Source: Paenibacillus sp. Soil766 (GTDB taxonomy: Bacteria; Bacillota; Bacilli; Paenibacillales; NBRC-103111). Taken from it: a stretch of 64,000 nt of DNA. Positions 1 to 64,000 of the stretch are shown here, piece after piece (position 1 is the stretch's first letter; each line of letters opens with the position of its first letter). Under the pieces are notes generated by a model. It was not told the origin of the DNA, ran no database searches, and saw only the letters and a list, made by a program, of their open reading frames with translations. The stretch spans positions 238,318 through 302,317 of the forward strand of contig NZ_LMSJ01000045.1 in assembly GCF_001428105.1 (NCBI RefSeq), written 5' to 3'. Made by a program: the position numbers and the translations under genes.

Positions 1-1089
1 GAACGTATCTGCTCGACACTAGAACAAAGAATCTCCTTTCGAGACTATATGGAGATATGCTTATATCAGGATGTAGTCGGTTATTACCGGAAGGATCTAA
101 TAAAGATAGGTAAACAGGGTGATTTCTATACAAGCTCTTCCATCGGTACCGTAATGGGTGAAATGGTTGCCACTTTCCTATATAACCATCTGCGAGCTCA
201 GTTCAATCTGTTTCCTCCTATTGAAATTGTTGAATGGGGGGGAGGCAATGGGCGAATGGCGCTCCAATTGCTTAATGAAATGAAGCGGGCTGCGCCAGAT
301 GTCTATGACATGTTGACGTATACACTTGTTGAATCCAGTGCCTATCACCGCCAGTTGCAACAAGATAGTCTTGTCGAACACGTGGAGCGAATTCGTTTCT
401 TGGATGAAGCAGCTTGGTTAAATGAGCCTCCTTGCAACAATGTGTATGTGTTGGCCAATGAATTGCTGGATGCCTTCCCAATTCACCGCCTGCAATACAA
501 AGATCAGACTTTTCATGAATCATATGTGATATGGCAGGAACAAGAGCCTTGTTGGCAAGAGAGTTGGTTACCTCTTCAACCTGGACGCATATTAGACTAC
601 CTCAATACATTAGAAGTTCAATGGCAAGAGGGTCAAATTAGTGAACTGAATCTAGAGGCAGTAGATTGGTATGTTCGACTTTCGAACCGGATGTTAAGTG
701 GGTGCGTCATTACTATCGATTATGGAGATGTCGAGGAGGAGTTGTACGCCACTCATCGGCATCAGGGGACATTAATGTGCTACCGCAAGCACGAGGCGCA
801 TGATAATCCTTTTATCGATCCAGGTGAACAGGACATTACTGCGCATGTTAATTTCAGCTTATGCCAGGAGGCGGCGGTCTCCGCAGGATTTGAGTCTTTT
901 GTGTTTCAGACGCAGCGTCAGTTTTTAGTGGAGCAGGGCATTTTGGAAAAACTGCAAAATCATTTCGATCCGAATCCATTTAGTGAAGTATCCAAAAGAA
1001 ATCGTTCGATCCGACAATTGCTGATAAGCGATGGTATGAGTGAATTGTTTAAAGTGTTTATTGCCATTAAAAAAGGTGAACCGGCATAA
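1..1089 (+). CDS. SAM-dependent methyltransferase, MidA/NDUFAF7-like, 5' partial
   Basis: The frame is open to the first base of the window. Translation upstream of the first ATG (base 49) gives ISFRDYMEICLY, which fits the conserved N-terminus of the MidA (Methyltransf_28/DUF185) family, so the true start lies outside. The visible part carries the family glycine-rich SAM site (VEWGGGNGRMA) and the ANELLDAFP motif. The mitochondrial relative NDUFAF7 methylates a complex I subunit. The substrate of bacterial members is unknown, and no claim is made for one here. The 3' end, including the stop codon, is built into a terminator hairpin. The family call is confident; the role is open. Confidence 0.85.
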   Translation, partial: ERICSTLEQRISFRDYMEICLYQDVVGYYRKDLIKIGKQGDFYTSSSIGTVMGEMVATFLYNHLRAQFNLFPPIEIVEWGGGNGRMALQLLNEMKRAAPDVYDMLTYTLVESSAYHRQLQQDSLVEHVERIRFLDEAAWLNEPPCNNVYVLANELLDAFPIHRLQYKDQTFHESYVIWQEQEPCWQESWLPLQPGRILDYLNTLEVQWQEGQISELNLEAVDWYVRLSNRMLSGCVITIDYGDVEEELYATHRHQGTLMCYRKHEAHDNPFIDPGEQDITAHVNFSLCQEAAVSAGFESFVFQTQRQFLVEQGILEKLQNHFDPNPFSEVSKRNRSIRQLLISDGMSELFKVFIAIKKGEPA

Positions 1090-1109
1090 TTGCCGATTCA
1101 CCTTTTTGT
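1071..1109 (+). terminator. Rho-independent terminator over the methyltransferase stop codon
   Basis: AAAAGGTGAA pairs with TTCACCTTTT, and inside it CGGCA pairs with TGCCG around a TAAT loop. A T-run follows. The hairpin overlaps the last codons and stop of the upstream gene. It is roughly symmetric, so it may also stop the converging minus-strand DUF2626 transcript. Confidence 0.85.
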
Positions 1110-1121
1110 TCGTCATCTGCA

Positions 1122-1352
1122 TTAGATGGACATTTTGAAAAATGACCAATACGTAAATCCGCTGAAGGAGATAATCATGTATCCCCAGAACAACAATATG
1201 TAAGTACGTTCAGACAAGCGCATATAGCCTAGAATTACGAATACGGCAGTTTGAAAAAAGAAAATCAGAGACATAGGTATCATATCGCCAGCTAAGCTCA
1301 TTAGTGCGATAACAAGTGTCCAAAAACCTAGAACCCGAAACATGCGATCCAT
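1122..1352 (-). CDS. DUF2626 family small membrane protein
   Basis: A 76-residue hydrophobic protein starting MDRMFRVLGFWT, the typical start of DUF2626 proteins of Bacillales. About three membrane segments are visible. I place the start at base 1352 because GAGGGGG lies 11 bases upstream; an in-frame ATG 12 codons further up is less like the family. It is monocistronic, converges with the methyltransferase and has its own sigma-A type promoter (see 1401-1429). Function is unknown in the family. Confidence 0.8.
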   Translation of the reverse strand: MDRMFRVLGFWTLVIALMSLAGDMIPMSLIFFFQTAVFVILGYMRLSERTYILLFWGYMIISFSGFTYWSFFKMSI

Positions 1353-1400
1353 TCTCGTTACATCCCCCTCTCGTACCACGTTGCACAATAACTACAACAC

Positions 1401-1429
1401 ATTATACCGTTTGAACTAAGTGGTGTAAA
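1401..1429 (-). promoter_or_regulatory. sigma-A promoter of the DUF2626 gene, flanked by an inverted repeat
   Basis: Read on the minus strand, TTTACA (1429-1424) and TATAAT (1406-1401) are 17 bases apart, close to the sigma-A consensus. A perfect 9-base inverted repeat (ACCGTTTGA at 1406-1414, TCAAACGGT at 1433-1441) overlaps the spacer and the upstream edge of the -35. That is a usual place for a repressor operator. The promoter is well supported; the operator role is inferred. Confidence 0.6.
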
Positions 1430-1441
1430 CCGTCAAACGGT

Positions 1442-1708
1442 GACGAAATTGAAAACATTTCATCATATAGACGTAGTATGTCTTTTTATACGAATCCCAT
1501 GTATGAGGGTCAAAAAATTTGGCAATACCATTTAGTATCAAATAGATTCTATGAACTCTAGTACGGGCATAGAAATAGTAATAATGGCAACGAATCAATT
1601 GATACCTGACTGATTAATTGATTCTTCTTTATGATGTATCCGCGGGGTAGGAGAGAATTCGATCACGGATCGTAAAGCTCCCTATATTATGTTAGGAGGT
1701 TTGGCCTT
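1442..1708 (+). other. Intergenic stretch upstream of rsfA
   Basis: No gene is visible. It holds a perfect 9-base inverted repeat (GAATCAATT 1592-1600, AATTGATTC 1616-1624). GGAGAGAAT at 1650-1658 matches the sigma-F -10 pattern GGnrAnAmT, but I find no good -35 for it. A strong SD (TTAGGAGG) precedes rsfA. Confidence 0.4.
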
Positions 1709-2362
1709 ATGTCGGCGATTAGACAAGATGCTTGGAGCGATGAAGACGACTTAATTTTAGCGGAGTTGACATTGCGTCATATCCGAGAAGGTAGTACACA
1801 ATTATCTGCGTTTGAAGAAGTTGGTGAACGCATTGGACGAACCGCGGCTGCGTGTGGGTTCCGCTGGAACAGCTTTGTACGGAAGAAATATGAAGCAGCC
1901 ATTCAAATTGCGAAAGCACAGCGCCAGAAACGGACGCAGCTGAAAAAGCATGCACCCGTTTCGATTTCCGGATCTTCTTCCATTGGTTTATTGGATAGTC
2001 CAGATGTTTCGGCTAGTAAGAATGAAGTGTTTACTGAAGAAACGCTATCTATTGATGCAGTCATTCGTTTCTTACGGCAATGGCGCAGTACCTATCAGGA
2101 TATGAATCGTCATATCAAAACGTTGGAGAAAGAACTGCAGGACAAAGAGGATGAACTCGATAGACTTGGCAGAGAAAATAATAAGCTGAATAAACAAGTG
2201 AATGAAGTTGAAACCGATTATCGCGTCGTGAATGATGATTATAAAGCGCTAATTCAAATCATGGACCGTGCTAGGAAAATGGCCTTTCTCGTTGAGGAAG
2301 AAGAAGAAGAGAAACCGCGCTTCAAAATGGATGCAAATGGTAATTTAGAGAGAGTAGATTAA
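1709..2362 (+). CDS. rsfA: RsfA family prespore-specific transcriptional regulator
   Basis: This 217-residue protein has an N-terminal Myb/SANT-like DNA-binding segment (residues about 6-60, with AWSDEDDLILAE and the FRWNSFVRKKYE helix). The middle is basic, and a coiled coil runs over about residues 125-190. It ends in an acidic EEEEEE patch. This is the layout of RsfA of Bacillus, a sigma-F dependent regulator that tunes prespore gene expression. The ATG at 1709 follows TTAGGAGG at good spacing. A terminator-like hairpin follows it. The family is clear; whether it acts exactly like B. subtilis RsfA is inferred. Confidence 0.85.
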   Translation: MSAIRQDAWSDEDDLILAELTLRHIREGSTQLSAFEEVGERIGRTAAACGFRWNSFVRKKYEAAIQIAKAQRQKRTQLKKHAPVSISGSSSIGLLDSPDVSASKNEVFTEETLSIDAVIRFLRQWRSTYQDMNRHIKTLEKELQDKEDELDRLGRENNKLNKQVNEVETDYRVVNDDYKALIQIMDRARKMAFLVEEEEEEKPRFKMDANGNLERVD

Positions 2363-2382
2363 TCTAAAATTACTTGGAATGA

Positions 2383-2423
2383 AAAGCTGCAAATCAAGGT
2401 GAGCCTTGGTCTGTGGCTTTTTT
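2383..2423 (+). terminator. Terminator after rsfA
   Basis: An outer stem AAGCTGC/GTGGCTT (two G-T pairs) and an inner stem CAAGG/CCTTG sit around TGAG, followed by a T-run. The panE promoter begins inside the distal arm. Confidence 0.6.
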
Positions 2424-2433
2424 GCTGTATAAT
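2406..2433 (+). promoter_or_regulatory. sigma-A promoter for panE
   Basis: TATAAT at 2428-2433 is a perfect -10. TTGGTC at 2406-2411, 16 bases upstream, is a weak -35. The SD and start codon of panE lie about 30 bases downstream. Confidence 0.5.
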
Positions 2434-2463
2434 AGAGGATACATAGAAAAAGGTGGTAATTAC

Positions 2464-3420
2464 ATGCACATCATGATTATCGGAGCAGGCTCTCTAGGAC
2501 TTCTATTTGCCGCTAAACTTGCCCCCATTAGTTCACAGGTAACACTAGTTACAAGAACTGAAGGACAAGCGAGAGAATTGGCGGAGCATGGAATACAATC
2601 ATCCATTGGAACGGAGTCACAAGCAGCGAAGGTGGAGAAGTCGGTTGTATTTCGCAGCTTTTCCGAGGAGATTAGTGACGGTGTGGTTCCGTTTGCGCGT
2701 CAAGTCGATTATATCTTCCTTATGGTGAAGCAGACCGCAATATCACCAGAACTTATCAACTATATGAATAGCCAAATGACACGACATACCTATCTTATTT
2801 GCTTTCAGAATGGCGTTGGTCACGAACAGAAATTAGGTCAGGCTATCGGGTGGGATAAGCTATTATTTGCTGTAACAACGGAAGGTGCTAAGCGAATTGG
2901 CCCTACATCCGTCAGTCATACTGGTCATGGAATTACATATTTGGGGGAGATAGTCCCGAATAATTTTGCGGCCTCAAATAATCAGCATATTTCCATTGTG
3001 CATTTGTTGGAGTTAGCAGGATTTCAAGCGAAATTGTCGAAAAATATGGAAGTCAGAATTTGGAGTAAGTTGATCATCAATGTGGTTATTAACCCACTCA
3101 CAGCTATTCTACGTGTGCCAAATGGTGAATTGCTTCGTTCGACATGGACCCTTTCACTCATGCAAGATCTATACCATGAAGCGCTTCTCTTGGCTGCTGC
3201 CAAAGGAGTTGAGCTTCCGGTTGATTTGTGGGTCACCATTCAGGCAGTATGCGAGACGACCAAAATGAATCATTCCTCTATGCTGCAAGATATCGAGGCA
3301 TCGCGCCGTACGGAAGTTGATTATTTAAATGGCAGTTTAGTGAGAATGGGCAATGAAATGGGTCTTGAACTGCCAACCAATAACCTAGTGTATAGAATGA
3401 TTAAAGCAATAGAAAATTAA
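2464..3420 (+). CDS. panE: 2-dehydropantoate 2-reductase (ketopantoate reductase)
   Basis: A 318-residue protein of the PanE/ApbA family. It reduces 2-dehydropantoate to pantoate with NADPH in the cytosol, a step to pantothenate and CoA. The N-terminal Rossmann motif is IIGAGSLG. FQNGVGHEQKL and the late conserved block NGSLVRMGNEMG are typical. I start at ATG 2464, preceded by AGGTGG, because the family begins right at the Rossmann strand; an in-frame GTG at 2413 lies in the terminator/promoter. The next gene follows after 13 bases and is probably co-transcribed. Confidence 0.9.
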   Translation: MHIMIIGAGSLGLLFAAKLAPISSQVTLVTRTEGQARELAEHGIQSSIGTESQAAKVEKSVVFRSFSEEISDGVVPFARQVDYIFLMVKQTAISPELINYMNSQMTRHTYLICFQNGVGHEQKLGQAIGWDKLLFAVTTEGAKRIGPTSVSHTGHGITYLGEIVPNNFAASNNQHISIVHLLELAGFQAKLSKNMEVRIWSKLIINVVINPLTAILRVPNGELLRSTWTLSLMQDLYHEALLLAAAKGVELPVDLWVTIQAVCETTKMNHSSMLQDIEASRRTEVDYLNGSLVRMGNEMGLELPTNNLVYRMIKAIEN

Positions 3421-3433
3421 GAGGTGAAACTTA

Positions 3434-3835
3434 TTGCTGAATAGTTTCGTTAGTCTATTATCTACTTTATATGCCATGTTAGCTGTAGCGCCATTTATCA
3501 CATTTGTTTTAGTGTGGTTCCTTATCTTTCTATTTCTGAAGGATAAGAAGATGACCACGAGGTTTACTATGGATGTCACCACTTTGTTTCTACTAGGATC
3601 CGTATCCTTAATGTGGAACAAACTTTTTCATACCCAATTTGGATTCTGGTTAATTGTCCTGATCTTATTAATTGCTTTTGGTATTACTGGGGGTTATCAA
3701 AATCATTTGAAAGGGGAAACTAATTTAATCAAAGTAGGCAGATTGGTATGGCGACTAAGCTTTGTAGGTTTGTCGGCATTATATATTCTGTTGTTTTGCA
3801 TTCATATAGGTAAAAACTACCTTTTTTCAACATAG
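3434..3835 (+). CDS. DUF3397 family membrane protein
   Basis: A 133-residue integral membrane protein with four predicted membrane segments. The MDVTTLFLLGSVSLMWN and GRLVWRLSFVGL blocks are typical of DUF3397 proteins of Bacillales. The start is TTG at 3434 with GAGGTG eight bases upstream. It lies just after panE, as in related genomes. No function is known for the family. Confidence 0.8.
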   Translation: MLNSFVSLLSTLYAMLAVAPFITFVLVWFLIFLFLKDKKMTTRFTMDVTTLFLLGSVSLMWNKLFHTQFGFWLIVLILLIAFGITGGYQNHLKGETNLIKVGRLVWRLSFVGLSALYILLFCIHIGKNYLFST

Positions 3836-3981
3836 ATTTCTTTTGCTTACCTAATTCTGGTTATTATGGGCAAAAAATAAGTGAATGTTTGTAATATTTA
3901 TTTGAGATTTGTAGAAAATAACAAACAAAATCGTCTAGATTTTATTGACCGTTGGTTGTATAATTAGAAATCGTGAGAGTG

Positions 3982-4083
3982 AATTTTTTTACCAGTTATT
4001 TAGTCAGTGGTAAATTAATTGTGGACAAACTCATCGATTATGTTATAATTCCTTGCGTGGACTCTAGTAAATTTTTTTACCAG
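3982..4083 (+). promoter_or_regulatory. Three operator-like boxes around the opp promoter
   Basis: AATTTTTTTACCAG occurs exactly twice, at 3982-3995 and 4070-4083. A third copy in the opposite sense lies at 4008-4020 (TGGTAAATTAATT, 11 of 13 bases alike when reversed). Copies one and two form an imperfect palindrome just upstream of the -35. Copy three lies just past the expected transcription start. This geometry suggests a repressor that binds both sides of the promoter. The protein is unknown. Confidence 0.45.
4022..4049 (+). promoter_or_regulatory. sigma-A promoter of the opp operon
   Basis: TGGACA (4022-4027) and TATAAT (4044-4049) are 16 bases apart. The expected start is near 4056, giving a leader of about 165 bases. 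Confidence 0.6.
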
Positions 4084-4223
4084 AGATTGAGGTTAGATTA
4101 TATAACATAAAAGAAGCGGTTACATTGACCTTCGGGTTAAAGGTGCAAAGTTCATGTTAATAAAACTAACAAAGCACCTAGCCATAGATGTCTAGACATA
4201 CATATTTTAAAGGAGGAGTTTAT
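4084..4223 (+). other. Structured leader of oppA
   Basis: No gene is visible in 3836-4223. After the promoter the leader holds a hairpin TTGACC-TTCG-GGTTAA with a UUCG tetraloop (about 4124-4139), then AGGTGC (4141-4146) that can pair with GCACCT (4174-4179). No T-run follows, so this is not a plain terminator. It may protect the RNA or control translation. The SD (AAAGGAGGAG) lies near 4210. Confidence 0.4.
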
Positions 4224-5909
4224 ATGAAAACGACAAAATGGGTTTCTACAGCAGTAGCACTAACGCTCATGGGTAGCGTAGCAGTTGGTTGTGGTAAGAA
4301 CGAGGAAACAACACCAACAACAACACCAGCTGGTGGAGCAACAGGAACAACAGCTCCTGCTTCCAACAAGCCGCAAGAAATTAAAATCAATTTCTCCGCT
4401 GAACCGCCTGTTATGGATAGCTCCAAGGCAACAGCAAATGCTGCTTTTACTTTCATTAGCGCATTTAACGAAGGTCTATATCGTACAGATAAAGATGGTA
4501 AAGCAACTCCTGGTCTTGCAAAAGATTTCCCTAAAATTTCTGCAGATGGTCTAACTTACACAATTGACATTCGTGACAATGCGAACTGGTCAGACGGTAC
4601 GCCGGTTAAAGCACAAGATTTCGCTTATTCCTTCAAACGTACATTGGATCCAGCAACTAAAGGGCAATATAGCTTTGTAGTAGCGTGGATTAAAGGTGGA
4701 GAAGCTGTAACTAAAGCTAAAACTCCTGAAGAAGTTAAAAAAGCACAAGACGCTTTAGGCGTTAAAGTACTTGGCGACAAACAACTAGAAATCACACTTG
4801 AAAAACCAGTTGCATTCTTTACTTCAATGCTTGCATTCGGTACTTTCTTGCCACAACGCGAAGATTTCGTATCAAAAGCTGGCGACAAATATGGCGCAGA
4901 AGCGGATAAAGTCATCGGTGCAGGTCCATTCATTTTGAGCAAATGGGATCATGGCCAAACACTAGAGTTAGTTAAAAATGAAAAATATTGGGATGCTGCG
5001 AATGTGAAATTAACAAAAGCAACAGTCAATATCGTTAAAGACACAAATACAGGCCTTAACTTATATGAAACAGATGCGGCTGATTTGACTGAAATCAACC
5101 GTGATCAATTGACTTTGTACAAAGGTAAACCGGACAACCTGCCTAAACCAGAGTTGACGAATTCCTACTTGATGTACCAAGTGAAGAAACAACCAGCTCT
5201 TGCTAACAAAAAGATTCGTCAAGCGCTTGGTATGGCAATCGATCGTCAAGCTTACGTAGATACAGTTCTTGCTAACGGTTCTGTTGCTTCCACTGGTCTT
5301 GTTCCAGGTGGTACTTCTGACGGTGCTGGCGGTGAATTCCGTAAAACAGCTGGCGAAACACAACCGAAGTTCGATGCTGCTAAAGCAAAAACTTTGCTTG
5401 CTGAAGGTTTGAAAGAGCTTGGTCTAACAGCTCTTCCAAAAATGAAAGTGAACGCGGATGATACAGAAACTGCGAAAAAATCACTTGAGTTCATCCTTGC
5501 ACAATGGAAACAAAACCTTGGTTACGTAGCTGAAGCGAACCCAGTTCCTCACGCATTGCGTATCGAGCTTTCCTCCAAAAAAGATTTCGATATCGTTCTT
5601 TCCCTATGGGGCGCAGATTACAACGATCCAATGACGTTCTTGGATATGTGGGTAACTGGCGGCGAGTTTGATGAAGGTGACTACAGCAACCCAGAGTACG
5701 ATAAACTTGTGAAGTCCGCTCAAACAGAAACAGATACTACGAAACGTGCTAAAGCTTTGGTTGAAGCTGAGAAAATCCTTATGGACGATCAGGGTGTAGC
5801 TCCATTGTACTTCCGTACTCGTGCGTACCTGAAAAAAGCAACAATTTCCGGTTTGATTCTTCCGTCGTTTGGTCAAGAGTGGGAACTGAAATGGGCTACA
5901 GTAAAGTAA
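4224..5909 (+). CDS. oppA: Oligopeptide ABC transporter substrate-binding lipoprotein
   Basis: A 561-residue family 5 solute-binding protein (SBP_bac_5). It starts with a lipoprotein signal (basic MKTTK, hydrophobic core, VAVGC with lipid-modified Cys23), then a Thr/Pro/Ala-rich linker of about 30 residues. The binding domain shows WSDGTPVKAQDFAYSFKR and KIRQALGMAIDRQ. It captures peptides outside the membrane and hands them to OppBC. I chose ATG 4224 over an in-frame ATG 12 codons up because AAAGGAGGAG is at the right distance and the signal peptide then starts properly. The codons look like those of a highly expressed gene. Peptide rather than nickel or another solute is inferred from the OppDF partners. 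Confidence 0.9.
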   Translation: MKTTKWVSTAVALTLMGSVAVGCGKNEETTPTTTPAGGATGTTAPASNKPQEIKINFSAEPPVMDSSKATANAAFTFISAFNEGLYRTDKDGKATPGLAKDFPKISADGLTYTIDIRDNANWSDGTPVKAQDFAYSFKRTLDPATKGQYSFVVAWIKGGEAVTKAKTPEEVKKAQDALGVKVLGDKQLEITLEKPVAFFTSMLAFGTFLPQREDFVSKAGDKYGAEADKVIGAGPFILSKWDHGQTLELVKNEKYWDAANVKLTKATVNIVKDTNTGLNLYETDAADLTEINRDQLTLYKGKPDNLPKPELTNSYLMYQVKKQPALANKKIRQALGMAIDRQAYVDTVLANGSVASTGLVPGGTSDGAGGEFRKTAGETQPKFDAAKAKTLLAEGLKELGLTALPKMKVNADDTETAKKSLEFILAQWKQNLGYVAEANPVPHALRIELSSKKDFDIVLSLWGADYNDPMTFLDMWVTGGEFDEGDYSNPEYDKLVKSAQTETDTTKRAKALVEAEKILMDDQGVAPLYFRTRAYLKKATISGLILPSFGQEWELKWATVK

Positions 5910-5930
5910 TCTTTTTAAAGTAAATTAAGC

Positions 5931-5969
5931 AGAAGGGGCCGTTCGCACCTCGTGGGAGCGGCCTCTTCT
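5931..5969 (+). terminator. Strong hairpin between oppA and oppB (partial terminator or stabiliser)
   Basis: AGAAGGGGCCG (5931-5941) pairs fully with CGGCCTCTTCT (5959-5969, one G-T pair). Only a loose T-rich stretch follows. Such hairpins after a binding-protein gene usually allow partial read-through and hold back decay, so the lipoprotein is made in excess of the permease. Confidence 0.65.
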
Positions 5970-6007
5970 AACTTTCTTGTCTTATATTTTAATAAAGGAG
6001 GAGCAAT

Positions 6008-6940
6008 ATGATTAAGTTCATTCTTCGCCGTTTCCTATATGCGCTTATTACGTTGTGGCTCATCGCAACATTTACCTTCGTTCTGATGAAAAACTTGCCA
6101 GGTAATCCACTAGGAGAAGGCGCTGAGAAGATTCCCAAAGCTACGAGAGATATGTTGATGAAGCAATATGGGCTAGATAAGCCATTGTGGGAACAGTATT
6201 TGACATTCATGAACAATATCATCCATGGCGATTTAGGAGCTTCCTTTCAATTCCCTGCTCACAAAGTAACGGATATTATCAAACAAGCTTTCCCTTCATC
6301 CTTAGAACTTGGATTAATTTCAATTGTAATTGCAATTGTTGTTGGTTTAACTTTAGGGATTATTGCAGCCTTGAAACATAATAAAGCTGGTGATTACACA
6401 GCAATGTTCATAGCGATTCTAGGAGTGTCCATTCCTTCTTTCGTGCTTGGGCCGATGCTTTCTTATTATGTTGGTGTAAAGTGGGGGATTCTACCTGCTG
6501 GTTTATGGAAAGGCCCTGAATACAAGGTATTACCAGCTATTGCTTTGTCCTTCGGTACAATTGCGATTTTGGCGCGGTTAATGCGTACGTCCATGTTAGA
6601 CGTATTGAATCAAGATTATATTAAAACAGCGAAATCAAAAGGTTTGTCAACTGTCACAGTTGTAGTTAAGCATACAATTCGTAATGCGATATTGCCGGTT
6701 ATTACGATTATCGGCCCAATATTTGTAAACGTCATCACAGGTACGTTAGTTGTTGAACAAATTTTTAGTGTACCAGGTTTGGGTAAACATTTTGTGTCAT
6801 CTGTATATTCGAATGACTATACGATGATTTCTGGATTAACTATTTTTTACTCAGCAATTTTGATTGTCGTTATCTTTATTACAGACGTTGTATATGGCTT
6901 AGTGGACCCTAGAATTCGTCTTGGGAAAGGCGGGAAATAA
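6008..6940 (+). CDS. oppB: Oligopeptide ABC transporter permease OppB/DppB
   Basis: A 310-residue inner-membrane permease of the BPD_transp_1 family with six membrane segments. The first segment follows MIKFILRRFLYALITLW, the usual start of OppB/DppB proteins. The cytoplasmic coupling loop (SKGLSTVTVVVKHTIRNA) and the conserved VEQIFSVPGLG are present. It pairs with OppC to form the channel. ATG 6008 follows AAAGGAGGAG. Confidence 0.92.
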   Translation: MIKFILRRFLYALITLWLIATFTFVLMKNLPGNPLGEGAEKIPKATRDMLMKQYGLDKPLWEQYLTFMNNIIHGDLGASFQFPAHKVTDIIKQAFPSSLELGLISIVIAIVVGLTLGIIAALKHNKAGDYTAMFIAILGVSIPSFVLGPMLSYYVGVKWGILPAGLWKGPEYKVLPAIALSFGTIAILARLMRTSMLDVLNQDYIKTAKSKGLSTVTVVVKHTIRNAILPVITIIGPIFVNVITGTLVVEQIFSVPGLGKHFVSSVYSNDYTMISGLTIFYSAILIVVIFITDVVYGLVDPRIRLGKGGK

Positions 6941-6944
6941 ATTC

Positions 6945-7877
6945 ATGCAAACTCCAAATGAATCAACAGAGACTAGTTACAAGTTTGCTCCCGTTTCAAA
7001 TAAATCTCTAACTGGTGAAGTCATTGTACGACCTTCACTTAATTATTGGCAGGACGCATGGAGACGACTTAAGAAAAATAGACTGGCTATGGCTGGCTTA
7101 ATTATATTGGTAACTTTAATCGTACTTTCGATTATCGTGCCATTTGTTTCAAGCTACGATTATCAGACGCAAAATTTAAAACTTAAAAATGCGGTGCCAA
7201 GTAGTTCGCATTTCTTTGGAACGGATGACTTCGGTCGAGATGTTTGGACGCGTGTATGGTGGGGAACTCGAATCTCCCTGTTTATCGGTATTACAGCGGC
7301 TTTAATTGATTTAGTAGTTGGTGTTATTTACGGGGGGATTTCTGCGTATTACGGCGGGAAAGTTGATGAAGTGATGCAACGTTCCATTGAGATCGTCTAC
7401 GCCATTCCATTCTTGTTGATTGCTATTCTATTGATTATGGTTATTGGCTCAGGGGTTTCTTCTATTATTATCGCCTACAGTATTACAGGGTGGGTACCGA
7501 TGGCACGGCTTGTTCGTGGACAAATGCTTACGCTCAAAGAACAAGAGTTCGTATTAGCATCGCGTACACTGGGAGCTTCTCCCATGAGAATAATTATGCG
7601 TAGTTTAATCCCGAATGCCCTTGGTATAATCATTGTACAGATCACTTTCGTAGTGCCATCTGCGATTTTTACAGAAGCATTCTTAAGTTTTATTGGTCTT
7701 GGTGTAAAGCCGCCGCTGGCATCGCTAGGTAACTTGCTGTCAGACGGTGCTAACTATATTCGGTTATATCCGCATCGCCTTATTTTCCCGACGATCGTGT
7801 TCAGCTTAATCTTATTGAGCTTCAATCTACTCGGCGATGGGCTTCGTGATGCGCTAGATCCAAAAATGCGCAAGTAA
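6945..7877 (+). CDS. oppC: Oligopeptide ABC transporter permease OppC/DppC
   Basis: A 310-residue partner of OppB. It has the long cytoplasmic N-terminus of OppC proteins (WQDAWRRLKKNRLAMAG before segment one), the GTDDFGRDVWTR block, and the coupling loop around RTLGASPMRIIMRSLIPNA. I place the start at ATG 6945, four bases after oppB, with GGCGGG about ten bases upstream; an in-frame TTG at 6921 would overlap oppB. Both permeases are needed for the channel. Confidence 0.9.
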   Translation: MQTPNESTETSYKFAPVSNKSLTGEVIVRPSLNYWQDAWRRLKKNRLAMAGLIILVTLIVLSIIVPFVSSYDYQTQNLKLKNAVPSSSHFFGTDDFGRDVWTRVWWGTRISLFIGITAALIDLVVGVIYGGISAYYGGKVDEVMQRSIEIVYAIPFLLIAILLIMVIGSGVSSIIIAYSITGWVPMARLVRGQMLTLKEQEFVLASRTLGASPMRIIMRSLIPNALGIIIVQITFVVPSAIFTEAFLSFIGLGVKPPLASLGNLLSDGANYIRLYPHRLIFPTIVFSLILLSFNLLGDGLRDALDPKMRK

Positions 7878-7890
7878 GAAGGGGTGAATA

Positions 7891-8928
7891 ATGATGAGCA
7901 CCAAAGACAATTTACTAGAAGTGAAAGATTTGAGAGTTTCATTCCAGACTTATGCGGGTGAAGTTCAAGCTGTTCGCGGCGTATCTTTTTCTTTGAAAAA
8001 AGGTGAAGTGTTGGCGATTGTAGGTGAATCCGGCTGCGGTAAATCCGTAACGGCACAAACGCTCATGCGTTTAATTCCTACTCCGCCTAGTTATATAAAA
8101 AGCGGTTCTATCATGTTTGACGGCAAAGTGGATATTACGAAGCTTTCCAACAGACAGATGGAGAAAATTCGTGGCTCAGAAATGGGTATGATTTTCCAAG
8201 ATCCAATGACATCATTGAATCCGACGATGAAAATCGGTGATCAAATCACCGAAGGTTTGATCAAACACGAAGGTTTGAGTAAAAGCGCTGCAAGAGAAAG
8301 AGCGATTGAAATTCTTAAATTGGTTGGAATCAACTCGCCAGAAGGTCGTATTCATCAATATCCGCATGAGCTCTCAGGAGGAATGCGTCAACGTGTCATG
8401 ATCGCGATTGCTCTTGCGTGTTCGCCTAAGCTGCTGATTGCAGATGAGCCGACAACAGCGCTAGACGTTACAATTCAGGCGCAAATTATTGATTTGATGA
8501 AGAAGATCTCTGTGGAAACGGACTCATCCATTATCTTGATTACCCATGATCTTGGTGTTGTTGCTGACATGGCAGGGCGCGTTGTCGTTATGTATGCAGG
8601 GAAAATTATTGAACAAGGCACCGTAGATGAAATATTCTATGAGCCGCAACATCCTTATACATGGGGTTTGCTTCGTTCAGTGCCGCGGTTGGATACGAAC
8701 ACAAATGAAGAGCTTGTACCGATTCCAGGTACACCGCCAGATTTGTTCGCACCACCGAAAGGGTGTGCTTTCGCAGCTAGATGTCCGTACGCGATGAATC
8801 ACTGTCTGGAAGAAGATCCAGCACATTCTGTGTTGTCTGAAACACATTCTGCAGCTTGCTGGTTGCTTCACCCGGATGCACCGAAGGTTGAACGTCCTGT
8901 AGGAGTGGGAGGTAATAGGCATGTCTAA
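7891..8928 (+). CDS. oppD: Oligopeptide ABC transporter ATP-binding protein OppD/DppD
   Basis: A 345-residue ATPase. Walker A is GESGCGKS, the signature is LSGGMRQR, and Walker B ends ADEPTTALD. The C-terminal oligopeptide/dipeptide extension has the cysteine cluster CAFAARCPYAMNHC, typical of OppD/DppD and likely an Fe-S site as reported for relatives. It powers peptide import with OppF. Two ATGs (7891, 7894) lie close together behind AAGGGGTG; either could start. The end overlaps oppF by eight bases. Confidence 0.92.
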   Translation: MMSTKDNLLEVKDLRVSFQTYAGEVQAVRGVSFSLKKGEVLAIVGESGCGKSVTAQTLMRLIPTPPSYIKSGSIMFDGKVDITKLSNRQMEKIRGSEMGMIFQDPMTSLNPTMKIGDQITEGLIKHEGLSKSAARERAIEILKLVGINSPEGRIHQYPHELSGGMRQRVMIAIALACSPKLLIADEPTTALDVTIQAQIIDLMKKISVETDSSIILITHDLGVVADMAGRVVVMYAGKIIEQGTVDEIFYEPQHPYTWGLLRSVPRLDTNTNEELVPIPGTPPDLFAPPKGCAFAARCPYAMNHCLEEDPAHSVLSETHSAACWLLHPDAPKVERPVGVGGNRHV

Positions 8929-9895
8929 GACGTTGGCTAAGTCTGAGCAACCGATTTTGCAAATTCGCAATATGAAAAAGCATTTCAATCTTGGAAACGG
9001 CAAGATTTTGAAAGCCGTAGACAATTTTTCGATAGAAATTAAACGTGGTGAAACGTTTGGTCTTGTTGGGGAGTCCGGTTGTGGGAAATCCACAGCTGGA
9101 AGAACGATAATTAAGCTCTATGACGCGACGGAAGGCGAAGTTATTTTCGATGGCGAAGATGTTCATAAGCTGAGTGGGAAAAAGCTGAAGGATTTCAATC
9201 GGAATATGCAAATGGTATTCCAAGACCCTTACGCATCCCTAAACCCGCGTATGACTGTGGGGAATATCATTGCTGAAGGTATTGATATTCACGGTTTATA
9301 CAAAGGTGCGAAACGCAAAGAACGAGTCATGGAACTGCTTCGTGCTGTGGGCTTGAATGATGAACATGCTAGCCGTTTCCCGCATGAATTCTCCGGTGGT
9401 CAACGTCAACGTATCGGGATTGCCCGCGCTCTAGCGATTGAACCGAAGTTCATTATCGCCGATGAGCCGATTTCCGCATTGGACGTTTCCGTTCAAGCGC
9501 AAGTCGTGAATCTTTTCAAAAGATTACAAAAAGAAATGGGCTTAACTTACTTGTTTATCGCGCATGATTTAGCGATGGTTAAGCATATCTCTGACCGTAT
9601 CGGGGTTATGTATTTAGGAAGCCTCGTTGAGGTAACAACATCTGACGCGCTATACGCGAAGCCGCTGCATCCTTATACACAGTCCTTGCTTTCTGCGATT
9701 CCGATCCCGGATCCAGAAATTGAACGTACACGCGAACGTATCATTCTTCAAGGCGACGTACCGAGCCCGCTCAACCCGCCGAGTGGTTGTCCGTTTCGTA
9801 CGCGTTGTCCGCAAGCGATGGCGAAGTGTGCAGATTCCATGCCGCCTAGTAAAGAAGTGGAACCGAATCACTTTGTTGCTTGTCATTTATATTAA
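8921..9895 (+). CDS. oppF: Oligopeptide ABC transporter ATP-binding protein OppF/DppF
   Basis: A 324-residue ATPase partner of OppD. Walker A is GESGCGKST, the signature FSGGQRQR, Walker B IADEPISALD. The C-terminal cysteine cluster CPFRTRCPQAMAKC is again present. The start codon sits inside the end of oppD with GGGAGG upstream, which points to translational coupling. It is the last gene of the operon and is followed by a terminator. Confidence 0.92.
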   Translation: MSKTLAKSEQPILQIRNMKKHFNLGNGKILKAVDNFSIEIKRGETFGLVGESGCGKSTAGRTIIKLYDATEGEVIFDGEDVHKLSGKKLKDFNRNMQMVFQDPYASLNPRMTVGNIIAEGIDIHGLYKGAKRKERVMELLRAVGLNDEHASRFPHEFSGGQRQRIGIARALAIEPKFIIADEPISALDVSVQAQVVNLFKRLQKEMGLTYLFIAHDLAMVKHISDRIGVMYLGSLVEVTTSDALYAKPLHPYTQSLLSAIPIPDPEIERTRERIILQGDVPSPLNPPSGCPFRTRCPQAMAKCADSMPPSKEVEPNHFVACHLY

Positions 9896-9902
9896 TAAGC
9901 TT

Positions 9903-9929
9903 AGCCGTCCCGAGTGGGGCGGCTTTTCG
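9903..9929 (+). terminator. Terminator of the opp operon
   Basis: AGCCG-T-CCC pairs with GGG-G-CGGCT around GAGT, followed by TTTTC. Confidence 0.8.
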
Positions 9930-9974
9930 CCTTCCACCTCATGCCGTATAATTGTAATTAGAAAAAATACAGTT

Positions 9975-10003
9975 TTGACGATTTCAGGGCTTCCGTGTAC
10001 AAT
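9975..10003 (+). promoter_or_regulatory. sigma-A promoter of bshC-ahcY
   Basis: TTGACG (9975-9980) and TACAAT (9998-10003) are exactly 17 bases apart, the best match in this part of the window. bshC starts about 50 bases downstream. Confidence 0.75.
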
Positions 10004-10051
10004 CAAAGGATAGTTGTTTTAATTGGTATGAAGAGGAGACACTAGTCGCAT

Positions 10052-11686
10052 ATGCAAATGGATACTTTTCATTGGAAGAAAAATCAGACATTGGCGGAAG
10101 ATTATATAACGGGAAAAGGCAAGGCGAAGTCGTTGTTCCCTTATCATTTTGCAAACGTGGAAGATTGGCAAGGCCGGGTCAATTGGCTGGATGGTGCTAT
10201 GGATGCCCCGCATGTCGAGCGTGAGCGGCTTGTAGAGGTGTTGGAAGCTTATAATCGTCGTGTAGGGAATACGGGGGCTGTTTTAGAGAATGTCGCGGCA
10301 TTAGGCGATAAGCAAACTCTTGCGGTCGTTGGCGGTCAACAAGCTGGCTTATTTGGCGGGCAGTTAATGATCCTGTATAAAGCCATTACAATTATTCAAT
10401 TGGCACGCGAATGGCGTAATAAACTGCAACGTGCAGTTGTTCCGGTTTTCTGGATTGCAGGTGAGGATCACGACTTCGACGAAGTGAACCACGTCCACGT
10501 TCTCTCCAATACGCAGCAGATTGAAAAGTTGAAGGTGGAGCATCCTACCGGTGTAAGAACGTCCGTAAGTCGCTTGCCACTGTCTTCTGAAGCGTGGGAA
10601 GAGGCATTGAATAAGTTGGATCAATCGTTAATGGATACGGAATTCAAAGCGTCCTTGTTAGATAAAATGCGCTCAGCTGCAGAAGATGGAGCTACGCTTT
10701 CAGATGCTTTTGCTCGGTGGATGGCGATGCTGTTTGGTGAATATGGGCTTGTGCTGATCGATGCGGATGAGCCTTCAGTCCGTGCATTGGAGTCATCCAT
10801 GTTCAAGGAAATGATAGAGCAGAATGAGTTATTCACTGCATCCTTAATGCGCAGTCAAGCCGAAGTTAGTCAAGCGGGTTATGGGATTCAAGCGGAAATT
10901 CATGAGGATGGAGCTAATCTCTTTGTTTTCGTTGAGGGTGCGAGACTGCTGCTCCATCGCGAGGGTGAGCATTTTACGGATAAGAAAAAAATGGTTAGTT
11001 TCACGAAGGCTGATCTTCGTGATAAAGCGATGACGACACCTGAACAGTTGAGTAATAATGTCATGTCTCGACCGCTTATGCAGGAATATTTATTTCCTGT
11101 TCTAGCGACAGTGCTAGGTCCGGGGGAAATTGCTTACTGGGCGTTAACGAAGCAAGCCTTCGAGCATTTCCATTTGCGTATGCCGATTGTGGTGCCGCGC
11201 TTGGAGTTTACCTTGATTGAGGGCACGATAAAGAAACAGATGGACAAATACGAGCTCACGTTGACAGATGTTTTAGAACACTTTGATGAGAAGAAACAAG
11301 CTTGGTTGGATGCCCAAGATACGCTTCAGCTTAATGAACGATTTGAAGCGGTTAAGGAGTCTTTCCTCAGTACCTATGCACCGCTTGTTGAGTCTCTAAG
11401 TGGAATTAATCCCGGTGTCAAAAAACTTGGAGATACCAATCTGGCTAAAATCGTGGAACAAATCGAATATTTGCATCAAAAAGCAAGTGAAGCCTCACAT
11501 ACACAATTCGATGCAGCGATCCGACAGTTGGACCGTGTACGACTAACTATTTTTCCGTTAGCAAAGCCCCAAGAAAGAGTGTATAATGGGTGTGCTTATC
11601 TTAATCGTTATGGGAATGTTTGGCTGCATACATTACTTGAAACGCCGATACCCGTTGACGGCATGCATCGTATCTATTATTTGTAG
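10052..11686 (+). CDS. bshC: Bacillithiol biosynthesis cysteine-adding enzyme BshC
   Basis: A 544-residue BshC protein (formerly YllA). It is the proposed ligase that adds cysteine to GlcN-malate, the last step to bacillithiol, the low-molecular-weight thiol of Bacillales. Family blocks include VVGGQQAGLFGGQLMILYKA near residue 92, FWIAGEDHDFDEVNH, LGPGEIAYWALTKQAF and a C-terminal coiled coil (about 400-470). As in Bacillus it lies upstream of mraZ, here with ahcY and a lipoprotein gene between. The start MQMDTFHW fits the family, though AGGAG is 13 bases upstream, longer than usual. Confidence 0.92.
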   Translation: MQMDTFHWKKNQTLAEDYITGKGKAKSLFPYHFANVEDWQGRVNWLDGAMDAPHVERERLVEVLEAYNRRVGNTGAVLENVAALGDKQTLAVVGGQQAGLFGGQLMILYKAITIIQLAREWRNKLQRAVVPVFWIAGEDHDFDEVNHVHVLSNTQQIEKLKVEHPTGVRTSVSRLPLSSEAWEEALNKLDQSLMDTEFKASLLDKMRSAAEDGATLSDAFARWMAMLFGEYGLVLIDADEPSVRALESSMFKEMIEQNELFTASLMRSQAEVSQAGYGIQAEIHEDGANLFVFVEGARLLLHREGEHFTDKKKMVSFTKADLRDKAMTTPEQLSNNVMSRPLMQEYLFPVLATVLGPGEIAYWALTKQAFEHFHLRMPIVVPRLEFTLIEGTIKKQMDKYELTLTDVLEHFDEKKQAWLDAQDTLQLNERFEAVKESFLSTYAPLVESLSGINPGVKKLGDTNLAKIVEQIEYLHQKASEASHTQFDAAIRQLDRVRLTIFPLAKPQERVYNGCAYLNRYGNVWLHTLLETPIPVDGMHRIYYL

Positions 11687-11697
11687 GAGGAACGAAG

Positions 11698-12960
11698 ATG
11701 ACAACTGCAACAAACAGTATTGTAACTGACATGGCATTAGCGCCAGATGGTCACCTGAAAATTGATTGGGTTCAGGCACATATGCCTGTTTTGAATCGAA
11801 TTCGTGAGCAATTTGAGAAAGAACAACCTTTCAAAGGTTTAAAAGTAACAATCTCCTTGCATTTGGAAGCTAAAACAGCTTACTTAGCGAAGGTTGTTAA
11901 AGCTGGTGGAGCTGAAGTTACGATCACAGGTAGCAACCCGCTATCTACGCAAGATGATGTATGTGCAGCGCTTGTTGAAGATGGAATCACTGTATTTGCC
12001 AAATACAATCCGAGTTCAGAAGAATACAAAGAGCTTCTTATTAAATCATTGGAATCCAAACCTGATCTTATTATTGATGACGGTGGCGACTTAGTCTCGC
12101 TTCTTCATTCCGAGCGCAAAGATTTAGCGGTAAATGTGCGCGGTGGTGCGGAAGAAACAACAACAGGTATTCTTCGCTTGAAAGCGATGGAAAAAGAAGG
12201 GAAGCTTGCTTTCCCGATGGTTGCTGTTAATGATGCCTACTGTAAATACTTGTTTGATAACCGTTACGGTACAGGTCAATCCGTGTGGGATGGTATCAAC
12301 CGTACAACAAACTTGGTAGTTGCAGGTAAAACTGTCGTTGTCGTTGGTTATGGCTGGTGTGGTAAAGGTGTGGCTATGCGTGCTAAAGGCTTAGGTGCTA
12401 ACGTAATCGTAACTGAAATCGATGCGATTAAAGGCGTAGAGGCGTATATGGACGGTTTCGCTGTAATGCCGATGATCGAAGCTGCGAAATTGGGCGATTT
12501 CTTCGTTACTGTTACTGGTAACCGTGATGTTATCCGTGGGGAACACTACAAAGTGATGAAAGATGGCGCAATTCTTTCGAACGCGGGTCACTTTGATGTT
12601 GAAGTGAACAAACCTGAACTTGAGGCTCTTTCATCCTCCAAGCGTACGGTTCGACGTAATATCGAAGAGTACCAACTAACTGATGGTCGCAAAGTGTACA
12701 TCTTAGCTGAAGGTCGTTTAGTTAACCTTGCTGCTGGGGATGGTCATCCGGCTGAAATCATGGATATGACTTTTGCGCTTCAAGCGATGTCCTTGAAACA
12801 TGTGAATGATTCTTACCAAACGTTAGGGAATACTGTTGTTAATGTTCCTTATGTACTGGATGAGCAAGTTGCTCGCTTCAAGCTTGAGTCACTAGGTACG
12901 AGTGTTGATGCTCTGTCTGATGAGCAAAAAGCTTACCTAGACAGCTGGGATGAGCACTAA
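11698..12960 (+). CDS. ahcY: Adenosylhomocysteinase (SAH hydrolase)
   Basis: A 420-residue NAD-dependent hydrolase that splits S-adenosylhomocysteine into homocysteine and adenosine, recycling the product of methylation. The Rossmann motif GYGWCGKG is at residues 217-224. GNRDVI, SNAGHFDVE and the C-terminal NLAAGDGHPAEIMD motif are present. It begins 11 bases after bshC behind GGAGG, so the two are one unit. Many Firmicutes use Pfs/LuxS instead, so this one-step route is a lineage marker. The pairing with bshC suggests a shared sulfur role, but that is inference. Confidence 0.95.
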   Translation: MTTATNSIVTDMALAPDGHLKIDWVQAHMPVLNRIREQFEKEQPFKGLKVTISLHLEAKTAYLAKVVKAGGAEVTITGSNPLSTQDDVCAALVEDGITVFAKYNPSSEEYKELLIKSLESKPDLIIDDGGDLVSLLHSERKDLAVNVRGGAEETTTGILRLKAMEKEGKLAFPMVAVNDAYCKYLFDNRYGTGQSVWDGINRTTNLVVAGKTVVVVGYGWCGKGVAMRAKGLGANVIVTEIDAIKGVEAYMDGFAVMPMIEAAKLGDFFVTVTGNRDVIRGEHYKVMKDGAILSNAGHFDVEVNKPELEALSSSKRTVRRNIEEYQLTDGRKVYILAEGRLVNLAAGDGHPAEIMDMTFALQAMSLKHVNDSYQTLGNTVVNVPYVLDEQVARFKLESLGTSVDALSDEQKAYLDSWDEH

Positions 12961-12980
12961 GATATAAATGTGTAATGGAG

Positions 12981-13020
12981 ATGCCCTTTGGTCCACTGAT
13001 GTGGATTTGAGGGTATTTTT
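12981..13020 (+). terminator. Terminator of bshC-ahcY
   Basis: ATGCCCT and TCCAC pair with GTGGA and AGGGTAT around TGAT, followed by a T-run. Confidence 0.8.
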
Positions 13021-13044
13021 GTTTGGGTTTGTTGATGGTGGAGG

Positions 13045-13275
13045 TAAGTTGCGGGTGAGGAGTCTAGTGCGAATAAATGGATTTTGTGTAGCTAATTTAG
13101 TGAAAATCGGCTAGTTAATAGCATTAACCGGATTTTCTGCAGGTAATTTCAGGGATTTTCGTCAAACTGAGCAATGTGAGGATAATTAACTACATAAAAT
13201 ACATGTAAATCAAAAATTCAATGAAATTCAGCTAAAATAACTGTATTTTTCCAGCTAATTCCTAAAAGTCCCCGG
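13045..13275 (+). repeat. AT-rich repeat-like intergenic DNA
   Basis: No gene is visible in 13021-13539. This part repeats a theme of AGCTAATTT and GGATTTT with variants: AGCTAATTTAGTG, GGTAATTTCAGGG, CAGCTAAAATAA, CAGCTAATTCC. It holds a perfect inverted repeat GTTAAT-AGC-ATTAAC (13114-13128). It resembles dispersed intergenic repeats I associate with Paenibacillus genomes, but only one copy lies here, so the call is tentative. Confidence 0.35.
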
Positions 13276-13380
13276 CTCATACACCCCACTAGCTCCACGA
13301 ATCCTAGCAACCCCAGCAAGCCCTAAAACCCCCGATAATATCTACCCCCAAGAGCCTGCAATACCGCACTCTACAGCCTC
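13261..13380 (+). other. C-rich, strand-skewed gene-free DNA
   Basis: By hand count the 120 bases hold 52 C and only 14 G on this strand, with many CCCC and CCCCC runs. No start codon with an SD and no long frame is seen. It separates the repeat-like DNA from the lipoprotein gene. Confidence 0.5.
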
Positions 13381-13539
13381 GTGACCGCTCAGTGTCACAC
13401 TAAAATTTGTACCATTCCATCCAAACCAAACTCCTTATCACTTTTAATTGCAATCCACGTTGTTTCCATGCAACTTTCGTATTCGTTATTCCGTTTGAAG
13501 GGTGTATAACCTATAAATGGAAATTGGGGGCGTGTTGAA

Positions 13540-14622
13540 ATGAGGATAAGTACAAAAGCAAGCTTAGCACTTATGATCGTCATGTGTATGTTGGTGTTGG
13601 GGTTGTTGGCAGGATGTAGTTCCTCCTCCAAGAGCGAACAATCCGCATCCATGGCAGATTCAAAAAGTGATATGAACAGCGTGCGAACCTCCGGTGCGAC
13701 AGCTGATCAATTTGCCAGCAAAGATGTAAGCGCAAGTAATGCAGCTCCAGCAGCTAAGGCGAAGGAATCTACGTCGATAGCTCCTACATCGGATGATAAG
13801 TCGACTACGCCGAATGTTGTGATGCCTGCAAGCGGAAACGATCAAGAAGCTGGTTTTAACCGAAAACTTATTTATCGGGCTAATCTTGTGATGCCAGTTG
13901 AAGATTATAGTAAAGCCCAAACCCAGCTGCGGGATTTGGTAGCTTTAAGTGGAGCGTACATTTTGCAGTTCTCGGAGAATGCGAATACGGGTGAAAAAGG
14001 CGGGACGTATACGATTAAAGTCGCAGCAAATGGATTCGTATCCATGCTAGACGGCCTAGAGAAGATAAGTCCATCGCTCCAACGGAATGTTCAGGGGCAG
14101 GATGTAACGGAAGAGTACGTGGATCTTAGCTCTCGTCTGACGGCCAAGCAGCTTGTAGAGAGCAGGTTGCTAAGCTTTATGGAGAAAGCATCGAAGACCG
14201 ATGATTTATTGGCATTTTCTAATGAGCTTGCTAAGGTGCAAGAGGCGATTGAGCAAATCAAAGGCAGAATGCGTTACTTGGATCAAAATGTTTCGTATTC
14301 TACCATCGAGTTAAGAATGTATCAACAAACCGGTAAAAAACCGTTACTTTCTGACCCGAATGAACTAACTTTAGCGGAGCGCGTTGAAAAAGCATGGGGC
14401 TCTAGCCTGAATGTTCTGGTCGCAGTTATGCAAGGTGTCCTCGTTTTCCTTGCTGCCGCGGTGCCTGTTTTGGTGATTTTATTGCTTATAGCTATCCCAA
14501 TCTGGGTATACAGGCGTAAGAGGAATTCGCAATTAAAGGCTTTGCGATTACAGCTGAGAGAGCAAAATACATCTGAACATACACTTGAAGATGCCGAACA
14601 AGGAACAAAAGGCACAGAATAG
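13540..14622 (+). CDS. DUF4349 domain lipoprotein
   Basis: A 360-residue protein with a lipoprotein signal (hydrophobic stretch ending LLAGC, Cys26), then a Ser/Ala/Lys-rich linker to about residue 105. A DUF4349 domain follows (RKLIYRANLVMPVEDYSKA, later DVTEEYVDLSSRL), with a coiled coil near residues 200-250. A C-terminal membrane segment (about 290-325) has a basic tail inside. Having both a lipid anchor and a C-terminal membrane helix is normal for this family. The function is unknown; a sensor role on the outer membrane face is only a guess. It stands alone between terminators. Confidence 0.8.
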   Translation: MRISTKASLALMIVMCMLVLGLLAGCSSSSKSEQSASMADSKSDMNSVRTSGATADQFASKDVSASNAAPAAKAKESTSIAPTSDDKSTTPNVVMPASGNDQEAGFNRKLIYRANLVMPVEDYSKAQTQLRDLVALSGAYILQFSENANTGEKGGTYTIKVAANGFVSMLDGLEKISPSLQRNVQGQDVTEEYVDLSSRLTAKQLVESRLLSFMEKASKTDDLLAFSNELAKVQEAIEQIKGRMRYLDQNVSYSTIELRMYQQTGKKPLLSDPNELTLAERVEKAWGSSLNVLVAVMQGVLVFLAAAVPVLVILLLIAIPIWVYRRKRNSQLKALRLQLREQNTSEHTLEDAEQGTKGTE

Positions 14623-14649
14623 ACCTAAAAAACGAAATAAATTTAATTA

Positions 14650-14683
14650 ATCCTGCTAACTAAGCAGGATTTCTTTTATTTTT
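14650..14683 (+). terminator. Terminator after the DUF4349 gene
   Basis: ATCCTGCT (14650-14657) pairs with AGCAGGAT (14663-14670) around AACTA, followed by a T-rich run. It insulates the dcw cluster from upstream transcription. Confidence 0.85.
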
Positions 14684-14700
14684 AGCGAATATTGATTCAA

Positions 14701-14738
14701 ATGTGGTGAAAAGTGGTACAAAGTGGAGGAAAAGGGGG
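14701..14738 (+). promoter_or_regulatory. MraZ operator: phased AAGTGG boxes
   Basis: TGG cores start at 14704, 14714 and 14724, each preceded by A/G-rich bases, and a GGG core lies at 14734, giving an exact 10-base period. MraZ proteins are known to bind direct TGG-type repeats of this spacing before their own gene. A weak sigma-A promoter (TTGATT 14692-14697, TACAAA 14717-14722, 19-base gap) overlaps the array, which would suit autorepression. Confidence 0.7.
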
Positions 14739-14748
14739 ACTTGATGCT

Positions 14749-15186
14749 ATGTTTATGGGTGAATATCAACATAGCATTGACGAGAAAGGCCGAATGATCA
14801 TTCCGGCTAAATTTCGTGAAGCCCTTGGCGAAGCTTTTGTCATCACACGTGGTTTGGATCAATGCTTATTTGTATACCCGCAATCTGAATGGTTAATTCT
14901 CGAACAGAAGCTGAAAGCATTGCCATTAATGAAGTCAGATGCACGTGCCTTTACCCGGTTTTTCTTCTCTGGTGCAACAGAGTGTGAGCTCGACAAGCAA
15001 GGTAGAGCTAACATTCCAAGTAATCTCGTCGACCATGCCAAATTAGAAAAAGATTGTGTCGTTATCGGCGTTTCTAATCGTGTGGAGATTTGGAGTAAGC
15101 AAGTTTGGGAAAGCTATGCCAATGAGTCTGAACAGTCATTCAATGAAATAGCAGAGAAGCTGGTCGATTTTAATTTTGATTTATAG
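14749..15186 (+). CDS. mraZ: Transcriptional regulator MraZ
   Basis: A 145-residue protein with two SpoVT-AbrB-like (MraZ) domains, residues about 5-47 and 75-120. It starts [15 protein letters not shown] and has the second-domain motif [14 protein letters not shown]. It is the first gene of the dcw cluster and in studied bacteria represses that cluster, including itself. I start at ATG 14749 because the family begins MFMGEY; a GTG at 14713 would fall in the operator. Confidence 0.95.
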
Positions 15187-15208
15187 AAATTTTGAGTTTA
15201 AGAATATG

Positions 15209-15248
15209 CTTACGAAGTCAGTTTTGCCAAGGCAAAACTTTTAGGAGG
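15209..15248 (+). repeat. Hairpin-SD element, copy 1 (before rsmH)
   Basis: CTTACGAAGTCAGTTTTGC leads into a hairpin AGTTTTGCC (15220-15228), AA, GGCAAAACT (15231-15239), then TTTTAGGAGG, the rsmH SD. The first 19 bases recur exactly at 41507-41525. Related hairpins lie at 35933-36007. The element supplies a hairpin a few bases upstream of the ribosome-binding site. Confidence 0.75.
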
Positions 15249-15255
15249 ACAACGA

Positions 15256-16206
15256 GTGTTTCATCATGTGACTGTACTTAAAGAAGAATCTGTAGAAGGT
15301 TTACATATAAAACCAGATGGCGTTTACGTGGATTGTACGATGGGAGGCGCGGGACATAGTGCGCTAATCGCATCCAAATTAGGTCCAGAAGGACTGCTTA
15401 TTGCTCTTGATCAAGATGATGTAGCCTTAGCCAATGCGCAAACGGTGCTTGCACCTTACTTAGATCGCGTGGCCATTATCAAAAGTAACTTCAGAGAAAT
15501 TGAACTAGTGCTACGCGGTGTACCCAAAGCTATGAAGGATGGCAAACCCCAGGTTGATGGCATTTTGTTCGATCTAGGTGTATCTTCTCCGCAGTTAGAT
15601 GATGGCGATCGTGGATTCAGCTACAACCATGATGCTGAGCTCGACATGAGAATGGATCGGGATACGCTGCTTACCGCCAAAACGATCGTAAATGAATGGC
15701 CTGCTGACAAAATTGCTAAAGTGTTATTCGAATATGGGGAAGAAAAGTTCTCGAGACGGATTGCTAGTGTCATTGTAGAAGCAAGAGAAAAGAAAACGAT
15801 TGAAACAACTGGCGAACTCGTGGAATTGATTAAAGAGGGGATCCCAGCTGCCGCAAGACGGACCGGGGGACACCCGGCCAAACGCAGTTTCCAAGCCTTA
15901 CGAATTGCAGTGAATGACGAGCTAGGCGCGTTTGAAGAAGCGCTTCAGCAATCACTTAACTGTTTGGCGCCTCAAGGACGAATCGCGGTCATAACGTTCC
16001 ACTCCTTGGAGGATCGCATCTGTAAACAATTTTTCGTGAAAAATGTGGAGAAATGTACGTGCCCGCCAGCTTTTCCAATGTGTGTTTGTGAGAAGGTTGG
16101 AGATTTGAAGCTCGTTACACGTAAACCAATTCTACCTAGTGAACATGAATTAGAAGTCAATCAAAGAGCCAGATCGGCAAAATTAAGAATAGCAGAAAAG
16201 CTTTGA
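15256..16206 (+). CDS. rsmH: 16S rRNA (cytosine(1402)-N(4))-methyltransferase RsmH
   Basis: A 316-residue SAM-dependent methyltransferase (MraW) that N4-methylates C1402 of 16S rRNA in the decoding centre. Conserved blocks: [11 protein letters not shown] (SAM site, residues about 25-35), [45 protein letters not shown] and FHSLEDR. The start is GTG with TAGGAGG seven bases upstream, part of a repeated hairpin element. It sits between mraZ and ftsL in standard order. Confidence 0.96.
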
Positions 16207-16224
16207 CCAAGGGAGGAATAAGTG

Positions 16225-16686
16225 ATGTCATCATATATTCAAGGCAATTTAGCACTTGATCCGAAACGTAAACCGAATTCTGGGCAGCGTGTGAAGATAA
16301 AAGAAACAACCAAGGTTGTATATCGCAACTCCTCATTGCCAGCGCAAGAGAAAATGCTTTACCTATTCACAGTTGTACTCTGTGTTATTGTTGCTGGAGT
16401 AATCATTTGGCGGTTCGCTGCGATCTATCAGATGAATGCGAATATTTTGAAAATGCAAGGTGAAATCCGTGAAATTCAAGCGCAAAACAGTGCGCTCAAG
16501 CAAGAAGTTGAGAAGTTGCAAAGTCCAGATCGTTTAAAAGAGGAAGCAGTACGCCTCGGGTTTAATTTACAAGATGTGAAGCAAAGCAATGTCGTTGCTC
16601 AATCAACAACATCTACAAAGGCGAAATCGAATACATCGACAGCTACAACGAGTGGCAAAAGTACGAAAACAACGTCTAAACCGTAA
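16225..16686 (+). CDS. ftsL: Cell division protein FtsL
   Basis: A 153-residue single-pass protein: a basic cytoplasmic part, a membrane segment near residues 48-68, and an external leucine-zipper-like coiled coil (about 72-105) with SPDRLKEEAVRLGF. It ends in a Ser/Thr/Lys-rich low-complexity tail (about 122-153). FtsL joins DivIC and DivIB to recruit and activate the septal synthase. Position between rsmH and a class B PBP supports the call. ATG 16225 is preferred over GTG 16222 for SD spacing. Confidence 0.88.
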   Translation: MSSYIQGNLALDPKRKPNSGQRVKIKETTKVVYRNSSLPAQEKMLYLFTVVLCVIVAGVIIWRFAAIYQMNANILKMQGEIREIQAQNSALKQEVEKLQSPDRLKEEAVRLGFNLQDVKQSNVVAQSTTSTKAKSNTSTATTSGKSTKTTSKP

Positions 16687-16701
16687 CGGGCAGGTACTCA
16701 T

Positions 16702-18996
16702 ATGACTAAAAAAATTAAGTTACGATCTTTGCTACTTGGAGGGTTTTTTACCCTTCTTTTTGTTGTCCTCATGGTTAAAGTCTATTGGATTCAAGTGGTA
16801 GAAGCATCCTGGTTGCTAGAGAAGGCAGAGAAGAGATGGGAAACGGATAAAGTGCTGGCCCCCTTACGCGGATCGATCTTGGATCGTAATGATAAGGTGC
16901 TTGCCATAGAAGCAACAGCCTATACGATAGCTCTAAATCCGAAAGTAATCGATGCTTTGCACATTGCCGAGGATGTGACCCAAGGGTTGGCCGATATTTT
17001 GAAAGAATCCGAAGCCTCTCGTTCTGAACTAGTAAATAAGATTCGCGAAAGAGCAACGAAGAAAAATCTGGATGGTACCGACTTCGCTGCCAATGTAGAA
17101 ATACGTAACGAGGGTTGGAAGATTGAGAAAGAAAAGGCGGATCAAGTCCGCGCGCTCATCGCGAATATTCAATTGAAACTGGGTACCAAAAAGCCCGTAG
17201 GGATTTCGATCCTAGAAGATGAAAAGCGATACTATCCAGGTGAATCTTTGGCGAGTCATATACTAGGGTATACGAACAAAGAAGGTGAAGCAGCACTTGG
17301 CCTTGAGCTGCAATTAAACGACACCCTCAAGGGTACTCCAGGAATGCTAAGCTATGAAAAGGATGGCAAAGGCGTAGAACTTCCCGACGCCAAAGTCAAC
17401 TATAAACCTGCGGAAGACGGAAACAATGTTAGACTTACGATCGACAAAAACATACAGTTCTATTTAGAGAGCGCTCTAGCAAAAGTCAATGACAAATGGC
17501 ATCCGAAAGGCTTAACAGCGATCGCGGTTGATCCGAAAACGATGGAAATATTAGGAATGGCGAACACGCCTACTTTTAATCCGAATACGTATTGGAATTT
17601 TAATAGTCAAAATGATTTTAGGAATGGCGCAGTGGCTTCGCGCTATGAACCTGGTTCTACCTTTAAGCTAGTTACTCTTGCAGGAGCTGTGGAAGAGGGC
17701 TTGTTTAATCCGACAGAAACCTATCAATCGGGTGCAATTAAAGTCTCAGACCGTATTCTCCATGACCATAATCTCGTTGGGTGGGGAAAAATTACCTTCT
17801 TAGAAGGTCTGAAGAGGTCTAGTAACGTTGCTTTTGTAAAGCTAGGAATCGAAAAGTTAACGCAGAATAAACTACGTGATTATATTCTTAAGTTTGGTTT
17901 TGATCAAAAAACGAATATTGATATGCCTGGTGAAGTTAAAGGGCTTATTGACATGAAGTACCCATCTGAGTTCGCAACGGCAACTTACGGACAAGGGAAA
18001 GTCGTTGTGACGGCTATCCAACAAACGGCCGCTTATGCAGCCATTGCGAATGGTGGTAAATTGATGTGGCCGCACATTGTGAAGGACATCCTTGACCCCA
18101 AAACAGGGAAGGTAATCACAGCGTATGAACCTCAAGTGATCAGACAAGTTGTAAGTCCACAAACGGCGACGCAAGTGAGTGAATATTTAGAGCAAGTCGT
18201 ATCTGATCAAGAAGTAGGGACTGGTAAACTTGCCTATATGGAAGATTATCGAATAGCAGCAAAAACAGGGACTGCGAATATCGTACTTCCTGGTGAAAAA
18301 ACGTACTCACCCGATACGTGGGTAATCTCATTTATTGGCTATGCGCCAGTTGAGGATCCACGGATTCTAATTACACTTATCGCAGATCAGCCTGATCTTG
18401 GCGGAAACTATCATTTAGGCGGGCAAGTCTTAGCGCCTGCTTTCAAAGAAATCGTAGGCGAGTCTTTACAGTACATGGGGGTTGCCTCAAGTAAGAAACC
18501 GAAAACAATCACCAAAGAAGCGAATCGTCTAAATGTACCGAACTTGTTAGATGTTACATCGACAAGCGCGAAAGGGACTGCCAAAGATATTGGCCTATCA
18601 CTTGAAGTTTTTGGTAAAGGTGAGACGGTGGTTGATCAGTTTCCCAAGGCTGGCACTCAAATTTTATCAACGCAGCATATTTACGTTGCCATGCAACCCG
18701 TTGAGGAAATGCCGCTTCCGAATCTAGTTGGTAAATCCCTACGTGATGCCGTTGAGACTTGTTCCTTCTTCAAAATTGATTGTCAAACTACAGGGGAAGG
18801 GTATGTGTCAGAGCAATCCGCTGCAGGTGAAGGACGTGGCGTAACACTGCAACTCAAGCCGTTAAGTGATAAATCAGACACAGCAAGCGGAGCTACTCCT
18901 GTTGCAACACCAACGAATGCAGCGACGCCATCATCAACGCCTAATGCCAAGACAGAGACACAACGAACGACAGCAACAGCAAATAAGCAACGTTAG
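16702..18996 (+). CDS. pbpB: Septal penicillin-binding protein 2B (class B PBP with PASTA domains)
   Basis: A 764-residue class B transpeptidase that crosslinks septal peptidoglycan. It has one N-terminal membrane segment (about 9-27), a dimerisation domain with LRGSILDRNDKVLA, then the transpeptidase domain with STFK (Ser319 nucleophile), SSN and KTGTAN (about 521). Two PASTA domains follow (about 610-740). A Thr/Ala/Pro-rich tail closes it. By position and size it is the PBP2B/FtsI partner of FtsW. The SD is weak for this cluster. Confidence 0.93.
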   Translation: MTKKIKLRSLLLGGFFTLLFVVLMVKVYWIQVVEASWLLEKAEKRWETDKVLAPLRGSILDRNDKVLAIEATAYTIALNPKVIDALHIAEDVTQGLADILKESEASRSELVNKIRERATKKNLDGTDFAANVEIRNEGWKIEKEKADQVRALIANIQLKLGTKKPVGISILEDEKRYYPGESLASHILGYTNKEGEAALGLELQLNDTLKGTPGMLSYEKDGKGVELPDAKVNYKPAEDGNNVRLTIDKNIQFYLESALAKVNDKWHPKGLTAIAVDPKTMEILGMANTPTFNPNTYWNFNSQNDFRNGAVASRYEPGSTFKLVTLAGAVEEGLFNPTETYQSGAIKVSDRILHDHNLVGWGKITFLEGLKRSSNVAFVKLGIEKLTQNKLRDYILKFGFDQKTNIDMPGEVKGLIDMKYPSEFATATYGQGKVVVTAIQQTAAYAAIANGGKLMWPHIVKDILDPKTGKVITAYEPQVIRQVVSPQTATQVSEYLEQVVSDQEVGTGKLAYMEDYRIAAKTGTANIVLPGEKTYSPDTWVISFIGYAPVEDPRILITLIADQPDLGGNYHLGGQVLAPAFKEIVGESLQYMGVASSKKPKTITKEANRLNVPNLLDVTSTSAKGTAKDIGLSLEVFGKGETVVDQFPKAGTQILSTQHIYVAMQPVEEMPLPNLVGKSLRDAVETCSFFKIDCQTTGEGYVSEQSAAGEGRGVTLQLKPLSDKSDTASGATPVATPTNAATPSSTPNAKTETQRTTATANKQR

Positions 18997-19028
18997 TGAA
19001 CAGCTTGTTCTAACCCCTGGTTGTCCCG

Positions 19029-19057
19029 AATAGTCATGTTAGGAATGAACATGACAT
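19029..19057 (+). promoter_or_regulatory. Candidate sigma-E promoter for spoVD, with an inverted repeat
   Basis: AATAGT (19029-19034) and CATGACAT (19050-19057) are 15 bases apart and resemble sigma-E -35 and -10 elements. Bacillus spoVD is known to be sigma-E controlled. The same bases hold a perfect inverted repeat GTCATGTT/AACATGAC (19033-19055), so a hairpin or operator is a competing reading. Confidence 0.35.
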
Positions 19058-19082
19058 TAGTGGGAAGGGAGACTGAACGTTC

Positions 19083-21011
19083 ATGCGGGCTTCTAACGTT
19101 ACCGTTCGTCGCAGATTGTTTACGGCGTTAATTATTGGAACTGTCATCTTTACTGCACTTATCATCCGCTTAGCTTATGTCCAGCTTGTGATTGGACAAG
19201 ATCTAGCGAAGAAGGCTAATGACAGTTGGCGTAGAGAAATTGATTTTGCACCCAAACGAGGCGAAATTCAAGACCGTAATGGCTTGACGCTTACGTATAG
19301 TATGAGTACTCCTACGCTTGTGGCGATTCCTATACAAATTAAAGATGCTCACGCCACAGCAGCTAAATTGGCACAAGTGTTGGACGGCAATGAAGATGAC
19401 ATTTACAAGCAAATTACCAAGAAGGCAATGCAAAACTATATAAAGCCATCGGGCCGTAAAATTACGATTGAGAAGGCGAAGGAGGTTCGTGAACTGCAAC
19501 TGCCCGGCATCGTGGTAGCTGAGGATAATAAACGCTATTATCCGTATGGTTCGCTTGCTGCTCATATTCTTGGTTTCGCGGGGATTGATAAAGGACTAAC
19601 AGGGATTGAGTCTAAGTACAACTCCCAACTGACAGGCCTGGCAGGGAATATTGCCTATATGACAGATGCGGCAGGCCGGACATTACCTGGTACAACGGAT
19701 ACGTACACCCCGCCTAAAGATGGGTTGAATGTGAAACTGACCATCGACAGCCATCTGCAATCGGTGATGGAACGTTCGTTAGATCAAGCAATGGTGCAAT
19801 ATCAAGCGCAGAATGTCATTGCCATCATGATGGATCCGAATACTGGCGAGATCTTGTCAATGGGCAGCCGACCGACGTATGATCCAGCCAAATATATGGA
19901 GTCGCCGGCTGAAACGTACAATCGGAATTTACCGATTTGGAAAACGTATGAGCCAGGTTCTACATTTAAGATTATTACCCTTGCCGCAGCGCTGGAAGAA
20001 AAGAAAGTAGATCTAAAGAATGAGCAGTTCTTTGATCCAGGCGCTATTGAAGTTGGAGGAGCAAGGCTGCGTTGTTGGAAACGCGGTGGGCATGGCAGCG
20101 AAACGATGCTGCAGGTTGTTCAGAACTCATGCAACCCGGGGTTCGTTGTGATGGGGCAACGGTTAGGGAAAGAGAAATTATTTGATTATATTTCCCGATT
20201 TGGTTTTGGTAAAAAGACAGGTATTGATCTTGGCGGTGAAGAGAATGGGATTATGTTCAAACCATCGCAAGTAGGTCCTGTGGAGTTGGCCACAACCGCG
20301 TTCGGTCAAGGGGTTTCCGTAACACCAATCCAGCAAATTACTGCGGTCTCAGCAGCGATCAATGGCGGCAAGCTATTTAAGCCTTATGTTGCCAAATCAT
20401 TTTCCAATCCGGATACGGGTGAAGTTGTCGATGTTGTTGAGCCAGAGTTAGTCCGAAATGTCATTTCGGAGGATACGTCCAGACAAGTTCGTGAAGCGCT
20501 GGAGAGCGTTGTCGCGAAGGGGACGGGGCGCAATGCATTTATTGACGGCTATCGTGTTGGCGGAAAAACAGGAACAGCCCAGAAGGTTATCAATGGACGT
20601 TATTCACCTGATGAGCATATCGTGTCATTCATTGGCTTTGCGCCTGCGGATAATCCGAAAATTGTTGTCTATGCGGCAGTAGATGATCCGAAAGGGATTC
20701 AATTCGGGGGTCTGATTGCAGCTCCTTTAGTCAGAGATATCATGGCGGATGCACTGCGTTACATGAAGGTTGAACCGGACAAGAATCAACTGGATAAAGA
20801 TTATCGCTATGGTGAAATTCCAGTTGTTGAAGTGCCGGACTTGGTTGGAGCGTCAGTTGATGATATATTAGAAGACCTGAACATGAATTTTAAGCTGGCC
20901 AAATCCGGGAATGGGAAGTATGTCATCTCTCAAGCCCCTAAAGCAGGCTCACGTGTGGATCAGGGTTCTACGATTCGTATCTTCTTATCCAATGTAGATC
21001 CTGAAAAGTAA
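19083..21011 (+). CDS. spoVD: Stage V sporulation protein D (class B PBP, SpoVD)
   Basis: A 642-residue class B PBP, paralogue of the gene just upstream. It has an N-terminal membrane segment (about 10-30), RGEIQDRNG, STFK with Ser293, a Cys-containing region (LRCWKRGGHGS, QNSCNPG) typical of SpoVD, KTGTAQ (Lys495) and one C-terminal PASTA domain (about 580-638). SpoVD makes cortex peptidoglycan with SpoVE; the extra cysteines are the known target of redox control by StoA/ResA-like proteins. A single PASTA domain and the order pbpB-spoVD support the call. Confidence 0.9.
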   Translation: MRASNVTVRRRLFTALIIGTVIFTALIIRLAYVQLVIGQDLAKKANDSWRREIDFAPKRGEIQDRNGLTLTYSMSTPTLVAIPIQIKDAHATAAKLAQVLDGNEDDIYKQITKKAMQNYIKPSGRKITIEKAKEVRELQLPGIVVAEDNKRYYPYGSLAAHILGFAGIDKGLTGIESKYNSQLTGLAGNIAYMTDAAGRTLPGTTDTYTPPKDGLNVKLTIDSHLQSVMERSLDQAMVQYQAQNVIAIMMDPNTGEILSMGSRPTYDPAKYMESPAETYNRNLPIWKTYEPGSTFKIITLAAALEEKKVDLKNEQFFDPGAIEVGGARLRCWKRGGHGSETMLQVVQNSCNPGFVVMGQRLGKEKLFDYISRFGFGKKTGIDLGGEENGIMFKPSQVGPVELATTAFGQGVSVTPIQQITAVSAAINGGKLFKPYVAKSFSNPDTGEVVDVVEPELVRNVISEDTSRQVREALESVVAKGTGRNAFIDGYRVGGKTGTAQKVINGRYSPDEHIVSFIGFAPADNPKIVVYAAVDDPKGIQFGGLIAAPLVRDIMADALRYMKVEPDKNQLDKDYRYGEIPVVEVPDLVGASVDDILEDLNMNFKLAKSGNGKYVISQAPKAGSRVDQGSTIRIFLSNVDPEK

Positions 21012-21123
21012 CCATCATAGACAAAAAAACAAAAAAAGATTTATCAATAAGACATGTTTAGCTTTTCTACCTGCATAAAATTGTCCATAATAGATAGAGA
21101 ATTCAAGGAAGAGAGGGTTGCTT

Positions 21124-22614
21124 ATGAAACTGCAGGAGCTTGCTTCCGCACTGCTCATTACCCACATTCATGGCGATAAAGACACGGAAATCACGGGAAT
21201 TGAGGCAGACTCTCGTAAAATAAAGCCGGGTGATTTGTTTTTTTGTATCCCTGGATTAACCGTTGATGGTCACGATTACGCCCCTAAAGCGATTGCGCTT
21301 GGGGCTTCTGCGCTTGTTACGGAGAGAGTGCTGGACCTACCAGTCACTCAACTCGTTGTAAAAGATGCCAGGTATGCCATGGCAGCTCTTTCTGCGCATT
21401 TTTTCGGGTACCCAAGTAAAGAACTTAAAATTATCGGAATTACCGGAACGAATGGGAAAACGACATCTACGTATTTGCTGGAAAAAATCATCGCAGATCA
21501 AGGCTTTGTCACCGGGTTAATGGGCAATATTCATATTAAAATTGGTGATACCTATATAGAAAATAAAGCCACAAATACCCAGGAATCCATGGAGCTTCAA
21601 CGGATCCTTCGAACTATGGCGGATTCTGGCGTTCAGTATTGCGTCATGGAGGTTACGTCGAGCGGCTTAGATATGGGACGGGTGAAGGGCATCAATTTCC
21701 GTTCAAGCATTTTTACGAATCTTACACAAGATCATTTGAATGAACATAAAACCATGGAAGCGTATGCTGCTGCGAAAAGCTTATTATTTTCCAGACTTGG
21801 GAATGGCTTTTCGGCTGATCCGGAAAGCAGGCAGTATGCGATTCTCAACGTGGATGATGAAGCGTCAAGCATGATGCAGAAGGTAACCGCTGCACAAGTT
21901 ATTAGCTACGGCATAGAACGTGAATGCGATGTGCGCGCTACAGACATTCGTATGTCCGCCAAAGGAACTGAATTTCAAGTGAAATCCTTTGCTGGCGAAG
22001 CATTTTTCCGTATGCAACTAGTCGGTAAATTCAATGTGTATAATGCACTTGGAGCCATTGCGGCGGCATTAGCAGAAGGATTTGCACTGGAAGCGATTCG
22101 TGATAGTCTGGAGCGTATAGCACTCGTAGAAGGTAGAATGGAAGTCGTGAACGAGGGGCAAGACTATTTGGTTTTAGTTGACTATGCGCATACGCCGGAT
22201 GGTTTAGAGAATGCCCTCTCCACGGTAAGTGAGTTTGCCGAAGGAAAAATCATTACCGTATTTGGTTGTGGCGGTGATCGCGACAAAACGAAGCGTCCCA
22301 TCATGGGGAAAGTGGCTGCACACTATAGCGACCTTCTTTATGTAACGTCTGATAATCCGCGCACAGAAGATCCAGATGCGATATTGGCAGATATTGAGCC
22401 GGGGCTCAAAGAAGTTAATTACCCAGATAATCAATATATTTTACTGGCTGATCGTAAAAAAGCGATACAAAAGGCTATTGAAGGGGCAGGCCCTAAAGAT
22501 GTAATATTGATAGCGGGAAAAGGCCACGAAACGTATCAGGATATCATGGGTGTCAAGCATGATTTCGACGATCGGTTGGTGGCTAAGGCTGCGATAAGGG
22601 GGAGAACACAGTGA
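21124..22614 (+). CDS. murE: UDP-MurNAc-L-Ala-D-Glu:meso-DAP ligase MurE
   Basis: A 496-residue Mur ligase that adds the third residue to the UDP-MurNAc peptide. The ATP loop GTNGKTTST is near residues 108-116. The DNPR motif at 410-413 is the signature for meso-diaminopimelate rather than lysine. That fits the dapH/patA/dapL genes later in the window. I start at ATG 21124 (GAGAGGG six bases upstream) rather than TTG 21118. It ends overlapping murF by four bases. Confidence 0.95.
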   Translation: MKLQELASALLITHIHGDKDTEITGIEADSRKIKPGDLFFCIPGLTVDGHDYAPKAIALGASALVTERVLDLPVTQLVVKDARYAMAALSAHFFGYPSKELKIIGITGTNGKTTSTYLLEKIIADQGFVTGLMGNIHIKIGDTYIENKATNTQESMELQRILRTMADSGVQYCVMEVTSSGLDMGRVKGINFRSSIFTNLTQDHLNEHKTMEAYAAAKSLLFSRLGNGFSADPESRQYAILNVDDEASSMMQKVTAAQVISYGIERECDVRATDIRMSAKGTEFQVKSFAGEAFFRMQLVGKFNVYNALGAIAAALAEGFALEAIRDSLERIALVEGRMEVVNEGQDYLVLVDYAHTPDGLENALSTVSEFAEGKIITVFGCGGDRDKTKRPIMGKVAAHYSDLLYVTSDNPRTEDPDAILADIEPGLKEVNYPDNQYILLADRKKAIQKAIEGAGPKDVILIAGKGHETYQDIMGVKHDFDDRLVAKAAIRGRTQ

Positions 22615-23993
22615 TTCAGCGTACATTAGGTCAAATAGCTACGATGCTCCATAGTGAAGTGTCCAGTGTTCATGGTGACATTTTGATTAAAGGAGTCTCT
22701 ACAGATACACGTTCGATTCAAGCTGGCAGTCTGTTTATCCCGCTTATCGGAGACAATTTTGATGGACACCAGTATGTAGAAGATGCTTATCAGAAAGGGG
22801 CTGCGGCTGTTCTCTGGCAAGAGGATCATGGTTCGGTTCCAAGCGGTATCCCCTACATTCAAGTCGAGGATACACTCGCAGCACTTCAGGGTTTGGCCAA
22901 AGCTTACCGCCAAGAGCTTCCTGTTCGCATCATTGGAATTACCGGAAGTAACGGCAAGACAACAACCAAAGATTTGGTAGCAGCTGTGCTAGGCAGCTCA
23001 TATGAGGTTCATAAAACGAAGGGCAACCTGAATAACCATATTGGATTACCTCTTACACTTCTGCTTCTTGAAGAAACGACGCAATTTGCAGTCGTCGAAA
23101 TGGGCATGAGCGGACGCGGCGAAATTGCGCTGTTATCCGAGATTGCTGAACCAGATGCTGCCATTATCACTATGATCGGTGAGTCGCATATGCTTCAGCT
23201 GGGCTCAAGGGATGAGATTGCACGGGCAAAAGCGGAAATCGTAACAGGCATGCCTGCGCATAGCTTGATCATTTATAACGGGGATGAGCCGTTGATTGAA
23301 CAAGCACTAGGCGAGCTGGATTTGCCGAAGGGCCTCCAACGCATTCGCTTCGGGCATGGCCAAGATAATGATCGATTCCCGACTGGTATTCGCATGGATG
23401 CAGACGGGGCTTATTTCACCATTAATTCCCCAGGCTACGCGGAATTGTTCATTCCCTTGCTTGGCACGCATAACGTCGTGAACACGCTCGCGGCCATTGC
23501 CGTCGGCGAGACCTTCGGCGTCACGCCAAGTGCCGTTGCAGCGGGGCTTCGCGCGCTGCAGATGACAAGCATGCGCATCGAGAAGCTCACGGCAGCCTCT
23601 GGGCTGACCGTGCTTAACGATGCGTACAACGCCAGCCCCGCCTCGATGCGGGCGGCGATTGCCTTGACCGAGCAGCTGAGCGGCTTCGGTCGGAAGTTCC
23701 TCGTGCTCGGCGACATGCTGGAGCTTGGCGAGCACGAAGAGCAGTTCCATCGCGGCATTGGCTCGATGCTGTCTCCGGAACGTGTAGACTACGTCTTCAC
23801 GTTCGGTCGTCTCGGCCGCTTCATCGCGGATGAAGCGGCGAAGCAGTTTCCGCAGGCGCAGGTGCGTGCCTACGACGACAAGGCGCAGCTCGCGGAGGAG
23901 CTTGCAGCGCTCGCCAGCGCTGAGGATCTCGTGCTCGTGAAAGGATCACGCGGGATGCGGCTTGAGAAGGTTGTCCAACTCTTACTAGCCTAA
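22611..23993 (+). CDS. murF: UDP-MurNAc-tripeptide:D-Ala-D-Ala ligase MurF
   Basis: A 460-residue Mur ligase that adds D-Ala-D-Ala and completes the pentapeptide. It has the ATP loop GITGSNGKTTTKD (about 106-118) and the conserved VLNDAYNASPASMRA. The start is GTG in a GTGA overlap with the murE stop, behind AAGGGGGA. The 3' half (about 23440-23990) is strikingly GC-rich: 39 G+C in the 60 bases at 23461-23520 against 25 at 23041-23100. The protein still reads through as normal MurF. Confidence 0.95.
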   Translation: MIQRTLGQIATMLHSEVSSVHGDILIKGVSTDTRSIQAGSLFIPLIGDNFDGHQYVEDAYQKGAAAVLWQEDHGSVPSGIPYIQVEDTLAALQGLAKAYRQELPVRIIGITGSNGKTTTKDLVAAVLGSSYEVHKTKGNLNNHIGLPLTLLLLEETTQFAVVEMGMSGRGEIALLSEIAEPDAAIITMIGESHMLQLGSRDEIARAKAEIVTGMPAHSLIIYNGDEPLIEQALGELDLPKGLQRIRFGHGQDNDRFPTGIRMDADGAYFTINSPGYAELFIPLLGTHNVVNTLAAIAVGETFGVTPSAVAAGLRALQMTSMRIEKLTAASGLTVLNDAYNASPASMRAAIALTEQLSGFGRKFLVLGDMLELGEHEEQFHRGIGSMLSPERVDYVFTFGRLGRFIADEAAKQFPQAQVRAYDDKAQLAEELAALASAEDLVLVKGSRGMRLEKVVQLLLA

Positions 23994-24053
23994 TTAGCGT
24001 AATAGTATGCCATATTTGAAATAGAGTAACGGAAATGAGCAGGGGGAACCAAC

Positions 24054-25013
24054 GTGGAAAACGCAGTATTATTAACAATGGGTGTAGCATTTGTGCTTGC
24101 GCTAATCATGGGGCCATTATGTATACCTATTTTGCGACGCATGAAATTTGGTCAGCAAATTCGTGAGGATGGTCCGCAGGGTCATCTCAAAAAACAAGGT
24201 ACACCAACGATGGGCGGCGTCATTATTTTACTCGCGCTTTCCTTGGCTACACTTCGTTTTGCTGACAAAAATACAGATTTACTCATTTTATTATTAGCTT
24301 CCTTAGGTTATGGACTTGTTGGTTTCCTTGATGACTATATCAAAATTATTTTTAAACGTTCATTGGGACTTACAGCCAAGCAAAAGCTTTTTGGTCAATT
24401 ATTGATTGCAGCCATTGTCTGTTATTTACTCGTTATGCAAGGACATAGCACAGATATTTATGTACCGTTCGTTTCGTATCATATGAATGCGGGTTGGTTG
24501 TATTTTCCGTTAATGGCTATTTTGATGCTAGGCGCTTCGAATGCGGTTAACTTTACGGATGGCTTGGACGGCTTGTTAGCGGGGACAAGTGCAATTGCAT
24601 TTGGAGCTTACACCATTATTGCCATGAATAATACACAGCCAGAAGCAGCGATCTTCTCAGCGGCTATGGTTGGCGCGGTACTCGGATTTCTTGTCTTCAA
24701 TGCGCATCCGGCTAAAGTATTCATGGGTGACACTGGTTCTTTGGGAATCGGTGGTGGACTAGTCGCCGTTGCCATCTTAACGAAATCAGAACTTCTTCTC
24801 GCGATTATTGGCGGAGTTTTCTTAATTGAAATTCTATCTGTTGTCATCCAAGTTGTTTCTTTCAAAACAAGAAAAAAACGCGTATTCAAAATGAGTCCGA
24901 TTCATCATCACTTTGAGTTGGTGGGATGGTCCGAGTGGCGAGTCGTAATTACTTTCTGGGCTGTAGGTTTAGTGCTTGCTGTGCTCGGATTATATATGAA
25001 TGAGGTGTTGTAG
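24054..25013 (+). CDS. mraY: Phospho-N-acetylmuramoyl-pentapeptide transferase MraY
   Basis: A 319-residue integral membrane enzyme (about ten membrane segments). It moves phospho-MurNAc-pentapeptide to undecaprenyl phosphate, giving lipid I. Conserved cytoplasmic motifs: [32 protein letters not shown] and PIHHHFE. The start is GTG 24054 with AGGGGG upstream. Base composition returns to the cluster norm right after the GC-rich end of murF. Confidence 0.97.
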
Positions 25014-25016
25014 AAC

Positions 25017-26411
25017 ATGAAGCATCCGCGGGATTATCGTGGACTCGAAGTGATCGTACTTGGCTTGGCTCGCAGCGGTGTCGCTGCAGCTAAGCTTTTT
25101 CATCAAAAAGGAGCTATCGTCACTGTCAATGACAAAAAGGAACGAAGTGCGTGCCCTGAAGCCGACGAACTTACGGCTCTGGGTATTTCTGTTGTATGCG
25201 GGTTTCATCCGGACTCCCTCGTGCATGAGGGGGTTGCACTTGTAGTGAAAAATCCTGGCATTCCGTATTCTATTGATCCGATTCGGAAGGCGGAAGCGCT
25301 AGGTATTGAGGTTGTGACAGAGGTAGAGGTCGCTTATCAATTCTGTGAAGCGCCTATTATTGGGATCACTGGCTCTAATGGGAAAACGACGACAACAACG
25401 CTGATTGGCTTGATGCTGGATGTTGCAGGTTTGAAGCCAGTTGTCGCTGGAAACATAGGCCGAGCGTTAACGGAAGCTACGCCGGAGGTGACGGCTGAGA
25501 ATTGGATGGTAGTTGAATTAAGCTCATTCCAACTAAAAGGTACAACATCATTCCGGCCAAACATTGGCTTACTTCTAAATCTATATGAAACGCATTTGGA
25601 TTATCATGGCTCCATGGACGATTATATCGCCTCTAAAGCCAAAATTTTTGAGAATCAAACAGAGGCAGATACAGCCATTTTGAATTGGGATGACGAAGTA
25701 TGTCGAAGTCTCATGCCGAGTTTGAAGGCGAAACAATTTCATTTCTCACTTGTCGAAAAACTTGCATATGGCGTCTATTTGGATGCGGAGACGGACTGTC
25801 TTGTGTATGCGAATGGGCGGAATCAGGTGGAGTCCATTATGCCAGCTTCTGATATGGGCATTCCGGGGAGCTTTAACGTTGCAAATGCATTGGCAGCCGC
25901 TGCGGCGGCCATCACAGCTGGCGTCGCATTGCCTGCGATTGCTGATGTGTTAAGAAGCTTCCAAGGCGTAGAACACCGTCTAGAGCTTGTAAGAGAGCTA
26001 GATGGTGTAAGCTTCTATAATAACTCGAAAGCAACGAATGCTGCCGCTTCCATAATGACCATTGAAGCTTTCGATCAACCTGTTATCTTGATAGCTGGCG
26101 GCTTGGATCGGGGTTCGAATTACATGGAACTGTTACCAACTTTTCGTGAGCGCATCAAAGGGATTGTGACTTTAGGGCAAACCAAAGAGAAAATCAAGCA
26201 TATTGCCGAGTTGGCAGGGATTAGTAAGGTACAAACCGTCGATACTGCTAAGGATGCAGCGGACGCGGTTTCTCAAGCCGTGCAGCTTGCCTGGCGAATG
26301 AGTGAGGAAGGAGACATCGTGCTTCTATCACCTGCTTGTGCAAGTTGGGATATGTTTCCATCCTATGAGGACAGGGGACGCATGTTTAAGGAGTCCGTGC
26401 ATAACCTTTAA
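25017..26411 (+). CDS. murD: UDP-MurNAc-L-Ala:D-Glu ligase MurD
   Basis: A 464-residue Mur ligase that adds D-glutamate as the second residue. An N-terminal Rossmann-like UMAG domain (VLGLARSGVAAAKL) is followed by the ATP loop GITGSNGKTTTT, NLYETHLDYHGS and the C-terminal LLSPACASWDMF motif. It starts three bases after mraY with GAGGTG in the mraY end, so the two are translated together. Confidence 0.96.
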   Translation: MKHPRDYRGLEVIVLGLARSGVAAAKLFHQKGAIVTVNDKKERSACPEADELTALGISVVCGFHPDSLVHEGVALVVKNPGIPYSIDPIRKAEALGIEVVTEVEVAYQFCEAPIIGITGSNGKTTTTTLIGLMLDVAGLKPVVAGNIGRALTEATPEVTAENWMVVELSSFQLKGTTSFRPNIGLLLNLYETHLDYHGSMDDYIASKAKIFENQTEADTAILNWDDEVCRSLMPSLKAKQFHFSLVEKLAYGVYLDAETDCLVYANGRNQVESIMPASDMGIPGSFNVANALAAAAAAITAGVALPAIADVLRSFQGVEHRLELVRELDGVSFYNNSKATNAAASIMTIEAFDQPVILIAGGLDRGSNYMELLPTFRERIKGIVTLGQTKEKIKHIAELAGISKVQTVDTAKDAADAVSQAVQLAWRMSEEGDIVLLSPACASWDMFPSYEDRGRMFKESVHNL

Positions 26412-26510
26412 GTAGGGCTTATCCACTTTGTTGGACTAGATCTTGAACAGACTCCTGTCTGTCAGCTAGCCATTAAAAGGGAGCCCACAACTGACAAAGA
26501 GGTGTCTGTA
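26412..26510 (+). other. Gap before ftsW/spoVE with a hairpin
   Basis: It holds a perfect hairpin ACAGAC-TCCT-GTCTGT (26447-26462) and a wider pair TGTCAG/CTGACA. No T-run follows, so it is not a terminator. Bacillus spoVE has sporulation promoters here; I could not place one with confidence. Confidence 0.4.
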
Positions 26511-27608
26511 ATGGGTAAAGCACGCTCCGCTCCTGACATTTGGATTATTATTCCGACCTTGCTGCTTTTGACAATCGGCGTTATTATGGTCTACAGCGCT
26601 AGTAGTGTACTTGCGTTTCGTGAGTTTGGTGATTCTTTTTATTATCTAAAAAGACAACTCATTTTCGCCGTACTAGGTATTGTAGCGATGTTCTTCACGA
26701 TGAATGTTGATTATTTGGTATGGAAACGATTTGCTAAGTTGGCTTTGTTTGTGTGCTTTGGTATGTTGGTCATCGTTTTGATTCCTGGTATTGGCGTCGT
26801 TCGTGGCGGGGCCAGAAGTTGGCTGGGTATCGGAGCTTTTGGGATTCAACCTTCTGAATTTATGAAAATAGGGATGATTCTCTTTCTTTCCAAAATGCTA
26901 TCCGAAAATCAATCCAAGATTACACTACTAACCAAAGGGTTGATGCCGCCTCTAGGTATTATGGGATTGGCATTCGGTCTGATCATGCTGCAGCCTGACT
27001 TGGGAACAGGGGTCGTACTTGTTGGTGCGTCGCTCTTAATCATTTACACGGCTGGCGCGAGGTTGCTTCATCTTTCCTATCTAGGTATGATAGGGGTTGC
27101 TGGTTTTGTTGGGCTCGTTATTGCCGCTCCATATCGTCTTAAACGGATAACAGCCTTTCTCGACCCGTGGCAGGATCCACTTGGCGCTGGTTATCAATCT
27201 ATTCAATCTTTGTATGCGATTGGACCAGGCGGACTAGTGGGGCTAGGACTCGGAATGAGCCGGCAAAAGTATAGTTACTTACCAGAGCCGCAAACTGATT
27301 TTATTTTTTCTATCATCGCTGAAGAACTTGGTTTCATCGGAGGCACGTTGGTTCTGCTGCTCTTCACCATCTTAGTGTGGCGGGGGATGCGTGCGGCTAT
27401 TACGGCACCAGATACATTTGCCAGCTTAATTGCAGTAGGCATTATCGGCATGATTGCCGTTCAAGTTATTATTAACATTGGCGTTGTTATTGGGATGTTT
27501 CCGGTAACAGGCATTACGCTGCCTTTCATAAGTGCAGGGGGGTCTTCACTGACACTCATGCTGACATCTGTCGGTATCCTGCTTAATATATCCCGCTATT
27601 CGAGGTGA
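26511..27608 (+). CDS. spoVE: FtsW/SpoVE lipid II polymerase (SEDS family)
   Basis: A 365-residue SEDS protein with about ten membrane segments. Signature blocks: [29 protein letters not shown]-like [29 protein letters not shown] and the C-terminal [10 protein letters not shown]. It polymerises lipid II together with a class B PBP. Position between murD and murG is that of spoVE in Bacillus. It could serve vegetative division (FtsW) as well, since no second SEDS gene lies here, so the symbol is positional. ATG 26511 follows GAGGTG at six bases. Confidence 0.85.
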
Positions 27609-27615
27609 CAGGGGA

Positions 27616-28686
27616 ATGAAGACAATTGTATTTACCGGAGGAGGCTCCGCTGGCCATGTTACCCCTAATTTAGCGCTGATGCATAAGCTTGCGCAGCAAG
27701 GTTGGGATGTCAAATACATAGGCTCAGCTACTGGTATTGAAAAAGAGATCATTGATCGAGAAGGGGTTCCCTTTTATCCGATTTCTTCAGGGAAATTGCG
27801 AAGATATTTTGATATCAAAAACATAAAAGATCCATTCAAAGTCATGAAAGGTGTTTATGAATCGTATCGGTTACTTAAACGTTTGAAGCCCGCCATTGTC
27901 TTTTCGAAAGGCGGGTTCGTTTCCGTTCCTGTCGTTCTTGGGAGCCGTATGAACAATATTCCTGTTATTATCCATGAATCTGATATGACGCCAGGACTGG
28001 CGAATAAAATTTCGATCCCATTTGCAACGAAAGTTTGTGTTACATTTCCTGAATCCCTTTCGCATATTAAAGGCGGAAAGTCTGTTCTTACGGGCTTACC
28101 GATCCGTGAACATATTAGCAGTGGCAAAGCTTCGCGAGCGCTTCAACTATGTGATTTCCATTCTCAGAAGCCTGTAATATTAGTCATGGGTGGTAGTTTA
28201 GGGTCGCAGGTACTTAATCAAGCAATACGCGCGAACTTAAATCGATTAACCCAGCAATTTCAAATTGTGCATCTGTGTGGCAAAGGAAATGTATCTGATG
28301 AACATCTTCATACCCGTGGATATAAGCAATTTGAGTACTTGAACGAAGAGCTTCCTGATGTGCTGGCGATGACGGACCTCGTCATCTCACGAGCAGGTGC
28401 AACATCTATCTTTGAGTTTCTAGGTTTAGAGAAACCCATGCTGTTGATCCCACTATCCCGTCTAGCCAGTCGGGGAGATCAGATTCTGAATGCAGCATCC
28501 TTTCAGAAGGCAGGTTATGCCGATGTGATTCAGGAAGAAGATTTAACCGCTGAAGGACTTGGTGATCATGTTGAAGCGCTCTACAAGAACCGTGAGACGT
28601 ATAAAGCAGCGATGCAATCACGTAATGAGAATGATGCCGTAGCTGCGATCGTGAAATTGATTGAAGCGCATAGTAATTCGTTGTGA
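27616..28686 (+). CDS. murG: UDP-GlcNAc:lipid I transferase MurG
   Basis: A 356-residue GT-B glycosyltransferase that adds GlcNAc to lipid I, giving lipid II on the inner membrane face. Motifs: the N-terminal loop [26 protein letters not shown] (acceptor side), GGSLGSQ, and [22 protein letters not shown] at the UDP-GlcNAc site. It starts seven bases after spoVE behind GAGGTGACAGGGGA. Confidence 0.96.
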
Positions 28687-28768
28687 TTTTGTTAAAGCGT
28701 ATAGGCGATTGTCACACTCTAACCGATTTTACATAAACTACACTATAACCGTGACAGACACCTAAGGC

Positions 28769-28822
28769 TTCATAAGTGAACAAGGAACGAAGAACGGCCG
28801 ACTTCGCTCAATTCCTTATGAA
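28769..28822 (+). other. Long hairpin in the murG-murB gap
   Basis: TTCATAAG (28769-28776) pairs with CTTATGAA (28815-28822), and inside it CGAAG pairs with CTTCG. No T-run follows. The 212-base gap also holds a weak candidate promoter (TTGTCA, 17 bases, CATAAA, near 28709-28737) ahead of murB. It may be a processing site or part of a leader. Confidence 0.4.
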
Positions 28823-28898
28823 TGAAATGTCAGAACTTGTATGTCTTTAATCTTACATTTCTACATTTCGCCCTACGTTCTGTGAAGGAGGTTTTCCC

Positions 28899-29804
28899 AT
28901 GCAGAAGTTAATAGCCGACTTAAAGGCATCAAATATTGGCGAGATAAGAACGAATGAACGACTAGCTCCATACACCACTTGGAAAATCGGCGGTCCGGCT
29001 GATTGCTTGATTATTCCTCACTCCAAAGAGCAGGTAGCTGCATCCATCAAGTTTCTCCATGAGCGTGGCGTGCCTTGGACCGTAATCGGCAGGGGCTCCA
29101 ATTTGCTTGTCGGAGACAAAGGGATTCGAGGCGTCGTGATTAAGCTAGGCCAGGCGCTAGATACCCTTCGTTTTGAAGGCGCGATGGTCTACGCAGGAGG
29201 TTCCTATTCGTTCATTAAATTGTCCGTACTCGCAGCCAAAGAAGGTTTGACCGGTCTGGAGTTTGCTTCAGGAATCCCCGGTTCTGTGGGAGGCGCCGTC
29301 TACATGAATGCAGGGGCTCACGGGTCCGATGTGTCACGCATACTCAAGCAGGCTGAAGTCATCCTGGATACAGGGGAATTGGTCGTCATGCAGACAGAAG
29401 ATTTACAATATGCGTATCGACATTCTATCTTGCACACATTGCCCGGCATTGTAACAGAGGCTGTCTTTGAATTACAAGTTGGAGACCGCAACGAAATTGC
29501 AGGGGCTATGGCCGCTTACCGAGATCGTCGACTGCGTACACAACCATTGCAATTAGCTTGCGCAGGTAGTGTATTCCGCAACCCCGAAGGCGGCTTCGCA
29601 GCGAAGTTAATCGAAGAAGCAGGCTTGAAAGGCAAACGTGTCGGTGGAGCAGAGATCTCTATGCTTCACGCCAATTTCATTGTTAACACAGGAGAAGCTA
29701 CAGCCGAGGACGTTCTTACTCTTATCAACGAAGTACAGCAGATCGTAGAGCAAATGTACGGTATTAAGCTAGTACCTGAGGTTCTGGTAATGGGTGAGAG
29801 GTAA
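28899..29804 (+). CDS. murB: UDP-N-acetylenolpyruvoylglucosamine reductase MurB
   Basis: A 301-residue FAD enzyme that reduces UDP-GlcNAc-enolpyruvate to UDP-MurNAc with NADPH. FAD-binding blocks are VIGRGSNLLV and GIPGSVGGAVYMNAGAHG. CAGSVFRNP contains the serine that protonates the intermediate, and KGKRVGGAEIS is typical. The length and the missing extra loop fit the type II form of Firmicutes. GGAGG is nine bases upstream. Confidence 0.95.
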   Translation: MQKLIADLKASNIGEIRTNERLAPYTTWKIGGPADCLIIPHSKEQVAASIKFLHERGVPWTVIGRGSNLLVGDKGIRGVVIKLGQALDTLRFEGAMVYAGGSYSFIKLSVLAAKEGLTGLEFASGIPGSVGGAVYMNAGAHGSDVSRILKQAEVILDTGELVVMQTEDLQYAYRHSILHTLPGIVTEAVFELQVGDRNEIAGAMAAYRDRRLRTQPLQLACAGSVFRNPEGGFAAKLIEEAGLKGKRVGGAEISMLHANFIVNTGEATAEDVLTLINEVQQIVEQMYGIKLVPEVLVMGER

Positions 29805-29819
29805 ATCGGAGGTGGAATT

Positions 29820-31088
29820 TTGGAGAAGCTCGTTATCGAAGGTGGAAGACCTCTTACGGGAGCCATCCAGATACACGGCGCTAAAAACGCCGCATTACCC
29901 ATATTAGCTGCGTGCTTACTTGCTAGCGGTACGCATACTTTACACAATGTTCCTAATCTGCTCGATATCGACACCATGCTTCATATTCTTCGTTCACTTG
30001 GTTGTCGAGCCGAGCAGCAAGGAGATACTGTAACCATTACAACATCCACAGTTCATTCCTCCCACATCCCCGAAGAATTGATGGGCCAGATGCGCTCTTC
30101 CATCTTTCTCATGGGTCCGCTACTCGCTAGATTCGGCAGTGTCACTGTATATCAACCTGGTGGCTGTGCGATCGGCGAACGTAAAATCGATTTGCACCTC
30201 AAAGGTTTGCAGGCTCTTGGAGCCGAGATTGAAGAATTTGCCAATAGAATCGTCTGTTCTGCCGAAACTTTGCAAGGTAATGAGATTTTCTTGGACTTTC
30301 CAAGCGTCGGAGCGACCGAGAATATTATGATGGCTGCTGTGAGAGCGGAAGGGACGACAACGATTTATAATGCTGCACGCGAGCCAGAGATACAGGATTT
30401 GCAAAATTTCTTAAACGCGATGGGCGCTGATATAATCGGAGCAGGAACGGATACGATCACGATTCGCGGCGTTAGTGCGTTGTCTCCTTGCACATATCGG
30501 ATTATTCCAGATCGTATTGTTGCAGGGACCTTTTTAGTTGCAGCGGCGGCTACCAGAGGTAATATTACTTTGGAAAAAGTAAACCCTGCTCATTTAACCT
30601 CGGTTATCCATGTGCTTAAGCGTGCAGGTGTTCAAATCATCGCAGACGGTGATATAATACATGTAAGCTGCAAGGCAAGACCCAAGGCAGTTGAACGTAT
30701 CGTGACGTCGCCTCATCCTTCATTCCCAACAGATTTACAATCACAAGTCATGGTACTTTTATCTCTAGCAGATGGACTAAGTGTGATGAAAGAAACGATA
30801 TTTGAAGGTAGATTTAAGCACGTGGATGAATTGTCCCGGATGGGGGCAGATATTCGCGTCGATATGAGTTCAGCCTTTATCCGTGGTGTGCCAAGGTTGT
30901 ATGGTGCTACGGTTGAAGCGACTGATTTACGGGCTGGTGCCGCTCTTGTAATCGCCGGTCTGGCTGCCCATGGCACAACGATCGTTGAGCAGATTCATCA
31001 CATCGATAGAGGTTATGATAGGATTGAACATATGCTAGTCAGACTTGGGGCTTCCGTGCGTCGACAAGCTCCGGTTCCCAGTGAGTAA
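29820..31088 (+). CDS. murA: UDP-N-acetylglucosamine 1-carboxyvinyltransferase MurA
   Basis: A 422-residue EPSP-synthase-fold enzyme that adds enolpyruvate from PEP to UDP-GlcNAc, the first committed step of peptidoglycan precursor synthesis. The catalytic cysteine is Cys116 in PGGCAIGER, so the enzyme should be open to fosfomycin. Other blocks: HGAKNAALPILAA, PSVGATENIMMAA and HPSFPTDLQ. The start is TTG 29820 behind GGAGGTGG. In Bacillus murAA lies elsewhere; here it sits beside murB inside the cluster. Confidence 0.95.
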   Translation: MEKLVIEGGRPLTGAIQIHGAKNAALPILAACLLASGTHTLHNVPNLLDIDTMLHILRSLGCRAEQQGDTVTITTSTVHSSHIPEELMGQMRSSIFLMGPLLARFGSVTVYQPGGCAIGERKIDLHLKGLQALGAEIEEFANRIVCSAETLQGNEIFLDFPSVGATENIMMAAVRAEGTTTIYNAAREPEIQDLQNFLNAMGADIIGAGTDTITIRGVSALSPCTYRIIPDRIVAGTFLVAAAATRGNITLEKVNPAHLTSVIHVLKRAGVQIIADGDIIHVSCKARPKAVERIVTSPHPSFPTDLQSQVMVLLSLADGLSVMKETIFEGRFKHVDELSRMGADIRVDMSSAFIRGVPRLYGATVEATDLRAGAALVIAGLAAHGTTIVEQIHHIDRGYDRIEHMLVRLGASVRRQAPVPSE

Positions 31089-31101
31089 TTTCTTGTGTGG
31101 C

Positions 31102-31143
31102 TATCGCGTATCCCTTCCTGTATGCAGGAGGGGATTCGCGATA
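31102..31143 (+). other. Strong hairpin between murA and divIB
   Basis: TATCGCG pairs with CGCGATA (31102-31108, 31137-31143), then ATCCC with GGGAT and CCTG with CAGG around TATG, about 16 base pairs in all. No T-run follows. The divIB SD lies 28 bases downstream. A role in RNA stability or processing is possible. Confidence 0.5.
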
Positions 31144-31184
31144 TTCACTTCAATCGTCATTATAATAATTAGGTGGTGCCCCTC

Positions 31185-32009
31185 TTGTCCGAAGATAACA
31201 AAGTACCAACGCTGCCTGTACCTCAGCCGCGTACGCGTACGAATCGGAAGCTGCTCTCTTTTTTAATTATTTTTTTCCTAACAGTATTAGTCATCTTGTT
31301 TTTCCAATCTTCGCTAAGTCGGATAAGTCGGATTGATATTGAGGGAAATGTGCTATTAGCCTCGGATACAATTGGACAAGCTAGTCAAGTTGCAGTGGGA
31401 GATCGTTTTTTTGCAGTAAGCTCTAAGACAATTGGACAGCGGATTTCTGGGATGCCCATGATTAAGAGTGCTACGGTGAAGAAGATGTTTCCAGGTGTCA
31501 TTCACATTCAAGTCGAAGAATACCCTAAGGTAGCATTCCAAATTGATCCTAACGGCAAAAAGCAAGCTGTGCTCGCAGATGGTAATGTTATCGAACTGCC
31601 AATTGGCAGCAGTATCCCGCTCGATATGCCAATCTTAACGGGGTGGACGGATACGGATCCGAATAAAGCGGCATTATGTAAAATACTTGGTGAAATCCCG
31701 CAGAGTGCGTTGTCCGACGTTTCAGAAATTAAACCGGATCCTTCGGAATCGTACCCTGACAAAATTAAGATCTACACACGGTCGCAATTCGAAATCCAAA
31801 CAACCATCGCCTATCTGCCAGATCGAATAGATAACTTGCCGGGTTATATCGCTGGTTTAGCAGAGGACCATATCTCGGATGGAGTTATCACGATGCTCGA
31901 GGTTGAATATCACACACCATTTGCAACAAGCGGGGATTCCAAAACAGATTCCAAAACAGAACCTAAGATCACCCCGAAACCTACGCCGAAATCAACACCA
32001 AAACAATAA
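31185..32009 (+). CDS. divIB: Cell division protein DivIB/FtsQ
   Basis: A 274-residue bitopic protein: a short cytoplasmic part, a membrane segment (about 25-45), a POTRA domain (about 50-120, starting ISRIDIEGNVLLASD) and an FtsQ beta domain. It ends in a Lys/Thr/Pro-rich repeat tail from about residue 248 (DSKTDSKTEPK then TPKPTPKSTPK). DivIB works with FtsL and DivIC to hold and regulate the septal synthase. I start at TTG 31185 with AGGTGG eight bases upstream; GTG at 31173 would lie inside that SD. Confidence 0.88.
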   Translation: MSEDNKVPTLPVPQPRTRTNRKLLSFLIIFFLTVLVILFFQSSLSRISRIDIEGNVLLASDTIGQASQVAVGDRFFAVSSKTIGQRISGMPMIKSATVKKMFPGVIHIQVEEYPKVAFQIDPNGKKQAVLADGNVIELPIGSSIPLDMPILTGWTDTDPNKAALCKILGEIPQSALSDVSEIKPDPSESYPDKIKIYTRSQFEIQTTIAYLPDRIDNLPGYIAGLAEDHISDGVITMLEVEYHTPFATSGDSKTDSKTEPKITPKPTPKSTPKQ

Positions 32010-32219
32010 CAACAGTCATAGTGCGGAGGAACTTTCAAAAAATCGTTGCAGATACTACTCAATCTCTGAAAAAAATGTTAAAATTAGTTTTATGGTTAAA
32101 TAGGCTCTATCTGCATACTCTATTTTTTCTTGTATTTACTAGACGAAGTTGTTTGCATTTTACAACATGGAAAAGAGAAGTTGAAGTTGGGTTTTAAATG
32201 CAAAAAAAATGTAGAAAAA

Positions 32220-32248
32220 AGAGGGAATATGGCGGTTGTGTGGAATAC
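32220..32248 (+). promoter_or_regulatory. Candidate sigma-H promoter for ftsA-ftsZ
   Basis: AGAGGGAAT (32220-32228) then 11 bases then GTGGAAT (32240-32246) fits the sigma-H pattern RnAGGAWWW-N11-RnnGAATWW with two mismatches. B. subtilis ftsAZ is known to have a sigma-H promoter for sporulation. The rest of the 299-base gap (32010-32308) is AT-rich. It has no real gene and no clear sigma-A promoter. Confidence 0.4.
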
Positions 32249-32308
32249 GTATAGGAGCATTTGTGAAGAATTTGCAATTTTACCTAAGTTACAGGAGGTG
32301 CCAGGGGC

Positions 32309-33553
32309 TTGAGCAACAATGATATCATTGTTAGTTTAGACATCGGTACATCCAAAGTTCGAGCTATTATTGGGGAAGTTGTTAACGGAACCATTAATAT
32401 AATAGGAGTGGGATCTGCCGAGTCAGAGGGTATTCGTAAAGGCGCAATCGTTGACATTGATCAAACGGTACATTCAATTCGAAGTGCAATTGATCATGCT
32501 GAACGAATGGTCGGTATACAAATTTCCGAGGTTTACGTTGGGATTTCAGGAAATCATATTTCTCTTCTATCAAGTCACGGCGTTGTTGCTGTTTCAAATG
32601 ATGACCGAGAAATCGGTGAAGAAGATATTGATCGCGTCATTCAAGCGGCTAGGGTCATCGCATTACCTCCCGAACGTGAAATAGTTGGAGTTGTACCTAA
32701 GCAATATTTGGTTGATGGGCAAGAAGGTATTAATGATCCACGCGGTATGATCGGTGTTCGTTTGGAAGTAGAAGCGACGATTATTACTGGAGCGAAAACG
32801 GGCATACATAATTTAATGCGTGTTGTGGAAAAATCCGAATTGAAGGTTGCAGGACTTATTTTAATGTCGCTTGCATCTGGTAATTTGGCTCTTTCCAAAG
32901 ATGAGAAGGCTGTAGGGACCGTTCTAGTTGATATTGGTGCTGGCGCAACGACAATCGCTATCTTCGACGAGGGTAATTTAGTTGCAACGTCAACGATTCA
33001 GATTGGCGGAGAATTTATCAGCAATGATATCTCTATTGGCTTACACACGCAGTTGGAAATTGCTGAGAAGATCAAATTGAAATATGGCTGTGCATCCGTT
33101 GAAGATTCCGCGCCTGATCAAGTGTTTAAAGTGACGAGAATGGGCAGCAATGTTGAAAAAGAGTTCTCTCAAGTTGATCTTGCAAATATCGTTGAGCCTC
33201 GTGTCGAAGAGATTTTCCAATTAATTCGTGCCGAAGTTCATCGTTTGGGATTTGGAAATCTTGCAGGTGGGTATGTACTAACGGGTGGAACGGTTTGTAT
33301 CCCAGGTATTCTGGCGATTGCACAATCCGAACTAGCTACATCTGTACGCATTGCAGTGCCTGATTTCATTGGGGTACGTGATCCTTCCTACACAAGTGGT
33401 GTTGGTATTATTCAATTCGTCTCCAAATACTTGAAGAATCGTAATTCAGGCGTCACCAAGAAACTGGCTGCTAAGACTACCAAAAAATCCTCCGATAGTC
33501 AGAAGCCAGGTTTGGTTGATCGAGTTAAAAATTTCTTCAGTGAATTTATTTAG
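32309..33553 (+). CDS. ftsA: Cell division protein FtsA
   Basis: A 414-residue actin-like ATPase that ties FtsZ filaments to the membrane. Actin-fold nucleotide motifs: SLDIGTSKVRAIIGE at the N-terminus, VDIGAGATTIAIF, and YVLTGGTVCIPG. The C-terminal VDRVKNFFSEFI is a typical membrane-targeting amphipathic helix. The start is TTG 32309 behind GGAGGTG. Genes ylxW, ylxX and sbp, found before ftsA in B. subtilis, are absent. Confidence 0.96.
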   Translation: MSNNDIIVSLDIGTSKVRAIIGEVVNGTINIIGVGSAESEGIRKGAIVDIDQTVHSIRSAIDHAERMVGIQISEVYVGISGNHISLLSSHGVVAVSNDDREIGEEDIDRVIQAARVIALPPEREIVGVVPKQYLVDGQEGINDPRGMIGVRLEVEATIITGAKTGIHNLMRVVEKSELKVAGLILMSLASGNLALSKDEKAVGTVLVDIGAGATTIAIFDEGNLVATSTIQIGGEFISNDISIGLHTQLEIAEKIKLKYGCASVEDSAPDQVFKVTRMGSNVEKEFSQVDLANIVEPRVEEIFQLIRAEVHRLGFGNLAGGYVLTGGTVCIPGILAIAQSELATSVRIAVPDFIGVRDPSYTSGVGIIQFVSKYLKNRNSGVTKKLAAKTTKKSSDSQKPGLVDRVKNFFSEFI

Positions 33554-33584
33554 TGAAACGTTAAGTTAGGGGGATATGGCTCAT

Positions 33585-34709
33585 ATGTTTGAATTTGATA
33601 TGGATTTAGACCAACTGGCTCAAATTAAAGTCATTGGTGTTGGTGGCGGCGGTAGTAACGCAGTGAATCGCATGATTGAAAATGGTGTTAAAGGTGTAGA
33701 ATTTATTACTGTGAATACGGATGCACAGGCGCTTCATTTGGCCAAATCCGTTCATAAATTGCAAATTGGCGATAAATTGACCCGTGGTCTAGGCGCAGGT
33801 GCAAATCCTGAAGTCGGGAAGAAAGCAGCAGAAGAGTCAAGGGAGACGATTCTGAATACACTTCGCGGCGCTGATATGGTGTTCGTAACGGCAGGTATGG
33901 GCGGCGGTACAGGTACAGGAGCTGCTCCAGTCATTGCGGAAATCGCAAAAGAGGTAGGCGCACTTACAGTTGGTGTAGTGACGCGACCGTTTACTTTCGA
34001 AGGACGTAAGCGCTCCTTACAAGCAGAGCAAGGGATTGCTGCATTGAAAGAGAAAGTAGATACACTTATTATTATCCCGAATGATCGCCTACTTGAGATT
34101 GTTGACAAGAAGACTCCGATGCTTGAAGCATTCCGCGAAGCAGATAATGTACTTCGTCAAGGTGTTCAAGGGATCTCAGATTTGATCGCAGTACCAGGAC
34201 TTATCAATTTGGACTTTGCAGATGTCAAAACGATTATGACTGAACGCGGTTCCGCCCTTATGGGGATCGGGGTAGCTACAGGTGAGAATCGTGCGGCAGA
34301 AGCGGCGAAAAAAGCGATCTCAAGTCCTTTGTTGGAAACATCAATTGAAGGCGCACGTGGTGTTTTGATGAATATCACAGGCGGTATGAACCTTAGCTTG
34401 TACGAAGTGAATGAAGCTGCTGATATCGTGGCATCTGCTTCTGACATTGAGGTGAATATGATCTTCGGTGCTGTTATTGATGAGAAGTTAAAAGATGAAA
34501 TCTTAGTTACTGTTATTGCAACTGGTTTCGAACATAAAGCAGCTCCTATTCATCAATCTATCAAACGTCCGGTTTCGCCAGGACAACCAGAGACAGCAGC
34601 ACCTGACAATCGCTTAAATAATCTTAAACCATTTGGTGCGCAACCATCTAATGATCAATTAGATATTCCGACTTTCTTACGAAATCGCGGACGCAATACT
34701 GACAAATAA
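33585..34709 (+). CDS. ftsZ: Cell division protein FtsZ
   Basis: A 374-residue tubulin-like GTPase that forms the Z ring. The GTP signature GGGTGTG is at about 106-112, with [14 protein letters not shown] before it and [11 protein letters not shown] for the T7 loop. A flexible linker (about 315-355) leads to the C-terminal peptide [11 protein letters not shown] that binds FtsA and SepF. I start at 33585 (MFEFD) because ATG 33576 is only two bases from the SD. A terminator follows. Confidence 0.97.
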
Positions 34710-34730
34710 TTACATAATAATTGTCTAGAG

Positions 34731-34767
34731 ACCGAAGCCCTATTTGATGTAGGAGCTTCGGTTTTTT
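34731..34767 (+). terminator. Terminator after ftsZ
   Basis: ACCGAAGC pairs with GCTTCGGT, extended by CCTA/TAGG inside, and a run of six T follows. It closes the dcw cluster before the sporulation block. Confidence 0.88.
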
Positions 34768-34842
34768 GTTGTTCTGTAAGCTTTTATCCTGTGGACGGGA
34801 CCGCGTTAACTGACAAAAAAAGTAACTTCCTACTAGCATGTT

Positions 34843-34875
34843 TAGACAGACTTTGAACTTGGAATCCAATATACT
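34843..34875 (+). promoter_or_regulatory. Candidate spoIIG promoter with long spacing
   Basis: TAGACA (34843-34848) and TATACT (34870-34875) are 21 bases apart. The B. subtilis spoIIG promoter is known for a similar over-long gap and for needing Spo0A~P. TTAGACA (34842-34848) matches a reversed Spo0A box (TTCGACA) but for one base and overlaps the -35, as in that model. Spacing and boxes are seen; control by Spo0A is inferred. Confidence 0.5.
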
Positions 34876-34942
34876 GATTTAGAAGCGGAAAGTTTCGTCA
34901 CGAAATTGCTAGATAGTGCCCTTCTTGGAGGTGAGGCATGGC

Positions 34943-35866
34943 ATGGTCGTCTATGCGGATCTCATTTTCCTGTTGAACTTTCTGGTGGATGCAGCCATAC
35001 TTCTGGTCACTGCAAAAACGCGGAAAATAGCGTTCAAATGGTGGAGAATTGTACTTTCTGCAGCATTAGGGGCTTCGTATGTCGTTATGATGTTTTTACC
35101 AGTACCAATTATCTTTTTTACATTTTCTGTGAAATGTATGTTCTGTACAGGTATGATTATTACCGCTTTTGGTTACGGTTCCTTACAAAATTTATTTCGG
35201 AATATGGGAACTTTTTTACTCATCAATTTTGCTGTTGCTGGTGGGATGTTCGGCATCCATTATGTGCTCGCCTCTTCCTCTGACGTTATGAAGGGAATTA
35301 TATTTACGCAATCTGGCGTCGCTGAATTTCAAATTCAAATTGGTAGCATCTTGTTTGTGGTCCTTTTGCTGCTTCCTCTCATCTGGTGGTTTAGAACGGT
35401 GTTCCAAAGCAGTAAGCAGCGTGAGGTTATGACGACTTATTTGGCAGAGGTTACGATTTACGTTGGTGATTTCAGCGCCACCTGCAAAGGCTTGATCGAT
35501 ACTGGTAACCAACTGTATGATCCATTGACTCGAACACCAGTTATGGTTATGGAAGTATCGGAATGGGGAGATGTTCTGCCTGAGCTATGGCTGCAAAGGA
35601 TACGATCATCTGATGTGGATCAAATCATCAGCGGCATAGGTGTAGAGGAGTTTATTTGGCAGGACCGTTTGCGACTCGTACCTTACCGTGGAGTCAACCG
35701 GAATACACAATTTATGCTGGCTATTAAACCCGATAAGGTGGTGATCATTCATAATGAATCGCAATTGGAGGCAACGAAAGTGCTCATAGGGCTCGACGGG
35801 GGGAAGTTGTGCAGCGACGGTTCCTATCAAGCCATTATTCATCCTGCTTTGATTCAAGCTGGTTAA
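34943..35866 (+). CDS. spoIIGA: Sporulation sigma-E factor-processing peptidase SpoIIGA
   Basis: A 307-residue membrane aspartic protease that cuts the pro-sequence of sigma-E in the mother cell. The N-terminal half has five membrane segments (from VYADLIFLLNFLVD). The C-terminal half is a retropepsin-like domain with the catalytic DTGNQLYDP (Asp186). I start at ATG 34943 because the family begins with the short M-x-x-Y stretch, and GGAGGTG lies upstream; earlier in-frame starts lack an SD. sigE follows after 149 bases. Confidence 0.93.
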   Translation: MVVYADLIFLLNFLVDAAILLVTAKTRKIAFKWWRIVLSAALGASYVVMMFLPVPIIFFTFSVKCMFCTGMIITAFGYGSLQNLFRNMGTFLLINFAVAGGMFGIHYVLASSSDVMKGIIFTQSGVAEFQIQIGSILFVVLLLLPLIWWFRTVFQSSKQREVMTTYLAEVTIYVGDFSATCKGLIDTGNQLYDPLTRTPVMVMEVSEWGDVLPELWLQRIRSSDVDQIISGIGVEEFIWQDRLRLVPYRGVNRNTQFMLAIKPDKVVIIHNESQLEATKVLIGLDGGKLCSDGSYQAIIHPALIQAG

Positions 35867-35932
35867 TGCTACAAGATATGTTGCTAGAACATGAGACATG
35901 AGAGCTTCAACGGCAGTACATGGTTTATTTTT

Positions 35933-36007
35933 ACAAAGTCAGTTTTCCATTGGAAAACGCAGCTTAGCTTACGATGAAAGTTTTGCTATGGCAAAACTCT
36001 TAGGAGG
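35933..36007 (+). repeat. Hairpin-SD element, copy 2 (double, before sigE)
   Basis: Two related hairpins stand in line: GTTTTCC-ATT-GGAAAAC (35942-35958) after ACAAAGTCA, and GTTTTGC-TATG-GCAAAAC (35980-35997) after CTTACGATGAA. TCTTAGGAGG, the sigE SD, follows. The first half keeps the AAGTCAGTTTT core and the second the CTTACGA core, as though one element were duplicated. Confidence 0.65.
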
Positions 36008-36015
36008 AAACTAAC

Positions 36016-36738
36016 ATGTTCTTGAAGTGGAAACTGCTTGTTCAACTAACGTATTATCGCATTTTGATGTTGCTAGGACTCAAAGGTGAGGAAATCTATT
36101 ACATAGGTGGTAGTGAAGCATTGCCACCGCCGCTTACTCGTGAAGAAGAAGAATACTTATTGGAAAAATTACCATCCGGGGATGCGGCTATTCGAGCTAT
36201 GTTGATTGAACGCAACCTGAGATTGGTTGTCTATATAGCGAGGAAATTCGAAAATACGGGCATTAACATCGAGGATTTGGTTTCGATTGGAGCAATCGGT
36301 CTCATTAAAGCAGTAAATACATTTGACCCCGAGAAGAAGATTAAGCTTGCAACCTACGCATCACGTTGTATCGAGAATGAGATTCTGATGTATTTACGCA
36401 GAAATAGTAAAATTCGAACAGAAGTATCGTTTGATGAACCGTTGAATATTGATTGGGATGGTAATGAGCTTCTATTGTCTGATGTGTTAGGCACAGAGAA
36501 TGATACCATTTACCGGAATATCGAAGAACAAGTTGATCGGAAGCTTCTACATAAAGCACTTGATAAGCTTAGTGAACGTGAACGTATTATCATGGAGCTG
36601 CGCTTCGGGTTACAGGATGGAGAAGAAAAGACGCAGAAAGACGTTGCAGATCTGTTAGGTATTTCGCAATCGTATATCTCCAGATTGGAAAAACGGATCA
36701 TAAAACGGCTTCGCAAAGAGTTTAACAAGATGGTCTGA
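36016..36738 (+). CDS. sigE: RNA polymerase sporulation sigma factor SigE (pro-form)
   Basis: A 240-residue sigma-70 family factor that drives early mother-cell genes. The N-terminal pro-sequence (about the first 27 residues, amphipathic) precedes [13 protein letters not shown], and SpoIIGA is expected to cut near residue 28. Region 2 ([35 protein letters not shown]) and region 4 ([21 protein letters not shown]) are intact. It forms the spoIIG operon with spoIIGA. ATG 36016 follows TAGGAGG. Confidence 0.97.
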
Positions 36739-36836
36739 AAATTTTTTTTGGCAGTAAATGTCGAAATTGTCCAGCAGTCACGGGAGGGAGCGAGTCAGTA
36801 CCCTTTTGTCAAGTGGCCGAGCAAGGGATGTGGCAG

Positions 36837-36865
36837 GAATAAATCGACCGCTCACGGGGATAATT
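36837..36865 (+). promoter_or_regulatory. Possible forespore (sigma-F/G) promoter for sigG
   Basis: GAATA (36837-36841) lies 15 bases before GGGATAATT (36857-36865), loosely like sigma-F/G -35 and -10 elements (two mismatches in the -10). Bacillus sigG is forespore-controlled. A Spo0A-box core TGTCGAA also lies in this gap at 36759-36765. Confidence 0.28.
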
Positions 36866-36898
36866 AACAGTAATGTTTCTCCTTGGGAGGTAATCACG

Positions 36899-37681
36899 GT
36901 GACCCGAAATAAAGTTGAGATATGTGGAGTTGACACCGCCAAACTGCCTGTGCTGACCAATGCAGAGATGCGTGAGTTGTTCACTGACCTGCAAACAAAA
37001 CAGGAACGAACTGCAAGAGAGAAATTGGTCAATGGCAATTTAAGGTTGGTACTGAGTGTGATTCAACGGTTCAACAATCGTGGAGAGTATGTGGACGATC
37101 TCTTCCAAGTTGGCTGTATTGGTTTGATGAAAGCCATTGATAACTTTGATTTAAGTCAAAATGTCAAATTCTCGACCTATGCTGTACCGATGATTATAGG
37201 TGAGATACGCCGCTACTTACGAGATAATAACCCGATTCGCGTTTCTCGTTCCTTGAGAGATATTGCTTACAAAGCATTGCAAGTAAGAGACAGTCTAACG
37301 AATCAAAACTCACGCGAGCCTTCTATTTATGAAATTTCTGAAGCCTTGAATGTACCCAAAGAAGATGTCGTGTTCGCTCTTGATGCCATTCAAGATCCTG
37401 TATCCTTATTTGAACCCATTTATCATGATGGCGGCGATCCGATTTATGTCATGGATCAAATAAGCGATGAGCGCAATAAAGACATGTCATGGATCGAGGG
37501 TATCGCATTGCGCGAAGCCATGCATAAGTTGAATGCTAGAGAGAAGATGATCTTATCCATGCGCTTCTTTGAAGGGAAGACCCAGATGGAAGTGGCTGAT
37601 GAGATTGGCATTTCTCAAGCGCAGGTGTCCAGGTTGGAGAAATCAGCTATTTGTCAGATGCAGAAACATGTGAAATCCTAA
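36899..37681 (+). CDS. sigG: RNA polymerase sporulation sigma factor SigG
   Basis: A 260-residue sigma factor for late forespore genes. It starts VTRNKVEICGVDTAKLPVLTN (GTG start), the typical SigG N-terminus. Region 2 (VNGNLRLVLSVIQRF, DLFQVGCIGLMKAIDNFD) and region 4 (TQMEVADEIGISQAQVSRLEK) are intact. I start at GTG 36899 because TTGGGAGG is eight bases upstream and the length equals the usual 260; an open frame reaches back to 36758 without an SD. A terminator follows. Confidence 0.96.
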   Translation: MTRNKVEICGVDTAKLPVLTNAEMRELFTDLQTKQERTAREKLVNGNLRLVLSVIQRFNNRGEYVDDLFQVGCIGLMKAIDNFDLSQNVKFSTYAVPMIIGEIRRYLRDNNPIRVSRSLRDIAYKALQVRDSLTNQNSREPSIYEISEALNVPKEDVVFALDAIQDPVSLFEPIYHDGGDPIYVMDQISDERNKDMSWIEGIALREAMHKLNAREKMILSMRFFEGKTQMEVADEIGISQAQVSRLEKSAICQMQKHVKS

Positions 37682-37691
37682 GTGCAATTAA

Positions 37692-37738
37692 CAAAGACTG
37701 GAACGGCTCGGGTAGACAAGCCGTGAAGGTCTTTTTTT
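37692..37738 (+). terminator. Terminator after sigG
   Basis: AAAGAC pairs with GTCTTT and ACGGCT pairs with AGCCGT around a ten-base loop. Seven T follow. Confidence 0.82.
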
Positions 37739-37822
37739 GTGGTTCAGGACATTTTGCCCATTAGACACATATACTAATAAAAAACAGTACAAATTCTAAT
37801 GAGATATGTGGTGATAGGCCTC

Positions 37823-38122
37823 ATGAAAATATCTGATTTCCAGACGAAGGACGTTATTAATATTGTGGACGGTAAGAAGCTTGGACAAATCAGCGATTTG
37901 GAGCTTGACCTGCGCCAAGGACGAATCGAATCCATCGTTGTTCCAAATCAGAGTCGATTTTTTGGACTGTTCGGAACAGGGACTGATGTGATCATACCTT
38001 GGAAGCATATCGTAAAAATTGGTGCTGACGTTGTGCTTGTTAAGCTAGAAGACGTTCGGCCATACCGGCAATCGGACGACACCGAAGGGGTATATGAGTT
38101 TAATCGTCAATTTCGAAATTGA
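37823..38122 (+). CDS. ylmC: YlmC/YmxH family sporulation protein (PRC-barrel)
   Basis: A 99-residue PRC-barrel protein starting MKISDFQTKDVINI with DLELDLRQGRIESIVVP and FGTGTDVIIPWKHI, typical of YlmC/YmxH. Relatives belong to the sporulation regulon; the molecular role is unknown. The start at ATG 37823 follows GTGGTGATAGG; an in-frame ATG at 37799 has no SD. CATATACT at 37768-37775 resembles a sigma-E -10, with a weak -35. A 26-base perfect palindrome covers its stop codon. Confidence 0.88.
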   Translation: MKISDFQTKDVINIVDGKKLGQISDLELDLRQGRIESIVVPNQSRFFGLFGTGTDVIIPWKHIVKIGADVVLVKLEDVRPYRQSDDTEGVYEFNRQFRN

Positions 38123-38127
38123 CGATT
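38102..38127 (+). repeat. 26-base perfect palindrome over the ylmC stop codon
   Basis: AATCGTCAATTT (38102-38113), CG, AAATTGACGATT (38116-38127). It includes the last codons and TGA of ylmC and abuts the terminator stem at 38128. Confidence 0.8.
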
Positions 38128-38192
38128 GACACACGGGGACGCTGTATCTGCTGCATAAACAGCTGATCAGACATCGTGTGTCTTTTTATTTT
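38128..38192 (+). terminator. Terminator after ylmC
   Basis: GACACACG (38128-38135) pairs with CGTGTGTC (38175-38182). The loop can fold further, and a T-rich run follows. Confidence 0.75.
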
Positions 38193-38235
38193 GTGCTAAA
38201 GTAGATTAATACATATTGGGATGGAGGGATTTGTA

Positions 38236-39096
38236 GTGGAACCATTTGTCGTGCAACCATCATTACAATCAAATGAGGATCATCCGGTCCTTTTACCAAT
38301 AGCCTCGTGGATGTCATTATTTCCTGAGATTACTGCTGGCTTCAGTACACGTTTAGGCGGAGTAAGTCAAGCGCCATTCTCAACACTAAATCTTGGTTTG
38401 CACGTGAATGATAACCAGGATGATGTTGTGCGTAATCGAGAGCTCGTTGCTGATGCTGTAGGGCAGTCATTTGCTTCTTTTACCTATGCGGAGCAGGTGC
38501 ATGGGAAAGACATTGCTATTGTCAGTCTGAATGAGCAAGGCATGGGGCGTGATTGCAGAGAAAAAGCGCTTCAAGCGAAGGATGGATTTATAACTAATGA
38601 GCAAGGCATCGTACTTTGTGCGCAATTTGCGGATTGTGTACCCTTATATTTCTATGATCCCGTAAAGCGAGCAGTGGGTCTAGCCCATGCCGGTTGGAAA
38701 GGCACTGTGTTAAACATTTCCATGGCTACAATATCCTTAATGACACATACTTTTGGTAGCCGACCATCTGATATCCGAGCAGCTATAGGACCTTCAATTG
38801 GAGTCTGTTGCTATGAGGTTGATCAGACGGTAGCATCGCGCGTTAGGTTGGTTATTGAGGAAACGCAGATAACATCTGAGGAACAAAAAGCCATTATCAC
38901 TGATAAAGGTAACGAGAAGTATATGTTGAATTTACAATTATTAAATCAGAAATTAATCGAGCAAGCAGGAATTTTGTCGTCCCATATCGAAGTAACTCAG
39001 TTATGTACGAGTTGCCGAACTGACCTCTTCTTTTCACATCGAAAGGAAGGGGGTTCCACAGGGCGAATGATCGCTTGGATCGGTCTTCGCCCCTAA
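38236..39096 (+). CDS. pgeF: Peptidoglycan editing factor PgeF (laccase domain)
   Basis: A 286-residue laccase-domain protein (YlmD/YfiH). Relatives remove wrongly added serine from UDP-MurNAc precursors or act as purine nucleosidases. The zinc-binding pattern is present: YAEQVHGKDI, FADCVPLYFYDP, AHAGWKGT, GPSIGVCCYEV. I choose GTG 38236 because GGAGGG lies seven bases upstream; ATG 38221 would itself carry that SD. Place in the ylm block beside wall genes suits the editing role. Confidence 0.9.
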   Translation: MEPFVVQPSLQSNEDHPVLLPIASWMSLFPEITAGFSTRLGGVSQAPFSTLNLGLHVNDNQDDVVRNRELVADAVGQSFASFTYAEQVHGKDIAIVSLNEQGMGRDCREKALQAKDGFITNEQGIVLCAQFADCVPLYFYDPVKRAVGLAHAGWKGTVLNISMATISLMTHTFGSRPSDIRAAIGPSIGVCCYEVDQTVASRVRLVIEETQITSEEQKAIITDKGNEKYMLNLQLLNQKLIEQAGILSSHIEVTQLCTSCRTDLFFSHRKEGGSTGRMIAWIGLRP

Positions 39097-39139
39097 GGAA
39101 CTGGAAATGGCAATGTGTTTGAATTGAGGTGTAGAGAGA

Positions 39140-39826
39140 ATGAGTGTATTGGAACGTAAACAAGAGGTTGAAGCTCGAATAGCAACTGTATGTCGGGAGT
39201 CAGGCCGTAAAGAAAATGACATTAAGATCATCGCAGTAACCAAATATGTATCTTTAGAAACGACAGAACAAGTATTGAACACGGGTCTACAGCATATTGG
39301 AGAAAATCGTTGGCAAGATGTAAAGCCAAAGTGGGAAGCTCTGCATGAGCGAGGAACATGGCATTTTCTAGGGCATTTGCAGACGAATAAAGTGAAGGAT
39401 GTTATCGGCAAATTCGCTTATATTCACTCACTGGATCGGATGTCGCTTGCGAAAGAGTTGGACAAACAAGCTGCGGCATTGGGGATAGAAGTCAATTGTT
39501 TCCTACAAGTGAATATTTCCGGTGAAGCAACAAAATATGGCGTATCGCCACAAGAGTTCTTCCAATTTGCAGAGGAAGTAAGTAAGCTTGCTCATATCCG
39601 CGTTTGCGGATTGATGACGATGGCTCCTTATGAGTTAGAATCCGAAGAAACAAGACCCGTTTTTCGAGGGCTACGCGAGCTTCGGGATCAATTGAATGAA
39701 CGGAAGTTGTTTCCTTATGGTGTGACTGAGCTATCTATGGGGATGTCAGGCGACTTCGACGTGGCCATTCAAGAAGGTGCAACCTGGGTTCGCTTAGGTA
39801 CTGTTTTGGTAGGTAAAGAGGGCTAA
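39140..39826 (+). CDS. ylmE: YggS/YlmE family pyridoxal phosphate homeostasis protein
   Basis: A 228-residue PLP-binding TIM-barrel protein of the PLPBP (YggS) family. AVTKYVS holds the PLP lysine, and IGENRWQDVKPKW, WHFLGHLQTNKVK, and LSMGMSGDFDVAIQEGATWVRLG are the family blocks. It has no known enzyme activity and keeps free PLP in balance. GAGGTG is nine bases upstream. Conserved between pgeF and sepF in Gram-positives. Confidence 0.93.
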   Translation: MSVLERKQEVEARIATVCRESGRKENDIKIIAVTKYVSLETTEQVLNTGLQHIGENRWQDVKPKWEALHERGTWHFLGHLQTNKVKDVIGKFAYIHSLDRMSLAKELDKQAAALGIEVNCFLQVNISGEATKYGVSPQEFFQFAEEVSKLAHIRVCGLMTMAPYELESEETRPVFRGLRELRDQLNERKLFPYGVTELSMGMSGDFDVAIQEGATWVRLGTVLVGKEG

Positions 39827-39880
39827 AGGGCATTAGGAATTTAATTCCTATGTGTATGATTTCGATAGGAGGGAATCGCT

Positions 39881-40303
39881 ATGGGTGTGTATAACCGATT
39901 TATGAACTTTCTGGGACTTCAGGAAGAGGAAGAAATTGTAGAGCGTGAACGTATTGTAGAAGCAACAGAAGAACCTGAAACCAATCCATACGAATTACGT
40001 AATAAAAATAAGGCGAATGTCGTCAGTATTCATTCACAGAAGAATTCACGCGTTGTCCTTAGTGAACCCCGCACTTATGAGGAAACTCAGGACATTGCAG
40101 ACCATCTACGCGCTCGTAGAGCGGTTGTCGTTAATTTGCAACGAGTTCGCGGCGATCAAGCTATCCGAATCGTAGATTTCTTGAGTGGTACGGTTTACGC
40201 ATTGAATGGGTCTATCTCTAAGCTTGGACCGAATATTTTTCTCTGTACACCAGACTCAGTAGATATTCATGGTCATATCTCTGAGATGATGGGCGAGGAA
40301 TAG
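39881..40303 (+). CDS. sepF: Cell division protein SepF
   Basis: A 140-residue protein with an N-terminal membrane-binding helix ([13 protein letters not shown]), an acidic and charged linker (about 15-50), and the SepF domain (about 55-135: [23 protein letters not shown], then [11 protein letters not shown]). SepF forms arcs that anchor FtsZ to the membrane and bundle filaments, in part doing the job of FtsA. TAGGAGG lies upstream. Confidence 0.95.
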
Positions 40304-40343
40304 ACGCATATCCCCAAACACATAGACAGAGGTGGGAAACAAC

Positions 40344-40616
40344 GTGGATAACGTTTACTCTTTTTTAAGCATTTTGACAGAAATTTATTATTTCATGATT
40401 ATTGGTTATTTGATCTTATCTTGGTTTCCAAACGCGCGTGGCAGTTTTGTCGGTGGACTGCTCTCGAAGCTGGTTGAACCGTATTTGGCTCCATTCCGCA
40501 AAATCATACCTAGTATCGGTTTCATTGACCTCTCGCCAATCGTGGCATTGATCGCTTTGAAATTTGTCGTTATGGGTATCTTTGCTGTTCTAGATTTCAT
40601 CGTGGGGATTTTCTAG
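40344..40616 (+). CDS. ylmG: YggT family membrane protein YlmG
   Basis: A 90-residue YggT-family protein with two membrane segments and the linking block LVEPYLAPFRKIIPSIGFIDLSP, a hallmark of the family. The role is uncertain; plant relatives affect nucleoid and chloroplast division. I start at GTG 40344 behind AGAGGTGGG; GTG 40332 would fall inside that SD. Confidence 0.9.
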   Translation: MDNVYSFLSILTEIYYFMIIGYLILSWFPNARGSFVGGLLSKLVEPYLAPFRKIIPSIGFIDLSPIVALIALKFVVMGIFAVLDFIVGIF

Positions 40617-40618
40617 TC

Positions 40619-41401
40619 TTGACGAAAGATATCTATGGGCATTTTCACCAAGACGAGCATCATTTTGTTGATAAAGCCTGGGATTGGGTAGAGCGAGCTG
40701 CGCTGCAGCATGCTGTGAAGTTAACCGATTTCCTCGATCCCAGACAAGCTTTTATTCTGAATTCACTCGTCAACCGACACCCGGATGTACATTGCCGACT
40801 GGATGGCGGCTATGAAGCAGCAGAGCGTAAGCGTGCAATTATTGCTCCTGACTACCGCAGCTTGGATAGTGAAGACATGGCAATGGCTGTGTTAGCAGTA
40901 TCCTCGGGAGATGGCAAATTTCTTACGTTAGAACACGGAGATTACATGGGCGCCATTCTTGGACTCGGCATGAAGCGAGACAAGGTTGGCGATATTCATG
41001 TTATAGAGGGTGGTTGCCATTGCTTGGTCACCCAGGATGCAGCCGACTATTTGCATTTGAATTTGTCACAAGTACATAGAGTGCATGTCCAAACGGAATT
41101 GCTCTCTTTAGATAAGCTGGAAGTAGCGCAAGTGCAATTAGATGAGCTTCAACTATCCGTTGCCTCCATGCGTATGGACGGAATTGTAAGCGATGTATTT
41201 CGGCTTAGCCGAGCCAAAGTATTGATTCCAATCCAGGCAGGTCGTTGCCGCGTCAATTGGAAGTTGGAAGAAGATCCAAGTAAGCCGCTGAAAGAAGGCG
41301 ATATGATCTCTTTGCAGGGCTTTGGTAGATTTAAAGTGCTTGAAGTGGAAGGCGTATCGAAAAAAGGTCGAATTCGTGTGAAGATTGGCAAGTTTGCATG
41401 A
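40619..41401 (+). CDS. ylmH: S4-domain RNA-binding protein YlmH
   Basis: A 260-residue YlmH protein: an N-terminal YlmH domain (RQAFILNSLVNRHPDVHCRLDGGYEAAERKR region) and a C-terminal S4 RNA-binding domain (about 182-255, LQLSVASMRMDGIVSDVFRLSR). Recent work on relatives links it to rescue of stalled ribosomes. The start is TTG 40619, two bases after the ylmG stop, with GTGGGG some 12 bases upstream. A palindrome begins at the first base after its stop. Confidence 0.92.
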   Translation: MTKDIYGHFHQDEHHFVDKAWDWVERAALQHAVKLTDFLDPRQAFILNSLVNRHPDVHCRLDGGYEAAERKRAIIAPDYRSLDSEDMAMAVLAVSSGDGKFLTLEHGDYMGAILGLGMKRDKVGDIHVIEGGCHCLVTQDAADYLHLNLSQVHRVHVQTELLSLDKLEVAQVQLDELQLSVASMRMDGIVSDVFRLSRAKVLIPIQAGRCRVNWKLEEDPSKPLKEGDMISLQGFGRFKVLEVEGVSKKGRIRVKIGKFA

Positions 41402-41422
41402 TCGTGGATAAATTATCCACGA
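41402..41422 (+). promoter_or_regulatory. Palindromic pair of near-consensus DnaA boxes
   Basis: TCGTGGATAA, A, TTATCCACGA is a perfect palindrome starting right after the ylmH stop. Each half holds a 9-mer (TTATCCACG) one base from the DnaA box TTATCCACA. A Spo0A-box core TGTCGAA follows at 41447-41453. The 151-base gap leads to divIVA. It may be a DnaA site or simply a stable hairpin. Confidence 0.45.
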
Positions 41423-41506
41423 ACTATGCAGGAATTGCTAACTTTCTGTCGAACTGAACTGTATAGACATGGGTATAGGCTAGCTTTGAGTCAAGCTCAG
41501 CTTATA

Positions 41507-41545
41507 CTTACGAAGTCAGTTTTGCTGCGCAAAACGCTAAGGAGG
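41507..41545 (+). repeat. Hairpin-SD element, copy 3 (before divIVA)
   Basis: CTTACGAAGTCAGTTTTGC (identical over 19 bases to copy 1) leads into GTTTTGC-TGC-GCAAAAC (41519-41535), then GCTAAGGAGG, the divIVA SD. Confidence 0.75.
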
Positions 41546-41552
41546 GGCACTG

Positions 41553-42029
41553 ATGCCATTAACACCGCTAGATATACATAATAAGGAGTTTTCACGTTCG
41601 TTTCGTGGTTATGATGAGGATCAAGTGAATGAATTCCTAGATCAAGTCATCAAGGATTATGAAGCGCTTATCCGTGAGAATAAGGATTTGCAGAATCAAT
41701 CATTTGCCTTGCAGGAGCGTTTGGATCACTTCACGCATATTGAAGAGTCGCTGAGCAAAACAATCATCGTGGCTCAAGAGGCTGCGGATGAAGTCAGAAG
41801 CAATTCGAAGAAAGAAGCGCAGTTAATTCTGAAAGAAGCGGAGAAAAATGCAGATCGGATTATTAACGAATCATTGACGCGCTCTCGCAAAGTAGCTCTT
41901 GAGATCGAAGAACTCAAGAAACAAGCTTCCATTTATCGTACGCGCTTTCGGACGTTACTTGAAGCACAGCTTGAATTATTGAACACAGAAGGCTGGCAAA
42001 GTATGCAGTTTGAACATAAAGAAGAGTAG
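41553..42029 (+). CDS. divIVA: Septum site-determining protein DivIVA
   Basis: A 158-residue coiled-coil protein. The N-terminal lipid-binding domain (PLTPLDIHNKEFSRSFRGYDEDQVNEFL) binds negatively curved membrane at poles and septa. Two coiled coils follow (about 32-60 and 75-145). It recruits Min proteins in division and the chromosome to the pole in sporulation. AAGGAGG belongs to a repeated element. The name could be narrowed only by localisation. Confidence 0.94.
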   Translation: MPLTPLDIHNKEFSRSFRGYDEDQVNEFLDQVIKDYEALIRENKDLQNQSFALQERLDHFTHIEESLSKTIIVAQEAADEVRSNSKKEAQLILKEAEKNADRIINESLTRSRKVALEIEELKKQASIYRTRFRTLLEAQLELLNTEGWQSMQFEHKEE

Positions 42030-42055
42030 GTATGGAGCAGTAGACAGGTATCATA

Positions 42056-42084
42056 TTGACTATGCCTGCCAGATTGGGTATACT
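42056..42084 (+). promoter_or_regulatory. sigma-A promoter of ileS
   Basis: TTGACT (42056-42061) and TATACT (42079-42084) are exactly 17 bases apart. The T-box leader starts just downstream. Confidence 0.8.
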
Positions 42085-42091
42085 CCTGTTA

Positions 42092-42368
42092 AAAGTATCG
42101 CAATAAAGCTATGACTGGAACGAGTAGGGCGTTATGAGCAGTGTCAGCGAATTAGGGTTGTGGTGTGAGCCTAATCTCTGCAGCGTACCGAATATCCCCC
42201 AGGAGCGTCTCTTGAAATGAGTAGGGAGAAACGGGTCATGCCGTTACACATGATCGAGTGAAGAAGCTCTGTTCGCCCCGCCTTTAGGCGTGTGTTCATG
42301 ATGCTTTTTAACGAGGGTGGTACCGCGAGTTGAGTTTCTCGTCCCTTTTGGGATGAGAGGCTTTTTTT
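42092..42368 (+). ncRNA. T-box leader of ileS
   Basis: The T-box core AGGGTGGTACCGCG lies at 42314-42327, followed by a terminator (CTCGTCCC 42338-42345 with GGGATGAG 42350-42357 and seven T). Stem I lies at about 42110-42215, and GAATATC near 42190-42196 offers an AUC isoleucine specifier (AUA is also possible in this string). Uncharged tRNA-Ile should bind and favour read-through into ileS. Stem boundaries are approximate. Confidence 0.92.
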
Positions 42369-42414
42369 GTTTTTTTAGACCAGGATAGATTGAATCAAGA
42401 GTGGAGTGGTAAAG

Positions 42415-45183
42415 ATGGATTATGGAAAAACATTAAACCTATTACAAACAGAATTCCCGATGAGAGGTAATTTACCTCAAGCGGAACCGAAGATGCAAGA
42501 ACATTGGGAAGCCGAAGACATTTATGCCAAAGTGCAAGAAAGCCGTAAGGGCAGAACGAAGTTCATTCTACACGATGGGCCTCCATATGCGAATGGAGAT
42601 ATTCATATCGGCCACGCACTAAACAAAGTGCTCAAGGATATAATCGTACGATTCAAAACATTGCAAGGTTTCGACGCGCCTTATGTTCCAGGATGGGATA
42701 CACACGGCTTGCCGATTGAGCAAGTGATCACGAACAGCGGGAAAGTCGATCGTAAGAAAATGACGATTCCGGAGTTCCGTGAATATTGCAAAGAATACGC
42801 ATTGCAATCCGTTGAGAAGCAGAAGAGTCAATTCCAACGTCTTGGTATCCGCGGAGATTGGAAAAACCCGTATATCACGCTGCAACCAGGCTACGAAGCT
42901 GGGCAAATCCGTGTTTTCGGTACAATGGTACAGAAGGGCTTCGTTTATAAAGGATTGAAGCCTGTTTACTGGTCTCCATCGTCTGAGAGTGCTTTGGCTG
43001 AAGCAGAAATCGAGTACAAAGAGAAAACATCAACATCCATTTACGTGGCGTTCCCAGTAAAAGATGGCAAAGGTAAGCTGCCAGAAGATGCTGCCATTGT
43101 CATTTGGACAACGACAGCTTGGACATTACCTGCGAACTTAGGTATTTCCTTACACCCTGAATTCGAGTATGCGGTTGTTCAAGCGAATGGGAAGAAATAT
43201 GTGCTTGCACAAGGTCTACTTGCAACAGCGGCGAAAGAAATCGGCTGGAGCGAGTACGAAGTACTATCGACGGTTAAAGGAAGTGAGTTGGAGTTTGTTA
43301 CGTGCCAACATCCTTTCTACGATCGTGAATCGCTTGTCATGGTTGGCGAGCACGTGACATTAGAAGCGGGTACAGGTTGTGTTCACACAGCTCCTGGACA
43401 CGGGGAAGATGACTTCGCTATTGGTCAAAGATATAACATCGGCGTGTTGTGTCCTGTAGACGATCAAGGACATTTTACAGCTGAAGCACCAGGTTATGAA
43501 GGCTTATTCTATGAAAAAGGCGGCAAGCTGATCATTGAGAAGCTGAAAGAGTCCGGTCTTTTGTTGAAAGCTGCTGACATTCAGCATCAATACGCACATG
43601 ACTGGCGTACGAAGAAGCCTGTTATTTATCGGGCAACCGAGCAATGGTTCGCTTCGATTGATAAGTTCAGACAAGAGATGCTGGATGAAATTAAGCAAGT
43701 GAAATGGACGCCAGAGTGGGGCGAAGTTCGTCTTCACAACATGATCGCTGATCGTGGTGACTGGTGTATTTCCAGACAGCGGGCATGGGGTGTTCCGATT
43801 CCGATTTTCTACTGTCGCAGCTGTAACGAGCCGCTTGTCAACGAACAAACGATTGAGCATGTTGCCCAGTTATTTGAACAAGATGGTTCCCAAGCTTGGT
43901 TTACCAAGGAAGAAAAAGATCTGCTTCCACATGGCACAACCTGTTCTAAATGTGGTCATGGCGAGTTCCGTAAAGAAACAGATATCATGGACGTATGGTT
44001 TGATTCCGGTTCCAGTCATGTTGCTGTACTCGAGTCGCGTCCAGAGCTTCAATGGCCTGCTGATCTGTATCTAGAAGGTTCCGACCAATACCGTGGTTGG
44101 TTCAATTCTTCCCTGATTACAGGTGTTGCTACAAGAGAAAAATCGCCATATAAAGGCATTCTGAGTCATGGCTTCACACTGGATGGCGAAGGGCGAAAAA
44201 TGTCCAAATCCATTGGTAACACGATTGACCCGAATGTGGTTTGCGGCAAATTAGGCGCAGATATTCTTCGTCTATGGGTTTCTTCCGTAGATTATCAATC
44301 CGATCATCGGATTTCGGACAATATTTTGAACCAGACGACTGAGGTTTATCGTAAAATTCGTAACACGATGCGTTTCCTACTTGGGAATTTGAGTGAGTTC
44401 AATCCGGCTACTGATCGTGTTGCTTATGCGAGTTTATCCGAGCTTGATCGCTATGCGTTGATTCGTTTGAATCGGATGATCGAGAAAGTTATTAAAGCTT
44501 ATGAAGCTTACGAATTCCATGTCGTGTATCAAACGATTCACCACTTCTGTGCAGTGGAAATGAGCTCCTTCTATTTGGATATCATTAAGGATCGTCTCTA
44601 TGCGAATGCGGCTGAAGATCCAGCACGTAAAGCGTCACAAACCGTGCTCTATGCGGCTTTAACAACCATTACGAAATTGATCGCTCCGATTCTTCCACAT
44701 ACTGCGGATGAGGTATGGAAGTACATTCCTGGGATTGAACTAAGCTCGGTACAACTTGCTGAATTACCGGAAGTAGAAACAAGTGTATACAATGAGCAAT
44801 TGGAAAATAAATGGAATTCCTTCTTGGAAGTGCGTGATGACGTGCTGAAGGCGCTAGAAGAAGCGCGTAAGGAGAAGGTCATTGGTAATTCCTTAGGGGC
44901 AGCAGTGAATTTATATCCAAATGAAGCGATGTTTGCTCTGTTAACACAATTCGAGCAATTGGATCAGTTGTTCATTGTATCGGCTGTTAACCTCCACCCA
45001 GTAGGTACTGCCGTACCAGAAGGTGCTCTTCAGTCCAAAGATGTTGCCATTGCTATCGCTGTTGCAGATGGTGAGAAATGTGAACGTTGTTGGATAGTGA
45101 CGCCAGAGGTTGGGCACAGTAAAGAGCATCCAACACTCTGTGTCAGATGCAATGATGTTGTAACTGCTCATTATCACGAGTAG
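42415..45183 (+). CDS. ileS: Isoleucyl-tRNA synthetase
   Basis: A 922-residue class I synthetase that charges tRNA-Ile and edits valine. The HIGH motif is at 64-67, the editing (CP1) domain lies at about 190-400, and KMSKS is at 595-599. The C-terminal zinc knuckle CERCW ... CVRC (about 885-915) marks the bacterial type with a zinc finger. I start at ATG 42415 with GGAG upstream; a GTG at 42406 is inside the SD. Confidence 0.97.
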
Positions 45184-45189
45184 AGGAAC

Positions 45190-45236
45190 CAAACGAGCTT
45201 GCGCTAAGTGCGAAGCTCGTTTGTCCTGTTTTTTAT
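45190..45236. terminator. Terminator shared by ileS and the converging ylyA-like gene
   Basis: CAAACGAGCTT pairs with AAGCTCGTTTG with an inner CGC/GCG. T-rich DNA follows on the plus strand. It can act on both strands. Confidence 0.8.
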
Positions 45237-45253
45237 CAAGGTAATGCTTATTG

Positions 45254-45991
45254 TTATTCTTCGTCTAAATCGGCAGCTCTATCGGGTTCAAGAAATGGAT
45301 CGCCTTCATCACTGTGCATATACTCGTTATAAGCTTTACTTCTTACAATGGTAACATGTTCACCATAGAGATCAGTAGCTACAAAGCTTTCGAAAGACTC
45401 TACATAACCTTCCAACTCATCGGCTTCGATGTACATGTCATTGTAACTTTCCACTTGGTTGCTTTCAGCGAAAGCTGGTGTGTTAGAAGTTCCCCAGCTT
45501 TCAACGATTTGCCAGGCATCTTCACCGTCGAATTCTGTTTCGTTGTTTTTCTCATCAAAGCTCGTTCTTCCGAATGGTGGGTAAAGAACCTGCTCTTCAA
45601 CAGGGCGTCGGAACGATTGGTCAGGGTCAGGCACGTGTTCAATGCTGTATAAAGTTGTAGGAATGGCTTGTAGGCGTTCAAATGGTATGGGTTGATGGCT
45701 AAAAACACAAACGCCATAATCTCCACTTTCTATACGGGCAAGTGCTTCATTGACTTGTTGCAAATGCATCTCTGCGTGTTCATTAAGCGAAATATCTTTC
45801 GCACGTTCAAAAACTTCGGAACCGATATCACCGGGATGATTGTCATACATGGAGAGCTCGCCAATGGAATCTGAGAATGAATTAGCGAGACCAAATTGAT
45901 CATTCGAAGCGAAATGCTTTTCAAGTGAAACCTTTTCCTCCAACAGTTGTACATATAAGGTTTGTAATTGCTCGTCGGTTAAATGGCTCAT
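45254..45991 (-). CDS. ylyA: YteA/YlyA family TraR/DksA-type protein with degenerate zinc finger
   Basis: A 245-residue protein of the yteA family (TIGR02890 type). The N-terminal coiled region (about 3-45) and a DksA-like finger site (YGVCVFSHQPIPFERL, about 90-105) are followed by the family C-terminus (RRPVEEQVLYPPFGR, DGEDAWQIVESWGTS). The usual C-x-x-C pairs are reduced to one Cys, so zinc is probably not bound. B. subtilis ylyA lies between ileS and lspA on the same strand and is tied to sigma-G activity; here the gene has that position but the opposite strand. ATG 45991 follows GGAAGGGAG. Confidence 0.8.
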   Translation of the reverse strand: MSHLTDEQLQTLYVQLLEEKVSLEKHFASNDQFGLANSFSDSIGELSMYDNHPGDIGSEVFERAKDISLNEHAEMHLQQVNEALARIESGDYGVCVFSHQPIPFERLQAIPTTLYSIEHVPDPDQSFRRPVEEQVLYPPFGRTSFDEKNNETEFDGEDAWQIVESWGTSNTPAFAESNQVESYNDMYIEADELEGYVESFESFVATDLYGEHVTIVRSKAYNEYMHSDEGDPFLEPDRAADLDEE

Positions 45992-46121
45992 AGGTAAAAC
46001 AGCTCCCTTCCAACAGCTCATTCATACCGTTTATGATGCCGATAGTCCGCTTTTTTTAGTGAGGTAATTCCTTGAAATATAGGAATGTACAAGCTTTTCA
46101 CAATGTAGGAGGTACAATTAT

Positions 46122-46649
46122 ATGAAATATTTGAAATATTACCTGTATGCACTTCTTGCATTCATTTTAGATCAAGTTACGAAATGGATCATTGTCAAAA
46201 AGGTTCCGTTAGGTGAAGAACGCCCTGTTATTGGCGATTTCTTCATGATTACATCGCATCGCAATCGTGGTGCGGCCTTTGGCATTTTGCAAAATCAACG
46301 CTGGTTCTTCATCATTGTAACGATTCTCGTGCTGGCCGGTATTATTTGGTACATGCAGAAGACGATTCGTGAAGGTAAGGTGTTGTTACCGTTCGCCTTG
46401 TGTTTACTTTTTGGAGGAGCCTTCGGTAATTTCGTTGACCGTGCCTTATTCGCAGAAGTTGTGGATTTCTTCCAGTTTACATTCGATTTTAACTTTTTCG
46501 GCAAAGAAGTCGATTATATTTTCCCGATTTTCAATGTAGCGGATTCTTGCATCGTTGTTGGGGTTATCCTGATCTTTATCGAGTCGATTCTAGCCTCACG
46601 AAATGAGAAAAAAGGAGCAACACATGAACACAAACCAGACCTCACCTGA
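46122..46649 (+). CDS. lspA: Lipoprotein signal peptidase (signal peptidase II)
   Basis: A 175-residue membrane aspartic protease with four membrane segments. It cuts lipoprotein signal peptides before the lipid-modified Cys, so it matures OppA and the DUF4349 protein of this window. The catalytic aspartates lie in FGNFVDRA and FNVADSCIVVG; SHRNRGAAFGILQ is typical. TAGGAGG lies eight bases upstream. Its end overlaps the next gene by 26 bases. Confidence 0.95.
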   Translation: MKYLKYYLYALLAFILDQVTKWIIVKKVPLGEERPVIGDFFMITSHRNRGAAFGILQNQRWFFIIVTILVLAGIIWYMQKTIREGKVLLPFALCLLFGGAFGNFVDRALFAEVVDFFQFTFDFNFFGKEVDYIFPIFNVADSCIVVGVILIFIESILASRNEKKGATHEHKPDLT

Positions 46650-47574
46650 GTCCGTGTCCCAAGAGGCAATAGAGTGGACAGTAGAAAATCAATTTGAGGG
46701 CGAACGGATTGATAAATGGATTACTGAAGCGTTGGAAGAAGATATTTCGCGAACACTTGTCCAACAATGGGTCAAAGATGGTCACGTTAAGGTGAATGGG
46801 AAAGCAGTAAAGCCCAATTATAAATTGTCCTTACAAGATGTGATTGCGTTAGTCATTCCAGAGCCTCAAGGCGTGGAGTTACTGGCTGAAAACATTCCTC
46901 TGAATGTCGTGTATGAGGATAGTGATGTGATCGTCATCAACAAACAGCGCGGACTCGTTGTTCATCCTGCGCCTGGACATTACTCGGGTACTTTAGTGAA
47001 TGCGTTAATGTTCCACTGCAAGGACTTATCCGGCATTAATGGCGAGCTTCGTCCAGGGATTGTACACCGGATTGACAAGGACACTTCAGGCTTAATTATG
47101 TCAGCCAAAAATGATAAGGCTCACGCTAGCCTTGCCGAGCAATTAAAGGCACATACCGTTAACCGCAAGTACATTGCCTTGGTACACGGACATATTCAAC
47201 ATGATCAAGGAACAATCGATGCGCCGATCGGACGCGATTCTCATGATCGTAAGATGTATACCGTCACGGAGAAAAACAGCAAAACGGCAGTAACGCACTT
47301 CATCGTTATCGGACGATTTGGTGATTTTACTTTGGTAGAGCTAAAGCTGGAAACGGGACGTACGCACCAAATTCGCGTGCATATGAAATTCATTGGGCAT
47401 CCGCTAGTTGGAGATCCGATGTATGGGAAGAGCAAAGGCATGTTGATGGAAGGTCAAGCCTTGCACGCGGCTATTCTAGGCTTTACACATCCACGCACAG
47501 GGGAATGGATGCAGTTTGAAGCGCCAATTCCTCCTGATATGGAGAACCTAATATCAACGATACGGACAACGTAG
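46624..47574 (+). CDS. RluA/RluD family 23S rRNA pseudouridine synthase (YlyB)
   Basis: A 316-residue protein with an N-terminal S4 RNA-binding domain (about 25-85) and a pseudouridine synthase domain with the catalytic Asp in HRIDKDTSGL. NRKYIALVHG, and LETGRTHQIRVHMKFIGHPLVGDPMYG are family blocks. Helix 69 of 23S rRNA is the expected target by similarity to RluD. I start at ATG 46624 behind AAAGGAG inside lspA; an upstream in-frame ATG at 46603 has no SD. The pair lspA-ylyB is conserved. Confidence 0.9.
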   Translation: MNTNQTSPESVSQEAIEWTVENQFEGERIDKWITEALEEDISRTLVQQWVKDGHVKVNGKAVKPNYKLSLQDVIALVIPEPQGVELLAENIPLNVVYEDSDVIVINKQRGLVVHPAPGHYSGTLVNALMFHCKDLSGINGELRPGIVHRIDKDTSGLIMSAKNDKAHASLAEQLKAHTVNRKYIALVHGHIQHDQGTIDAPIGRDSHDRKMYTVTEKNSKTAVTHFIVIGRFGDFTLVELKLETGRTHQIRVHMKFIGHPLVGDPMYGKSKGMLMEGQALHAAILGFTHPRTGEWMQFEAPIPPDMENLISTIRTT

Positions 47575-47605
47575 TTCTTGTTCAATGGAGAGAGGAGAGC
47601 TGCTC

Positions 47606-48763
47606 ATGTTGGAGCATTTGATTAACACACAAGTAAAAGATATTCAAATATCAGGTATTCGTAAAATTTCGAATCTTGTCAGTACGATTCCTGGCGCTTT
47701 GACACTTACGATAGGGCAGCCTGATTTCCCGACGCCGCGGCATATTATCGAAGCTGGACAAAGAGCTTTAGATCAGAACAAAACAGTTTACACGCAAAAT
47801 CCTGGTTTAATCGAGCTTAGAGAAGCTGTGTCTAACTTCGTGAAGGTCAAGTATGGCCAAGAGTATCGCGGGGCGGATGAGATTATCGTCACAGCAGGTG
47901 CAAGCCAAGCGGTGGATATCACGTTGCGCACGATTTTGACACCAGGTGCTGAAGTCATTATTCCAGCACCGATTTATCCTGGATATGAGCCATTAATTCG
48001 CTTAGCAGGTGGCGTTCCTGTCTATGTGGATACAAGAGAGAATGGCTTGAAATTAACAGCTGAGCTGTTGGCTCCTTACCTGACAGAGAAAACACGTTGT
48101 GTCATTCTATGTTACCCGTCAAATCCGACAGGACAGGTGCTTACGGAGAAGGAGATTGCTGATTTGGCCGAATTATTGGCAGATCAGGAACTATTCATTT
48201 TATCTGATGAAATCTATAGTGAGTTGGTATACGGGGTACAACATCACTCCATTGCTACTGTTGGTAAGTTGCGTGAAAAGACAATTGTCATTAATGGCTT
48301 GTCCAAATCACATGCGATGACAGGCTGGCGTGTAGGCTTCACTCTAGCTCCTGCGTACCTTACAGCACACATGGTGAAGGTTCACCAGTATAACGTAACC
48401 TGCGCAAGCTCAGTGAGTCAGTATGCCGCCTTGGAGGCGTTGACGGTAGGGATTGACGATGCACTTCCGATGCGTGAAGCTTATGTAGCCCGCAGAGACT
48501 ATGTCTACAATCGTTTGATTGCAATGGGGATTGAGCTAGATAAGCCGGATGGTGCGTTCTATTTGTTCCCGTCTATTGCGAAGTTTGGCTTATCCTCGCA
48601 AGAATTTGCGATGAGGCTGTTGCATGAAGAGCATGTTGCCGTCGTACCAGGTGATGCCTTTACTTCCTACGGGGAAGGCTATATAAGAATTTCATACGCT
48701 TATGCACAAGATGTTTTGGAGGAATCGTTGGATCGACTACAGCGGTTTGTAGGCAAGTTGTAG
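47606..48763 (+). CDS. patA: PLP aminotransferase PatA (N-acetyl-L,L-diaminopimelate aminotransferase)
   Basis: A 385-residue class I/II aminotransferase. The PLP lysine is in NGLSKSHAMTGWRVG, and SNPTG and the final RISYAYAQD arginine motif are present. PatA (DapX) makes N-acetyl-LL-DAP, the middle step of the acetylase branch to lysine and meso-DAP. The other two enzymes, DapL and DapH, lie next door on the opposite strand, which supports this substrate over a general amino acid role. I start at ATG 47606 behind AGAGGAG. Confidence 0.88.
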   Translation: MLEHLINTQVKDIQISGIRKISNLVSTIPGALTLTIGQPDFPTPRHIIEAGQRALDQNKTVYTQNPGLIELREAVSNFVKVKYGQEYRGADEIIVTAGASQAVDITLRTILTPGAEVIIPAPIYPGYEPLIRLAGGVPVYVDTRENGLKLTAELLAPYLTEKTRCVILCYPSNPTGQVLTEKEIADLAELLADQELFILSDEIYSELVYGVQHHSIATVGKLREKTIVINGLSKSHAMTGWRVGFTLAPAYLTAHMVKVHQYNVTCASSVSQYAALEALTVGIDDALPMREAYVARRDYVYNRLIAMGIELDKPDGAFYLFPSIAKFGLSSQEFAMRLLHEEHVAVVPGDAFTSYGEGYIRISYAYAQDVLEESLDRLQRFVGKL

Positions 48764-48770
48764 AAAGGGA

Positions 48771-48800
48771 CCATCGCTGGTTGCAGCGGTGGTTTTTTTT
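48771..48800 (+). terminator. Terminator after patA
   Basis: CCATCGCTG (48771-48779), GTTG, CAGCGGTGG (48784-48792, one T-G pair), then eight T. Confidence 0.88.
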
Positions 48801-48872
48801 ATGACCGCCTAATCAACAACCAAACCACTGCCGCGGACCACTCGATTATAGGAGAAGTGCAGATCTGTACTG

Positions 48873-48896
48873 GTTGAATGTTAATAAACATTCAAC
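48873..48896. repeat. 24-base perfect inverted repeat between convergent genes
   Basis: GTTGAATGTT (48873-48882), AATA, AACATTCAAC (48887-48896). It stands apart from both neighbouring terminators. Purpose unknown. Confidence 0.65.
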
Positions 48897-48902
48897 ATAT
48901 AA

Positions 48903-48950
48903 AAAGCCTCCCAATCAACCCTATGCAGCTTAGGTTGATCGAGAGGCTTA
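48903..48950 (-). terminator. Terminator after dapL
   Basis: On the minus strand AGCCTC and ATCAACC pair with GGTTGAT and GAGGCT. A T-run follows (the AAAAA at 48901 on the plus strand). Confidence 0.85.
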
Positions 48951-48956
48951 TTCATT

Positions 48957-50078
48957 TTAGCTAGACTTAAACCCCAGGTAAGCCGTAATCGTATCGATGG
49001 CAACATCAATGGCACGTTCATCGGGATCAAGCTTGGCATTATGCAGGCCGTGAGGTGTATCCACACCTAACCAGAACATAAAGCCAGGGATTTTCTCCAA
49101 GAAGTAACCAAAGTCTTCGCCGGTCATGGCTTCTGTACACTCGAAAAACGTAACATTATCACGGCCACGCAGCCAGTCCATGAATTCCACAGTTAAAGCT
49201 GGATCATTATACACTTGGCGATAATTCGAGCCCCAGTCAATTGTGACTTGGCATTCGAAGGAAGCTTCGATACCCGCGGCAACCGCTTCGATGCGTCCTT
49301 TGATCTTGTTCATGGAAGTCGCAGATAATGTGCGAATCGTACCCTCTAAGCGAGCTTTCTCCGCGATAATATTCTGCTTCGTTCCAGCTTCCATTTTGCC
49401 AATCGTAATCACAGCGGAATCCAGTGGATTCACGTTCCGGGATACGATGGTTTGAAGCTGCCCAACCATCTGCGTTGCCGCGATGATCATATCATTCGCT
49501 TGATGCGGGTAAGCTGCATGACCGCCTTTACCGAGGAGATCAATGAACAACTCAGATGTGTTGGCAAACAAGATTTCAGGTCGGACAGCGATGGTACCGA
49601 CCGGATATTCTGGCGCAATATGCAGCGCAACCATCTGGTCAGGCATCCAATCTTGCAATTCCTCTGCAGCAAGCATCGGTAATGCGCCGCCAGGGCCTTC
49701 TTCAGCGGGTTGAAACAACACGACAAGATCATCCTGCATCGGAGTCGTTACAAAGTGGGTCACAACCCCCATCCCAATAGACATATGAAAATCATGCCCG
49801 CATGCATGCATATAGCCTTCATGCTTAGAAGGGAATGGCAATGTCGTCTCTTCAGCGATCGGAAGCCCGTCCATATCTGCGCGATATCCAAAGCGCTTGC
49901 TTGGGTTTAAGCCTTTGATATAGACAAGAATGCCCGTACGCCATGTGCGGATTGTTAACCGATCCTGCGGCAGCTTGGCCAACTGCTCAAGAAGAAGCTG
50001 TTGCGTTTTGAACTCTTGGAATCCCGGCTCCGGGATTTGATGAAGCTGACGTCGCAGTTCTACAAAAGGGCTCAACAT
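48957..50078 (-). CDS. dapL: N-acetyldiaminopimelate deacetylase
   Basis: A 373-residue M20-family metallo-hydrolase that removes acetyl from N-acetyl-LL-DAP, giving LL-DAP. Metal-ligand blocks: [31 protein letters not shown] and the late MTGEDFGYF, with the lid-type dimer domain at about 175-290. The symbol follows B. subtilis ykuR/dapL usage; this dapL is a deacetylase, not the aminotransferase of the same name. ATG 50078 follows GGAGG at eight bases. It lies 27 bases after dapH in one operon. Confidence 0.92.
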
Positions 50079-50105
50079 CACGATTTCCTCCAGATCTAGT
50101 TCACC

Positions 50106-50816
50106 TTATAGGGTACGTAGGTCTGCTAGAATTTCGGTTTTGGATTTCGTTTTATCGTCTACTTTCTTGATAACGCGAGCAGGTGCGCCTGCAACAACTG
50201 TGTACTCTTCAACATCTTGCGTTACGATTGCACCGGCAGCTACAACGGAACCTTTACCGATTCGTACACCTTCTAGGATAACCGCGTTAGCGCCAACAAG
50301 TACGTCGTCTTCGATCACACAAGGTTGAGCAGAAGGTGGCTCAATAACGCCAGCAACTACAGCACCAGCTCCGATATGACACATTTTTCCTACTTGAGCA
50401 CGTCCGCCTAGGACAGCGTTCATGTCGATCATCGTGCCATCACCAACGGAAGCGCCGATGTTGATAAGTGCGCCCATCATAATAATTGCGTTATCGCCGA
50501 TATGTACTTTATCGCGAATGACTGCGCCTGGCTCGATGCGAGCGTTGATGTGTTTCAAATCTAGCATAGGAATAGCCGAGTTACGACGATCGTTTTCAAC
50601 TACGAAATCAACAACTTTATCTTTGTTAGCTTCTAGAATCGGCCCAAGCACGCTCCACTCACCGAAAACGACTCCGCTCCCGCCAGTAATAAAGGATTGG
50701 CTGCCTTCGCCGAATTCAAGACCATCAAGGTTTCCTTTTACATATACTTTCACCGGAGTTTTCTTTTTGCTTTCTTTAATAAACTGGATAATTTCTAGCG
50801 TATTCATTTCAGACAT
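50106..50816 (-). CDS. dapH: Tetrahydrodipicolinate N-acetyltransferase
   Basis: A 236-residue left-handed beta-helix acetyltransferase. It acetylates 2,3,4,5-tetrahydrodipicolinate, the first step of the acetylase branch to DAP. An N-terminal alpha-beta part (1-80) precedes hexapeptide repeats (about 88-205, [15 protein letters not shown] onward, with the loop [11 protein letters not shown]). ATG 50816 follows AAGGAG. With dapL and patA it supplies the meso-DAP used by MurE. B. subtilis calls it ykuQ/dapH (some databases dapD). Confidence 0.95.
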
Positions 50817-50887
50817 GGTGACATCTCCTTCAAATTTATGATTGACTCTCCTATATTAGCAGAAAGGGAGCGTTTGAGCCAATCTGT

Positions 50888-52771
50888 TTACATAGCTTTT
50901 TGCGCAAATTGACTCTGATAGAGTTCGGCGTAGAAGCCATGCTGTTCGAGCAACTCTCCGTGAGTGCCTTGTTCAATGACAGTTCCTTGATTCATCACTA
51001 GGATAAGATCAGCTTCTCGGATTGTGGATAAGCGGTGAGCAATGACGAAACTCGTGCGATTGGCCATCAAATTGTTCATAGCACGTTGAATAGAAACTTC
51101 CGTCCGTGTATCAACACTGCTCGTTGCTTCATCAAGAATCAAAATCGCTGGATCTGCGAGGACAGCACGTGCGATGGTGAGCAATTGCTTTTGACCATGG
51201 GATAGATTGGAGGCTTCCTCATTTAAAATCGTATCATACCCATCGGGCAGCGTTCGTATGAAATGATCTGCGTACGCCGCACGCGCGGCTTCTACAATCT
51301 CGTCTTCCGTAGCGCCATGACGTCCATAAGCAATATTGTCGCGGATAGTGCCATTAAAGAGCCAAGTATCTTGCAGTACCATACCGAAAAGTCCACGAAG
51401 ATGGCTGCGAGACATGTTCCGTGAATCGACACCATCGATGGAAATTCGACCGCTCTGTAATTCATAGAAGCGCATAAGCAGATTGACTATCGTTGTTTTG
51501 CCTGCACCAGTTGGCCCTACGATAGCTACGGTTTGCCCTGGCTTCACATCGATGTTCATATGGTCGATAAGTGGTGTATCTGTTTTGTAGGCAAAGGAAA
51601 CATCCTCGAACTGGACACGCCCTTTCACTTGAGCAACGCAATCCGTCACTTTGTTCTCCATAACTTCTTCTGTTTCATCTAATAATTCAAAAATGCGCTC
51701 TGCCGCTGCGATTGTAGACTGAATCACATTCGCGATATTCGCTACTTGTGTGATCGGCATGCCAAATTGGCCAGAGTATTGAATGAAGGCGAGAACGTCA
51801 CCTATTTTAATAGCATTTTGGGTAACCATGATACCACCGATGACACTAACGAGCACATAACCAATATTCCCGATAAAGGACATCAAAGGAAAGATGAGCC
51901 CTGAAATAAACTGTGCTTTCCAGCCAGAATGATACAGTCGATCATTAATTTCATTGAATTTATCAACCGATTGCTCTTCTCTTCCAAATGCTTTAACGAT
52001 GGTATGTCCTGTATACATTTCCTCAACATGCCCATTAAGTTCGCCTAGCGTTCGTTGTTGTCCTTTGAAATATTTCTGAGAGCGGGTAGCGATCATTTTG
52101 GTTCCTAATATGCTAAGCGGTAGAGTAATAATTGTAGCTAATGTGAGCAGTGGACTTATTGTCAGCATCATGATAATGATACCGATTAAAGTGACAACAG
52201 ATGTTATCAACTGAGTTAAGCTTTGCTGCATCGTGGAACTGATCGTGTCCACATCATTCGTAGCACGGCTCATGGTATCGCCATGGCTCCTTGCATCAAA
52301 AAAGGAGAGAGGAACACGTGTTAGCTTCTCACTGATATCTCGGCGTAAATTGAAGACGATGCGCTGCGTAACTTTAACCATAATAATTTGCTGGATATAC
52401 ATTAATATGGAGCTGAAAACGTATAGAGCAGCGAGGATAAGTATGATCTGAAGGATCGCATCGAAGTCAATTTTGGCACCTGTGATGCCTTTGAGCTTAC
52501 CAATAGCACCTTCTGATAACTTCGTCACTGCGTTACCCATCAATTTCGGGCTAATGATACTAAATAATGTGCTTAGAATAGCTGCGAGAAGAACAAAGGA
52601 TATGGACACACGAAATGGCTTCATATAAGTCATGAGTCTTTTTAAAGTACCTTTAAAATTCTTCGCTTTCTGAACAGGCATCCCCATGCCAGCCATTCCG
52701 CCACGGCCGAAATTTCCTGGCATGGGGACACCAGCTGACGGCCGCCCCGGTTCTTTGGGTTTCTCACTCAT
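50888..52771 (-). CDS. ABC exporter half-transporter, catalytic-site subunit
   Basis: A 627-residue type IV ABC exporter half: a Gly/Pro/Met-rich N-terminus (1-35), six membrane segments (about 50-350), and an ATPase domain (about 375-620). Walker A is GPTGAGKTT, Walker B ILILDEATSS with the catalytic Glu, and the signature is LSHGQ, not the canonical LSGGQ. It overlaps its partner gene by four bases (ATGA). The pair looks like the YheH/YheI (BmrCD) type multidrug exporters. The substrate is not readable from sequence. Confidence 0.9.
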   Translation of the reverse strand: MSEKPKEPGRPSAGVPMPGNFGRGGMAGMGMPVQKAKNFKGTLKRLMTYMKPFRVSISFVLLAAILSTLFSIISPKLMGNAVTKLSEGAIGKLKGITGAKIDFDAILQIILILAALYVFSSILMYIQQIIMVKVTQRIVFNLRRDISEKLTRVPLSFFDARSHGDTMSRATNDVDTISSTMQQSLTQLITSVVTLIGIIIMMLTISPLLTLATIITLPLSILGTKMIATRSQKYFKGQQRTLGELNGHVEEMYTGHTIVKAFGREEQSVDKFNEINDRLYHSGWKAQFISGLIFPLMSFIGNIGYVLVSVIGGIMVTQNAIKIGDVLAFIQYSGQFGMPITQVANIANVIQSTIAAAERIFELLDETEEVMENKVTDCVAQVKGRVQFEDVSFAYKTDTPLIDHMNIDVKPGQTVAIVGPTGAGKTTIVNLLMRFYELQSGRISIDGVDSRNMSRSHLRGLFGMVLQDTWLFNGTIRDNIAYGRHGATEDEIVEAARAAYADHFIRTLPDGYDTILNEEASNLSHGQKQLLTIARAVLADPAILILDEATSSVDTRTEVSIQRAMNNLMANRTSFVIAHRLSTIREADLILVMNQGTVIEQGTHGELLEQHGFYAELYQSQFAQKAM

Positions 52772-54492
52772 GCACTTTCCTCCTCTGATAGCTGAGAAGC
52801 AACAATTTCTTGATAAATCTCACAGGTCTTCAGAAGCTCATTATGTGTACCTATTCCTGCGATTCTTCCTACATCCAAAACGATTATTTGATTCGCCTCC
52901 ATAATCGTGCTTACTCGCTGAGCGACAATAATCATGGTTGCACGTGCAGTTTCAGATTTAAGAGCAGCACGAAGCTTTGCGTCGGTTTTGAAATCAAGTG
53001 CAGAGAAGCTGTCGTCGAAAATATAAATGTTCGGTTTACGAGCAAGTGCTCGTCCAATGGCAAGGCGTTGCTTCTGCCCACCGGATAGATTCGTACCGCC
53101 TTGTGCGAGCGTAGCTTGGAAGTTATCTTTCATACCGTTGATAAAATCAGCGGCTTGTGCGGTAGAAGCTGCACTGGCGAGTTCTTCATCTGTAGCTTGA
53201 TCATTGCCGAAGCGGAGGTTATCCGCAACTGTACCTGAGAATAGGACAGCTTTCTGAGGTACATAGCCGATTTGATTCCGCACACTCTCCAAGGAAAGTG
53301 AAGGTAGCGGACGGCTATTCAACGTAATTGTGCCGGATTCCACATCATAGAATCGCAGTAATAAATTGATCAGCGTCGTTTTGCCTGAACCTGTTCCTCC
53401 TATTATTGCTGTAACCTCTCCAGGATTTGCGCGGAAAGATATATCTTGAATAGCTGGCTGTTCAGCACCAGGATAACTGAAAGTTACATGATTGAATTCA
53501 ACTAAGGTTTGATCTCCATGAAGCGTTTGTGCATGGTCTGCATTATGTATGTTGGACTGAATGTCAAGGACCTCATTAATTCGTACTGCGGAAGCAGAAG
53601 CTCGTGGAATCATCATGAATATCATGGTCATCATGAACATGCTGAACATAATTTGCATCGCATATTGGATGAAAGCCATCAGATCTCCAATTTGCATTTG
53701 ATTGTTATCAATTCGAACACCGCCATACCATAGGATCACAACGATACCTAGATTAAATACAAGCATCATAATCGGCATCATCGTAGCCATGATCGTATTG
53801 ACTTTGATAGCAATTTGTGTGAAATCTTGATTGGATCGTTCAAATTTCGTTTTCTCATGACCTGAACGGTTAAAAGCCCGGATGACACGAATACCCGTTA
53901 AATGTTCTCGTAAAACAAGATTGATGCCATCAATTTTAATTTGCAAGGTTTTGAATAGAGGAAGACTTTTTCGCATAATAACAGCGATAACTAGGACAAG
54001 GATGGGGATTACAGCGTAAAGTACAATTGCGAGATGAGTATCTTTGTACGAGGCCATAATGACACCGCCAATGAGCATGGTAGGTACACCAATGAACATT
54101 CGCATCATAACTACTAATTGTTGTACCTGTGCGATATCATTCGTTGTTCTAGTAATAAGAGAAGAGGTTCCAAGCTTATCGAATTCATGCAAAGAGAAGT
54201 TCTCAACATGAGAGAAGAGTGTACGGCGTAAATCTCTTCCGAAGCCGGTGGCTGTCTTAGCGAGTAAATAGCTGGCCACCATGACACAGGCCATGCCCCC
54301 CATGGCGACTAGAAGCATATAAGCGCCAAATCGGAGAATGTAGCTTACGTCCCCCTTTACTACGCCTACATCTACAATGTCTGCAAGTAAAGTTGGCAAA
54401 TACAGTTGTGCAAGCGATTGCAAGAGCATTAAAGTAATGATTGCAACCACGGAAACCCGGTAAGGCTTCAAATACCTAAACAATTTGAACAT
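52768..54492 (-). CDS. ABC exporter half-transporter, degenerate-site subunit
   Basis: A 574-residue partner half: six membrane segments (about 15-300) and an ATPase domain (about 335-570). Walker A is GGTGSGKTT, the signature is LSGGQ, but Walker B reads IYIFDDSFSALD, with Asp in place of the catalytic Glu. Together with the LSHGQ signature of the partner this makes one weak and one full ATP site, the mark of heterodimeric exporters. I start at ATG 54492 behind GGAGG. It has its own promoter (54563-54592) facing away from pyr. Confidence 0.9.
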   Translation of the reverse strand: MFKLFRYLKPYRVSVVAIITLMLLQSLAQLYLPTLLADIVDVGVVKGDVSYILRFGAYMLLVAMGGMACVMVASYLLAKTATGFGRDLRRTLFSHVENFSLHEFDKLGTSSLITRTTNDIAQVQQLVVMMRMFIGVPTMLIGGVIMASYKDTHLAIVLYAVIPILVLVIAVIMRKSLPLFKTLQIKIDGINLVLREHLTGIRVIRAFNRSGHEKTKFERSNQDFTQIAIKVNTIMATMMPIMMLVFNLGIVVILWYGGVRIDNNQMQIGDLMAFIQYAMQIMFSMFMMTMIFMMIPRASASAVRINEVLDIQSNIHNADHAQTLHGDQTLVEFNHVTFSYPGAEQPAIQDISFRANPGEVTAIIGGTGSGKTTLINLLLRFYDVESGTITLNSRPLPSLSLESVRNQIGYVPQKAVLFSGTVADNLRFGNDQATDEELASAASTAQAADFINGMKDNFQATLAQGGTNLSGGQKQRLAIGRALARKPNIYIFDDSFSALDFKTDAKLRAALKSETARATMIIVAQRVSTIMEANQIIVLDVGRIAGIGTHNELLKTCEIYQEIVASQLSEEESA

Positions 54493-54562
54493 AGTTTCCT
54501 CCTTCATTTTGTAACCTCATTGAATTGGAATATACTAGGTGATAAAGCGAGTTTATATGTAA

Positions 54563-54592
54563 ATTATAACACATGGTCCCGATTTTGCTCAA
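54563..54592 (-). promoter_or_regulatory. sigma-A promoter of the ABC exporter genes
   Basis: On the minus strand TTGAGC (54592-54587) and TATAAT (54568-54563) are 18 bases apart, with an extended TGn before the -10. It is divergent from the pyr promoter. Confidence 0.7.
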
Positions 54593-54612
54593 AAAAAGAA
54601 ACTCAAAAAACA

Positions 54613-54641
54613 TTGACTTATCCTGTCGAAAGTGGCATAAT
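54613..54641 (+). promoter_or_regulatory. sigma-A promoter of the pyr operon
   Basis: TTGACT (54613-54618) and CATAAT (54636-54641) are 17 bases apart. A Spo0A-box core TGTCGAA (54624-54630) lies in the spacer. Confidence 0.75.
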
Positions 54642-54654
54642 TCTTTTAATTACA

Positions 54655-54830
54655 TATGTGCCTTTAAAAACAGTCCAGAGAGGCTGGCAAGGTAAAACGA
54701 TAAGAAAAGTCGGGTCATACTGAATCGAGAATTCAGTAAGCTTAAGGATGTGCGCATCTAGCAGCCCCGCTCTATCTCTTTATGCACTCGTAAACTCCTT
54801 GCCAAGAATTGGGCAAGGAGTTTTTTGGTT
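54655..54830 (+). ncRNA. PyrR-responsive attenuator of the pyr operon
   Basis: AGTCCAGAGAGGCT at 54672-54685 matches the PyrR-binding loop ARUCCnGnGAGGYU exactly. Downstream, ACTCCTTGCC (54794-54803) pairs with GGCAAGGAGT (54812-54821) and six T follow, an intrinsic terminator. With UMP, PyrR should bind the loop and let the terminator form, lowering pyr expression. Only this one attenuator is visible in the operon; B. subtilis has three. Confidence 0.92.
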
Positions 54831-54869
54831 TTACCACCAGAAAACGTATGTGAATGCTGACGAAGATAG

Positions 54870-56344
<1,475 letters not shown>

Positions 56345-56365
56345 ATTAGAGGAGGATTTCACAAG

Positions 56366-57649
56366 ATGGGAATTTGGATTCTAAACGGACTTACCGTTGA
56401 TGCGAATAATGTACAAACGAAGAAACATGTTTTAGTCGAAAATGATAAAATTGCACAGGTCGTTGATGCTTCTAACGGTGAAGTACCACAAACAGCGGGT
56501 CATGAAGTCATTGATGCTGCCGGCAAGCTTGTATCACCTGGCTTTATTGATATGCACGTGCATTTGAGAGAGCCTGGCTTTGAACACAAAGAGAACATCG
56601 CAACGGGAACACGTTCTGCCGCAAGAGGTGGTTTTACAACGATTGCTTGTATGCCAAACACAAGACCGGTTATTGATACCGTAGATACGGTAAATTACAT
56701 ATTAGATAAAGCAGCAACAGAAGGTGTAGTGCGCGTCATTCCTTACGGAACGATCACGAAGAACGAGCTTGGCCGTGAACTAACCGACTTCGCAGCGTTA
56801 AAAGAAGCGGGCGTAATCGGATACACGGACGATGGTGTTGGCGTTCAAAGCGCGCAAATGATGAAAGATGCGATGGCACTAGCTGCATCACTTGGCATGC
56901 CAATCATCGCACATTGCGAAGATGACACGCTGGTTGTAGGAGCGCCGGTAAATGAAGGGACTTTCGCGACAAAGCATGGCTTGAAAGGGATCCCGAACGA
57001 ATCCGAAGCGATTCATGTAGGCCGCGATGTGCTGCTAGCTGAAGCGACAGGTGTTCACTATCATGTATGCCACGTCAGCACAGAGCAGTCAGTTCGCTTG
57101 ATCCGTCACGCGAAACAGTTCGGCATCAAGGTTACTGCGGAAGTATGTCCGCATCATCTTCTTCTATCTGAAGAAGACATTCCAGGCATGGATGCGAACT
57201 GGAAGATGAACCCGCCACTTCGCACGCCGCGTGATGTACAGGCTGTTATCGAAGGCTTGGAAGATGGTACGATCGACATCATCGTAACGGATCATGCGCC
57301 ACATACAGAAGAAGAGAAGGCTAAAGGCATGATGATGGCACCATTCGGCATCCTTGGTTTCGAAACAGCATTCTCCTTGCTGTATACGAAATTCGTACTT
57401 ACAGGCAAATGGACACTTGGCTTCCTAGTGGATCGCATGACCAAAAAGCCTGCTGATGTATTCGGACTTCCATACGGAACTTTGGAAGTGGGCAGCGCGG
57501 CAGATATCACGATTGTAGATTTGGATACAACACGCGCGGTTCTGAAAGAAGAGATCGTTTCACGAAGCAAGAACACGCCGTTCATCGGTTGGGAACTGCA
57601 AGGGTGGCCGGTTGTGACGATTGCTTCAGGTAAAGTTGTTTGGTCTTAA
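56366..57649 (+). CDS. pyrC: Dihydroorotase
   Basis: A 427-residue class I dihydroorotase (amidohydrolase barrel) that closes carbamoyl aspartate to dihydroorotate. Metal ligands: DMHVHLREPG, the His of IIAHCED, HVCHVST and VTDHAPH. MPNTRP and GFETAFSLLYT are typical substrate-side blocks. GAGGAGG lies upstream. A 183-base gap follows before carA. Confidence 0.96.
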   Translation: MGIWILNGLTVDANNVQTKKHVLVENDKIAQVVDASNGEVPQTAGHEVIDAAGKLVSPGFIDMHVHLREPGFEHKENIATGTRSAARGGFTTIACMPNTRPVIDTVDTVNYILDKAATEGVVRVIPYGTITKNELGRELTDFAALKEAGVIGYTDDGVGVQSAQMMKDAMALAASLGMPIIAHCEDDTLVVGAPVNEGTFATKHGLKGIPNESEAIHVGRDVLLAEATGVHYHVCHVSTEQSVRLIRHAKQFGIKVTAEVCPHHLLLSEEDIPGMDANWKMNPPLRTPRDVQAVIEGLEDGTIDIIVTDHAPHTEEEKAKGMMMAPFGILGFETAFSLLYTKFVLTGKWTLGFLVDRMTKKPADVFGLPYGTLEVGSAADITIVDLDTTRAVLKEEIVSRSKNTPFIGWELQGWPVVTIASGKVVWS

Positions 57650-57701
57650 GTTCAGGAAATAGCCTTAATTTTAAAGCCTAAATCACCAGATGCATCTATA
57701 C

Positions 57702-57733
57702 GATGAATAAAAAATCGTGTATATTTATACAGA
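57702..57733 (+). promoter_or_regulatory. ArgR-like boxes before carAB
   Basis: TGTATATTTATACA (57718-57731) has perfect arms and fits the arginine-repressor box shape TGnAT-WWWW-ATnCA. A weaker one, with TGAAT then an A-run, lies at 57704-57717 (second half 3 of 5). Carbamoyl phosphate is shared with arginine synthesis, so control by ArgR/AhrC here would make sense. Inference from sequence shape. Confidence 0.45.
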
Positions 57734-57786
57734 ATGATTAATCTTTATGCAAGTCCGTGAATCGTAATATCGTAAGCATGACATCT

Positions 57787-57804
57787 GCGGTTTGTGAGAA
57801 CCGC
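57787..57804 (+). other. Small hairpin before carA
   Basis: GCGGTT, six-base loop, AACCGC. No T-run follows. It lies about 30 bases before the carA start and may affect RNA stability. Confidence 0.4.
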
Positions 57805-57832
57805 CTGACAATAGCGAAGGAGTTGAAAGAAC

Positions 57833-59005
57833 ATGCAGGCAAGATTGTTGCTGGAAGACGGCACTCTTTTTACAGGAAAATCGTTCGGTAGTGAAGGTGA
57901 ATCCGTCGGTGAAGTTGTATTCAATACAGGGATGACAGGATATCAGGAGGTTCTTTCGGATCCTTCTTACTGCGGCCAAATCGTGACAATGACATACCCG
58001 CTACAAGGGAATTACGGTGTGATTCGTGATGATTTCGAATCCGTACGTCCATTTATCCACGGTTTCGTCGTTCGTGAGCATGAAGATATTCCAAGTAACT
58101 GGAGAGCGCAATACACGCTCGGCAGCCTGTTGAAAGAATATGGCATCGTTGGCATCAGCGGCATCGACACACGCATGTTGACTCGCAAAATTCGTCACTA
58201 TGGCGTTATGAAAAGTATCATCACGACGTCCAATAAATCCGTAGAAGAATTGATGGCAACTTTGAAAAGCACGCCGCTCATGACGGATCAAGTTTCCCGT
58301 GTGTCTACGAAAAGCGTATTCGGTGCTCCTGGGCATAAAGAACGCATCGTGCTTGTTGACTTCGGCGCAAAAAGCGGAATTATTCGTGATCTAAGCAAAC
58401 GTGATTGCGACGTTGTCGTAGTTCCACAAGATGCAACAGCTGAGCAAATTCGTCGTTTGGCACCAGACGGTGTCCTGCTTTCAAACGGCCCTGGGGATCC
58501 CAAAGATGTTCCACATGCTGTAGAAATGATTAAAGGCTTGCTTGGCGACATTCCGTTGTTCGGCATTTGCTTAGGGCACCAACTGTTCGCACTTGCTTGC
58601 GGCGCTGACACTGAGAAATTGAAATTCGGTCACCGCGGCGGTAACCACCCGGTTAAAGATTTGATTTCCGGACGTTGCTACATTACATCGCAAAACCATG
58701 GCTACACAGTGAAGGAAGATTCCGTACAAGGAACGAACCTTGAAGTGACGCACATTAACAATAACGATCGCACGATCGAAGGCTTACGCCATAAGCAATA
58801 CCCAGCATTCTCCGTGCAGTATCACCCAGAAGCAGCACCTGGACCATTCGACTCCAGCTACCTGTTTGATGATTTCATCTCGCTAATTCGTCAACATAAA
58901 TTAGACAACCCACAGCAGCCGCGCCAAGCGCAAATGCTTGCTCAGTGGAATGCTTCCACGGCATCGACATCTGTGAAGGAGGAACTGCAATATGCCAAAA
59001 AATAA
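57833..59005 (+). CDS. carA: Carbamoyl-phosphate synthase small (glutaminase) subunit
   Basis: A 390-residue subunit that frees ammonia from glutamine and passes it to CarB. An N-terminal CPSase small domain (1-150) is followed by a class I glutamine amidotransferase domain (about 175-355). The nucleophile Cys is in [14 protein letters not shown], and the His-Glu pair in YHPEAAPGP. The C-terminal 35 residues ([12 protein letters not shown] onward) extend beyond the domain. It overlaps carB by 14 bases. Called pyrAA in Bacillus. Confidence 0.96.
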
Positions 59006-62000
59006 TACACTCAAAAAGATTCTCGTTATCGGTTCCGGACCGATCGTTATTGGTCAAGCGGCGGAGTTTGACTACGCAGGAACACAAGCTTGCCAAGCTT
59101 TGAAAGAAGAAGGCATGGAAGTTATCCTGATCAACAGCAACCCTGCTACGATCATGACAGATACAAACATGGCTGACAAAGTATACATCGAGCCAATTAC
59201 ACTTGAGTTCGTGACACAAATCATTCGTCAAGAACGTCCTGATGGTTTGCTGCCAACACTAGGTGGACAAACGGGTCTTAACATGGCGGTTGAACTTGCT
59301 CGTGCAGGCGTTCTAGAGAGCGAGAACGTTAAGCTTCTAGGAACACAGCTTACTGCGATTGAGAAAGCAGAAGATCGTGACCTTTTCAGAGACTTGATGA
59401 GAGAGCTAGAGCAACCAGTACCGGATAGCGTTATCGTAACAACTGTAGCTCAAGCTGTTGATTTTGCCAATGAAATCGGCTTCCCAATCATCATTCGTCC
59501 TGCCTACACACTTGGTGGAACAGGCGGCGGTATTTGTAACACAATGGAAGAACTAACAGAAATCGTTGCTTCCGGGATTCGTTACAGCCCAATCGGTCAG
59601 TGTCTCGTTGAGCGCAGTATCGCGGGTATGAAAGAAGTCGAGTATGAAGTTATGCGTGATGCAAATGATAACTGTATCGTTGTGTGTAACATGGAGAACT
59701 TTGATCCAGTTGGCGTACATACAGGCGATAGTATCGTAGTAGCACCAAGCCAAACGTTGTCGGACCGTGAGTACCAAATGCTGCGTTCCGCATCCCTGAA
59801 AATCATTCGTGCCTTGAACATCGAAGGCGGTTGTAACGTACAATACGCGCTTGATCCGCACAGCTTCCAATACTACGTAATCGAAGTTAACCCGCGTGTA
59901 AGCCGTTCATCCGCGCTTGCTTCCAAAGCAACGGGTTATCCGATTGCGAAAATGGCAGCAAAAATTGCGATTGGTTACACGCTAGACGAGCTTGTGAACC
60001 CAGTTACTGGTCAAACTTATGCATGCTTCGAGCCTGCACTAGATTACATCGTATCCAAAATCCCACGCTGGCCGTTCGATAAATTCACTGCGGCTAACCG
60101 TAAACTAGGTACACAAATGAAAGCGACTGGCGAAGTTATGGCGATTGGCCGTACATTCGAAGAGTCCATTCAAAAAGCTGTTCGCTCCCTTGAAATCGGT
60201 GTTCACCGCCTATTCTTGAAAGAGACGGATTTGCTTGATACAGAGACATTGGAATTACGTCTACAAAAACCTGATGACGAGCGTCTATTCTTGCTAGCAG
60301 AAGCGTTCCGCAGAGGCTATACCGTTGAACAATTGCAAAATTTGACGAAAATTGACTGGTGGTTCTTGAATAAAGTAAGCGGACTTATCGCGTATGAAAC
60401 TGAAATTGCAAAAGATCTAACAGCTGAGCTTATTTTCGATATCAAGCGTAAAGGCTTCACAGACCGCGCTGTTGCAGAGATTCGTACATTGGCAGGCTGC
60501 TCGACTTTCACGAAGGAAGCAGATGTAAGAGCATTCCGTTTGCAAAACAACATCAAACCTGTATACAAAATGGTAGATACTTGTGCAGCTGAATTCGAAG
60601 CTTCCACACCATACTACTACTCCACATATGAGCAAGAAGATGAAGTAACAGAAACGACGAAACAAAAAGTTGTAGTTCTAGGGTCGGGTCCAATTCGTAT
60701 CGGTCAAGGGATCGAGTTCGATTACTCCACAGTTCACGCTGTGTGGGCGATTCAAGCGGCTGGTTATGAAGCGGTTATCATCAACAATAACCCAGAAACA
60801 GTATCTACAGATTTCAACACATCGGATCGTTTGTACTTCGAGCCATTGTTCTTCGAAGACGTGATGAACGTCATTGAGCGTGAGCAGCCAATCGGTGTTA
60901 TCGTTCAATTCGGTGGACAAACAGCGATTAACTTGGCAGCACCTTTACACAAAGCAGGCGTTCGCATCCTAGGATCTGACCTAGAAAGTATTGATACAGC
61001 CGAAGATCGCAAGAAATTCGAAGCTTTGCTTAGCAAACTTTCGATTGCGCAGCCTCCAGGCGGTACAGTAACGTCCGTTGACCAAGCAGTGGGTACAGCA
61101 GCGAAATTCGGGTATCCGGTTATCGTTCGTCCTTCCTATGTTCTAGGTGGACGTGCGATGGAAATCGTCTACTCGGATGATGAATTGCTCAGCTACATGG
61201 AGTATGCAGTTAAGATCAACCCTGAGCATCCAGTTCTAATCGACCGTTACATGCTAGGTAAAGAAGTAGAAGTTGACGCGATTTGTGATAAAGAAACGGT
61301 TCTGATCCCTGGGATCATGGAACACGTTGAACGCGCAGGGGTTCACTCTGGTGACTCCATCGCGGTTTACCCACCACAATCGATCTCCGATGAGATCAAG
61401 CAACAAATTATCGATATTACGACGAAAATCGGTCTTGAGCTGAATGTCGTTGGTCTTGTGAACATCCAGTTCGTTATTCATAACGATCAAGTCTATGTGA
61501 TCGAGGTTAACCCGCGTTCTTCCAGAACCGTACCTTTCTTAAGTAAAGTGACGAACATCCCAATGGCGAACGTGGCAACACGCGTGATCATGGGTCAAAC
61601 ACTTGCGGATATGGGATATCAAAGTGGTCTATGGCCAGAAGATAAATACGTATCAGTCAAAGTTCCAGTGTTCTCATTCGCGAAGCTTCGCCGCGTAGAT
61701 ACAACACTCGGGCCTGAAATGAAGTCCACAGGAGAAGTAATGGGCCGCGATGTTAACTTTGCCAAAGCCCTATACAAAGGTCTTATCGGTGCTGGTATGA
61801 AGATTCCTGCCGCTGGTTCCGTCGTGGTAACCGTAGCGGATAAAGATAAAGAAGAAGCGATCGAAATCTTGAAAGGTTTCTACCGTCTTGGCTACAAAAT
61901 CATTGCAACAGGTGGCACTGCCGAAGCGATTGCGCAAGCAGGACTCCCAGTTACAACCGTGAACAAGCTTAGCGAAGGCTCACCGAACATTCTTGACCTC

Positions 62001-62198
62001 ATCCGCAGCGGTGATGCTCAGTTCGTTGTGAACACTTTAACTAAGGGCAAAACGCCTGAGCGTGACGGCTTCCGTATTCGACGTGAAGCAGTAGAGAACG
62101 GTGTTGTGTGTATGACATCGCTTGATACTGTAAGAGCGCTAGTGAATATGCTTGAAGCCATCAACTTCTCCTCACGTGCAATGCCAATACATGTCTAA
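58992..62198 (+). CDS. carB: Carbamoyl-phosphate synthase large subunit
   Basis: A 1068-residue enzyme with two homologous ATP-grasp halves: the carboxyphosphate half (1-400, [20 protein letters not shown]) and the carbamoyl phosphate half (about 555-935, [20 protein letters not shown]), joined by the oligomerisation domain. The C-terminal MGS-like allosteric domain (about 940-1068, [18 protein letters not shown]) senses nucleotides. It is the only CPSase seen, so it may serve arginine too. Called pyrAB in Bacillus. Next comes pyrF; pyrK and pyrD are not in the operon. Confidence 0.97.
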
Positions 62199-62213
62199 AG
62201 GATGGTGCCAACC

Positions 62214-62945
62214 ATGAGTACGTTAACTCGTAATGATGTTACCGGACGCATTATGGTCGCCTTGGACTACGCGAATGCGGAAAGTGCTGAAGGGCTGCTT
62301 AAGCAGCTTGAAGGCATCCCGTGTTATGTAAAGGTAGGAATGCAGCTGTTTTATGCTGCAGGTCCTACCTTTGTCGCGAGTCTGAAGGATCGCGGCTATA
62401 AGGTGTTCCTCGACGTGAAGATGCATGACATTCCGAACACGGTCAAGGGTGGCGCGGAGAGTGTGACGCGCCTTGGGGTTGATGTGTTCAATGTGCATGC
62501 AGCCGGAGGCAAGTACATGATGGAGGCAGCCTTGGAGGGTGTCGACAAGGGGCTAGCCCTAGGGTCATCAGTACGCCCGATCGTGATCGGCGTGACGCAA
62601 TTGACTAGCACCTCGCAGCAGGTGCTGAATGAGGAGATCGGCCTTGCCGGTACAACCGAGCAGGCCGTCATTCGCTACGCCCGCTTGGCGCATGCCGCGG
62701 GGTTGCAAGGCGTTGTCGCGTCACCGCTTGAGGTGACGGCGATTAAGGCGGCGTGCGGTGACGGCTTCGTCACCGTGACGCCAGGCATCCGCCCGGCGGG
62801 TGCTGACGTAGGCGACCAGTCGCGCATCATGACGCCGGCTGAGGCGTTCGCGCAGGGGACGGACTACGTCGTGATCGGGCGACCGATCACAGGCGCAGCG
62901 GACCCAAGAGCAGCGATTGAAGCGATTATCGCGTCAATCGTCTAG
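62214..62945 (+). CDS. pyrF: Orotidine 5'-phosphate decarboxylase
   Basis: A 243-residue TIM-barrel enzyme that decarboxylates OMP to UMP. The catalytic DVKMHDIPNTV (Asp-Lys-x-x-Asp) follows VALDYANAE, and the phosphate site is TPGIRPAGADVGDQ with GRPITGA at the end. I start at ATG 62214 behind AAAGGATGG. From about 62430 on the base composition is much higher in GC than its neighbours (42 of 60 at 62761-62820, against 33 of 60 in carB at 62041-62100 and 25 of 60 in pyrE at 63061-63120). The protein is intact. Confidence 0.95.
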   Translation: MSTLTRNDVTGRIMVALDYANAESAEGLLKQLEGIPCYVKVGMQLFYAAGPTFVASLKDRGYKVFLDVKMHDIPNTVKGGAESVTRLGVDVFNVHAAGGKYMMEAALEGVDKGLALGSSVRPIVIGVTQLTSTSQQVLNEEIGLAGTTEQAVIRYARLAHAAGLQGVVASPLEVTAIKAACGDGFVTVTPGIRPAGADVGDQSRIMTPAEAFAQGTDYVVIGRPITGAADPRAAIEAIIASIV

Positions 62946-62993
62946 GTGTAGGTTCACTTAAATCGATCTAACATTGAAAGGAACGGTGAGCGT

Positions 62994-63635
62994 ATGAGTA
63001 AGCTCGAAACAATCGCACAGCATATTGCAGCGTCGTTATTAGATATTGAAGCAGTGGCTCTTCGTCCACAGCAACCTTTTACATGGACATCGGGACTGAA
63101 ATCTCCGATTTATTGTGATAATCGTTTGACCATGTCTCACCCTGCAATTCGTGAAGCAATTGCGGATGGGTTCGTTGCCTTGATTAAGGAGAAATTCCCT
63201 GAAGCAGAGGTTGTGGCAGGAACAGCAACAGCTGGAATTCCTCATGCGGCTTGGGTAGCTCAGAAGCTAGGTCTTCCGATGATCTACATTCGCGACAAAG
63301 CGAAAGGTCATGGCAAAGAGAACTTGATTGAAGGCACAGTAAAACCAGGTCAAAAAGTCATCGTCATCGAAGACTTGATTTCCACAGGAGGCAGCTCGCT
63401 GAAAGCAGCAGTTGCGGTAAAAGACGCAGGCGCTGTAGCACTCGGTGTCCTCGCGATATTCTCTTATCAGCTTGATAAAGCGACGGATGCGTTCGCGGCG
63501 GCTGACATGCCTCTTCACACGCTTTCTAACTACTCGACATTACTTGAGGTAGCTTTGGAAAAAGGGAAGATCCAGCAAGCGGATATGGAACTCTTGCGTT
63601 CTTGGAGAGTTAATCCATCTGCTTACGGCGTATAA
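62994..63635 (+). CDS. pyrE: Orotate phosphoribosyltransferase
   Basis: A 213-residue type I phosphoribosyltransferase that makes OMP from orotate and PRPP. The PRPP loop is VIVIEDLISTGGSSLKAA. TSGLKSPIYCDNRLT and the flexible loop YIRDKAKGHGKENLIEG are typical. AAAGGA lies upstream. Composition is back to the window norm after GC-rich pyrF. It ends the operon. Confidence 0.96.
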   Translation: MSKLETIAQHIAASLLDIEAVALRPQQPFTWTSGLKSPIYCDNRLTMSHPAIREAIADGFVALIKEKFPEAEVVAGTATAGIPHAAWVAQKLGLPMIYIRDKAKGHGKENLIEGTVKPGQKVIVIEDLISTGGSSLKAAVAVKDAGAVALGVLAIFSYQLDKATDAFAAADMPLHTLSNYSTLLEVALEKGKIQQADMELLRSWRVNPSAYGV

Positions 63636-63657
63636 TTGGTTGCTTCTGTGACGAGAT

Positions 63658-63687
63658 TTGACGAATGGTGTAGGATTCCTCTATACT
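63658..63687 (+). promoter_or_regulatory. sigma-A promoter of a possible small RNA
   Basis: TTGACG (63658-63663) and TATACT (63682-63687) are 18 bases apart. No gene on the plus strand follows inside the window. Confidence 0.7.
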
Positions 63688-63693
63688 AAAGTG

Positions 63694-63829
63694 GTCTTGT
63701 AACAGACGACAAGATTTTGCGAAACCGTGTTGGTTACCGTTCGATCGGCACCGCACTGGAATGCAAATCTTGAAATTGGTTTATAATTTGAAGAAGCTCT
63801 ACCTTTTCGCAAAGGTGAGCTTCTTTTTT
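63694..63829 (+). ncRNA. Candidate structured small RNA after pyrE
   Basis: From the expected start near 63694 to the terminator is about 135 bases without a plausible reading frame. CAAGATTTTGC (63710-63720) pairs with GCAAATCTTG (63763-63772, one bulge), closing about 42 bases with smaller hairpins inside. TCTTGT at 63695-63700 can instead pair with ACAAGA at 63709-63714, so two folds exclude each other. I do not recognise a known RNA family. Confidence 0.5.
63790..63828. terminator. Terminator between the RNA candidate and the LysR gene
   Basis: AGAAGCTC and CCTTT pair with AAAGG and GAGCTTCT around TCGC, with a T-run after it on the plus strand. On the minus strand an A-rich/T-rich mirror could also stop the LysR transcript, which ends right here. 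Confidence 0.85.
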
Positions 63830-64000
63830 CATTCCTCGGATTGTTTAGTCAACAATTGAATAAATGCTTGTAAGGGTTGTGACATCCATTTTTTCGGATG
63901 CAGCACGAGCTGTAAGTCCATTGAAAGTTGGTTATGCGTAAAAGGAAGCTGCCCAAGCTTTCCGAGGGCTAGCTCATTCGCTACTGTGATTCGAGGTAAC
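63829..64000 (-). CDS. LysR family transcriptional regulator, 3' end only
   Basis: The minus strand is open from the window edge to TGA at 63831-63829 and gives 56 residues. ITVANELALGKLGQLPF followed by a strand-rich stretch and SQPLQAFIQLL fits the C-terminal end of a LysR effector-binding domain. The DNA-binding part is outside. The family call rests on this short stretch only; the regulated genes cannot be told. Confidence 0.6.
   Translation of the reverse strand, partial: LPRITVANELALGKLGQLPFTHNQLSMDLQLVLHPKKWMSQPLQAFIQLLTKQSEE

Follow-up and report, generated by a model that had tools for sequence, protein, structure and literature searches.

The Element in the 64-kb Window

The window, i.e., the whole 64-kb stretch of DNA analysed here, carries copies of a short element upstream of three genes, rsmH, sigE, and divIVA (Table 1). 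A 19-base core, CTTACGAAGTCAGTTTTGC, is found exactly at 15209-15227 before rsmH and at 41507-41525 before divIVA, both on the forward strand and both where an earlier, sequence-only reading of this DNA had placed it. That reading also described a doubled, diverged form before sigE; there we indeed found two tandem copies of the 19-mer with three mismatches (35930-35948 and 35968-35986), the first of them starting at 35930 and not at 35933. Searching the window for the core with up to three mismatches gave four matches, against 0.02 expected in shuffled sequence, in agreement with the claim that its recurrence goes beyond chance.

All window copies run on into a hairpin. A GTTTTGC/GCAAAAC stem had been announced everywhere; each copy does have a hairpin, that of the first sigE unit having the stem GTTTTCC/GGAAAAC instead. 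Likewise, the AGGAGG motif expected within a few bases lies 3 nt past the hairpin of the final copy at each of the three genes, with the start codon next, while the first sigE unit leads to the second one. The folding z-scores of single window copies are weak (-0.88, -1.66, and +0.46) and their energies unremarkable, and the case for the hairpin is therefore built on covariation and not on stability.

Table 1. Coordinates of the element copies and of the adjacent Shine-Dalgarno (SD) sequences in the window.
Feature	Position	Strand	Basis
rsmH copy, conserved unpaired segment ATGCTTACGAAGTC	15206..15219	+	consensus from linker alignments
rsmH copy, hairpin AGTTTTGC-CAAG-GCAAAACT	15220..15239	+	folding, covariation
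rsmH native SD AGGAGG, 3 nt after hairpin; GTG start 15256	15243..15248	+	
sigE array, first unit, diverged: TTTACAAAGTC + hairpin AGTTTTCC-ATT-GGAAAACG	35930..35959	+	
sigE array, second unit: CTTACGATGAA + hairpin AGTTTTGC-TATG-GCAAAACT	35968..35998	+	
sigE native SD AGGAGG; ATG start 36016	36002..36007	+	
divIVA copy, unpaired segment ATACTTACGAAGTC	41504..41517	+	
divIVA copy, hairpin AGTTTTGC-TGC-GCAAAACG	41518..41536	+	
divIVA native SD AGGAGG; ATG start 41553	41540..41545	+	

Structure of the Unit

Each unit consists of an unpaired segment, AUGCUUACGAWGH (hereafter the linker), a covarying hairpin of 7-8 bp, 2-3 nt, and then the SD. The hairpin measures 19-22 nt, and core lengths are 30-33. 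Covariation was assessed on 206 units picked by linker and SD, and not by pairing: 91.6% of the stem cells are paired versus 83.1% after shuffling, double-change cells number 119 versus at most 47 in any of 200 shuffles, and extra pair types number 25 versus a shuffled maximum of 20. The seventh stem pair, for instance, is GC in 103 units, CG in 62, TA in 14, and AT in 4, and G-T pairs occur at the first (13) and second (11) stem pairs. Among the 19 copies of the source genome taken by themselves, the covariation score was reached by none of 500 shuffles; in this small set, double-change pairs (254/500) and further pair types (375/500) were no better than in shuffled alignments.

The linker is strongly conserved, partly by construction, because the loci were found with a linker-plus-hairpin pattern. 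Nevertheless, when units were anchored on hairpin and SD and the linker was not demanded, 101 of 104 carried CGANGNN and the other three a near form. A at -14 (95/104) and G at -12 (94/104) both lie outside the pattern that found the loci. An ATG is common ahead of CTTACG (A 95, T 80, and G 94 of 104), and it could in principle open a short leader peptide coupling translation to the gene; where the hairpin is 20 nt long, a TAG that overlaps the SD can end this frame, and does so at rsmH. However, hairpins of 19 to 22 nt put this frame in different registers, the ATG is replaced by ATA at divIVA and by TAG at the second sigE unit, and the stem changes track pairing. The frame not being maintained across units, we ruled out the leader peptide, which is left with hardly any credibility.

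Copies and Target Genes in the Source Genome

Without any demand for an SD, the 19-mer was found with up to three mismatches at 24 places of the source genome; by reading, 20 of these are SD-adjacent, two are upstream array members, and two are chance-like (L017 and L024). A covariance model built from the 19 own-genome copies gave at least 34 matches at E<=0.001; in 32 of the 34, an SD-like sequence follows directly, together with the start of an ORF. Since this model contains the SD, its counts favour SD-adjacent copies, and the SD-free evidence comes from the 19-mer search, a linker-plus-hairpin scan, an SD-less profile, and a linker-to-stem test. The remaining two of the 34 are an eroded copy before rpmJ, with extra sequence in between (L057), and an antisense copy between genes (L058). 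Further copies thus exist well beyond the window, and the proposal of a dispersed, hairpin-bearing element before start codons is supported.

A protein-family search covered 28 of the proteins encoded downstream of the 34 matches; six of these 28 had no family match. Named targets are RsmH, a SafA-type coat protein, NDK, NuoI, MtnK, NAD kinase, LeuA, LeuD, pyrimidine-nucleoside phosphorylase, a DivIVA-domain protein, a protein with sigma-70 regions (SigE), UDP-GlcNAc 2-epimerase, MecA, a PF13797 post-transcriptional regulator, PTS EIIC/EIIB, a histidine kinase, and an acetyltransferase. Below the curated cut-offs come a FadB-type dehydrogenase, an Xaa-Pro peptidase, two sugar ABC permeases, and a chelatase-like ATPase. 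The targets are therefore mixed, with no evident common pathway, and the idea that they are all linked to division or sporulation does not hold as a rule (e.g., rpmJ, nuoI, ndk, and leuD, and in other genomes atpG).

Position Relative to the Shine-Dalgarno Sequence

The scan pattern demanded both linker and hairpin, and no SD; it gave at least 119 stretches among the matches listed, labelled Paenibacillus, Gordonibacillus, Paenibacillaceae, or Bacilli MAG. Positions were counted on 80 of the listed loci for exact copies and on all 119 listed for the profile, stem test, neighbours, and linker. On the 80 loci, 107 exact copies divide into 61 followed by SD and ORF, 36 in tandem, and 10 others. 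When these ten were read, four proved to have an SD and start next (L196, L203, L204, and L248), one lies in an array (L193), one at an edge (L247), and four have no SD (L205, L213, L237, and L263). One further copy, at L234, was scored as SD plus ORF merely by accident. The copies of L213, L234, and L263 lie within another repeat.

With the SD-less profile, 206 copies reached a score of at least 20 on the 119 loci, i.e., 103 before SD and ORF, 94 in tandem, one at an edge, and 8 others. All but one of the tandem copies (93 of 94) lead on, unit by unit, to one with SD and ORF, the remaining one running off its locus; hence, in this SD-free search, 196 of 206 copies stand at an SD and start codon or are chained through further units to one. 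Among the 8 others, that of L281 leads to a further unit and seven are away from any SD. Copies are thus not equally common away from starts. Neither of the two outcomes named by the sequence-only reading as speaking against it, a genome with no further copies or copies just as common away from start codons, is what we observed. At scores of 14-20, the 57 copies comprise 15 with SD, 32 in tandem, and 10 others, nine of these ten being, by reading, reverse-strand matches to the palindrome. The 103 weakest matches (scores of 8-14) were classified by rule alone, as 11 with SD, 38 in tandem, and 54 others.

The loose SD rule applied with this profile fires at 509 of 6000 random positions (8.5%), and a strict rule is therefore the better control. 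Under the latter, an AGGAG-type SD lies 0-5 nt from the hairpin end in 92/206 copies versus 2150/200000 random positions (1.1%), two end positions having been tried per copy and one per random position. Starting from the linker, a stem of at least 7 bp begins after 250 of 386 linker matches versus 23 of 386 random positions. These 250 units comprise 112 with SD, 100 in tandem, and 38 assigned to neither by rule; read singly, this last group proved heterogeneous, some units having a weaker SD (AGGGGG, AGGTGG) or a diverged unit next to them and others a stem that had been picked wrongly or a linker present by chance, alongside genuine copies with no SD. The gap between hairpin and SD is typically 2-3 nt. 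The arrays run head to tail with a period of about 40 nt in the short form, and the 96 target genes have one (34), two (35), three (20), four (6), or five (1) units.

The strong conservation of the primary sequence could also mean that a transcription or replication protein binds the element as a DNA site. The sense orientation, the tight SD spacing, and the G-T pairs in the stem argue against such a site, and we consider it very improbable.

Distribution among Genomes and State of Individual Sites

Covariance-model matches at E<=0.001 were found in 29 of 40 relatives. Copies per genome within the genus range from at least 7 to at least 136, both being lower bounds. Sampling across the order gave matches at E<=1e-5 in 114 of 149 genomes, up to 41 candidates being scored in each. 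Across the class (up to 30 candidates), matches turned up in 19 of 200 genomes, among which three are Bacilli from beyond the order and showed a single copy apiece, again a lower bound. The element family is thus centred on Paenibacillus and its relatives, and it is real, widespread, structured, and locked to the SD.

Site states in the genus, including the source genome, were read by eye (G003 is not among the rsmH loci). At rsmH, the element is found in 20 of 24 same-genus loci, with one to three or more units. At sigE, it is found in 24 of 25, some copies being diverged, and G018 is without it; at divIVA, some form of it is found in 21 of 25, and G007, G011, G013, and G023 show hairpin-only remnants. 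This presence in most same-genus genomes fits vertical inheritance. At ndk, there is one unit in G000 and G022, two in G006, one plus a bare hairpin in G012, and none in G008, G018, and G019. Compared with G008, the G000 site has one complete unit more, immediately 5' of AGGAGG. In a three-gene tree whose forks inside the group are unsettled, G008 is placed among filled genomes, and a precise loss at ndk is therefore the shorter story.

These comparisons bear on three earlier proposals. The element had been thought to bring its own SD; this is unsupported, because AGGAGG is kept where the element is absent, at rsmH (G013, G014, G018, and G021) and at ndk (G008, G018, and G019). Its spread as a mobile unit is only partly borne out, by the one-unit filled/empty difference at ndk and by array lengths that vary between species at corresponding sites, while sigE, rsmH, and divIVA fit vertical descent. 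As for the empty sites to be sought in orthologous gaps, a filled and an empty state differing by one whole unit were found at ndk (G000 and G008); most sites at sigE, rsmH, and divIVA are filled.

Some sites are conserved further away. A copy lies upstream of rpmJ in 13 of 13 low-copy genomes searched in group g31, that of G117 being diverged, and rpmJ copies also occur in two other genera of family f1 (L325 and L338). Diverged copies precede atpG in six of the g31 genomes displayed. Both names come from Pfam (rpmJ, PF00444; atpG, PF00231). A Pfam scan gave no match for the putative NuoL at L334 and a KOW motif only for the putative RplX at L333.

A miniature repeat of the REP or BOX kind that is selfish, inserted or tolerated beside the SD and of no use to the cell, would explain the range of copy numbers within one genus, the tandem arrays, the one-unit indel at ndk, and the few copies inside another repeat. 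Nearly all copies, however, stand at or are chained to a sense-oriented SD with tight spacing, the stem shows compensatory changes, and a copy is found before rpmJ in several genera. We regard a purely selfish repeat as rather unlikely.

Comparison with Known Systems

Rfam 15 gave only T-box and PyrR matches over the window and none to the element, no match over seven element loci, and, over ten loci at E<=3, only a lysine riboswitch more than 500 nt from the element in L345. No published description of the element was found in a partial literature search, thin on subscription journals and preprints.

BOX elements are made of boxA, boxB, and boxC modules. In Streptococcus pneumoniae and S. mitis, they are abundant intergenic repeats, expanded or reduced at corresponding positions, a likeness to the present arrays; the available text reports BOX inversions and mentions no SD tie, and the distinction from BOX is drawn by description alone (PMC2828477). 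The REP/REPIN repeats associated with RAYT are, in the available text, likewise short, palindromic, of high copy number, with G-T stem pairs, and plausibly transcribed; they are further marked by a GTAG or CGTC tag, are situated for the most part after coding regions, and occur as dimers (PMC3733652). Here, the unpaired segment is ATGCTTACGAWGH and not such a tag, 196 of 206 copies lie at or are chained to SD and ORF, and the arrays read are head to tail and not opposite-orientation dimers. The present family is thus found beside the ribosome-binding site, whereas REP-type repeats are described mainly downstream of genes.

Resemblances also exist with regulatory RNA. In the cip-cel operon, intergenic stem-loops set the stability of the flanking transcripts, which recalls a stem-loop beside a gene; according to the accessible part of that work, this concerns one operon with varied stem-loops, not called a repeat family (PMC10311766). 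In Bacillus subtilis, an RNase Y product is stabilised by the cggR-gapA hairpin, and the enzyme prefers sites with G|A; the hairpin lies 5' of the downstream gene and is thought to protect the cleaved end (PMC11780869, available text). The present element shares the position just upstream of the SD (1-3 nt in 106/112 SD cases). Unlike hairpins of this type, described there for individual operons and with no clear consensus, it forms a single sequence family upstream of anything from tens to over 100 genes; its linker is conserved, its units occur in tandem, and co-directional neighbours show no clear enrichment. Searching the available text of PMC7247131 by terms gave no match. The element thus combines features of a dispersed repeat and of a putative regulatory RNA.

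Possible Function

With the native 48 nt upstream, the predicted openness of the SD is 0.452 versus 0.376 with shuffled upstream sequence (higher in 65 of 91 genes, p=4e-7); predicted start-codon accessibility is unchanged. A 6-base SD match is found in 82 of 96 element genes versus 185 of 769 other genes. According to a simple ORF caller, the upstream neighbour is co-directional in 77 of 96 element genes versus 594 of 769 controls, and, such neighbours not being in excess, operon processing is not specifically indicated.

Because the SD is predicted to be open, the SDs are stronger, and there is the precedent of RNase Y and 5' hairpins, we favour a positive, cis-acting mRNA element family that would support the next gene by 5'-end protection, an open SD, and a linker bound by a factor, a reading that we put at about even. 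The unit would act on mRNA and favour expression of the downstream gene. After an upstream cleavage, the hairpin would shield the 5' side from 5'-to-3' decay, and it would keep the SD free. The linker may be read by a trans-acting factor, either an RNase Y-type endonuclease (G|A within CGA) or an RNA-binding protein, and the arrays would grow by tandem duplication. RNase Y sites differ in that, in the available text, their consensus is unclear and the -1G dispensable (PMC11780869), whereas the present linker is strongly conserved. Also counting against a positive module are the variation from at least 7 to at least 136 copies per genome in one genus and the existence of copies away from any SD, one of them antisense (L058).

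On the other hand, the linker could be recognised by an RNA-binding protein or a small RNA of global reach, by which translation of a large regulon would be repressed or activated. Some 12 nt of unpaired, strongly conserved sequence next to a hairpin would suit such a recognition site, and avidity could result from tandem units. The targets, however, are mixed in function, occupancy varies among genomes, predictions do not show the SD as hidden, and the complementarity of the linker to the 16S rRNA and the next 4.7 kb (L398, unannotated) is no better than that of shuffled linkers. Indeed, linker-rRNA pairing was rejected: the longest Watson-Crick match is 8, outside the 16S, whereas matches of 7-8 are the norm for shuffled linkers and extend to as many as 12. 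We therefore hold this global regulation of translation to be doubtful.

Returning to the positive module, the sequence evidence points to an apparently undescribed post-transcriptional control of mRNAs by an SD-adjacent hairpin module. A bolder version, which we rate as rather improbable, would be an undescribed global system of Paenibacillus and relatives, in which a dedicated factor would read AUGCUUACGAWGH beside its hairpin in anything from tens to over 100 mRNAs, seeding would be SD-specific, and entry into or exit from the regulon would amount to one 40-nt unit. That a covarying, sense-oriented repeat is locked at 2-3 nt from the SD of assorted housekeeping genes suggests a capacity of repeats to rewire the post-transcriptional control of many genes together. 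The close filled/empty pairs and the range of copy numbers in one genus make this idea directly testable, and the linker is usable as bait for the putative factor. If the element does raise expression, it would be a ready-made expression part for Paenibacillus.

Variants of the Unit

A long form of 68-76 nt exists in family f10, in which the linker, the closing stem, and the SD spacing are kept and the larger interior carries a second CGAAG. RNAalifold proposed on the long forms a second linker hairpin, CUU-NCG-AAG, which we rejected, its paired counts being within the shuffled range over 411 units. An upstream hairpin, AAGC-NNAU-GCUU, was rejected too, with at best a slight excess (290 versus 275) at one column pair. 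In the 411-unit linker set, T at -9, G at -6, and G at -3 were demanded by the search, and T replaces A at -4 in 93 units.

Distribution and targets of the element

The long form of the element, listed in the table with the other features, also occurs outside the Paenibacillales, in two families of Bacilli (genomes G178 and G205). One of the targets of the element belongs to the PF13797 family, which we take to be tied to ComN and DivIVA. As for rsmH, one of the element-bearing genes of the window, its match in genome G003 (G003:C1:5835239-5836187) is made up of two overlapping pieces, and this split suggests a frameshift, either in the genome or in the assembly.

Element copies, an element target, a T-box leader and a PyrR site (L, retrieved DNA loci)
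Feature	Location	Remark
Element, long form (68-76 nt)	L345, L347-L364	interior conserved
Element target, PF13797 'post-transcriptional regulator' family protein	L027:1552-1833	
Element copy, intergenic, antisense	L058:1520-1560	own genome (Soil766)
T-box leader	window 42102-42349	upstream of ORF at 42406
PyrR site	window 54657-54830	upstream of ORF at 54891

A second repeat

Another repeat, of about 114 nt (GGTCGCTCATCTT ... CTTCGATAGAGGTTTTCT), was observed at L193:426-830, L213, L234, L263, L270, L281, and L387. Five of these loci (L193, L213, L234, L263, and L281) were scanned against Rfam and gave no match. At L213, L234, and L263, the CTTACGAAG hairpin is located within this repeat, which is present in Paenibacillus piri as three copies in tandem.
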